Shown: positions 1 to 35,079 of the stretch, one piece after another
Layout: each line of letters starts with the position of its first letter
Numbering within the stretch: the first letter of the stretch is position 1
Assembly (NCBI GenBank): GCA_947468085.1
Contig: CANIKY010000026.1
Span: forward strand, 1 to 35,079
Origin: Paracoccaceae bacterium
GTDB taxonomy: Bacteria; Pseudomonadota; Alphaproteobacteria; Rhodobacterales; Rhodobacteraceae
Direction: 5' to 3'
Length of the DNA stretch: 35,079 nucleotides
Program-made: the position numbers and the translations under genes
Notes under the pieces: model-generated
What the model saw: only the letters and a program-made list of their open reading frames with translations
What the model was told of the DNA's origin: nothing
Database searches by the model: none

Positions 1-973
1 AAGCGGCGTAGTACATGCGCCAGCGACCGTCACCCAGGGCAATGAGTGACATGTCTTCGGCATGAACAGCATCGATATCGCTGCCGCCATAGCCATCGCC
101 CGCGATGACAACACCGTCGCGGATCCAGTCAAGGCCGTTCTCGGAATGCGCAGCCAGAATGCGGGACTGATAGCCTGACATATCTGCCGCAATCGACGCC
201 ACCGCGAAGTCGGCACTGGTGCCGGCTGCAACGGCATCGCGATCAAGGCTTGGGTGAAGCGGTGGTGGCACCCCTTTGGGCAGATCCTGCCAAGCCGAAA
301 AATACATGGTCAAGGGAGTGCCGGGCAGTGCCTCGGCCGCAGTGATGCCAGCGCTGTCGATGTCACCCTGCCGGTCGGTCATCCGCAGGCCTGGGTCAAG
401 GATGAAGTCCAACCCGTTTCGCGTGGTCGCGCTGACCACGGGCGTCCCAACCCGAAGCCCACCGGCCAGACCCGCAGGGCCGTAGTCAGAGCGGAAGCAA
501 TAAAGCCGTCCTTCGCCATTGCTGCCCGACAAGAAGCGCGGAGCGCCCACACCGCCGGGGCTTGCAAGGCGCACCCCCGGTTCCAGCCGCCACGACACCT
601 GATCTTCCGACACAGCGCTACAGATTGACGTGGCGACATCGGCGGTGCCGCGCGCTTCGAAATACATCCGCCAGTGCCCGTCGGGCAAAGCAACAACGCT
701 TGGCGCGAGAACGCGCAACGCCATATGGGGCAGGTTCGGTTGAGGGGCGAGGCGGATGCCAGGCTCTGGCGTAAAGCGCAGGCCATCTTGGGAGACGGCG
801 CTGAGAATATAGCCTTGGCAGTCGGCGAAGGGTTTGCCGGGGCCAATGCCAGTATAGAACAAGCGGTAGCCGCCACCGGGGGCCCGCACAATACCGGGGG
901 CCTGCACCTTGAAACGGTCAAGATCACGAGACCCTTCTAACCGCGCCCCGTGTTCTTTTGTCCAGCGCCGCAC
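1..973 (-). CDS. Partial beta-propeller protein (glycosyl hydrolase 43-like fold)
   Basis: An open minus-strand frame begins at a GTG at 973 (VRRWTKEHGAR) and runs off the left edge without a stop, giving about 324 residues. An in-frame TAG lies eight codons upstream, so GTG 973 is the only available start; a GAGGG lies about 11 bases before it. Short propeller-blade repeats recur: YRLFYTGIGPGKP, WRMYFEARGTA, RLYCFRSDYGP, LTMYFSAWQDLP, WRMYYAA. These resemble the five-bladed propellers of GH43/GH32/GH130-like enzymes, where each blade carries a (W/Y)RM(Y/F) strand. The 3' end and catalytic residues cannot be judged, so substrate is unknown. No signal peptide is visible. It is divergent from the aminotransferase operon and may share its control region. 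It could equally be a non-enzymatic propeller. Confidence 0.7.
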   Translation of the reverse strand, partial: MRRWTKEHGARLEGSRDLDRFKVQAPGIVRAPGGGYRLFYTGIGPGKPFADCQGYILSAVSQDGLRFTPEPGIRLAPQPNLPHMALRVLAPSVVALPDGHWRMYFEARGTADVATSICSAVSEDQVSWRLEPGVRLASPGGVGAPRFLSGSNGEGRLYCFRSDYGPAGLAGGLRVGTPVVSATTRNGLDFILDPGLRMTDRQGDIDSAGITAAEALPGTPLTMYFSAWQDLPKGVPPPLHPSLDRDAVAAGTSADFAVASIAADMSGYQSRILAAHSENGLDWIRDGVVIAGDGYGGSDIDAVHAEDMSLIALGDGRWRMYYAA

Positions 974-1000
974 GGTCTGCCCACCCTCTGATTTCTATCT

Positions 1001-1016
1001 TGTTATTCTTATAACA
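1001..1016. promoter_or_regulatory. Inverted repeat in divergent promoter region, candidate operator
   Basis: TGTTAT-TCTT-ATAACA is a perfect 6+6 inverted repeat with a 4-base spacer, in the roughly 100-bp gap between the divergent beta-propeller gene and the aminotransferase operon. It overlaps AT-rich -10-like hexamers on both strands (TATAGC just downstream on plus, TATACT on minus). Position and symmetry suit a dimeric repressor site of the GntR or LacI kind. No regulator gene is visible in the window, so the binding protein is unknown. Confidence 0.5.
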
Positions 1017-1072
1017 GTATAGCATGCTGTCAACGCATGCGGCAGCGCCGCAAACAAAAAGGGGCTGCTGGG

Positions 1073-2377
1073 ATGGGCAAGGGGCAAAAGCTTTGGAAGA
1101 CGGCCAAGACCGTCATTCCCGGCGGCAATATGTTGCTGTCCAAGCGGCCCGAGCAGTTCCTGCCCGATCTATGGCCGGCCTATTATTCAAGGGCCAAAGG
1201 GTGCCGGGTCTGGGACCTTGACGACCGCGAATATATTGACATGTCGATCATGGGCATCGGCTGCAACACGCTGGGTTACGGCCATCCCGAGGTCGACGAG
1301 GCCGTCATGCGCACGATCGAGCTTGGCAATATGTCGACCCTCAATGCGCCCGAAGAGGTGGAACTGGCGCAGCGGTTGATTGAACTGCATCCTTGGGCAG
1401 ACATGGCCCGTTTTGCCCGCACCGGTGGTGAGGCCAATGCCATCGCCATCCGCATCGCCCGCGCCGCCAGCGGCCGCGATGGTGTAGCCCTTTGTGGCTA
1501 TCACGGCTGGCACGACTGGTACCTTGCGGCCAATCTGGGCGACGAGGAAAAGCTCGCAGGCCACCTGCTGCCCGGTCTCAGCGCGAACGGTGTTCCCCAA
1601 TCGCTGCGCGGTTCGGTGTTTCCCTTTGCTTACAACGACGCCGATGGGCTTGAGGAACTGATCCGCACCCAGAACATCGGTGTCATCAAGATGGAAGTCT
1701 CGCGCAATTTCGAGCCGAAGGGAGATTTTCTTGTTCGGGCGCGGCAAATCGCCGATGCCCATAACGTCATTCTGATCTTTGACGAATGCACCTCTGGCTT
1801 CCGGCAAGCGCTGGGAGGGTTGCACAAAGTCTATGGTGTTGACCCCGACATGGCGGTGTTTGGCAAGGCGCTGGGCAATGGCTATGCCATTACCGGCGTC
1901 ATCGGCAAGCGCGACATCATGGAGGCGGCGCAGGGCACCTTTATCTCTTCGACCTTCTGGACCGAACGGATCGGCTCTGTCGCAGGGGTCGCTACCCTTG
2001 GCGTCATGGAACGCGAGAAATCGTGGGACACGATCACCGCCACAGGCCGTGATATCACGGCGCGCTGGCAGGCGTTGGGGCAAAGACACGGGCTGCCCCT
2101 GACAACAGCGGGTGTTCCGGCGCTGACGTCTTTTGGCTTCAAGACCAAGAAGGCGCAGGCCTATAAAACCCTGATCACGCAAGAGATGCTGGAAAATGGC
2201 TATCTTGCGGCCACCAGCGTTTACACCTGCACCGAGCACACACCCGCAATCGTCGACGGCTATTTCGAGGCGCTGGAACCTGTCTTCGCCCTGATCCGCG
2301 ACTGTGAAGATGGTCGCGACGTGATGGGCCTGCTTAAAGGCCCCGTGGCCCACGCCAGCTTCACCCGTCTTAATTGA
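1073..2377 (+). CDS. Class III PLP aminotransferase (glutamate-1-semialdehyde aminomutase-like)
   Basis: A 434-residue fold-type I aminotransferase of the glutamate-1-semialdehyde 2,1-aminomutase-like group. Visible motifs: VIPGG near residue 14, TGGEANAIAIRIAR near 117-130 (phosphate-binding loop), YHGWHDWY at 143-150, FDECTSGFR with the PLP-ring aspartate at about 238, and FGKALGNG with the Schiff-base lysine at about 265. Length is normal for the family. I chose ATG 1073 over the upstream ATG 1037 because AAGGGG lies 8 bases before it and homologues start near GQKLWKTAKTVIPGG. First gene of a tight operon: the next frame overlaps its stop. Such enzymes outside haem synthesis usually act on sugar-derived or other carbonyl substrates; the true substrate is not evident. 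Confidence 0.85.
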   Translation: MGKGQKLWKTAKTVIPGGNMLLSKRPEQFLPDLWPAYYSRAKGCRVWDLDDREYIDMSIMGIGCNTLGYGHPEVDEAVMRTIELGNMSTLNAPEEVELAQRLIELHPWADMARFARTGGEANAIAIRIARAASGRDGVALCGYHGWHDWYLAANLGDEEKLAGHLLPGLSANGVPQSLRGSVFPFAYNDADGLEELIRTQNIGVIKMEVSRNFEPKGDFLVRARQIADAHNVILIFDECTSGFRQALGGLHKVYGVDPDMAVFGKALGNGYAITGVIGKRDIMEAAQGTFISSTFWTERIGSVAGVATLGVMEREKSWDTITATGRDITARWQALGQRHGLPLTTAGVPALTSFGFKTKKAQAYKTLITQEMLENGYLAATSVYTCTEHTPAIVDGYFEALEPVFALIRDCEDGRDVMGLLKGPVAHASFTRLN

Positions 2378-2850
2378 GCAAGATCATGCCCCTGCCCAAA
2401 CTCTCTGCCAAAGCCCTTGCCCCCTACGCCATCATCCTGAAAGCCAAGGATGGCAAGTTCACCGATGTCCCCGAAGTGCTGGAAAAGGGCGACACGCCGG
2501 GCCACCATGCCTTTGCCATCCTGTGCCCCAAACCAGCGAAGGGGGGGCGCGTGTCGATCACAAGCCTCGAACGGCATCCCCATTCGACGCAAAGCTTCCT
2601 GCCGCTTTCGGCTGGCCGCTGGATCGTGCTTGTCGCCCCCACGCGCCCTGATGGCACCCCTGACGCGGCTAATGCAAAAGCTTTCCTGGCGGGCCCCGAA
2701 GATGCCGTCTGCATTGCCCGCAACGTCTGGCATGCCGGTCTGACGGTGCTCGATCAGCCCGCCGAATTCGCCATGATGATGTGGCGCGCCGATGCTGACG
2801 ACGACGGCGTGGTTGCCGAACTGGATCAACCTATTGTCCTTAACATCTGA
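2374..2850 (+). CDS. Ureidoglycolate lyase-like protein (AllA family)
   Basis: A 158-residue protein with the AllA/ureidoglycolate lyase signature: ERHPHSTQSFLPL near residue 65 (family pattern ERHP..SQ.F.PL), then WHAGLTVL near 117 and MMMWRAD near 134. AllA enzymes are cupin-fold and release urea from ureidoglycolate at the end of allantoin breakdown. The frame opens with TTG at 2374, overlapping the preceding TGA by 4 bases; ATG 2386 is the alternative start and neither has a strong Shine-Dalgarno sequence, so translational coupling is likely. Allantoin genes are not beside it, and sandwiching between two aminotransferases suggests a related ureido or beta-keto acid rather than classical purine catabolism. 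Confidence 0.75.
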   Translation: MSKIMPLPKLSAKALAPYAIILKAKDGKFTDVPEVLEKGDTPGHHAFAILCPKPAKGGRVSITSLERHPHSTQSFLPLSAGRWIVLVAPTRPDGTPDAANAKAFLAGPEDAVCIARNVWHAGLTVLDQPAEFAMMMWRADADDDGVVAELDQPIVLNI

Positions 2851-2859
2851 GGTTTTGCC

Positions 2860-3771
2860 ATGACGAGACTGGTCTATATTTCCGGCGAAATGGTGCCCGA
2901 GCACGAAGCCAAGATTTCGATTTTTGACAGCGCCATCATGGTGGCTGACACGGTGACCGAATCGACCCGCACCTTCCACAAGACGCCGTTCAAGCTGGAC
3001 GAGCATATCGCGCGGCTTTACCGTTCTATGAAGCTTACCCATATCAATCCGCAGATGACCCCCGAGCAGTTAAAAAAGATCACCCTCGACGTGCTTGCGG
3101 CGAACCTGTCGAACTACGAGGATCATCAGGATTGCTGGATCGTTCACAACATCTCACGCGGGCTATCGGTGCCGGGTGCCGATCCGACCAAGCAGTTGGG
3201 CGCGGCGACGGTGATGATCTTCACCCAGCTGATGGACCTGCGCAGTTGGGCCAATTTTTATCGCGAAGGCTGCCACGCCGTGACGCCGATGAGCCGGATG
3301 GTGCCAAGCCAATCGCTTGACCCGCGCATCAAGAACCGCAGCCGTCTTCCCTATACGATGGCTGAAATGGAGGTCAAGCTCGTCGATCCGCTGGCACAAA
3401 GCGTTATCCTCGACCTTGACGGCCATGTTGCCGAAAACAAGGGCGGCAATATATTTGCCGTCATCAATGGCGTGCTGAAGACGCCAACAACAGTCAATTG
3501 TCTGGCTGGTGTAAGTCGGGCGACCGCGCTGGAACTTGCGCAGAAGCTAGGGATTCCAACGCAGGAAACGGTGCTTCTGCCCTATGATCTTGCGACCGCT
3601 GACGAGGTGTTCTTCACCTCGACGCCCTATTGCATCATGCCCGCAACTAAGTTCAACGGCGGGGTTGTGGGTGACGGCAAAATCGGCCCCGTTACAAAGC
3701 GCCTGCTGGCGGCGTGGAGCGAGCTTGTAGGAATTGATATTGTGCAGCAGGCGCTGGCGCAAATAAACTAA
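2860..3771 (+). CDS. Class IV PLP aminotransferase (branched-chain/D-amino acid aminotransferase-like)
   Basis: A 303-residue fold-type IV PLP enzyme. RIKNRSRLPY around residues 156-165 carries the likely Schiff-base lysine (K158), and LDLDGHVAENKGGNIFAV around 184-201 is the class IV signature with the conserved glutamate (E192). The end of the protein (TADEVFFTSTPYCIMPAT) matches the TEVFLTST-type PLP phosphate site. Family members transaminate branched-chain or D-amino acids or act as aminodeoxychorismate lyases; an (R)-selective transaminase is possible. It starts 9 bases after the AllA-like gene and closes the operon. Two different transaminase folds flanking a lyase suggest sequential amino-group steps on one small molecule. 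Confidence 0.85.
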   Translation: MTRLVYISGEMVPEHEAKISIFDSAIMVADTVTESTRTFHKTPFKLDEHIARLYRSMKLTHINPQMTPEQLKKITLDVLAANLSNYEDHQDCWIVHNISRGLSVPGADPTKQLGAATVMIFTQLMDLRSWANFYREGCHAVTPMSRMVPSQSLDPRIKNRSRLPYTMAEMEVKLVDPLAQSVILDLDGHVAENKGGNIFAVINGVLKTPTTVNCLAGVSRATALELAQKLGIPTQETVLLPYDLATADEVFFTSTPYCIMPATKFNGGVVGDGKIGPVTKRLLAAWSELVGIDIVQQALAQIN

Positions 3772-4184
3772 GAGGGCAAGACGACTGGTGAACCTTTCGA
3801 CCAACCGCATCATCCCGCCCTCGGACCGGTGACCTTTGCGTTTCTTGCCCCTATTGCCCCAAGCAAGGAGTTCTTTGGGGGCAGCGTGTGGCACTCGCAT
3901 CCCTCTGATCAGGATCTGCCTGCAATATCGTCAAAGCGGATTTTTTGGCGTGGTCAAATCTGGCGTAAAGCCTGACCATGCACGAACGTCTCAAAGTTTC
4001 CACTGACTGAGGTCAGTCCTGGTCCATCAAATTGGGGATTATCTCCCCACTTGTTGGAAGATGTGGAGATGGCTGAGAAGTGGAATAGCTGGCCTAGAAA
4101 AGGCGTCCTAGGACGTTATCTTTGACGCGGCATTGAAAGTTAGGCACCTGAAAGTCGCGCCTTAGAAATCATACCAATTCTTGG
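3772..4184. other. Non-coding stretch with small palindrome
   Basis: No convincing gene between the class IV aminotransferase and the recombinase remnant. It contains ACTGAC-TGAG-GTCAGT (4002-4017), a perfect short inverted repeat without a following T-run, and a weaker GGGGA...TCCCC hairpin near 4031-4045. The frames covering it show no codon bias or recognisable domain. Confidence 0.5.
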
Positions 4185-4252
4185 TTACTTGGACTTGCGA
4201 CCAGCCAACAAAACGAACTTACGACATTGTAGGCTGTGCGCCCCCGCAACCA
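4185..4252 (-). pseudogene. Remnant of serine recombinase 3' end
   Basis: Read on the minus strand, this segment encodes LVAGAHSLQCRKFVLLAGRK and ends at TAA (4185-4187). It matches the tail MVAGAHSPQCRKFVLLE of the recombinase fragment at the right edge of the window. A TGA interrupts the frame about 20 codons upstream and there is no other recombinase coding sequence here, so only the tail remains. It may be a decayed element end or a recombination footprint. Confidence 0.5.
4205..4252. repeat. 48-bp direct repeat, copy 1
   Basis: Begins CCAACAAAAC and ends CCCCCGCAACCA; it matches 34890-34937 at 45 of 48 positions in the same orientation. Similarity drops sharply beyond both ends, but each copy is followed on the plus strand by a stem-loop and T-rich sequence. 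On the minus strand the repeat encodes the end of a recombinase. Candidate attachment-site or recombination scar. Confidence 0.7.
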
Positions 4253-4279
4253 AAAATAACAAACATATCAAATACTTAT

Positions 4280-4304
4280 AACCTGACTTAAACAGTCAGG
4301 TTTT
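4280..4304 (+). terminator. Stem-loop with short T-run
   Basis: AACCTGACT-taaac-AGTCAGGTT forms a perfect 9-bp stem with a 5-base loop; the T-tract begins within the last stem bases (TTTT at 4301-4304). It could end transcription from the upstream aminotransferase operon before parDE. The other 48-bp repeat copy has a different stem-loop at the equivalent place. Confidence 0.5.
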
Positions 4305-4413
4305 GTCGTTTGCATTTTGTGTCAACGCCATGTCAACGTTTGACGAGTCGCGCTGCAAGCGGCTGCGGAAGCAACCCTTCCACCATCGTTGAAACCATCG
4401 CCTTCCCCTGCTA

Positions 4414-4428
4414 TATGACTCAGTCATA
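4414..4428. promoter_or_regulatory. Palindromic operator upstream of parD
   Basis: TATGACT-C-AGTCATA is a perfect 15-base palindrome about 14 bases before the parD start and immediately upstream of its Shine-Dalgarno sequence AAGGAGG (4431-4437). Ribbon-helix-helix antitoxins typically bind such a site to repress their own operon; a -10-like TATATG overlaps its left edge. Autoregulation is inferred from position and family. Confidence 0.65.
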
Positions 4429-4442
4429 CCAAGGAGGTGCAG

Positions 4443-4712
4443 ATGACCGTCAAAACCACCCTCAGCTTTACAGACCGCCATCACCACTTCCTCTCGGAAA
4501 AGGTCGGGCAGGGCATCTTCGCAACGCAGAGTGCCGCTGTTGCGGCCGCGCTGGAGCAGATGATGCAGGACGAGGAAGAACGCGAGGTGGCCCTCTCGGC
4601 GCTCGGGCAGGAAATCCGCGCTCGCATGGAGACGCCCCGCGCGGCGTTCATCGACCATGACGACGCCTTTGCCGCTGCTCGCGGCGCCATAGCCGCAGCG
4701 CGTGGGATGTGA
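4443..4712 (+). CDS. parD: ParD-type antitoxin (ribbon-helix-helix)
   Basis: An 89-residue antitoxin: the N-terminal strand and two helices (VKTTLSFTDRHHHFLSEKV, then FATQSAAVAAALEQM) match the ParD/CopG ribbon-helix-helix DNA-binding fold, followed by a charged linker and a toxin-binding tail. ATG 4443 is chosen over the in-frame GTG at 4437 because AAGGAGG overlaps that GTG and sits 5 bases from the ATG. Its end overlaps the toxin start by four bases (GTGA), so the two are translationally coupled, with antitoxin first as usual. It neutralises ParE and represses the operon through the upstream palindrome. Confidence 0.85.
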   Translation: MTVKTTLSFTDRHHHFLSEKVGQGIFATQSAAVAAALEQMMQDEEEREVALSALGQEIRARMETPRAAFIDHDDAFAAARGAIAAARGM

Positions 4713-5026
4713 TCTACCGGATCAGGTTCCACACTCTCGTCGCCCGTGATCTCGAAGCTATCGCAAACTGGATCATCGACTATGCCGGGCCTGAGGCGGC
4801 GTTACGAAAGTTGGCGGAAATCGAAGCGGCAATAGGCACACTGAAGACCACGCCCCATAAGGGCAGTCTCCGGGATGAGATCGCCCCTGGCCTGCGTGCC
4901 ATTCCGGCTGGAAGGAAGGCTGTGGTCGCCTTCTTGGTTGACGATGACGCCTGTGAAGTTCTGATCTACGCGGTAACCTATGGTGGCGCCGACCGGATCA
5001 GCCGCACCGGAGCTCGCAACCGGTGA
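4709..5026 (+). CDS. parE: ParE/RelE-family toxin
   Basis: A 105-residue protein of the RelE/ParE superfamily: YRIRFHTLVARDLEAIANWI at the start, IGTLKTTPHKGSLRDEIAPGLRAI in the middle, and the C-terminal strand ACEVLIYAVTYGGAD. ParE toxins poison DNA gyrase; RelE relatives cleave mRNA on the ribosome, and sequence alone does not separate these well, although the ParD partner favours ParE. The start is GTG 4709, overlapping the antitoxin stop. Length and termini look intact, so the pair is probably functional and may stabilise this accessory region. Confidence 0.8.
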   Translation: MIYRIRFHTLVARDLEAIANWIIDYAGPEAALRKLAEIEAAIGTLKTTPHKGSLRDEIAPGLRAIPAGRKAVVAFLVDDDACEVLIYAVTYGGADRISRTGARNR

Positions 5027-5113
5027 CGTTGCCGACCGTCTAGCATTTCCGACCATTGATGGCAGAGGCTTGGGCGTGCTTTACTGTCGCAACTTGGCGG
5101 CGCGACCAAGTTG

Positions 5114-5404
5114 TTACAAGCAGCTCTTGTACGAGAAACGCTCTTCGGATCCGTCAATTCGAACCGCCCAAAAGCATTGAGTTCCAAAGTCGGCTGATCG
5201 AACTTCAAAGCTGCTAATGCCAGGCCCAATTTTCTCCGAGGCTTCGGGATGACGCTTAAGTGCTTCCAATAAAAAGGCGCCGTCTATCGTGGTTACAACA
5301 TCCCCAGGGCGATATCTGTTGAGCATAGCTTTCATGAAGGCTAGCGCATCCAGTTTACTTTCAAACTGATGCCCTGCAATTTCAACGGGTTGTGGCTTTG
5401 CCAT
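5114..5404 (-). CDS. DUF3223 (DCL-like) small protein
   Basis: A 96-residue protein with the DUF3223/DCL pattern: FLLEALKRHPEASEKIGPGI in the middle, then a C-terminal block with CFWAVRIDGSEERFSYKSCL (family pattern CF...R.DG...FSY..C). DCL proteins in plants are tied to plastid rRNA processing; bacterial members are uncharacterised. It overlaps the 3' end of the ATPase-fusion gene by 23 bases and is transcribed after it, so the two were probably one operon. The gene looks intact; its role is unknown. Confidence 0.7.
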   Translation of the reverse strand: MAKPQPVEIAGHQFESKLDALAFMKAMLNRYRPGDVVTTIDGAFLLEALKRHPEASEKIGPGISSFEVRSADFGTQCFWAVRIDGSEERFSYKSCL

Positions 5405-6911
5405 TGATCTCTCCTAATGCTTCGTCATCGACTTTGCGAGGAAGGAATGAGAGAGTCCCATCTTGAAGCGTGGAGTGCTTTCCAACGAACATCTCTGGTT
5501 TTATATCTGGCCAAGGCGCTGCGGTGGCAATGATGATCTGATGCTCGACAGGCGCTTTGACAGAAATTCCAATCACTTGTTTCTGGAAGTTATGGCTCCG
5601 GGCCAACTCGATCCCTTTATCCTCGGTTATGTCGATCATAAGAAAACGAGGGTGCCGGAACTTTGGATCATAAAGGGCAGCCTTAAGAAAACCGACCATG
5701 AACGCGCTCTTGAGCACAACTCGAGAACTCGCGGAGAAATAGGTATGACCGTCCACTGTAATTGTGTTTTTGGCGAACGAAAATTGTATATGCTCCGGAT
5801 TCTCAAAGGAATCTTGGCGCCTAAGATCACCCCGAAGAATTTCTATAATGTTCTTCTCAATGCTGGCTTTTGCACTTCGTAAGCGATCTGTTTGGCTCAG
5901 TTGCAATGCACTGATGCGAGCGCCCAGCGACTGGATGTCCTGATCAAGTTGGGACTTTCGCGCGGAAAGATCGCCAATTCTATTCGCAAGCTTTACTTGC
6001 CCTTCAATGTCCTCGATCGATTTGTCGATGTAACCCATGCTGCGCTGAAGGCGGCGAATTTCTTCACGGGCTTGCGAGGTAGGAACCGAGATGAGATCAG
6101 CAAGTTCCTGTGCTCGAATTCGCCAGGATCCTTCTAATGCGCTCAGTTGAGCGTGATACGTTTTGAGGCGTTCGGACCTGATTTCTTGAAGGCGTTCGGA
6201 CTGCTTGATTTGAATCGACAGCTCGTTGATCACCCCCACCACTCGATCTCGTGCGCGTTGAGAATCCAACGGCGTCTTGCAAAGATGGCAGGCTTCAACT
6301 TCATGGTCGTGATCAATGACTTCGGCATAGCAAGCTGGACAAGTGCCAAATCGCACAGCGCCAACGACATCAGCGGCAAGGTCTGCGTCGCGCTGCCCGG
6401 CCCGGACCATGACGCCGCTGCCGGGGGCGGTGGTAAACGTGACGACACCGGTGGTGGCATCCAGCGTCCAGCCTGACATCTGCTCGACCATGCCCAGCGC
6501 GACACGGACGGTCCCGGCCACCGGTTTGGCGATGGTCCTGAGCCATGTTTGCGGGCCGGACGTGTAGCGTTTCGCCAGTTGGAAGGTATGGAGGCTTCCC
6601 GTGCCGGTGCCGATCTGCTGGTCTGTCGGAGTGATCGCTTGCGACGGCAGGCTGGATTTGTAATCGGCCCAATCCTTGTATCGAAAGCCAAGAAGCCGAC
6701 CATTGCGGGCCTCGAAAAACGCCACCACGGCTGCCAGATCATCAGCACGGCGGATGCCATAAGCCACATCATAGCGCCGCCGGGAATTCGCCCAACTGGC
6801 ATTACGCTCCTCGTCACCGCTTGCCAGTTCAACCACTTGCGTGCGGCGTTCCGGCCCGCCGCGCGCGCCCCGGCTGATATTGTCCGGAAATCTGATCTCG
6901 TGAAACGCCAT
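5382..6911 (-). CDS. Chimera: phage DUF2460 tail protein fused to C-terminal half of SMC/Rad50-like ATPase
   Basis: A 509-residue frame made of two unrelated parts. Residues 1-172 are a DUF2460/GTA ORFg12-type tail protein (FHEIRFPDNISRGARGGPERRT; FFEARNGRLLGFRYKDW; GWTLDATTGVVTF). Its family normally ends about 40 residues further on. From about 188 the sequence becomes an ATPase C-terminal half: a zinc-hook-like CPAC...CHLC (C191, C194, C208, C211), a charged coiled coil (about 215-355), a signature-like SASSRVVLKSAFM (393-405), Walker B-like RFLMIDITEDKG (422-433) and an H-loop HQIIIATA (457-464). The Walker A half is absent, so ATP hydrolysis alone is not expected. The junction falls within about 6347-6395. 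The start overlaps the tape-measure stop. Probably a non-functional recombination product, although in frame. Confidence 0.75.
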   Translation of the reverse strand: MAFHEIRFPDNISRGARGGPERRTQVVELASGDEERNASWANSRRRYDVAYGIRRADDLAAVVAFFEARNGRLLGFRYKDWADYKSSLPSQAITPTDQQIGTGTGSLHTFQLAKRYTSGPQTWLRTIAKPVAGTVRVALGMVEQMSGWTLDATTGVVTFTTAPGSGVMVRAGQRDADLAADVVGAVRFGTCPACYAEVIDHDHEVEACHLCKTPLDSQRARDRVVGVINELSIQIKQSERLQEIRSERLKTYHAQLSALEGSWRIRAQELADLISVPTSQAREEIRRLQRSMGYIDKSIEDIEGQVKLANRIGDLSARKSQLDQDIQSLGARISALQLSQTDRLRSAKASIEKNIIEILRGDLRRQDSFENPEHIQFSFAKNTITVDGHTYFSASSRVVLKSAFMVGFLKAALYDPKFRHPRFLMIDITEDKGIELARSHNFQKQVIGISVKAPVEHQIIIATAAPWPDIKPEMFVGKHSTLQDGTLSFLPRKVDDEALGEINGKATTR

Positions 6912-9367
6912 TACATACCTCTCCGGCCGAGCGAAACCGCCCGTGCAATGTCCGATGCCACCTGCGTGCGCGACTGACGGAAACTCTCTGCATCGCGGGT
7001 CTGGATCGTGATGCTGACGTTGCCCCCGGCGCCGTAGCTCGCTGTTTCCCGGCGCGAGAGCACCCGCTCGCCCTTTTGCAGGATGGCGGGCACCTCATCA
7101 GGCCGAAGCCCGGCAAAACCACCCGAATGCATCCGGGGTGCTCCTGCGAAGGCCATGATCGGCACCGCGCGCATCGGGGCAGTGCCACCGACCAGACCAC
7201 CGGAATGATGCACCGCCGCCCCGGTCAGACCGGCAAACAACCCGCCGCCACCGAGCGAACCGAGCACGCCGTCTAGTGCAGAGGCAATCGGGCCGAGGAT
7301 GAACTTCCGCGCTGCAAGTTTCGCAAGATCCGCCAGGATCGAGGTCACAAGATCGCCGAAACTCAGCTTGCCGGTCTTGACGAAATTCCCCACGGCGTCT
7401 TCGGCGCTTTGAAACGCTCCAACCAGCGCTTGGCCGACATCGGCACCAATGTCGCGGGCTTTGGCCGCATAGTCTAACAAGGCCGCCGTCACTGCTGCCC
7501 AGCCGGTTGCGGCCATATCTGCGCCAGAAGCAGCCGCTTCCCCGGCAGCTTTGCCCGCCGCACCCGCGCCGCCTGCGGCAGAACCTGCGTCGTTGAGGGC
7601 GTCAGTGGTTCCGTCTGCCGCGACCGTAGCAGCATCCAGCGCCGCAGCACCGTCCGTTCCGGCCGTGGTCATAGCCGTCTGCAACGCCTGCCAACTCCCA
7701 ACCGGCCGGGTGGCAGCATCGCTCAGCATGCCGGATGCCTCGCGATAGCCGTCGGCTCGCGCGCGTGCATCATTGGCAATGGTGCCCAGCCCAAGGTCGG
7801 GCGTTTGAAGATAGGTCTGGCCCATCGCCGCCTGAAACGCATCGGCTGCAGCGGCTCCGGCCGCAGTTGCCGCCCCTTCAAATGGATTGCCAACCCGGCC
7901 CAATGTGACTGGATCGAGCGTGCCGATCTGAATGCCGCCCTCGCCGGTGGCCCAATCGGGCAGCATGTCGAGTGCCGCGTTCAATCCGCTGATGAAGGTG
8001 TTGATCCGAGTGACGACACCGTTCAGCATTGCTTCCACACCGCCAATCAGCCCGTTCGCGGCCTGGAAGGCAAAATCACCAATGGCAGACGGCAGCGCCG
8101 ACCAGATCGCCTTCATGGCATCATAGGCCCCCTGGAACACGCCGGTCGCGGAATTGCCAAAGCCCACCACCGCCACCAGCGCACCCTGCATCGCATCAGC
8201 CACGGTGGCGGTGATGCCCGACCAGCTGGCCTGCAGGCTGGCAACTACGGCATCGACGCCAAGGCCGATCCGGTCCCAGACCTTGCTGGCGAGATCAGAC
8301 AGGAGGCTAAGGGCGGCGCCAAAGCCGCCAGCACCGTCGACCAGCTTGGAAAACTGATAGACCAGCTCGCCTGCGCCAACGATCAGGGCGCCAATGCCGG
8401 TGCGGATCAGGGCACCTTTCAGCACAGTCAGGGATAAGGACAATCCGCTGACCCCAAGTGCGGCCGCGCCCAAAGCGATGATGAAGCGCCCGGCGAAGAA
8501 GGTGGCGAAGGCTCCAGCGATGCTGGCAATCTCCCCGATGTGCTCGCCCAAAAAGCTGATGCTGGTTTGGAAGATGCCGCCCGCCAGCGTGGCATCGGCC
8601 AGCGCATTGGCCACCGTTTCCAGCGCCGGGGCGACCGCGACGGTCAGCTGGTTGGTCAGGCCCAGCCAAACCAGCCCAAGCCGGTCGATGGCATCGCCCG
8701 CCGTCCGGATTTGATCGGCATCCTGATCTGACACCGCCACGCCGAAATCGGTGATGTCCTGGGACGCTTGGCGCAGCGTTGCGCTGTCGATCCGACTGAA
8801 GGCGAGGGCCGCCTTGTCACCGAAAAGAGCCGATGCCACAGCCGCCCGTTCCGCAGGCGGGACGAACTGCGCCAGCGCATCCTGAATGGCCACGATGCGC
8901 TCGTCGAGCGGCAGGGCCTGGAGATCCGTGGCGGTCAAGTGCAACCGCTGCAGGGCGTCGACCGCCGTGCCGGTTCCGCTCGCCGCATCAGACAGTTTCA
9001 GCGTCAGTTTCTTTGTGGCGGCCGCGATCTCCTCCATCGAGACCCCGGCCAAATCGCCTGCGAAGGTCAACACCTGAATGCTGCGGGTGGTGGTGCCGAG
9101 CGATTGCGCCAGATTGGCTTGCGCATCGATGGTCTCCAGCCCCGAGCGGATCATCGCGATCCCAGCCGCTGCTGCAGCTGTGACGGCCACCGCCGCCGCA
9201 ATCTTCACCCGGGTTGAAAACGCAGCCAGCCGGGCGTTGGCGATTTCCGCTTCCTTGGACATGCGGCCAAAGCTCTTCACCCCGGCATCGCCGACACCTT
9301 CCAGCTCCGCACGCACCTGTTTGCCGCCGACTGCCGCGAGGCGGACTGACACACGCTTCTCAGCCAT
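6911..9367 (-). CDS. Phage tail tape measure protein
   Basis: An 818-residue alanine/glycine-rich tape measure protein. The N-terminal region (MAEKRVSVRLAAVGGKQVRAELEGVGD) and helices with TTRSIQVLTFAGDLAGVSMEEI match tape measures of alphaproteobacterial siphoviruses; hydrophobic segments occur near residues 35-60 and 270-330, and the end (SGGFAGLRPDEVPAILQKGE) is a classic lambda-gpH-like tail motif. It sets tail length and enters the tube during assembly. ATG 9367 is preferred over the frame opening at 9415: it has GGAGAG four bases before it and homologues begin MAEK. It overlaps the end of the chaperone frameshift product by 8 bases, as usual in tail modules. Confidence 0.88.
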   Translation of the reverse strand: MAEKRVSVRLAAVGGKQVRAELEGVGDAGVKSFGRMSKEAEIANARLAAFSTRVKIAAAVAVTAAAAAGIAMIRSGLETIDAQANLAQSLGTTTRSIQVLTFAGDLAGVSMEEIAAATKKLTLKLSDAASGTGTAVDALQRLHLTATDLQALPLDERIVAIQDALAQFVPPAERAAVASALFGDKAALAFSRIDSATLRQASQDITDFGVAVSDQDADQIRTAGDAIDRLGLVWLGLTNQLTVAVAPALETVANALADATLAGGIFQTSISFLGEHIGEIASIAGAFATFFAGRFIIALGAAALGVSGLSLSLTVLKGALIRTGIGALIVGAGELVYQFSKLVDGAGGFGAALSLLSDLASKVWDRIGLGVDAVVASLQASWSGITATVADAMQGALVAVVGFGNSATGVFQGAYDAMKAIWSALPSAIGDFAFQAANGLIGGVEAMLNGVVTRINTFISGLNAALDMLPDWATGEGGIQIGTLDPVTLGRVGNPFEGAATAAGAAAADAFQAAMGQTYLQTPDLGLGTIANDARARADGYREASGMLSDAATRPVGSWQALQTAMTTAGTDGAAALDAATVAADGTTDALNDAGSAAGGAGAAGKAAGEAAASGADMAATGWAAVTAALLDYAAKARDIGADVGQALVGAFQSAEDAVGNFVKTGKLSFGDLVTSILADLAKLAARKFILGPIASALDGVLGSLGGGGLFAGLTGAAVHHSGGLVGGTAPMRAVPIMAFAGAPRMHSGGFAGLRPDEVPAILQKGERVLSRRETASYGAGGNVSITIQTRDAESFRQSRTQVASDIARAVSLGRRGM

Positions 9368-10024
9368 CAGGCTCTCCGATCTTTTCGTTGATGCGGCGGA
9401 CCATGACCGCCTCAAGTTCTGGCAGCAGTTCCGCCACCACCATGGGGTTTAGCCCCAGCGCATGGGCGAGGGCCAAGGCCGACCCCATTTCCCAGCCCAG
9501 AACAGCTTTTCCTGCTACCCGCATTTGACCGCCCAGACGTCCAACCAGATCCCAGACCTGCCAGCCGTCATGGGTCTGCGGCTGGTTCAGTCGAGCCGGG
9601 CAGTCCGCGCATTGGGTGCCGCAGGCCGCGCAGTATCCGTCGCCCCCACCGAAGTGCCAGTCGGCGAGGGCGCAGAGCCGTTTTTTTCCGCATCCAGCAG
9701 CATGCCGCGGCTGACATAGCGCAAGTTGAATGCCTCGAAGATCGGCCACAGCGACAGAAGGGCGTCGATGCCTTCCGGGCTGATAGCGATGACAGTGCCA
9801 TCCGCATCGCCCACACCTTCCCAATCCACCACCGCGCGGCGGGCAAGAGCTGCGGCAAACACCGCCGCGCGAGTGTCATTGCTGGCGTCGGCGGCCAAAT
9901 CCTGCACGACTGTGTCGGATCGGGTGGCCACCATCAGCGCCGTGGTCAGCGGCAGAAGTTTCAGCCGCACGCCATGGCCGAGGTCGAGCCATTGCGGTTC
10001 GGGGGAGAGGTCGAGACGGATCAT
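9360..10024 (-). CDS. Tail assembly chaperone, -1 frameshift extended product (gpGT-like)
   Basis: Predicted product of reading 10024 down to the heptamer at 9680-9686, shifting -1 and continuing to the stop at 9360-9362: 115 codons plus 106, about 221 residues. The added part reads KKRLCALADWHFGGG, then CAACGTQCADC (four cysteines, perhaps a zinc site), then WQVWDLVGRLGGQMRVAG and ALALAHALGLNPMVVAELLP. This resembles the second chaperone frame found between tail tube and tape measure genes in many siphoviruses. Within this frame nothing upstream of the heptamer resembles a separate protein. In lambda, the GT form recruits tail subunits to the tape measure. Confidence 0.65.
9587..10024 (-). 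CDS. Tail assembly chaperone, unshifted product (gpG-like)
   Basis: A 145-residue zero-frame protein starting MIRLDLSPEPQWLDLGHGVRL at ATG 10024; the longer frame from 10099 is rejected because it would run back into the tail tube gene. The ATG shares one base with the tube-protein stop. The core VVDWEGVGDADG...ISPEGIDALLSLWPIFEAFNLRYVSRG is typical of tail chaperones encoded between tube and tape measure genes. After the slippery site its tail is low complexity (SAPSPTGTSVGATDTARPAAP), consistent with the normal product ending soon after the shift site. Confidence 0.75.
   Translation of the reverse strand: MIRLDLSPEPQWLDLGHGVRLKLLPLTTALMVATRSDTVVQDLAADASNDTRAAVFAAALARRAVVDWEGVGDADGTVIAISPEGIDALLSLWPIFEAFNLRYVSRGMLLDAEKNGSAPSPTGTSVGATDTARPAAPNARTARLD
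9680..9686 (-). promoter_or_regulatory. Programmed -1 ribosomal frameshift site (A AAA AAC)
   Basis: On the minus strand the codons GAA AAA AAC place a canonical slippery heptamer A-AAA-AAC in exactly the X-XXY-YYZ register of the chaperone frame. A -1 slip joins it to the downstream conserved frame. GC-rich sequence follows and could form a stimulatory structure. Position, register and frame offset all match the G/GT arrangement of tail chaperones. Confidence 0.75.
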
Positions 10025-11292
10025 CAGTAACTTCCAATGCTGTTGACGAGGACGACGGTGCACATGCGGGCGGGGCTGGTGGCCAAGGCAGCCTGCCAAT
10101 CAAAGGACGCCTGGACACCCTTCGGGCCTTTGATCTCGATGCGCGGTCGCGGCAGATAGACCGCGTGGGCGGTCAGGGTCAGGGACTCGCCGCTCGGCAG
10201 CACGTAGCTGAATTCCAACGCCGCCGCCGTGCCATTGATGGCTTGGGTCAGCAGGGTCGTGTCAGCGAACCGCACTTCGACCTTGCCGGTCAGGGCCGCG
10301 ATGGTGGGATCGGCACCGTCGATCTTTGCATCCGAGCGAATGGTTTCGATCCGGTCGAGGTTGTTGGCATAGGTGACATCGGCGGACACGATATTGCCCA
10401 GCGCCACGCCATCGCGCTTGATTGCCCCGTTGAAGTGGCCGAACCGTTTGAGGGCGATGGCCGCCGGTGTGCCAGCAGCCGTGGCGCCTGCGATGGTCTC
10501 GCCCTGCGCCACCAGCATGACCTTGGAACTCAAGAGGCCCGAGCGTTCCATCGACCAGGACAGCGCATCGAGGACGCAGCCCGAATACATCGCGAAGCGC
10601 GGCACTTCGGGCATACCGACTTCGATGGACATGCTTGGCAGGGTCCAGCTGCCCGACATGAAAGTGTGCGAATTCAATCCGCCGGTCAGTGTTACCGCCG
10701 ATAGGGTCCCGTTGGACGCGGGCGAGATCGACGCCGCCAGCGTGAAGGTATTCCCCGCGCTGCCGAGGACATCGTAGACCATCGTCAGCGTGGTGGCGGT
10801 TCCGGTGTAGGTCGCCAGCGCCACGCCCGGCACCACGCTGGCGTTCAGGGCGACAGCCAGCGCTGTCATCGTGGCCGCCAGGTTTGCGCCGATGTTTACC
10901 TGGTTGCCGGTGGCGCCCGAGGCGACAAAGGTGAAGGCCGTGCCGTTGATCGTGACCGTCGCGTTGGCGGCGGGCTGGGCAGAGAAAGTGATCGCGCCAG
11001 TTGCCGCGACGGTACCTGCCGTCGTGGGCGCTCCGAACGCCGCCTTCAGCCAGAAGCCAAAGCCTGCTGCATCGATCGGCACCTCGACGTCGCCGTCAGT
11101 GGTGATCGCATCCAGCAAGGGCGCGCGAGGGTCGCGGCCATAGCCCAGCAATTCGGATGCCAGCAGCGGCTGTTCGGCTGCAAGTGATGAGGTGATGAAG
11201 GGCATCTGGGTAAATCCGGACACCGGTGGGGTGCCGTAAACAGACTCGAACGCAAGCGCCATCTGCGCCCGCGCTCCTTGTGCGCGTGCCAT
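10024..11292 (-). CDS. Phage tail tube protein
   Basis: A 422-residue major tail (tube) protein. The start MARAQGARAQMALAFESVYGTPP and the block ITTDGDVEVPIDAAGFGFWLKAAFG are typical of tail tube proteins in alphaproteobacterial phages. Residues about 95-210 form a Thr/Ala/Gly-rich inserted domain (TVTINGTAFTFVASG; NIGANLAATMTALAVALNAS), the widespread phage decoration domain. The end (LPRPRIEIKGPKGVQASFDW) returns to the tube fold. It polymerises into the tail tube around the tape measure. Its stop overlaps the chaperone start by a base. The gene appears intact. Confidence 0.82.
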   Translation of the reverse strand: MARAQGARAQMALAFESVYGTPPVSGFTQMPFITSSLAAEQPLLASELLGYGRDPRAPLLDAITTDGDVEVPIDAAGFGFWLKAAFGAPTTAGTVAATGAITFSAQPAANATVTINGTAFTFVASGATGNQVNIGANLAATMTALAVALNASVVPGVALATYTGTATTLTMVYDVLGSAGNTFTLAASISPASNGTLSAVTLTGGLNSHTFMSGSWTLPSMSIEVGMPEVPRFAMYSGCVLDALSWSMERSGLLSSKVMLVAQGETIAGATAAGTPAAIALKRFGHFNGAIKRDGVALGNIVSADVTYANNLDRIETIRSDAKIDGADPTIAALTGKVEVRFADTTLLTQAINGTAAALEFSYVLPSGESLTLTAHAVYLPRPRIEIKGPKGVQASFDWQAALATSPARMCTVVLVNSIGSY

Positions 11293-11316
11293 GTCAGTGT
11301 CCTTTTGTGAGGTAAA

Positions 11317-11739
11317 TCAGATCAGTGGGTCGGAGGTGGCGTAGTGCAGGACGATGGTGATCACCGCCGCTTTCAGGGCAGCGGCACCTTCAATCGGTAG
11401 ATCGACCGGCTCAGGCGCTTCCGCCTCGACCCAATCGCATAACCCGCCCAGTGTCCGATCAGTCGCGAGTGCTGCGCCGATAGACGCGGCCAGCGCATCA
11501 AACAGGGCATCGCGCCCAGTCCCTGACTGGATCACCACCTCCAGCTCGGCCCGGTGCTCGTAGAAATAGGTCATAGGCGACAACGTCACCTCCGGATCGC
11601 CCGGCTTACCGTCGCGCAGAATGATCAGGCCGGTGGCCGGGATCCGTTCAGGTAGCACGTCACCGCGCAGCACAGGGGGGGCAAGGGTTTGCAGCCGCGC
11701 GTGCAGGGCTGCGAGGATGGTTTCGCGTTTGCTGGACAT
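11317..11739 (-). CDS. Phage tail terminator / tail completion protein
   Basis: A 140-residue protein starting MSSKRETILAALHARLQTL, with GLIILRDGKPGDPEVTLSPMT and an acidic C-terminal half. This fits the minor tail terminator proteins encoded just before the tube gene in siphoviruses, which cap the tail for head joining. It is 24 bases upstream of the tube gene in the same direction. It is the first phage gene of the module: no capsid, portal or connector gene precedes it. Confidence 0.7.
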   Translation of the reverse strand: MSSKRETILAALHARLQTLAPPVLRGDVLPERIPATGLIILRDGKPGDPEVTLSPMTYFYEHRAELEVVIQSGTGRDALFDALAASIGAALATDRTLGGLCDWVEAEAPEPVDLPIEGAAALKAAVITIVLHYATSDPLI

Positions 11740-11742
11740 GGG

Positions 11743-12261
11743 TTACCACGTTATCAGTGCTGTCGGGCACCGGTGGACGTTGAATTCGGGTCTCTTAATC
11801 AGTTCGTTCAGTAGCCAGTCTGTGCCAATGCTACCTGTCTTGATATCCCAATTTGCATGCCCAGCCTCAGCAACTAATCGATCATATAGTGCGCCACTTT
11901 CCATCTGCTTGATCAGGCCAGTATCGCCACGCCATGCAAACCGGTAGTCAAGCCCGTCTTCGCCCGCCATTGACACGCCGTAAACCGAGGTATCGGTCAC
12001 AAATATTGCCCACAACTCGTCGTGGATTAGGGGTGTTCCGTCTGAGAACCTTGGGACGGCGATGGGTTTGAAATATGATCTGCTCAGATCGACAACCGCC
12101 TCATATCCGAGGTTCAGGCCATTTTTCAAGGTAATGCATTGGCGATATTTATTGTTGAAGGCTAGAAATAGCCAAGTTGTAGGAACAAGCAGCAGCAGAA
12201 AAAACAGCGCGGTTGCCGCCACCAGTGTTGCCCGCACTCCGACCTGATTCCGACTTTTCAT
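11743..12261 (-). CDS. Single-pass membrane protein of unknown function
   Basis: A 172-residue protein from ATG 12261 (MKSRNQVGVRATLVAATALF...), with one strong N-terminal transmembrane segment around residues 10-33 and a soluble domain containing EAVVDLSRSYFKPIAVPRF and DELWAIFVTDTSVYGVSM. I prefer this start to ATG 12312 because it places a positively charged tail directly before the membrane helix; the upstream start would overlap the chimeric arsH by about 30 bases. No family is recognised. It follows the foreign C-terminus fused to ArsH and ends 3 bases before the phage tail terminator gene. An immunity-like partner of that C-terminus is one speculation. Confidence 0.55.
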   Translation of the reverse strand: MKSRNQVGVRATLVAATALFFLLLLVPTTWLFLAFNNKYRQCITLKNGLNLGYEAVVDLSRSYFKPIAVPRFSDGTPLIHDELWAIFVTDTSVYGVSMAGEDGLDYRFAWRGDTGLIKQMESGALYDRLVAEAGHANWDIKTGSIGTDWLLNELIKRPEFNVHRCPTALITW

Positions 12262-12280
12262 TCTGTTTGAACCGACTTCT

Positions 12281-13165
12281 CTAACGGTATTCGCTCCTCT
12301 GAGGGTCAGCATATACCTGCCCCGTGAAGCGGCCTGACCACTGGTCAGTTATTGCATAAGGTTCCCCGGTTTGGATGCCAAATCTTTGTGGTCCCGTTGG
12401 AGGAAGGCCCAACTGCCCACGCCCAAGGTCGTCGAGCGGCTGGAGAAGATTTCCGTACACCGTCTCGCCGGGGTTTATGACTTCGACTCCGATGTCCAAA
12501 GGATCGATGAATTCATCCTGCAAGTAGAACGCGAACTCCCCCGAAATCGCTATGACACTCAACTCCTCCATCACATCGACGATCCGATCATAGAGCGGAG
12601 AGGGGCGCATCCTTCCCGCCTCGTCGAATTCCTGAAAGGCCTTGGGGATTGAAGACTGGTTCGGAATGGTGATCAGCCGCATCCAGCGGCCCAGAATCCG
12701 CATCTGGTTGACGGCGTTAAAGCTTTGTGCGCCGCCCGACACCTGCATCACCGCCAGCGTCTTGCCTTGGGTTGGTCGAATGGCCCCCATCGACAAGGGA
12801 ATCCAGTCGATCTGTGCTTTCATGATACCTGTCATCGCCCCATGCCGTTCGGGCGAGGACCAGACCATGCCCTCGGACCAGATTACAAGTGACCGCAACT
12901 CTTCTACCTTTGTAAGATCTGCCCCCGGCTGATCCGGCAGCGGCAGACCCGAAGGGTTGAAGAACCGGACCTCGGCCCCGAGGCGCGTCAGGATGTGCCC
13001 GGCCTCCTCTGCCGCCAGTCGACTGAAACTGCGGGAGCGGAGTGAGCCGTACAGGATCAGCAGGCGCGGCGGATGAGAGGAGAGGGGCGGGTTCAGCAGC
13101 CGGTCGCGGTCGACAGGGCTAAAGCTGGCTTCGTCGTGGGCCGGGAATGGCTGCGTATTCGTCAT
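12281..13165 (-). CDS. arsH: Chimeric ArsH: NADPH-FMN reductase with foreign C-terminus
   Basis: Starting [21 protein letters not shown], the first about 200 residues are clear Ars[23 protein letters not shown] (FMN phosphate loop GSLRSRSFS), [43 protein letters not shown] and [11 protein letters not shown]. ArsH oxidises trivalent organoarsenicals with NADPH/FMN. Normal ArsH then continues with a short tail; here, from about 12560, roughly 93 unrelated residues follow ([54 protein letters not shown]). The flavodoxin-like core is nearly complete, so activity may persist but is uncertain. Its frame is open upstream into an ACR3 remnant. Confidence 0.75.
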
Positions 13166-13324
13166 TGGTGAGATCTTTCCAGACGCAGTGGCGGCGATCC
13201 AGTGGCGGCTGAGCCACAGCGCCACCGAAACCAGCCCGATGAGCACCGGCACCTCGACCAGCGGTCCGATGACGGTGGCGAAGGCTACATGAGATGCCAG
13301 TCCGAATGTGGTGTCAACGGTGGA
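13166..13324 (-). pseudogene. Remnant of ACR3-type arsenite efflux gene (3' end)
   Basis: The minus strand encodes [20 protein letters not shown], followed by [20 protein letters not shown], the conserved last helices of ACR3 arsenite permeases. It is cut by a TAA at 13325-13327, leaving about 50 codons of a roughly 350-residue protein. It runs in frame straight into arsH with no intervening stop. ACR3-arsH is a common arsenic operon order, so this is the leftover of an ars operon. Confidence 0.75.
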
Positions 13325-13407
13325 TTAAGAAGTCAATAATCCTGCAGTCTGCCATGGTCCCGACAGGTAAACAATCAACCGTCCCGATCATCCCGAAACC
13401 TATCCAT

Positions 13408-13611
13408 CTAGTGCATCCGCTCGTGCAGGATCGTCACAATGCCGATGTCGCCGTTTGAAAGCCGCCGCCAGTAGACGAAGTGTTGCCCTTGCCGAAATTA
13501 ATGACCCTCAACGCCAAACTCCGCCCGTATCGGTCGTGATGCCACGCCATGGGTCTCGATCCGGCCAAACGCAGCAAATAGATCGAGGACGTAACGCTCC
13601 GCCTGTCCAGC
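13408..13611 (-). pseudogene. Broken ParE/RelE toxin gene
   Basis: The minus strand reads GAGQAERYVLDLFAAFGRIE, then PIRAEFGVEGH, a TAA stop (13498-13500), then in the same frame FRQGQHFVYWRRLSNGDIGI and VTILHERMH before a TAG at 13408-13410. This is the ParE pattern (G..QA..Y through YR...g.I.I..ILH.RM) interrupted by one stop codon, and the N-terminus is missing where the IS5 remnant begins. No ParD partner remains. Confidence 0.65.
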
Positions 13612-13637
13612 ACCCCTGGAGTGCCACACGCTACTAT

Positions 13638-13835
13638 GGCAGGCCGTTCTGGAAACGCTGGACGGGATACCACGCCCGAAGCCGGATTGAGTCAAAGATG
13701 CGGTGCCTCAAGGCTTTCGGTGAACGCATCACCGCAAGACACCCTGACAGCCAAACCGCCGAACTCCAAATCCGCGTCGCCCTCATTAACCGCTTCTCGG
13801 CACTCGGCACTGCCGAAATCTTTCGCGTGGCCTGA
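13638..13835 (+). pseudogene. IS5-family transposase C-terminal remnant
   Basis: The frame encodes RPFWKRWTGYHARSRIESKM followed by RCLKAFGERITARHPDSQTA and IRVALINRFSALGTAEIFRV, then a stop. This is the conserved end of IS5-group DDE transposases, including the YHARSRIE motif (Y-R-E signature). The N-terminal two thirds are missing. It abuts the broken parE, which probably lost its 5' end through this insertion or a later deletion. Confidence 0.8.
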
Positions 13836-13978
13836 TCCCATCGGAGAAAGGGGATGTCGCGCTTCCCGCGTCAGTTATGCAACAACGCCGCAACAGAGCC
13901 GTTTTGGACAGGAAAAGGCCTTCCCAAGCGACCCAAGTGTGGTAGATTTGCCGATGCTAATCAATTGGGAGGTTCGTC

Positions 13979-14413
13979 ATGACCGTCTCGCACATCCTCA
14001 AGGCCAAGGGCGGGGAGGTGATTACTGCTGCCGCTTCAGCCAAGGTTTCCGACATTGCCAAAATACTTTCCGAAAAGCGCATCGGCGCTGTTGTGATCAT
14101 TGGTGCGGGTGGGAAGATTGAGGGCATTGTTTCCGAACGAGATGTGGTGCGCCACGTTGGCAAGGACGGGGCGAAGGCGCTGGAGTTGCCCGTATCCGCC
14201 ATCATGACAAAAAATGTGCGCACGGCCAAAGAAATGGATTCGGAAGCAGCATTGATGACGCTGATGACGGAACATCGCATTCGCCATTTGCCGGTCGTGA
14301 CAGACGGAAAGATGGTGGGCATGATTTCCATCGGTGACGTGGTGAAGTACCTGATCGAAGCCATTGAACGTGAGACCGATGACTTGAAAGCTTATATTGC
14401 CAGCGCCGGATAG
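13979..14413 (+). CDS. Tandem CBS-domain protein
   Basis: A 144-residue protein made almost entirely of two CBS domains: residues about 8-65 (SDIAKILSEKRIGAVVIIGA, then GIVSERDVVRHV) and 73-130 (MTKNVRTAKEMDSEAALMTL, RHLPVVTDGKMVGMISIGDVV). Stand-alone CBS pairs bind adenosine nucleotides (AMP, ATP, NAD-like) and regulate partner proteins. GGGAGG lies before the ATG with good spacing. It appears monocistronic, between the IS5 remnant and a secreted propeller gene; the partner is not evident. Confidence 0.88.
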   Translation: MTVSHILKAKGGEVITAAASAKVSDIAKILSEKRIGAVVIIGAGGKIEGIVSERDVVRHVGKDGAKALELPVSAIMTKNVRTAKEMDSEAALMTLMTEHRIRHLPVVTDGKMVGMISIGDVVKYLIEAIERETDDLKAYIASAG

Positions 14414-14494
14414 CGCCGAGGATCAATATATCATCTTCAGCTTCGTGGCGGCGATTGACGGTGTGGGCTTTGGCGCAGACCCCCCCTGACCGAG

Positions 14495-14500
14495 TATAAT
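14495..14500 (+). promoter_or_regulatory. Possible -10 element before secreted propeller gene
   Basis: A perfect TATAAT lies 82 bases before the start of the secreted beta-propeller gene, in the gap after the CBS gene. No good -35 is visible at 16-18 bases upstream, so this is only a candidate promoter. Confidence 0.3.
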
Positions 14501-14581
14501 GAAATCCATAGCCGGACATTGGCCCGACTTGTGATGCTTTCTGGCAAAGTGGGTAAAGCCCAAAACAAAGTGAGGTTTGCG

Positions 14582-15466
14582 ATGACGATGACACCTGCAC
14601 TAAAGCGGTTTGCCGGTCTTGGTTTGATAGGAATGCTGTTGGCCAACGGCGCCATGGCCCAAACGGTGACAGAGGTTTGGCGCACCACCGGCTTTGCCAG
14701 CCCCGAATCGGTGGAATGGGATGCGACGGCGGGCGTGCTGTATGTATCCAACATGGGCATTGATCCGATGGCAAAAGATGGTGACGGCTATATCGCGACG
14801 CTGGGCACCGACGGTGTGATCAAGACCGACAAATGGGTCATCGGGCTGGACGCGCCCAAGGGTATGGCGATAGTGGGCGGCAAACTGTATGCCGCCGACA
14901 TCGACCAGTTGGTTGAGATAGACATCGCCACGGCGGCCATCACCAACCGTTATCCTGCGGCTGGGAGCGTGCTACTGAACGACGTGATTGCCGCACCAGA
15001 CGGTCGGATATTCGTCTCTGACACCTTTGCCAGTTCGGTCTGGGTGCTGGAGGGCGGGGCGATGTCAATATTCGCTCAAGACCAGATGCTGATGGGGGCA
15101 AACGGGCTGACCATTGTGGGAAATGCACTGATCGTGGCCAATCTGGGCGATGTCAGTCAGGGGTTTGAAAACATCAAGCCGGGCTATGTTGTGGCGGTCG
15201 ATCTGACCAGCAAAGCGATCACTCCCTATGGCAGCAGCGATCCGTCGGGCATTCTGGACGGCGTGGAACCGGATGGTATGGGCGGTGTGCTGATCACCGA
15301 CAACATGGGCGGTCGGTTGTTGCAGCAGGCACCGGGCGGCATTGCCGCTGAGGTCGGCAAGCTGGAACCGGGGGCGGCCGATCTGGAGTTCATAGCGGAT
15401 CAGAACTTGATCGCGGTACCCCTGACACCCGCCAACATCGTGATCGGCTTGACATGGGCGAAATAG
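14582..15466 (+). CDS. Secreted SMP-30/gluconolactonase-like beta-propeller protein
   Basis: A 294-residue protein beginning MTMTPALKRFAGLGLIGMLL with a Sec signal peptide cleaved after NGAMA. The mature part has SMP-30/NHL-like propeller repeats: PESVEWDATAGVLYVSNMG, PKGMAIVGGKLYAADIDQL, LNDVIAAPDGRIFVSDTFA, EPDGMGGVLITDNMGG. The family includes gluconolactonases and periplasmic lactonases, but many members are uncharacterised. ATG 14582 is chosen because GTGAGG precedes it by 7 bases and it places the hydrophobic core correctly; the longer frame from 14519 would bury the signal peptide. Monocistronic; the periplasmic role is unknown. Confidence 0.75.
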   Translation: MTMTPALKRFAGLGLIGMLLANGAMAQTVTEVWRTTGFASPESVEWDATAGVLYVSNMGIDPMAKDGDGYIATLGTDGVIKTDKWVIGLDAPKGMAIVGGKLYAADIDQLVEIDIATAAITNRYPAAGSVLLNDVIAAPDGRIFVSDTFASSVWVLEGGAMSIFAQDQMLMGANGLTIVGNALIVANLGDVSQGFENIKPGYVVAVDLTSKAITPYGSSDPSGILDGVEPDGMGGVLITDNMGGRLLQQAPGGIAAEVGKLEPGAADLEFIADQNLIAVPLTPANIVIGLTWAK

Positions 15467-15734
15467 ATAGCGAGGAACCAACGAAAAGTTGAGGCGATTG
15501 TGACTACACAGACAGCGCGCGCTGGTTTCTTTGAGATTTCTACCGACATTCCCCAAGTGGCCTGCCGTTTGGGTGTGTCGCCTGAAGCTGCGCGCTGGTT
15601 AAGCCTTTTTCGCCCCAGATTGGTCTGAACGAGCCATGGATCCGCGCCATGCTTTCTCGCTAGGGGTACTTTTCAGCGCGGCGGAAGGAGTTGTTGTGCC
15701 CTTTTTGTTAAGTTTGATCCGGGATTGCAGTCTC

Positions 15735-16050
15735 GCGAATAGCGGTGGCGCTCGAAGGCGGCGGACGGCGCGCACCATTGCGCCGGTTACGGCGACCTCG
15801 GCCAGTTGGAAAATAATGGCGCGGGCGTGATGCACCACGCGGCCCCCGATCTTGATCAGCTTGAGTTGGATGCTGGTCAGCGAAGAGCCGGCCATGGCAT
15901 CGGGCAGTTTGTTTCAGTGCAGGAAGATCACCAGATTGATTCTAGGCCAGCGCGTGTAGTTGCATCCGCACCTCGTTGTCGCGGAACCGTTTGTAGGACA
16001 GGCGCGTCCAGCGGAAGCCATCCTGCCCTTGCGGGTTGCATTGCAAAGCC
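15735..16050 (-). pseudogene. IS1380-type transposase C-terminal remnant, copy 1
   Basis: On the minus strand, GFRWTRLSYKRFRDNEVRMQ and LHALA are followed by a stop and a frame change, then NKLPDAMAGSSLTSIQLKLI and KIGGRVV...IIFQLAEVAVTGA and RRLRAPP. This is the conserved end of IS1380-family transposases (FRDNEVR.QLHALAYN; LIKIGA.VV.H; FQ.AEVAV). Stops, a frameshift and a short deletion show that it is dead. It fills most of the 659-bp gap before mtnA and shares a 31-base identical run with the copy at 19292-19430. Confidence 0.75.
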
Positions 16051-16125
16051 GTGCGGGCGCGGTATGGTCGGAATTAAGGACGCATACCAGAGCCGCACCA
16101 CGCGGCGGGATAGGAGCCTTGCGGG

Positions 16126-17220
16126 ATGAAGATCGGTCAGGACCAATATCGCTCGATTTGGGTCGAGGACGGGCAGGTCAAGATCATCGACCAAACCCTC
16201 TTGCCGCATAAGTTCTTCATTGTCTCGCTACGGACCTTGGCCGAAGCCGCCACCGCCATACGTGACATGTGGGTGCGCGGCGCGCCGTTGATCGGGGCGA
16301 CAGCAGCTTATGGCATGGCGATTGCGATGCGTGAGGACGCCTCCGATGCTGGCCTTACGCTTGCCCATGACATGCTGATCGCCACCAGACCCACCGCCGT
16401 CAACATGCGTTGGGCGCTGGAAGACATGACCGCCCTGCTGCGGCCCCTTGTGCCGTCAGGCCGGGCCGAGGCTGCAATGGTCCGAGCGGCGGCGATCGCC
16501 GACGAGGATGTGGCGATCAATGGCGCGATTGGCGACCACGGCCTGTCGGTGATCCGCGCCATTGCCGAGCGCAAGGGCGGGCCTGTCAACATCCTGACCC
16601 ATTGCAACGCAGGCTGGCTCGCGACGGTGGACTGGGGCACGGCAACGGCGCCGATCTACAAGGCGCAAGCGGCTGGAATCCCGTTGCATGTCTGGATCGA
16701 TGAGACCCGCCCTCGTAACCAAGGCGCCCATCTGACGGCATGGGAGATGGCGGGAAACGGCATCTCACATACGCTGATCGTCGACAATGCGGGCGGGCAT
16801 CTGATGCAGCACGGGCGGGTCGACATGGTCATCGTCGGTACCGACCGTACCACGGCACGCGGCGATGTGTGCAACAAGATCGGCACCTATCTGAAAGCCT
16901 TGGCCGCGCATGACAATGGCGTGCCCTTCTATGTGGCGCTGCCCTCGCCCACCATCGACTGGCGCGTGCAGGATGGGGTCAGGGAAATCCCGATCGAAGA
17001 ACGCTCATCCGACGAGGTCTCCTTCGTTCATGGCAAGCTGGCCGATGGTTCCATCTCGCGCCTGCGCATCTCGCCCGAGGCGACGCCTGCCGCCAACCCG
17101 GCCTTTGACGTCACACCCGCCCGGCTGATCACCGGGTTGATTACCGAACGCGGCATCGCCACGGCCTCAGCAGCCGGTCTTGCCGCTCTGTTCCCTGAAC
17201 ATTCTGCGGTGACGCCATGA
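16126..17220 (+). CDS. mtnA: S-methyl-5-thioribose-1-phosphate isomerase
   Basis: A 364-residue aldose-ketose isomerase of the eIF2B/MtnA family that converts methylthioribose-1-phosphate to methylthioribulose-1-phosphate. Signatures: [15 protein letters not shown] (49-63), [16 protein letters not shown] with catalytic Cys160, [17 protein letters not shown] and [19 protein letters not shown] with catalytic Asp240, at the same positions as in characterised MtnA. AGGAG lies 9 bases before the ATG. Its stop overlaps the aldolase start by 4 bases (ATGA). With that aldolase and the MTA phosphorylase it forms the short 'DHAP shunt' that also disposes of 5'-deoxyadenosine. Complete gene. Confidence 0.95.
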
Positions 17221-17873
17221 CAGAGGCATCCTTACGCGCCGATCTGGTGGCCTGCGCCAAGGAACTGGATGCCAGCGGGCTGAACCGAGGATCGGCCGGC
17301 AATCTCTCGGCTCGGATCGGGGGGGCGATGTTGGTCACCCCCTCTGGCATACCGGCAGGCGCTCTCGAACCGCAGATGCTGGCAAGGATGGAGCTGGACC
17401 GCGACGATGGCCATTGGGAGGGACCGCTGAAACCCTCGACCGAGTGGCGCTTTCATCGTGATCTTATGCGCGCACGACCCGATTTCCATGCGGTGGTTCA
17501 TGCCCATGCGCCCTTCTCCACCATCCTCGCCATTAGACGCAAGCCAATCCCCGCGGTGCATTACATGATGGCGGCTTTTGGCGGGTCAGAGATCCGCTGT
17601 GCGGGCTATGCTTGTTTTGGGACGGCGGAGCTGTCCGCCGAGGTGGTGACCGCGATGGAGAGCCGGATGGGCTGTCTGATGGCCAACCACGGCATGATTG
17701 CCGCTGGCCCCTCGCTGACCCGCGCGGTCTGGCTGGCCCATGAACTGGAGGCGCTGGCGCATCAGTACTACCATGTCCTGCAGATCGGCGGTGGCTATAT
17801 CCTGACCGACGTCGAACTGGCCGAAGCTGCGAAGGGCTTTGCAAGCTACGCCATGCAAGACAAGCGCGCCTGA
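17217..17873 (+). CDS. Class II aldolase, probable 5-(methylthio)ribulose-1-phosphate aldolase
   Basis: A 218-residue zinc aldolase of the fuculose-1-phosphate aldolase/AraD family. [11 protein letters not shown] and TPSGIP form the phosphate-binding loops; Glu76 (STEWRFH), His95 and His97 (VVHAHAPF) and His158 (ANHGM) are the expected metal and catalytic residues, offset by only three from fuculose aldolase numbering. Coupling to mtnA identifies the likely substrate as (methylthio)- or 5-deoxyribulose-1-phosphate, cleaved to dihydroxyacetone phosphate and an aldehyde. This corresponds to Ald2 of the DHAP shunt rather than MtnB, which would be accompanied by MtnC/MtnD. No mtnB, mtnC or mtnD is present here. 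Confidence 0.85.
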
Positions 17874-18080
17874 CCCCGAAACTCGCGGTGCAAAGGGACA
17901 ATATTGCCGGCCGCCCTTCGCAGAGCCTTGGCCGACTGGGGCCGCCTTAATTCAAACCCCACCCCTACAAGCGCATCTCCAAGCTTAGCTGCCCGCTAGT
18001 GCTGGTTTGACTGTCGGTCCAGTGAGACAGGATCTGGGCTGTGCGCATGGTCGTCCCAATTGGGCTGTGGGTTTGCAGGC

Positions 18081-18296
18081 CTATCTCCGCCCCGCCACCG
18101 CAGGTGTTGGCGGATCAACTGGTTTGGCCACTTGGGTGACGGCAATCAACATCTCGACGTCGGGGGCCTGCAACAGGTCCACACACGAGCGAAACCCGCG
18201 CGGATCAGCAAAAAGCGTGGTCACATCGCAAAATAGGATCCCCTCATGCGGGAAATCCACGATGGTGCGGATATAGTCTTTGACTGCTTTTTTCAT
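18081..18296 (-). pseudogene. apt: Truncated adenine phosphoribosyltransferase
   Basis: The frame starts [20 protein letters not shown] and continues with [15 protein letters not shown], an unmistakable Apt N-terminus. After about 40 residues similarity ends ([20 protein letters not shown]...) and the frame stops after 71 residues, whereas Apt has about 175. The PRPP-binding loop is missing, so it cannot be active. It lies 57 bases downstream of mtnP on the same strand, where Apt would salvage the adenine released by MtnP. Confidence 0.75.
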
Positions 18297-18352
18297 CGCG
18301 GCGCCTGAACGGCGCCCGCCATGGCTAGTACGACCCAAAGCTGCGCCACAAG

Positions 18353-19204
18353 CTACAGAACCCGCCCCGCTACGGCTTCTAGACGCGCCAACAGATCCGA
18401 GTCGCGTTGGGCAGGGGCCGTCATGATCGCATGGGTCAGCGCGCGGTCGCAGCCACAGGGGCAGGGGCCCGGCCTATCCAGCGTCACCCGCGCCACCAAA
18501 GTGCGCGCCTTATCGGCATTGGCGGTCAGTGTCGCCACCACCTGCGCCACATCCACGGTCGCCTGCCCTGCATGCCAGCAATCATAATCTGTCACCATGG
18601 CAAGCGAGGCGTAGCACATCTCTGCTTCTCGTGCCAATTTGGCCTCGGGCATCCCCGTCATGCCGATCACATCCGCCCCCCATTGCCGATATAGCCGGCT
18701 TTCGGCAAGGGTGGAAAACTGCGGCCCCTCCATCGCAAGATAGGTCGCCCCTTGATGCAGCGTCAGACCCACCGCCGCCTGCGTCACCGCCGCGCCCAAC
18801 CGCGCGCAGGTGGGCTGGGCCAGCGCCACATGGGCCACACAGCCGGGGCCGAAAAAGCTTTTCTCGCGGGCAAAGGTGCGGTCGATGAACTGATCGACCA
18901 GTACAAAATCGCCTGGGCGATAATCGATGCGCAAACTGCCAACGGCAGAGACCGCCAGCAAATCGCTGCACCCAAGGCGTTTGAGCGCGTCGATATTGGC
19001 TCGGTAGGGTACCGAACTTGGGCTATGCAGATGCCCCCGCCCGTGACGCGGCAAGAAGGCCATCTCTAGCCCGTTGAGCGTGCCCGTCAAAATCTGATCC
19101 GACGGCGCACCCCAAGGCGTGTCAACGCTGATCCAAGCAGCCCTTTGCAACGCGTCCATCTGATAAATGCCCGATCCACCGATCACGCCGAGTTTGGGGG
19201 TCAT
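18353..19204 (-). CDS. mtnP: S-methyl-5'-thioadenosine phosphorylase
   Basis: A 283-residue nucleoside phosphorylase that splits methylthioadenosine (and 5'-deoxyadenosine) with phosphate into adenine and the ribose-1-phosphate derivative. Motifs: [14 protein letters not shown] (6-19, phosphate loop), [32 protein letters not shown], and [21 protein letters not shown] with [20 protein letters not shown] and TDYDCWH, the MTAP-type (trimeric) substrate site. GGAG stands 6 bases before the ATG. It faces mtnA and the aldolase on the opposite strand with the apt fragment between them. Together they make a complete three-enzyme shunt. Length is normal. Confidence 0.93.
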
Positions 19205-19291
19205 GGGGTGCTCCAGCGCCTGTTGGGGGAGAGGCTAGGGCAGGCGGGAGAAGATGTCTATTGCGGTTGCGTGGCGAGGGGACAAACCCGC

Positions 19292-19430
19292 ACGGTGGCG
19301 ATCGAAGGCGGCGGATGGCTGCTAGGATGGCCTGCAGCAATGCGCCTGTGACCGCCACCTCGGCCAGTTGGAAGGTGATGGTGTGGGCGTGACGCACCAC
19401 GCGGCCCCCGATCTTGATCAGCTTGGGTAG
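19292..19430 (-). pseudogene. IS1380-type transposase C-terminal remnant, copy 2
   Basis: The minus strand encodes LPKLIKIGGRVVRHAHTITF followed by QLAEVAVTGALLQAILAAIR and RLRSPP, the last part of an IS1380 transposase. Positions 19395-19425 are identical to 15833-15863 in the first remnant, in the same orientation, so related IS copies flank the methylthioadenosine genes. No start, inverted repeat or rest of the element is visible. Confidence 0.75.
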
Positions 19431-19825
19431 ACCTTACGCTGCAATATCGATTGTAGGTGCTTCAAAATATCCTGCCCCCAAAACCGAAAAAAATACAATA
19501 ATACCAACAATATAGCTCCGCCATCGCGGGGCTTTCTGCGTTCGTCCCGCAGAATAATTGCCGCTACCGTTACCGCGTTGGAAAAATGCTTAAATCTACA
19601 AAAGCCCCCCCCGGGGGCCAAAATTAGTAGCATGAAGCTTTTCCCCAACCCAGAGGGCGAAAAGACACGGCTTGCATATAGGAACAGGTGCACGCTGGGG
19701 ATTGTTCTGTCAGTCCTGTAGAAATCAGCTAGCCGCAGAGCTGGCTGGCCAAGGTTCATGATGGCGATAGACCCGAGACCTATAATGCACTAATCTAAAA
19801 AGTGCTGTACCCGTTGAGGGGCGAT
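19431..19825. other. Intergenic region upstream of the hydantoin/ureide cluster
   Basis: No supported gene. It contains a GC-rich inverted repeat GCCCCC-CC-GGGGGC (19604-19618) which, on the minus strand, is followed by TTTTG and could terminate leftward transcription. It also contains an imperfect hairpin near 19728-19750 and a perfect -10-like TATAAT at 19781-19786 before the first gene of the cluster, without a clear -35. No regulator gene is encoded here. Confidence 0.45.
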
Positions 19826-20782
19826 ATGGAGCTTTTTATGAAGCAGGGATCCGATCGGCAGACGAATGACCTGCCGACGCGTAATTTTCTGGGTTATGGG
19901 GTCAAGCCGCTCGATCCCCGCTGGCCAGAGAACGCGCGCATTGCGATAAACATCAATCTGAACTTCGAGGCCGGCGGCGAGCGTAGTTTGCTGGAGGGTG
20001 ACGCGCAATCTGAGGATGCGCTCAACGACATCGGATTTCCCTCTTATCAGGGGCTGCGCAGCCCGATGGTCGAAAGCGTGTTTGAGTACGGCCCGCGCGT
20101 GGGGATCTGGCGTCTGTTGCGCATTTTTAAGCAGTTCGGCATTCGTGTCAGCATTCTGGGTGTGGTGCGGGCGCTGGAGCAATGTCCGGAGGCCGTGGCG
20201 GCATTTCTGGCGGATGGCCACGAAATAGTGAGCCACGGTTATCGATGGATCGACTATCACGGCATCGCCGAAACTGTCGAACGCGAGCATGTACGGTTGG
20301 CGGTTGAAAGCATCCGCAGGCTAACCGGCATCGCGCCGGCAGGTTGGTTCAGCGGGAGACCGAGCATCAACACCCGACGCCTGATCGTTGAAGCGGGAGG
20401 TTTTCTGTACGACCGCGATGCGTTGAACGATGAATTGCCCTACTGGGTCAATGTATCGGGTATGCAACATCTGGTCATCCCTTATTCTTATGAGACAAAC
20501 GATAACCGCTTTGACCGCAATACCGGTTTTGGCAGCGCTGAGGATTTCGCGCGCTACATGATCGATACGTTTAATTTGATGTATGAAGAGGGTGCGACCC
20601 AGCCGAAACTCATGAGCATTGGTTTGCATGATCGGCTCATCGGTCGGCCCGGCAAGGCAGTGGGCCTGATCCGGTTTCTTGAACATGCTTGCCGGCATGA
20701 CGGTGTCTGGTTTTGCACCGGTCGTGAGGTGGCCCAGCATTGGCACAGACACCACAAACCCAAGGTCTCCGGCGAGGATTGA
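19826..20782 (+). CDS. PuuE-type allantoinase / polysaccharide deacetylase-fold hydrolase
   Basis: A 318-residue NodB-fold protein of the PuuE group rather than a sugar deacetylase. The first motif is NINLNFEAGGE (PuuE-like N.EEGGE instead of TFDDG), followed by GHEIVSHGYRWIDYHG, GWFSGRPSINTRRL, FLYDRDALNDELPYW, and the C-terminal SIGLHDRLIGRPGKA with VAQHWH. PuuE opens the hydantoin ring of allantoin. ATG 19826 is chosen for the GAGGGG four bases upstream; the frame itself opens earlier at GTG 19802. It heads the plus-strand cluster, 64 bases before the first HyuA-like gene. The substrate may be allantoin or another hydantoin. Confidence 0.82.
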   Translation: MELFMKQGSDRQTNDLPTRNFLGYGVKPLDPRWPENARIAININLNFEAGGERSLLEGDAQSEDALNDIGFPSYQGLRSPMVESVFEYGPRVGIWRLLRIFKQFGIRVSILGVVRALEQCPEAVAAFLADGHEIVSHGYRWIDYHGIAETVEREHVRLAVESIRRLTGIAPAGWFSGRPSINTRRLIVEAGGFLYDRDALNDELPYWVNVSGMQHLVIPYSYETNDNRFDRNTGFGSAEDFARYMIDTFNLMYEEGATQPKLMSIGLHDRLIGRPGKAVGLIRFLEHACRHDGVWFCTGREVAQHWHRHHKPKVSGED

Positions 20783-20846
20783 TCAGTGGGCTTGACGGAC
20801 CACCAAGTCAGCGCCCATAACTGTTGTTCACATTGGGGTAACTTGT

Positions 20847-22397
20847 ATGCGCATCGGGGTTGATGTCGGGGGTACGAATACTGATGCTGTGGTGATGCAC
20901 GGCGGGCAGGTCGTGGCTGCAATCAAATCGCCGACCACCGAGGACGTCGGCAGTGGCATCGTGCAGGCTGTTCGGGAGGTTCTTGTGCAGGCCAGCGTCG
21001 CAGCCAGTGCGATCACCAGCGTAATGATTGGTACAACACAGTTCACCAATGCGATTGTGGAGCGCAAGCGTCTGGTCGAGGTAGGGATCATCCGCTTGGC
21101 CTTGCCTGCAACAACAAGCCTACCACCGTTAGTTGACTGGCCCGCCGATCTGGTCGAAAAGATTGGTCGAAATGTCGTGATGGCCCATGGCGGCTATGAA
21201 TACGATGGCCGCGAGATCTCTGCTTTGAGACAAGATGAGATAATCGCCGCCGCTCGTCGATTTAACCGCGCTGGCATCAGGTCCGTTGCAATTAGTTCGG
21301 TATTTGCGCCGATGAATCAAAACATGGAAAAGCGCGCTGCTGACATGTTGCGGGCCGAAATTCCCGGGGTTGCGGTTACCATGTCCAGCAATATTGGCCG
21401 GATCGGAATGGTTGAGCGCGAGAATGCGGCGGTGATGAACGCGTCGCTGATGGAACTGTCCAAACGAGTGGTGGGGGCGTTTCGCACTGCTCTGAAGGAA
21501 ATTGGGGTGACGGCTCCGTTTTTCATCTCGCAGAACGACGGCACCTTGATGACGTCGGACTTTGTCGAAACGTATCCTGTGCTCACCTTCGCCTCTGGGC
21601 CGACCAATTCGATGCGCGGCGCTGCGTTCCTGACCCAGTTCAAGGATGCTATCGTTGTGGATATTGGTGGCACGACAACGGATGTCGGGGTGCTATCTCA
21701 AGGATTTCCGCGCGAGTCCTCTGTTGCGGTCGATGTTGGCGGGGTCAAGACCAACTTTAGGATGCCAGACATTCTATCGATCGGCCTCGGTGGTGGAAGT
21801 CTCGTGCGCGACGACGGTGCAAGGATCGGGCCGGATTCCGTGGGTTTCGAATTGCCAAAATACGGTAAGGTTTTCGGCGGGGACACTCTGACCACGACAG
21901 ATTTGGCGGTGGCAAGCGGCGCGGCGAGGATTGGCAACCCGGCCTTGGTCGCAGAACTGTCGTCCAGCGTCGTGGCGCGGGGCATGGAACGTATTCATCT
22001 TATGCTGGAAGAGGCAATCGATCGGGTGAAAACAACTTCCGCGGACATGAAGGTTGTTCTGGTCGGCGGCGGTGGAGTTCTGGTAACTCGCAAGCTAAAA
22101 GGCGCGTCTGAGGTGATCTTGCCCAAACACGCCGGTGTGGCCAATGCCATAGGCGCAGCAATTGCGCAGGTCGGCGGCGAGGTTGACCGGGTGTTTTCCT
22201 ATGAAGGGCAGGGGCGCGAGTTGGCTTTAGATGGAGCCAAGCGCGAGGCCGCCGACCGCGCAATTGCTGCTGGGGCCGATCCTGCATCTGTCACGATCCT
22301 TGAGGTCGAAGAAGTACCGCTCGCTTATCTGCCGGGGGGCGCGGTCCGGGTGCGGGTAAAGGCGGTCGGCAATCTCGCCGGACATGGGGCTGACTGA
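20847..22397 (+). CDS. HyuA-like hydantoinase/oxoprolinase-family protein, copy 1
   Basis: A 516-residue member of the ASKHA-fold hydantoinase A/5-oxoprolinase family. The ATP-phosphate loops are GVDVGGTNTDAVV (4-16) and VVDIGGTTTDVGV (270-282); IGTTQFTNAIVERK (61-74) and ASGPTNSMRGAA (249-260) are further family signatures, with LVGGGGVLV near the end. Classical HyuA is about 690 residues; this is the shorter form without the C-terminal domain. HyuA enzymes use ATP to open hydantoin or lactam rings, normally with HyuB, which is absent. A DUF917 gene follows 26 bases later, and a paralogue (28625-30169) has the same partner type. Confidence 0.87.
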   Translation: MRIGVDVGGTNTDAVVMHGGQVVAAIKSPTTEDVGSGIVQAVREVLVQASVAASAITSVMIGTTQFTNAIVERKRLVEVGIIRLALPATTSLPPLVDWPADLVEKIGRNVVMAHGGYEYDGREISALRQDEIIAAARRFNRAGIRSVAISSVFAPMNQNMEKRAADMLRAEIPGVAVTMSSNIGRIGMVERENAAVMNASLMELSKRVVGAFRTALKEIGVTAPFFISQNDGTLMTSDFVETYPVLTFASGPTNSMRGAAFLTQFKDAIVVDIGGTTTDVGVLSQGFPRESSVAVDVGGVKTNFRMPDILSIGLGGGSLVRDDGARIGPDSVGFELPKYGKVFGGDTLTTTDLAVASGAARIGNPALVAELSSSVVARGMERIHLMLEEAIDRVKTTSADMKVVLVGGGGVLVTRKLKGASEVILPKHAGVANAIGAAIAQVGGEVDRVFSYEGQGRELALDGAKREAADRAIAAGADPASVTILEVEEVPLAYLPGGAVRVRVKAVGNLAGHGAD

Positions 22398-22423
22398 TCA
22401 CAAAGAGTGCAAAGGGGCGACAA

Positions 22424-23518
22424 ATGGACATCACTCTTGATCGGTTACACGACCTCGCACGGGGGGCTGCTTTTTTAGGCACCGGAGGCGGCGGGGACCC
22501 CTACATCGGTAGACTGATGCTGCAACAGCAACTGAGTGGAGGGGGTAGGGTCCGTCTGATTGACCCGTCCGAACTTGATGATGATGCTCTGGTGGTTCCA
22601 GTGGCAAACATGGGCGCTCCGACGGTACTGGTAGAACGCTTTCCCAACGGCCCCTCGGCGGTCCAAGCGGTGCGCAAGATGGAGAGGCTACTGGGCCGAA
22701 AGGTTGATGCCCTAATGCCGATCGAGGCGGGTGGGGTAAATTGCACCCTACCCTTGGTGGTGGGGTCCTTAATGAACCTGCCAGTGGTCGATGCTGATGG
22801 TATGGGCCGTGCATTCCCCGAACTTCAGATGACGACCTTCAGCATCTACGGCGTGGCGGGCAGCCCGGTCGTGATCCATGACGAGCACGGCAATGATGTC
22901 GTGGTCAGCGCTGTCGACGACAAGACCTCAGAATGGTTGGCCCGGGTGGTGTGCATGCGGATGGGCGGCAAGGCAGAGATCACTTTATACCCGATGAGCG
23001 GGCGCGATGCCAAGACCAAGTCTGTGCCGTATACCGTGTCGCTGGCGCTGCAAATCGGCGGGGTACTTGGCGCGGCACGTTCGACGAAGAGTGACCCATT
23101 CGCGGCCCTGGATGGCTTTTTTCGCGCTGCAAGACCGCCGCGTTGCTTCAAGGTACTGTTTGATGGCAAGGTCACCGACCTGTGGCGCGAGACGACGCGC
23201 GGTTTTGCTGTGGGTCATCTGGTGCTGGGCACACTGGACGGGACAGGTACGCCTATGGATATCGACTTTCAGAACGAATATCTTTCGGCAAGGATTGGTG
23301 AACTTTATGTTGCGACCACGCCCGACCTTATCTGCATTCTGGACCGCGAAACCGCCGAACCTATCACCACAGAAGGTCTGCGTTATGGTCAGCGCGTCAA
23401 GGTCGTGGGTGTTGGGGTCCCACCTGTGATGCGCACACCCGAGGCGCTGGCTGTCTGGGGCCCCCGAGTATTTGGAGTTGAACGAGACTATATCCCGATC
23501 GAGCAGATGGGCGACTGA
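22424..23518 (+). CDS. DUF917 family protein, copy 1 (S-methyl-thiohydantoin desulfurase-like)
   Basis: A 364-residue DUF917 protein. Family blocks: GAAFLGTGGGGDPYIGRL (14-31), VPVANMGAPTVLVER, LPVVDADGMGRAFPELQM (about 118-135), and the C-terminal PDLICILDRETAEPITTEGL with RYGQRV and PPVMRTPEAL. From memory, the Pfam family once called DUF917 is now named after an S-methyl-thiohydantoin desulfurase; most members remain uncharacterised. AAGGGG is 6 bases before ATG. Next to a HyuA-like gene it probably acts on a hydantoin-type ring or its product. It is the most divergent of the three copies (VANMG, VNCTLP, MTTFSIYG). Confidence 0.85.
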   Translation: MDITLDRLHDLARGAAFLGTGGGGDPYIGRLMLQQQLSGGGRVRLIDPSELDDDALVVPVANMGAPTVLVERFPNGPSAVQAVRKMERLLGRKVDALMPIEAGGVNCTLPLVVGSLMNLPVVDADGMGRAFPELQMTTFSIYGVAGSPVVIHDEHGNDVVVSAVDDKTSEWLARVVCMRMGGKAEITLYPMSGRDAKTKSVPYTVSLALQIGGVLGAARSTKSDPFAALDGFFRAARPPRCFKVLFDGKVTDLWRETTRGFAVGHLVLGTLDGTGTPMDIDFQNEYLSARIGELYVATTPDLICILDRETAEPITTEGLRYGQRVKVVGVGVPPVMRTPEALAVWGPRVFGVERDYIPIEQMGD

Positions 23519-23719
23519 TCTCGCCACCAGCGAAAAAGATGGGTGTGACGATTTTTGCCCATAATGATGACAGTAAACTCCAAAAGTGAAGGCACTAGAA
23601 GTGCTGATGATTACTATTGGTTGACTAAAGCATCTTAAGAGCTAGTGTGGCAAAATCTTGCATCCCGTGCCCAGAGAAATGTGGCGATGGTGCCATCTAT
23701 AGATGAAGGGATTAGCAGA

Positions 23720-24487
23720 ATGGCCGTTCATGTTCGCGTAGTAACCCCGATTACGTCGAAGGGGTTTCGCAAACTCAGTGATTTTAGGGGCCTACTGCCG
23801 CCGGGTGACATACTCAGCCATGTAGAGATTGACAAGGGCCCGGCCTCCATCGAATGTGAATACGAAGAAATGCTGGCGATACCCGATACGGTCGCCAAGA
23901 TCATCCAGGCCGAGCGCGACGGAGCTGATGCGGTAGTAATCGACTGCATGGGTGATCCGGGGCTCAAGGCTGGGCGCGAGTGTGTCAGGATACCAGTTTT
24001 TGGTCCCTGCGAGACCTCGATGAACTTGGCCTGTATGCTGGGCGACCATTTCAGCGTCATCACCGTGCTGAAGCGACTGCGTGGCCAGTTCGAAAATCAG
24101 GCGAAACTGTTCGGCGCTTGGGAGAAATACGCTTCTGTCCGGGCCGTGGACATCCCGGTGCTGGACCTTGAAGATGACCTTGGCTCGACCGTCAAGGCGC
24201 TCACTGCACAAGCCATACTTGCCATCGAAGAGGACGGCGCCGATGTGATCATCTTTGGCTGCACCGGAATGCTTGGCTGTGCCGACGGAGTTAGTGAGGG
24301 CCTAAGGCAGCGCGGATATGACGTGCCTGTCATCGACCCAGTTCCGGTCACAGTGCGTATGGCTGCGGCGGTGGCGGCAAGCGGGCTTTGCCATTCTAAA
24401 CTGGCCTATCAGATGCCGCCGAGAAAGAAGATCGTTGGTTATGATATGCCAGACCTTTACCAAATGAGCGCACACGGGGTGCGATGA
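23720..24487 (+). CDS. Asp/Glu/hydantoin racemase family protein
   Basis: A 255-residue racemase of the HyuE/allantoin racemase group, cofactor independent, with two catalytic cysteines: Cys76 in VVIDCMGDPGL and Cys181 in IIFGCTGMLG. The N-terminus (MAVHVRVVTPITSKGF) matches HyuE/HpxA (RV..P.TS..). ATG 23720 is chosen over the frame opening at 23645 because homologues start here and GAAGGG lies 9 bases before. Such enzymes interconvert enantiomers of 5-substituted hydantoins or allantoin so that a stereospecific ring-opening enzyme can use both. Its stop overlaps the first permease start (ATGA), tying it to transport. Confidence 0.85.
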   Translation: MAVHVRVVTPITSKGFRKLSDFRGLLPPGDILSHVEIDKGPASIECEYEEMLAIPDTVAKIIQAERDGADAVVIDCMGDPGLKAGRECVRIPVFGPCETSMNLACMLGDHFSVITVLKRLRGQFENQAKLFGAWEKYASVRAVDIPVLDLEDDLGSTVKALTAQAILAIEEDGADVIIFGCTGMLGCADGVSEGLRQRGYDVPVIDPVPVTVRMAAAVAASGLCHSKLAYQMPPRKKIVGYDMPDLYQMSAHGVR

Positions 24488-25404
24488 ACACAATGGACCT
24501 AACCAGCTCGCCCTACCAGAACAGCTTTGGCCGGAGCGTCAGGGTATTTCTGGGGGGCAGCCGAGTATTCTGGCTGATCCTGCCAGCCTTTGCCTTTTTT
24601 CTGATTTTCTTTTTTGTGCCCGTCCTGTCTCTGTTCCTTATCAGCCTCGACAAGCCGGTAGCGGGCGTGGTCGAGCCGCAATGGAGCTTTACTGCAACCA
24701 ATTTCATTCGCTTTTTCACCCGGGACACCTATTACGGTGCGGCGCTCCGGTCGATCGAGATGGCGACGCTGGTGGCGCTGATCACGCTGGTGCTGGGCTA
24801 TCCCCTCGCATTCATGATCGCTAGGACCGAAAATCCGGGGCGCAACACTTTTTACATGATCTTGGTCCTGTGCGCGATGCAGCTGGATATGGTGATCCGA
24901 CTTTACGGGTTGATGGTATTGTTAGGTGACAATGGGCTGATAAACCGCGCGCTGCTGGATGCGGGTTGGATTGAGGAACCCTTGCCGCTGATGTACAACT
25001 TTTCTGGGGTGGTCATCGGGCTGGTGCAGTTCTCGCTCCCTCTAATGGTGTTGTCTCTTATCGGTGTGATCCGGTCGATCAATCCATCCTTGGAGGAGGC
25101 GGCGCGCAGTCTGGGCGCGACGCGGAGGGCGGCCTTCTGGCGCATCATCGTACCGCTGTCAATGCCGGGCATCTTGGCCGGGTCACTCTTGGTTTTTGCC
25201 ATCTCGATCAGTTCCTACGTTGTGCCGGCGCTGATGGGTGGCTGGAAGGTCATTGTCATGCCGATCCATATCTATCAGCAGATCGCCGAGTTGGGGAAAT
25301 GGCAGTTCGGGGCCGCTATTGCCGTGGTTCTGTTCGCCACATCCGTGTTGGCTGTGGTGGTCTATCAGCGCTATGCTGCCATCACCGCCGGAGGGCGTAC
25401 CTGA
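24484..25404 (+). CDS. ABC transporter permease 1 (PotB-like)
   Basis: A 306-residue inner-membrane permease of the spermidine/putrescine-opine (PotB/PotH) class. Six membrane segments are apparent, the first at about residues 29-55 (FWLILPAFAFFLIFFFVPVL); the EAA loop reads EEAARSLGATRRAAFWRIIVP before the fifth helix, where it contacts the ATPase. Translationally coupled to the racemase (4-base overlap) and followed after one base by the second permease. Import of a small, probably nitrogenous compound is inferred from the transporter subclass and neighbours; the substrate cannot be read from the permease. Confidence 0.9.
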   Translation: MNTMDLTSSPYQNSFGRSVRVFLGGSRVFWLILPAFAFFLIFFFVPVLSLFLISLDKPVAGVVEPQWSFTATNFIRFFTRDTYYGAALRSIEMATLVALITLVLGYPLAFMIARTENPGRNTFYMILVLCAMQLDMVIRLYGLMVLLGDNGLINRALLDAGWIEEPLPLMYNFSGVVIGLVQFSLPLMVLSLIGVIRSINPSLEEAARSLGATRRAAFWRIIVPLSMPGILAGSLLVFAISISSYVVPALMGGWKVIVMPIHIYQQIAELGKWQFGAAIAVVLFATSVLAVVVYQRYAAITAGGRT

Positions 25405-25405
25405 G

Positions 25406-26266
25406 ATGGCCAAAGTTGCAACGTCAGCCGAGTTAAGAGTTGCCAGCCAGCGCCGCTGGTCTGAGCGTGCAATCCCGATCAGCATTCAGATTGGCGCTTG
25501 GGTTTCATTTGTCATCTTGCTGTTGCCAGTGGCTGTAGTGGTGCTGGCAGGCCTCAATTCAGGCGATTACCTGACCTTCCCGCCAGAGGGCCTTTCGCTG
25601 CGCTGGGTGATAGCCTTTTTGACTTCGCCGGCCTGGATGGGAGCTTATGGCTTCAGCATGGCTCTGGCTTTGGTAACTATGGTGATCTCGACCGTTCTGG
25701 GCACAGCCGCCGCAATTGTTCTGTCGCGCTATCGTTTCCGCGGGCGCGACATGCTCCGCGCCTACTTTCTATCGCCCTTGATCCTGCCCGGCGTGGTGCT
25801 TGGCCTGGCGTTGTACGTCTTTTACGTCGTCACCGATATCGGATTGGCCAAGAGCATGACTGGCCTTGTGATCGGCCACGTGCTTGTGACGTGTCCTTAT
25901 GTCATTGGCACTGTCTCGGCGGCTCTGGTGGCGTTTGATGTATCGCTGGAAGAGGCCGCACGCAGTCTGGGTGCCAGTCCATGGACAGCATTTCGCCGCA
26001 TCACCGTTCCCAACATCTCTGCCGGGGTTGCTGCAGGGGCGACGTTCGCCTTCATCGTTTCCTTCGGCCAGTTCGATGTGTCGCTTTTTCTCAGCACGCC
26101 AAACCTGACGCCGCTCCCGATCGCGCTTTATGTCTCGCTGCGCTATACTTTTGAGCCGACTGCAGCGGCTGCGGGTATCTTTGCAATTATTCTGGTGGTG
26201 GTCTCGATGCTGATCACCTCTCGCCTCGTCAGCCTGCGGAAATTCGGTGGCATCAAGTTCAGTTAA
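25406..26266 (+). CDS. ABC transporter permease 2 (PotC-like)
   Basis: A 286-residue permease beginning MAKVATSAELRVASQRRW at ATG 25406, two bases after the stop of permease 1; the longer frame from 25238 is rejected because it overlaps that gene. The first membrane helix is AWVSFVILLLPVAVVVLAGL, and the EAA loop is EEAARSLGASPWTAFRRITVP. It pairs with permease 1 to form the heterodimeric channel of a PotABCD-type importer. Complete and of typical length. Confidence 0.9.
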   Translation: MAKVATSAELRVASQRRWSERAIPISIQIGAWVSFVILLLPVAVVVLAGLNSGDYLTFPPEGLSLRWVIAFLTSPAWMGAYGFSMALALVTMVISTVLGTAAAIVLSRYRFRGRDMLRAYFLSPLILPGVVLGLALYVFYVVTDIGLAKSMTGLVIGHVLVTCPYVIGTVSAALVAFDVSLEEAARSLGASPWTAFRRITVPNISAGVAAGATFAFIVSFGQFDVSLFLSTPNLTPLPIALYVSLRYTFEPTAAAAGIFAIILVVVSMLITSRLVSLRKFGGIKFS

Positions 26267-26337
26267 GCCGACGCGGGAAATGCCCCACTATCTAAGACAA
26301 CTGACAAATCAGAAAAGAACCAACAGAGGAGTTCCAA

Positions 26338-27465
26338 ATGTCCAATATCCCAACAGACACTGGTAAGAATATCTCCAGACGTAATCTGCTCAAACGTGGT
26401 GCTGCTGCCGGGTTTGGCGCTGGTCTGCCGCTTTTCAATATCAATCATGCCTGGTCGCAGGACGTCTATTACGACGGTCAGGTGTTCGACGCCGGTGGCG
26501 CCACGCTGAACGTTGGCGAATGGGGCGGGTTCTGGCAGGAGTTTGTGACCGCAAACCTGCTGGATCAGTTCCAGAAGGATTTCAACTGCAAGATTTCTTA
26601 CGACAGTTCTTGGCCTTGGTTCCCGAAATTCGTCGCCGGAGGTGTTGAGAAGCCGGTGTATGACATTGCCAACTGGAACCTGCCCGACATGTTCAAGACG
26701 GCGCGGGCCGGCGATTTCTTCCTAAAAAAGGACGAGCTGATCTCGAATATTCCCAATGCCAAAGACTGCTGGGATTTTGCCTTTGAAAATGGCATTGGCG
26801 TGACTTGGGGCTACGGCCAATATGCGTATGCTTACCGCACTGACATTGCCAATCCTGCGCCGACGGACTTCAAGTCGTTCTGGCAGGATCAGTATGGCGG
26901 CGGCAAGCGCGGCACCTACATAACCTCGAACACGCTCCAGATGGAGTTCTTCATGACTGCCTCGCATGTCTTCGGTGGCGACACCAAGAACATTGATGCT
27001 GGATATGAGGCGATGCGTGCGGCAGTGCCGATGAAAATTTCGGACTTTACTGGCAATATGCAGACCCTGATCGAACGCGGTGAAGTCAACATCTGCGTTC
27101 AGTGGGAAGGCGAGATATACAATCAGGTCGATAAGGGGGTCCCAGTTGCCGCCATGGTTTGGCAGGAGTTGAAGCCGATCCTCACCCAGACCAAGACAAT
27201 CAGCCGCTATTCTGAGCCGTTGCAGAAAAGGTTGGCACTTGCTTTGCTGGACCGAACGCTCGACCCGGCCTATGCCCAGAAGTTTGCGGAAACTTTCTAT
27301 ATGCGGCCTACTAACGGCAAGGCTGTTATCCCGCCAAACCTGGCCAGCAAGGGCGTTGTAAACACCGCCGATGCGACCAACGGTTTGGTGACGATGGACT
27401 GGAACTGGTATCTCGACAACGAGGACGACATTGTCGAAACCGTGAATGGGATTTTCTCTGCTTAA
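26338..27465 (+). CDS. ABC transporter substrate-binding protein with Tat signal (PotD-like)
   Basis: A 375-residue periplasmic binding protein of the extracellular solute-binding family used by polyamine/opine-type importers. The N-terminus carries a twin-arginine signal (SRRNLLKRG, residues 13-21, then a hydrophobic AAAGFGAGLPL) and cleavage probably near SQD, so it is likely exported folded. Mature motifs include NVGEWGGFWQEF, YDSSWPWFPKF and YDIANWNLPDMF; the aromatic-rich early region may line the ligand pocket. GAGGAG precedes the ATG. A stem-loop follows the gene, which could stabilise its mRNA so that binding protein exceeds permease. Confidence 0.88.
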   Translation: MSNIPTDTGKNISRRNLLKRGAAAGFGAGLPLFNINHAWSQDVYYDGQVFDAGGATLNVGEWGGFWQEFVTANLLDQFQKDFNCKISYDSSWPWFPKFVAGGVEKPVYDIANWNLPDMFKTARAGDFFLKKDELISNIPNAKDCWDFAFENGIGVTWGYGQYAYAYRTDIANPAPTDFKSFWQDQYGGGKRGTYITSNTLQMEFFMTASHVFGGDTKNIDAGYEAMRAAVPMKISDFTGNMQTLIERGEVNICVQWEGEIYNQVDKGVPVAAMVWQELKPILTQTKTISRYSEPLQKRLALALLDRTLDPAYAQKFAETFYMRPTNGKAVIPPNLASKGVVNTADATNGLVTMDWNWYLDNEDDIVETVNGIFSA

Positions 27466-27477
27466 CGCGCTCTCAGG

Positions 27478-27496
27478 CTGCGGGCGGCGCCCGCAG
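27478..27496 (+). promoter_or_regulatory. Intercistronic stem-loop after binding-protein gene
   Basis: CTGCGGGC-GGC-GCCCGCAG is a perfect 8-bp GC-rich stem with a 3-base loop, 12 bases after the binding-protein stop and 34 bases before the ATPase start. No T-run follows, so it is more likely an mRNA-stabilising hairpin or attenuator than a full terminator. Confidence 0.6.
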
Positions 27497-27529
27497 TCTG
27501 CCATTCCCTGACTGGCGAGGTTCCATTCC

Positions 27530-28597
27530 GTGTCCACCGTCGAAATCGTCGAACTAACCAAATCCTATGGAGGCACGCTCGCCCTGTCGCCTACCAGCTT
27601 TCGAGTAGAAGAGGGCGAATTCTTTTCTCTGCTCGGCCCATCGGGCTGTGGCAAGACAACTACCCTGCGCATGATCGCGGGGTTTGTCGCGCCGACTGGA
27701 GGGGCCGTTGTCATCGGTGGTGAGGATCTGACCTTTTTGCCGCCCGAACGACGCGGCATCGGGATCGTGTTTCAAAACTATGCGATCTTCCCGCATATGA
27801 ACGTGTTTGACAACATTGCTTTTGGCCTTTTGATGCGGAAGGTCCCCAAGCCCGAGATTGCCAAGCGGGTGATGGAGGCCCTCGACCAGGTTGGACTGTC
27901 GGGCTATCACGCGCGGTTTCAGCGCGAACTGTCGGGTGGCGAGCAACAGCGCGTTGCTTTGGCGCGAGTGCTGATCACCGAACCGCGCATCCTACTTCTG
28001 GACGAGCCGCTCAGTGCGCTCGATAAAAAATTGCGCGAAGAGATGAAATACTGGATCAAGGAATTGCAGCGCAACCTCAAGATAACCACTATTTATGTGA
28101 CCCATGATCAGGGCGAGGCGCTAACCATGTCGGACCGCATCGCCGTGATGAACAAGGGCTCGGTGGCGCAGATCGGCACGCCGGATGATATATATGAACG
28201 CCCCGCCAGTCGGTTTGTCACAGAATTCATTGGTGAATCTAACATTCTGGACGTCGTGGTGCAATCAGTGGACGGCGGCTTATGCAAGGTTTCTATCGGC
28301 GATAAGGTAGCGCTGGCCCGGTCGCGCCTCGGTCTGGCGGTTGGCGATGTGGCAGCCTTGGTGGTGCGTCCAGAGCAGGTGCTTTTGGGCGAGGATGCCG
28401 CCCAAAGTGCCAATCCCCTATCTGGCGTCGTGCTGGATCATACCTATCAGGGCAGCTTCATCCGATACCGCGTCGATGTCGGCGGCCACAAGTTGGTGGC
28501 TGAGGTTGCCAACCGCTCGGACCAATCGATCATAGCGGACGGCACCAAAGTCGCTGTCGCCTGGCAGGCCGAAGGGGCCAGCCTGACAACTAACTGA
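27530..28597 (+). CDS. ABC transporter ATP-binding protein (PotA-like)
   Basis: A 355-residue ATPase: Walker A GPSGCGKT (36-43), Q-loop FQNYAIFPHMNV, signature LSGGEQQRVALARV (134-147), Walker B ILLLDEPLSALD (154-165), H-loop His192 (YVTHDQGEA), then a TOBE domain in the last 110 residues (IYERPASRFVTEFIGESN; VVRPEQVLL). Start is GTG 27530 with GAGG upstream. This is the PotA/FbpC class with a C-terminal regulatory domain, completing the importer with the two permeases and binding protein. It precedes the second HyuA-like gene by 27 bases. Confidence 0.92.
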   Translation: MSTVEIVELTKSYGGTLALSPTSFRVEEGEFFSLLGPSGCGKTTTLRMIAGFVAPTGGAVVIGGEDLTFLPPERRGIGIVFQNYAIFPHMNVFDNIAFGLLMRKVPKPEIAKRVMEALDQVGLSGYHARFQRELSGGEQQRVALARVLITEPRILLLDEPLSALDKKLREEMKYWIKELQRNLKITTIYVTHDQGEALTMSDRIAVMNKGSVAQIGTPDDIYERPASRFVTEFIGESNILDVVVQSVDGGLCKVSIGDKVALARSRLGLAVGDVAALVVRPEQVLLGEDAAQSANPLSGVVLDHTYQGSFIRYRVDVGGHKLVAEVANRSDQSIIADGTKVAVAWQAEGASLTTN

Positions 28598-28624
28598 ATT
28601 CAGGACAAATAGGGAAACCAGAGC

Positions 28625-30169
28625 ATGCGTATAGGCATAGACGTGGGCGGGACCAACACGGACGCAGTCCTGATGGACGGGATGGAGGTCAAAAGCTGGC
28701 ATAAAACGCCGACCTCGGCCGATGTCTCGAGTGGCATCATGGCAGTGCTGCGGGCGGTTATGACTGAGGGTGGGGCAAACCCAACCGATATTACCGGCGT
28801 GATGATCGGCACCACCCATTTCACCAATGCCGTGGTCGAACGCAAACGCTTGCTCCAGGTTGCGGCGATCCGACTTGGCTTGCCTGCGACATTGGGCCTG
28901 CCGCCGATGATCGACTGGCCCGATGATTTGGGCTCCACACTCGGCTATCACCGTTACATGATCCATGGTGGCCATGAATTTGACGGCCGCCAAATCGCCC
29001 CTTTGAATGAAGACGAATTGCGCGCAGCGGGGCGTGATATGAAGAAAAAAGGTCTGCGCGCTGGGGCGATCACATCTGTTTTCTCGCCAGTCAACCCCGA
29101 CATGGAAATCCGCGCCGCCGAAATCATCGCGGAGGAAGTTCCGGATGTTGCATTGTCGCTAAGCCATCAGGTTGGCCGCATAGGTTTCCTTGAACGCGAG
29201 AATGCCACTATTATGAATGCGTGTCTGGCCGACCTTGCGACCAAGGTGGTTCAATCCTTCCGGCTGGCGCTTTCCACGCTGAACATCACCGCCCCCTTCT
29301 ACATCTCGCAAAACGACGGCACGCTGATGACGGCAGAATATGTGGAAAAATACCCGGTTCTTACCTTTGCTTCCGGCCCAACCAACTCGATGCGTGGGGC
29401 CGCGCTGTTGGCAGGCGTCAAGGAGGCGATGGTGGTCGATATCGGTGGTACCACATCGGATGTTGGGATGCTATTGCATGGTTTTCCGCGTGAATCCTCA
29501 GTCACCGTTGAAATTGGAGGGGTGCGAACCAATTTCCGTATGCCCGACGTGCTTGCCATCGGCCTTGGCGGTGGCAGCCTGGTGCGTGACAATGGGTTGC
29601 GAATTGGACCGGATTCGGTGGGTTATGAGTTGACCGAAAAAGCGTTGGTCTTTGGCGGAGATGTGCTGACCACTACTGATATCGTGGTGGCGGCGGGCCT
29701 GGCCGATATCGGCGACCGGAGCAAGGTGGCCCATCTGACGCCAGAGTTGATCGAGAACGCCATTGTCACTATGCACCGGATGGTTGATGAAGCAGTAGAC
29801 AAGATGAAGACCAGTTCAGAGCCCCTGCCGGTTATTCTGGTCGGAGGCGGAGCGGTGCTGATGTCGCGCGGCCTGTCCAGCGCATCGCATATTCTCAAGC
29901 CGCCCCATTTCTCGGTTGCCAACGCCATCGGGGCCGGGATTGCGCAGGTCGGCGGCGAGGTTGACAGGGTATTCTCGCTGGAAGGTCTGGGCCGTGATGC
30001 CGCCCTGGCCCAGGCTAAAGCTGAAGCCATCGCAAAGACTGTGGCTGCCGGTGCCAGACCCGAGACTGTCCAGGTCACCGATATTGAGGAAGTGCCGTTG
30101 GCCTATCTGCCCTCCTCTGCCACCCGAATCCGCGTCAAGGCTGTCGGCGATCTGGTGGTGACGAAATGA
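28625..30169 (+). CDS. HyuA-like hydantoinase/oxoprolinase-family protein, copy 2
   Basis: A 514-residue paralogue of the protein encoded at 20847-22397, about 58% identical over the first 100 residues by eye. It has the same phosphate loops (GIDVGGTNTDAVL and VVDIGGTTSDVGM), IGTTHFTNAVVERKRLL and ASGPTNSMRGAA, and also lacks the long C-terminal domain of classical HyuA. Its stop overlaps the start of the next DUF917 gene by 4 bases, a tighter coupling than in the first cassette. Sequence divergence across the first 50 and last 150 residues suggests a different substrate or a different step rather than a recent duplicate. Confidence 0.87.
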   Translation: MRIGIDVGGTNTDAVLMDGMEVKSWHKTPTSADVSSGIMAVLRAVMTEGGANPTDITGVMIGTTHFTNAVVERKRLLQVAAIRLGLPATLGLPPMIDWPDDLGSTLGYHRYMIHGGHEFDGRQIAPLNEDELRAAGRDMKKKGLRAGAITSVFSPVNPDMEIRAAEIIAEEVPDVALSLSHQVGRIGFLERENATIMNACLADLATKVVQSFRLALSTLNITAPFYISQNDGTLMTAEYVEKYPVLTFASGPTNSMRGAALLAGVKEAMVVDIGGTTSDVGMLLHGFPRESSVTVEIGGVRTNFRMPDVLAIGLGGGSLVRDNGLRIGPDSVGYELTEKALVFGGDVLTTTDIVVAAGLADIGDRSKVAHLTPELIENAIVTMHRMVDEAVDKMKTSSEPLPVILVGGGAVLMSRGLSSASHILKPPHFSVANAIGAGIAQVGGEVDRVFSLEGLGRDAALAQAKAEAIAKTVAAGARPETVQVTDIEEVPLAYLPSSATRIRVKAVGDLVVTK

Positions 30170-31254
30170 TCCTCAATAGCGCTGATCTTATCGATCTGTG
30201 CCGCGGGGCGGCATTTCTGGGTACGGGTGGCGGCGGTGATCCATACATTGGTCGCCTGATGGTAGAGCACGCTATTTCCGAGGCACATCCGGTCGAGATC
30301 ATAGATCCCTCCGATGTGCCGGACGATGCGCTGGTCATCCCCACCGCCATGATGGGCGCGCCGACTGTGCTGGTCGAGAAAATCCCGCGTGGCAACGAGG
30401 CGGTGCTGTCCTTGCAGCGGCTTGAACGACATCTGGGCAAGAAAGTGTTCGCCACCATGCCTATCGAGATTGGGGGCATCAATTCGACCATGCCATTGGT
30501 CGTGGGTGCACGCCTCAACCTTCCCGTGGTCGATGCTGACGGCATGGGCCGCGCATTCCCAGAATTACAGATGGAAACCTTCAACGTCTATGGCGTGCAC
30601 GGCACGCCGATGGCGATCACCAATGAATACGGCGACTGCACACTGATTGAGACCCATGACAACAAGATGATGGAATGGATTGCTCGCGGCGTGGCTATCC
30701 GTATGGGCGGCGCCGCCTATATTGCCAATTATCCGATGACTGGCGAACAGGTCAAACGCACCTCTGTGCCCAACACGCTGACGTTAGCGTTGAAGATCGG
30801 GCGCTGCATTCGTGAGGCGCGCGAGGCCCATCGCAACCCATTCGACGCGCTTTTGAACCTATTGCCCAAAACCCCCTATAACTTTGGTAAGATCATCTTT
30901 CGCGGCAAGATCAGCGACATGTTTCGCGAAACCCGCGCCGGTTTTGCCGCAGGACGAGCGCGGATCGAAGGCCTTGGCGAGTGGAAAGGTGTCATGGTAA
31001 TCGAGATCCAGAACGAAAACCTAACCGCCCGGGTCGATGGGGTCCTGAAGGCAATCGTACCCGACCTCATTTGCATACTAGACAGCGAAACTGCTGAGCC
31101 GATTACCACTGAAACGCTGCGCTATGGCCAGCGCGTGACGGTGATGGGGGTGGCAGTGCCGCCGATGATGCGCACCCCTGAGGCTCTGGCGATCTTTGGC
31201 CCGGTTGGCTTTGGTTTCACGGACAAGTTCACCCCGATAGAAGCAATGGATTAA
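30166..31254 (+). CDS. DUF917 family protein, copy 2
   Basis: A 362-residue DUF917 protein with the family blocks GAAFLGTGGGGDPYIGRL (14-31), MMGAPTVLVEKIPRG, NLPVVDADGMGRAFPELQME and PDLICILDSETAEPITTETL with RYGQRVTVMGVAVPP. It begins inside the stop of HyuA-like copy 2 (ATGA). It is closer to copy 3 than to copy 1 (shared METFNVYG, PDLICILDSET, FGKI/FSGKI-SD regions), so copies 2 and 3 may be a local duplication or two subunits of one complex. Soluble, cytoplasmic. Confidence 0.85.
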   Translation: MILNSADLIDLCRGAAFLGTGGGGDPYIGRLMVEHAISEAHPVEIIDPSDVPDDALVIPTAMMGAPTVLVEKIPRGNEAVLSLQRLERHLGKKVFATMPIEIGGINSTMPLVVGARLNLPVVDADGMGRAFPELQMETFNVYGVHGTPMAITNEYGDCTLIETHDNKMMEWIARGVAIRMGGAAYIANYPMTGEQVKRTSVPNTLTLALKIGRCIREAREAHRNPFDALLNLLPKTPYNFGKIIFRGKISDMFRETRAGFAAGRARIEGLGEWKGVMVIEIQNENLTARVDGVLKAIVPDLICILDSETAEPITTETLRYGQRVTVMGVAVPPMMRTPEALAIFGPVGFGFTDKFTPIEAMD

Positions 31255-31257
31255 GCA

Positions 31258-32355
31258 ATGCCACGCCAATTTGTGCTTGAGGATCTTGATGACCTTTGCA
31301 GGGGCGCAGCCGTCCTTGGAACTGGCGGTGGTGGGGACCCCTATATCGGGGGGCTTCTGGCCGCTGAAGCCATCCGCAAGTATGGGCCTGTAACCCTCTG
31401 GGATCTGGCCGAAGTCCCTGACGATGCTTTGGTCGTAGCCATTGGCGGTATGGGAGCCCCGACTGTGGTGATCGAGAAAATCCCCAATGGCCGCGAATAT
31501 CTATGGGCGCTGGAGGCGTTGGAGCGGCATCTGGGTCGCAAGGTGGATGCCATAATTCCATTTGAGGCGGGTGGCATGAATTCAACAACGCCGCTGATGG
31601 TGGCGGCTGAACGTGGCCTGCCGGTTGTCGATGCTGATGGCATGGGCCGTGCATTCCCAGAATTGCAGATGGAAACCTTCAACGTCTATGGCGTACCTGC
31701 CGCCCCGATGGCGGTGGTAAATGAGTGGGGTGACAGTGTGATCATCGAGGCGGGCAGCGCCAAGATGGTAGAATGGCTAGCGCGGGGGGCGACAATTCGC
31801 ATGGGCGGCCATACCGCGATTGCCGAATATGCAATGGACGGCGCCACTTGCCGGCGTGTCTCGGTGCCAGGAACGCTCGGCCTGACCCAGATCATCGGAC
31901 GCAGCATCCGTGAGGCCCGTGAACAGCACCGAGATGTCTTTACCAGTCTGATCGCTAGTTTTGCGAGCACGCACTATCAGCATGCCCGAATTCTTTTTTC
32001 CGGCAAGATCTCTGATGTTTCGCGTCGCACTGAACGCGGTTTTGCCATCGGTGATGTCCGCATCGAAGGGCTGGAGCCGTTTGCAGGTGAAATGCTGATC
32101 CGGGTGCAGAACGAAAACCTGTTGGCGCTGCGCGACGGTCAGGTCCGTGCTATTGTCCCAGATCTGATCTGCATATTAGACAGTGAGACCGGCGACGCCA
32201 TCACCACCGAGCGCGTCCGATATGGCCAGCGCGTCACCGTGCTTGGCGTGTCTGTGCCGCCGATCATGCGCACCGCTGAAGCCCTGGCTATCTTTGGCCC
32301 GCACGCCTTTGGTCTGGATTACCCATTTACCAAGATCGAGGACCTGCCCCGCTAA
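31258..32355 (+). CDS. DUF917 family protein, copy 3
   Basis: A 365-residue DUF917 protein beginning MPRQFVLEDLDDLCRGAAVL three bases after copy 2, with no clear Shine-Dalgarno sequence, so it is probably translated by coupling. Blocks: GTGGGGDPYIGGL (21-33), GGMGAPTVVIEKIPNG, GLPVVDADGMGRAFPELQME, PDLICILDSETGDAITTERV and PPIMRTAEALAIFGPHAFG. The third block carries GD where copies 1 and 2 have AE, a possible specificity change. Last gene of the plus-strand run; its stop overlaps the convergent nitroreductase stop by four bases. Confidence 0.85.
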   Translation: MPRQFVLEDLDDLCRGAAVLGTGGGGDPYIGGLLAAEAIRKYGPVTLWDLAEVPDDALVVAIGGMGAPTVVIEKIPNGREYLWALEALERHLGRKVDAIIPFEAGGMNSTTPLMVAAERGLPVVDADGMGRAFPELQMETFNVYGVPAAPMAVVNEWGDSVIIEAGSAKMVEWLARGATIRMGGHTAIAEYAMDGATCRRVSVPGTLGLTQIIGRSIREAREQHRDVFTSLIASFASTHYQHARILFSGKISDVSRRTERGFAIGDVRIEGLEPFAGEMLIRVQNENLLALRDGQVRAIVPDLICILDSETGDAITTERVRYGQRVTVLGVSVPPIMRTAEALAIFGPHAFGLDYPFTKIEDLPR

Positions 32356-33365
32356 AGCGTCACGGTCGGTGCGGCCAGGTTGAGCCTTGGGTTAAGGGAT
32401 AGGACCAAATCCTGAGGCTTTCGTTGTGATAAGGGCACTCGGAAAATCTCTTTCAAATGGCCTACGCCGATCATCGTGATCACCGCCTCGTTGTCGGGAA
32501 TGCCAACGCACGCACGCATAGCCTTGTCGATGTCCTTCGTGACGCTCCAGTTCAACATGCAGGCCCCTAGGCCAGCCGCATGAAAGGCCAGCGCCAGCGT
32601 CATGGCGAACAGGCCACCGTCGATCCAATGCTGATATCGCTCGCCGATCAGGTTCAAGTGTTCCATGTTCGAGGTGACAATCAGCACCGCCCCAACCTCA
32701 GAGCCAAAGCCGCGGTTGCCCGACTGATAAGACAGGACGCGAGCCTTGTCCTCGGCGCCGGTGAAGGCATAGACCTTACAGGTTTGGCGGTTGCAAACCG
32801 ATGGTGCCTGTTGTGCGGCCTTGGTAGCCGCCTCGATCTCGCTTCTCATTACCGGTTGGTCAGAGAATTGCCTCACGGAATGGCGGGCCTGCATGAATGC
32901 TACGAAATCACCAGTTGAGGCTCGTCGCAGATCGGCAGCCCGAACCTCTTCCGTACCACCCGCTACCTCCGTCGCGCGAAAGCCGTTCGTAGCGTCAAAC
33001 CTGTCCAATTCGCCCGCTACATCCGAGACATCCACCACTACGCTGCGATTGAACGCCACCCAAGCGTCGAGCACCCGCATAGCCGAAGCGGTCGAACTAT
33101 CGGGCCCGTAATCCACGATATAATCATTGATCTTCCGCAGTAGACTTGTCACCTTGTCTTTCCCAAAGCCCGGCCTAGGGTTCGACAGCGACAGTCCATG
33201 TTCAATGGAATGAAACAGAATATGGATCAACGCCCGCTGGTTCTCACGGTTGCGCTTGCCAATCAAGAAGGAAGCTTTGGCAAAGCGGCGGTAATCGTAC
33301 CAGAAATTCGCGGCCAGTTTAACCGCAAGCATCAGATCCCTGGCCTTCTGATTCCAAAGTGTCAT
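32352..33365 (-). CDS. Nitroreductase-family flavoprotein with N-terminal extension
   Basis: A 337-residue protein. Residues about 155-337 are a nitroreductase-like FMN domain: QARHSVRQFSDQPV, QQAPSVCNRQTCKVYAF, HWIDGGLFAMTLALAFHAAG, LGACMLNW, and VGHLKEIFRVPLSQRKP. The first 150 residues (NFWYDYRRFAKASFLIGKRN; ILFHSIEHGLSLSNPRPGFG) form an extension not found in simple nitroreductases. The gene converges on the DUF917 genes with overlapping stops. Reductive or dehydrogenating chemistry on a ring compound is possible but not shown; a role unrelated to the cluster is equally possible. Confidence 0.8.
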   Translation of the reverse strand: MTLWNQKARDLMLAVKLAANFWYDYRRFAKASFLIGKRNRENQRALIHILFHSIEHGLSLSNPRPGFGKDKVTSLLRKINDYIVDYGPDSSTASAMRVLDAWVAFNRSVVVDVSDVAGELDRFDATNGFRATEVAGGTEEVRAADLRRASTGDFVAFMQARHSVRQFSDQPVMRSEIEAATKAAQQAPSVCNRQTCKVYAFTGAEDKARVLSYQSGNRGFGSEVGAVLIVTSNMEHLNLIGERYQHWIDGGLFAMTLALAFHAAGLGACMLNWSVTKDIDKAMRACVGIPDNEAVITMIGVGHLKEIFRVPLSQRKPQDLVLSLNPRLNLAAPTVTL

Positions 33366-33812
33366 GCATACTACCCAAGGTCGCGGACATCTTCCGTTAA
33401 CTTATCGGCGCAGCTTTCTGACAAAATGTCAAAGGGAAGAATGTGGATTGTCGCCCTTTCAAAGTTTCCCCCGACCCCAGCCATTTGGCAATCCCCATTT
33501 ATAGCGGGGTCGATTTGACATCGTATACTGCCTCATCTCTCCAAAATATCCGCAAAACAAAGATCTAGCAGAACGATTCAGCGGAAGGATCGACGAGGTC
33601 CAGCAATCCCTTTTCGGGCTGGCTATGACCGAGAAGCCATGTTTTGGGGGGATATGCTGCTCTAAAATCAGCAGCTTCTCGAATTAGTCCTCGGCAACAA
33701 GATACTCTTGCAAGCAAGGAAGGCGTGGCGCAAAATGAGGTCAAAGTTCCTTTGAAAGCAGACCTATCAAATACAAGGAAGTGACACCTATGAATACTTT
33801 TTCGTGAACTAA
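33366..33812. other. Intergenic region upstream of the amidase gene
   Basis: No supported coding sequence in 447 bases; the sequence is noticeably more AT-rich than its neighbours. It holds the divergent control regions of the nitroreductase and the amidase, a -10-like TATACT near 33513, a hairpin GCTGCT-ctaaaatc-AGCAGC (33656-33675), and a tiny open frame MNTFS (33790-33807) with AAGGAAG upstream, which could be a leader peptide or chance. Confidence 0.4.
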
Positions 33813-34772
33813 ATGTGCAAAGTCTGCGACTATACCATCCACTCAGCGCAACATCATTTCGGCTGGGACAACGCACTTGTACCGGCCGAACGAGTGGTGC
33901 CGGGATCGACAATCCTGTTCCAATGTAACGACAGCTCGGCGGGCCAGCTTGGCCCGTCATCCAGTGTTGCCGACGTAATCACGCTTGATTTCGGTAAGAT
34001 CAACCCAACCTCTGGACCTATTTATGTCGAAGGCGCGCAACCCGGTGATGCGTTGCGCGTGACCATCGAAAGCTTCATACCTCAGCCCCGCGCAGGGCGT
34101 GGCTTTGGGTGGACGGCTAATATCCCAGGGTTTGGCTTGCTGGCAGATCAATTTCTCGATCCCGCTCTGCATATCTGGTCTTATGACGTTGGGCAAATGG
34201 CGCCAGCGCTGTTTGGCACCCTTGCCAGGGTGCCCCTTAAACCCTTTGCTGGTACCATCGGCAACTCACCAGCCGCCCCCGGCCTTCACTCTGTCGTGCC
34301 ACCCCGCAGGGTGGGGGGTAATCTTGACATCCGCGACCTGACCGCCGGCGTGATCTTGTATCTGCCGGTTGAGGTGGAAGGCGCATTGTTTAGCGTCGGC
34401 GACACGCATGCGGCCCAAGGCGACGGCGAGGTTTGCGGCACTGCCATCGAATCCCCGATGGACGTGGTACTGACGCTGGACCTTGTCAAAGGCGCAAACC
34501 TCAAGACGCCGCGCTTTACAACCCCGGGTCCGGTGACGCGCCATCTGGATGCCAAAGGCTATGAGGTGACGACCGGCATAGGCCCTGACCTGATGCACGC
34601 AGCGCGCGACGCCGTGTCGCACATGATCGACTTTTTGTGTGCAACACGCGGGATGGCGGCGGTCGATGCCTATATGCTGTGTTCCACCTGCGGTGATCTG
34701 CGCATCTCTGAGATCGTGGACATGCCCAATTGGGTGGTCAGCTTTTATTTTCCGCGTGTGGTGTTCGAATGA
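33813..34772 (+). CDS. Acetamidase/formamidase family protein (FmdA/AmdA)
   Basis: A 319-residue amidohydrolase of the FmdA/AmdA family: YTIHSAQHHFGWDNALVPAE at the start, VEGAQPGDALRVTIESF near 75-92, GGNLDIRDLTAGVILYLPVE near 168-187, and VGDTHAAQGDGEVCGTAIES near 193-212 with the conserved metal-binding GD.H..QGDGE motif. Family members release ammonia from formamide or acetamide. No good Shine-Dalgarno sequence precedes ATG 33813, so translation may be weak. It is separated from the main cluster by the nitroreductase but fits as the enzyme that deamidates the ring-opened product or formamide. Length is normal. Confidence 0.88.
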   Translation: MCKVCDYTIHSAQHHFGWDNALVPAERVVPGSTILFQCNDSSAGQLGPSSSVADVITLDFGKINPTSGPIYVEGAQPGDALRVTIESFIPQPRAGRGFGWTANIPGFGLLADQFLDPALHIWSYDVGQMAPALFGTLARVPLKPFAGTIGNSPAAPGLHSVVPPRRVGGNLDIRDLTAGVILYLPVEVEGALFSVGDTHAAQGDGEVCGTAIESPMDVVLTLDLVKGANLKTPRFTTPGPVTRHLDAKGYEVTTGIGPDLMHAARDAVSHMIDFLCATRGMAAVDAYMLCSTCGDLRISEIVDMPNWVVSFYFPRVVFE

Positions 34773-34872
34773 GCGTGTCCTATGACCTGGACGAAGGTTG
34801 CAGGCTTGAGAATTGTGATCTTGTGGACAAACGCCGCTGCGTCGCGGCTGGCCGAGACGGATTACCTGAGAG

Positions 34873-35079
34873 TTAAGCGCGCCTTCTCTCCAACAAAACA
34901 AACTTGCGACATTGTGGGCTGTGCGCCCCCGCAACCATCGTTACTTGCCTAACACCCGCACCAACCGTGCGGGTTTTTGCATTTGTACCTATCCCATTGT
35001 CGCAGAGCGACAATATGGCGCCCAGTTCCCCGAAAAGCTCGATCTTATGGCCGCCGGGGGCGGTTGGGTCGGGGGTCAG
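34873..35079 (-). CDS. Partial serine recombinase, C-terminal end
   Basis: An open minus-strand frame enters from the right edge and ends at TAA 34873-34875, giving 68 residues: LTPDPTAPGGHKIELFGELG, AILSLCDN..., then QVTMVAGAHSPQCRKFVLLE. The (I/V)E(L/V).G.L..IL block and VAGA tail resemble the C-termini of large serine recombinases common in Rhodobacterales accessory elements. The catalytic domain lies outside the window, so this is inferred from a short tail only. Part of the tail is the 48-bp repeat found also at 4205. Confidence 0.55.
   Translation of the reverse strand: MTPDPTAPGGHKIELFGELGAILSLCDNGIGTNAKTRTVGAGVRQVTMVAGAHSPQCRKFVLLERRRA
34890..34937. repeat. 48-bp direct repeat, copy 2
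   Basis: Matches 4205-4252 at 45 of 48 positions, same orientation. It lies within the last codons of the partial recombinase; two of the three differences are silent or near-silent in that frame. The copies are 30.6 kb apart. Confidence 0.7.
34954..34979 (+). terminator. Stem-loop followed by T-run, inside recombinase frame
   Basis: ACCCGCAC-caacc-GTGCGGGT is a perfect 8-bp stem followed by TTTT and GC, a good plus-strand intrinsic terminator about 180 bases after the amidase gene. On the other strand the same bases encode part of the recombinase tail, so the element is both coding and terminator-like. Confidence 0.65.

Follow-up and report, generated by a model that had tools for sequence, protein, structure and literature searches.

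A conserved gene set of short HyuA and DUF917 proteins with a racemase and an ABC importer, possibly for the catabolism of cyclic dipeptides

The window, meaning the whole stretch of 35,079 nucleotides that was analysed, belongs to a Paracoccaceae draft assembly of 196 contigs (GCA_947468085.1, contig CANIKY010000026.1). It contains a run of genes whose 13 proteins were scanned against Pfam, with the following features:

19826..20782, plus strand: PuuE-like hydrolase with polysaccharide-deacetylase fold (PF01522), accessory and not conserved
20847..22397, plus strand: short HyuA 1 (516 aa), ATPase subunit (PF05378 and PF01968)
22424..23518, plus strand: DUF917 / S-Me-THD-like protein a (364 aa), presumed partner of HyuA 1 (PF06032 and PF20906)
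23720..24487, plus strand: two-cysteine racemase of the hydantoin/allantoin type (PF01177)
24484..25404, plus strand: PotB-type permease (PF00528)
25406..26266, plus strand: PotC-type permease (PF00528)
26338..27465, plus strand: solute-binding protein related to PotD (phmmer, E 2e-9)
27530..28597, plus strand: PotA-type ABC ATPase (PF00005 and the TOBE domain PF08402)
28625..30169, plus strand: short HyuA 2 (514 aa), ATPase subunit of the conserved core (Hydant_A_N and partial Hydantoinase_A)
30166..31254, plus strand: DUF917 b, presumed hydrolytic partner of HyuA 2 (Pfam S-Me-THD/DUF917)
31258..32355, plus strand: DUF917 c, the second DUF917 of the core (Pfam S-Me-THD/DUF917)
32352..33365, minus strand: nitroreductase-family protein with an N-terminal extension of about 150 aa (PF00881)
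33813..34772, plus strand: FmdA/AmdA-family amidase (PF03069), not conserved with the core

All families named in a first-pass annotation of this DNA were recovered at their places, by Pfam or, for the solute-binding protein, by phmmer; the nitroreductase gene within the span had been overlooked. According to the ORF coordinates, the racemase gene overlaps the PotB gene by 4 bases, and the HyuA 2 gene likewise overlaps that of DUF917 b by 4 bases. The racemase frame is open from a GTG at 23645, and some orthologues start where ATG 23720 falls, while the PotC start, ATG 25406, sits within a longer open frame and the orthologues in loci L052 and L053 have 286 aa. Co-transcription of the run is presumed.

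Conservation was followed in 80 related loci, many of them short stretches, which were fetched with the two HyuA proteins of the window as queries, so that the linkage figures take HyuA as their starting point. The order racemase-PotB-PotC-binding protein-PotA-HyuA-DUF917 is kept in 17 of these loci, 14 of which possess a second DUF917 gene, and it is also found on named plasmids of Aminobacter and Aureimonas. A full Pot importer together with the racemase, in any arrangement, occurs in 21 loci. As this core recurs in many genomes, the gene set exceeds chance, and the earlier proposal of a conserved import-and-catabolism set that includes a racemase thereby holds for the core, also in the gene-neighborhood check suggested with it. 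On plasmids of Limosilactobacillus, Sodalis, Lactiplantibacillus and Pediococcus a minimal unit of permease, DUF917 and HyuA is found, which implies that the product may require ordinary host enzymes only.

The two outer genes are a different matter. The PuuE-like gene occurs in one of the 80 loci (L065, 67%) and an FmdA homologue in another one (L079, 30% identity), so that neither is supported as the pathway member it was first taken for. The PuuE-like protein reaches 366.1 bits against TIGR03212, under the cut-off of 424.6, and its nearest solved structures are 1z7a and 3cl6; the FmdA-family protein reaches 126.4 bits against NF045496, under the cut-off of 500. Their lack of conservation, together with the origin of the contig from the 196-contig draft assembly, could be taken to mean that the genes are accidental neighbors and do not form one pathway. 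Given the same order in 17 loci and on two named plasmids, and the 4-base gene overlaps, we consider this very improbable.

Within the core, a DUF917 gene follows the HyuA gene of about 515 aa within 300 bases in 83 of 88 cases, and in 22 of 22 plasmid regions the two adjoin in either order, with one small annotated frame between them in L148. The distances among HyuA and among DUF917 proteins correlate with an r of 0.91 (78 pairs). As DUF917 is tied to HyuA in this manner, it is probably the partner subunit of HyuA in the place of HyuB, rather than the separate desulfurisation or deamination step that had been suggested before. PF02538 is absent from the 13 scanned proteins of the run. The host genome carries an ordinary HyuAB elsewhere.

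The two HyuA proteins, which are 59% identical, match PF05378 and PF01968 with E-values from 1.6e-30 to 3.7e-41, although of the 291 positions of PF01968 (Hydantoinase_A) just the first 173 are covered. The phosphate motifs are well preserved in short HyuA proteins, D.GGT.TD in 48 of 49 and D.GGT[TS] in 47 of 49; the adenosine motif GxxPGP is found in none of the 49, and also in just 1 of 14 long HyuA controls. An AlphaFold model of HyuA 2 (mean pLDDT 91.1) has 9h03, 5svc and 5m45 as best folds and 6yra at rank 7, and this predicted fold thus resembles N-methylhydantoinase, acetone carboxylase beta and CapA. The first-pass label "ATP-grasp" has therefore to be replaced, since the CapAB paper classes the CapA-like fold as an ASKHA-type ATPase. 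For the model of DUF917 b (mean pLDDT 95.3), the sole PDB match at E < 0.001 is 2o3i, and in the DUF917 alignment the best histidine column reaches just 33 of 93 sequences. A physical complex of HyuA and DUF917 that uses ATP is presumed, and the presence of two HyuA and three DUF917 genes suggests enzyme forms with different specificities.

The DUF917 family also raises the question of a sulfur-containing substrate. DUF917 a, the one DUF917 protein scanned against NCBIfam, matches the equivalogs for thiohydantoin and S-methyl thiohydantoin desulfurases with E-values of 8.5e-21 and 1e-22, and the operon could accordingly degrade a thiohydantoin, e.g. a breakdown product of ergothioneine, with the DUF917 proteins as desulfurases. 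However, the scores of 74.4 and 80.6 bits stay far below the respective cut-offs of 440 (NF058529) and 450 (NF058532). Also, histidine-lyase and urocanase queries from the host matched none of the 80 loci, with the reservation that a divergent ergothionase could escape them; the host copies themselves are on another contig, no more than 5 kb apart. We therefore regard a thiohydantoin, as brought up by the first-pass annotation, as a very unlikely substrate.

Both catalytic cysteines ascribed to the racemase are indeed in place, as they align with the two Cys-to-Ser positions that distinguish 3qvj from 3qvk, and they are kept in 35 of 36 and 36 of 36 sequences, the window's included. Hydantoin and allantoin are the substrates for which this racemase family is known. 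Regarding the importer, the PotA-type ATPase scores 363.9 bits against TIGR01187, above the cut-off of 355.6. For the solute-binding protein, Pfam gives no hit at E 0.001, and against the PotD model NF007048 it reaches 40.1 bits, below the cut-off of 582. Opposite Asp168, Glu171, Trp255 and Asp257, which we take to be the spermidine-binding residues of PotD, a weak phmmer alignment (E about 1e-9) places Ile, Asn, Thr and Lys, so that the protein does not resemble a polyamine binder, which supports the earlier reading on this point. The nitroreductase is conserved as well: 8 of the 80 loci (L036, L040, L042, L047, L048, L049, L051 and L057) encode a homologue with 44-56% identity, placed divergently next to the racemase.

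The neighboring genes lean to cyclic dipeptides over ureides, because the small subunit of cyclodipeptide oxidase (CDO) occurs in 4 of 80 loci and an M19 dipeptidase in 8, while a carbamoylase-type M20 enzyme occurs in none. The small subunit, PF19585, was found in L046, L054, L066 and L101, three of them labelled Chloroflexota. The first three encode it as CDOB together with the CDOA nitroreductase, and in L101 CDOB stands by itself where the contig ends; L066 has the nitroreductase and PF19585 genes between a Dpp ATPase and a HyuA-DUF917-racemase group. None of 398 phylum genomes had a PF19585 match above the cut-off, and the L066 protein had no match among 72,556 plasmids, both being rarity controls made up without Chloroflexota; the host genome has no match either. 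M19 dipeptidases prefer dipeptides with a D residue. Their 8 loci represent about six lineages and compare with roughly 0.5 expected from the density in 101 genomes; no M19 was found in the other 72 loci, many of which are short stretches. In Alloyangia, a single run combines Dpp genes with two HyuA/DUF917 pairs, Asparaginase_2 and M19, and a Dpp-type permease lies within the fetched stretch of 23 of the 80 loci. No gene for a cyclodipeptide oxidase or a dipeptidase is present in the window itself, and the single M19 gene of the genome is on another contig.

Alternatively, the ring opened by the same machinery could be a cyclic ureide such as a 5-substituted hydantoin; the product, an N-carbamoyl amino acid, would then be processed further by a carbamoylase that is usually unlinked. 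The closeness of the racemase to hydantoin and allantoin racemases fits this, as do the N-methylhydantoinase among the nearest HyuA structures, the thiohydantoin substrates of the named DUF917 equivalogs, and the PuuE-like gene together with a ureidoglycolate-lyase-like gene at 2374-2850 of the window. Furthermore, 7 of 80 loci combine the pair with NCS1 permeases of the cytosine/allantoin type, and such permeases also adjoin it on plasmids of Gram-positive bacteria and insect symbionts, in some cases along with PucR regulators; nucleobase-derived rings would fit as well. Three of the 22 plasmid regions (L158, L161, L164) carry an annotated gene for an M20 enzyme or N-carbamoyl amidohydrolase no more than 10 kb from the pair, versus 1 of 22 for M19, and the authors of the CDO paper PMC11055893 propose that DUF917 proteins are hydantoinases. 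However, M20 queries from those three regions, two of which find each other at 37% identity, are the ones that matched 0 of 80 loci; a CN hydrolase occurs in 1 of 80, the stretches with the minimal plasmid units hold no annotated carbamoylase, and the associations with CDO and M19 are left unexplained. A ureide is a serious alternative that we judge somewhat less likely than a cyclic dipeptide.

Still less probable is that the pair opens another cyclic amide, such as a lactam, an imide or a pyroglutamate- or beta-lactam-like natural product, with the links to racemase and CDO being incidental. The HyuA superfamily does span caprolactam, oxoproline and N-methylhydantoin, and the variety of importers (Pot, Dpp, NCS1, TonB-dependent receptor) suggests several substrates across the family, but CDO and M19 recur above the rough expectation.

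We therefore tentatively favor, at somewhat less than even chances, an operon that breaks down a small cyclic amide, with a cyclic dipeptide (2,5-diketopiperazine) as the most likely candidate. The PotABCD-type importer would take up the cyclic amide, and the two-cysteine racemase would invert an alpha-carbon of the ring, making more than one stereoisomer usable. Each short HyuA would then activate a ring carbonyl with ATP, the DUF917 partner, replacing HyuB, would finish the hydrolysis to a linear dipeptide, and ordinary dipeptidases would cleave it. More speculatively, and with somewhat greater doubt, short HyuA and DUF917 may constitute a second class of two-subunit enzymes that hydrolyse cyclic amides with ATP but without HyuB, found in Pseudomonadota, Chloroflexota, Actinomycetota and Bacillota, with cyclic dipeptides as natural substrates, where the racemase epimerises the ring to give a dipeptide with a D residue and the nitroreductase stands in for cyclodipeptide oxidase. 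If true, a gene pair of soil, marine, food and insect-associated bacteria would gain a function, and the DUF917 family a partner and a reaction. Diketopiperazine degradation has been reported for one Rhizobium and one Agrobacterium strain (PMC3852281), and the operon loci include both genera, a match at genus level.

Several known systems share parts of this set. The thiohydantoin desulfurases NF058529 and NF058532 share the DUF917 superfamily, with DUF917 a well under both cut-offs. The polyamine importer PotABCD has the same subunit families, and its ATPase model is matched above cut-off, whereas the solute-binding protein here differs in score and in the presumed spermidine residues. For CDO clusters without CDPS, the part of PMC11055893 drawn on here describes an enrichment of PF01177 racemases, of PF06032 (DUF917) and of transporters, which our reading would explain for the racemase and DUF917 genes; that part names no HyuA as partner of DUF917. 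Four of the 80 loci share the CDO small subunit with these clusters, and the window has no CDO. The hydantoin and allantoin racemases 3qvj and 5lfd belong to the same family as the racemase, which is set here in the context of an importer and HyuA-DUF917 and, across the loci, apart from carbamoylase-type M20. Finally, CapAB, 5-oxoprolinase and N-methylhydantoinase (HyuA-HyuB) have in common with the pair the N-terminal HyuA and Hydantoinase_A domains, both phosphate motifs and the folds 9h03 and 6yra. In contrast to them, the short HyuA does not have the C-terminal domain PF19278, which the long HyuA of the host possesses, and its genetic partner in the window is DUF917, a family without a well-conserved histidine whose model matches 2o3i and not CapB.

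The window, which is contig C26 in its entirety, belongs to a 3.22-Mb draft assembly split into 196 contigs, and the genes of interest are arranged in it as follows.

19826-32355, plus strand: eleven closely spaced genes, in the order PuuE-like, HyuA 1, DUF917 a, racemase, PotB, PotC, binding protein, PotA, HyuA 2, DUF917 b, DUF917 c
32352-33365, opposite strand: nitroreductase-family gene, facing the eleven-gene run
Beyond a 0.45-kb gap after the nitroreductase gene, plus strand: FmdA-family gene

Each family named in the first-pass annotation was matched by Pfam, except for the binding protein, which has no Pfam match and was identified through phmmer to PotD. The gene run had thus been read correctly, but the nitroreductase had been missed. 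The racemase and PotB genes share 4 b, and so do those for HyuA 2 and DUF917 b. Elsewhere in the window, phage genes for a tail terminator, tail tube/minor tail, tail assembly chaperone, tape measure and DUF2460 protein (5382-11739, minus strand) suggest a prophage or gene-transfer-agent-like remnant. A class-III aminotransferase, a ureidoglycolate-lyase-like protein (PF04115) and a class-IV aminotransferase are encoded consecutively at 1037-3771, about 16 kb from the operon, and are possibly ureide-related. The IF-2B-family (MtnA-like), class-II aldolase and phosphorylase-superfamily (MtnP-like) genes at 16126-19204 perhaps form a methylthioadenosine salvage set.

For comparison, the best 80 of 499 confirmed loci (L035-L114) were fetched with the window's two HyuA proteins and then searched with the window proteins. 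Gene frames were anchored on tblastn matches; greedy calling of longest open frames takes up antisense frames in GC-rich DNA, and some clusters obtained in that way look artefactual. Among these 80 best loci, all four Pot-type importer proteins are present at 38% identity or more in 24, the racemase in 33 and both together in 21, and the order racemase-PotB-PotC-binding protein-PotA-HyuA-DUF917 is kept on one strand in 17. A second DUF917 gene is found in 14 of these 17 loci, and in the other three (L052, L053, L065) the stretch stops at or just past the first one. In 8 of the 80 best loci, which belong to Kaistia, Rhizobium, Martelella, Chelativorans, Rubellimicrobium and one alphaproteobacterial MAG, the racemase is flanked by a divergent nitroreductase gene. 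One strain with the operon is Rhizobium leguminosarum USDA 2370 (L047). Of the 24 loci that have the complete Pot importer, 15 also have a MalT-type LuxR regulator; none was noted in the window, and elsewhere in the host this regulator is matched just by short stretches at its DNA-binding end. The core is also present, publicly annotated, on two plasmids, Aminobacter niigataensis p1 and Aureimonas pAU20b. The first-pass annotation had expected its gene set to be conserved together, and this holds for the core but not for PuuE and FmdA, each of which was found in one of the 80 best loci (FmdA at 30% identity). These two genes are better not counted as part of the pathway. A variant order, amidase / binding protein-racemase-PotB-PotC-PotA-DUF917-HyuA, is seen on Rhizobium, Shinella and Neorhizobium plasmids (L162, L163, L164), the last with an N-carbamoyl-beta-alanine amidohydrolase gene about 4 kb beyond the unit.

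Two Afifellaceae MAGs (L052, L053) carry HyuA 1-DUF917 a-regulator-racemase-Pot genes-HyuA 2-DUF917 b at 74-90% identity. The HyuA 2 copies of these two MAGs share 85% identity with that of the window, whereas HyuA 1 reaches at most 57% identity to the short-HyuA matches listed from genomes of the host's own genus. It is therefore likely that the operon was acquired horizontally, or else that the contig was binned wrongly (contamination is estimated at 1.9%).

The pairing of HyuA with DUF917 was counted from the HyuA side, which leaves aside the share of DUF917 genes without HyuA: a DUF917 gene lies at most 300 b downstream of the short HyuA gene (470-600 aa) in 83 of 88 cases from the 80 best loci, often overlapping it or nearly so, and adjoins HyuA, upstream or downstream, in all 22 plasmid regions chosen from 121 matched plasmid records. 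The five exceptions are one minus-strand HyuA (L061), a 410-b gap (L070) and three loci without DUF917 close downstream (L074, L106, L108). In the plasmid regions, two DUF917 genes are annotated just as hypothetical protein, and one region (L148) has a small annotated frame between the pair. Of the four DUF917 genes in the host genome, the window holds three; the other is on contig C38, immediately after a short HyuA and with a Dpp-type importer. The distances among HyuA and among DUF917 proteins correlate over 78 pairs (r 0.91; 0 of 1000 permutations as high). Partners should show this, but so should genes that are simply inherited together, and it is weak evidence, as the permutations ignore shared descent. 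Short and long HyuA genes can lie side by side: the C38 stretch (L116, G000:C38, 2228-17630) has the short HyuA-DUF917 pair, Dpp importer and an AsnC-type regulator beside long HyuA-HyuB and Pot-type importer genes, and a Ketogulonicigenium plasmid (L161, 2908-11539) combines long HyuA-HyuB, an M20 hydrolase, AroM, DUF917 and short HyuA.

The importers in the 80 best loci are of several types: Pot-type in 24, Dpp-type permease in 23, TonB-dependent receptor in 19 and NCS1 in 7, with 16 loci having none of these. Set against PotD at the spermidine-binding residues, the window's binding protein bears little sign of being one for polyamines. PF19585, given in PMC11055893 as the family of CDOB, the small subunit of cyclodipeptide oxidase (CDO), occurs in four of the 80 best loci (L046, L054, L066 and, at a contig end, L101), and L066 has the order Dpp ATPase-nitroreductase-CDOB-HyuA-DUF917-racemase with short gaps. 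None of 398 genomes from the host's phylum has a PF19585 match above cut-off, and the L066 CDOB protein had no match in 72,556 plasmids; these rarity controls do not sample Chloroflexota, the label of three of the four CDOB loci. In L046 (15073-20463), a racemase-Pot-HyuA operon includes CDO genes followed by CN hydrolase, DUF1177, AroM and a further DUF917. An M19 dipeptidase is encoded in 8 of the 80 best loci, from about six lineages, against an expectation of about 0.5 in their 1.34 Mb; the underlying density (118 matches in roughly 330 Mb, from summed rounded sizes) comes from 101 host relatives and thus involves a taxonomic mismatch with the loci. In L036, the M19 gene directly follows the nitroreductase. 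On an Alloyangia plasmid, a Dpp importer and two HyuA/DUF917 pairs are followed by an isoaspartyl peptidase, which as a query found nothing in the 80 best loci, and an M19 dipeptidase. The HyuA-DUF917-Dpp unit of a Shinella zoogloeoides plasmid (L160, 10001-21533) adjoins Mur ligase and cyanophycin synthetase genes; together with the Alloyangia isoaspartyl peptidase, this might hint at aspartyl peptides.

The same machinery could instead process hydantoins, which are kept in play by the NCS1 permeases, the racemase family and the plasmid M20 genes. Of the 22 plasmid regions, 3 have a carbamoylase-type M20 gene no further than 10 kb from the pair and 1 has M19, a comparison that slightly lowered our confidence in cyclic dipeptides, and marginally that in the HyuB-independent hydrolase described below, while slightly raising that in hydantoins. 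Against hydantoins, carbamoylase-type M20 was found in none of the 80 best loci. A search with the 13 host queries that are just as long as their open frames, and with the L046 CN hydrolase, found, besides the eight M19 loci, CN hydrolase in one (the query's own) and M20 in none of the 80 best; for M20 this search was insensitive, as the host M20 queries also miss the three M20 genes annotated on the plasmids. These three as queries, two of which match each other at 37% identity, likewise found 0 of the 80 best. The difference between plasmids and loci tells against a simple rule. On Limosilactobacillus, Lactiplantibacillus, Pediococcus and Sodalis plasmids, the unit joins DUF917 and HyuA to a permease of cytosine type, and in two cases there is also a PucR regulator. 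Such minimal units (L149, L150, L151, L153, L166) are carried on plasmids by lactobacilli and insect symbionts (Sodalis pSG2, Arsenophonus), with the permease on the opposite strand in Arsenophonus. An N-carbamoyl amino acid product of these units would call for a nearby carbamoylase, whereas a dipeptide would need no more than ordinary peptidases. We consider hydantoins the less likely substrate.

A thiohydantoin or ergothioneine route was rejected: NCBIfam has two DUF917 equivalogs named thiohydantoin desulfurases, and DUF917 a, scanned alone, falls below the cut-offs and belongs to neither. The host's histidine-lyase and urocanase proteins had no tblastn match in the 80 best loci, a search that a divergent ergothionase could escape.

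Taken together, the importers, CDO, M19, M20 and minimal units lean towards cyclic dipeptides (2,5-diketopiperazines), which we tentatively prefer as the substrate, at a little short of an even chance. Rather doubtful is the more specific proposal that short HyuA and DUF917 form a HyuB-independent, two-subunit, ATP-dependent cyclic-dipeptide hydrolase, with the racemase providing a D residue and the nitroreductase standing in for CDO. After import of the cyclic dipeptide, one ring carbon would be racemised by the two-cysteine racemase, at whose cysteine positions the structures 3qvj and 3qvk differ by Cys/Ser. A ring amide would then be activated in HyuA with ATP and hydrolysed together with DUF917, by analogy with CapAB, for which a tunnel between the subunits is part of the mechanism proposed in PMC8453981. 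The resulting dipeptide would be cut by host peptidases, and the two HyuA and three DUF917 genes may provide complexes of differing specificity. The nitroreductase has its best match in 8cqt and matches albonoursin synthase (8uc3) weakly (E 2.4e-5), which makes its role as a CDO stand-in speculation.

The component families are well known singly, and such neighbours are publicly annotated as hydantoinase/oxoprolinase family protein and DUF917 domain-containing protein. In PMC11055893, DUF917 is termed experimentally uncharacterised and a hydantoinase role is suggested. Among the papers listed by searches of open-licence literature, we recognised none on this operon or on a HyuA-DUF917 enzyme. 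Structures matched by the AlphaFold model of HyuA 2 (mean pLDDT 91.1) are those of N-methylhydantoinase, of acetone and acetophenone carboxylases and of the caprolactamase subunit CapA. GxxPGP was dropped as a distinguishing motif, as the long HyuA controls mostly lack it as well. For the DUF917 b model (93-sequence alignment, mean pLDDT 95.3), 2o3i, a hypothetical protein of DUF917 type, is the sole match under E 0.001, and the 50 matches listed include no HyuB/CapB-like fold. The polar residues kept in at least 95% of the 93 DUF917 proteins are Asp, Glu, Asn, Arg, Lys and Tyr, and no His column exceeds 33 of 93, in contrast to the Asp-His-Asp-His metal site reported for CapB in PMC8453981. 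Judged from these models, HyuA-DUF917 could plausibly work in a CapAB-like manner, whereas its assignment to HyuAB fails on the partner subunit, which is DUF917.
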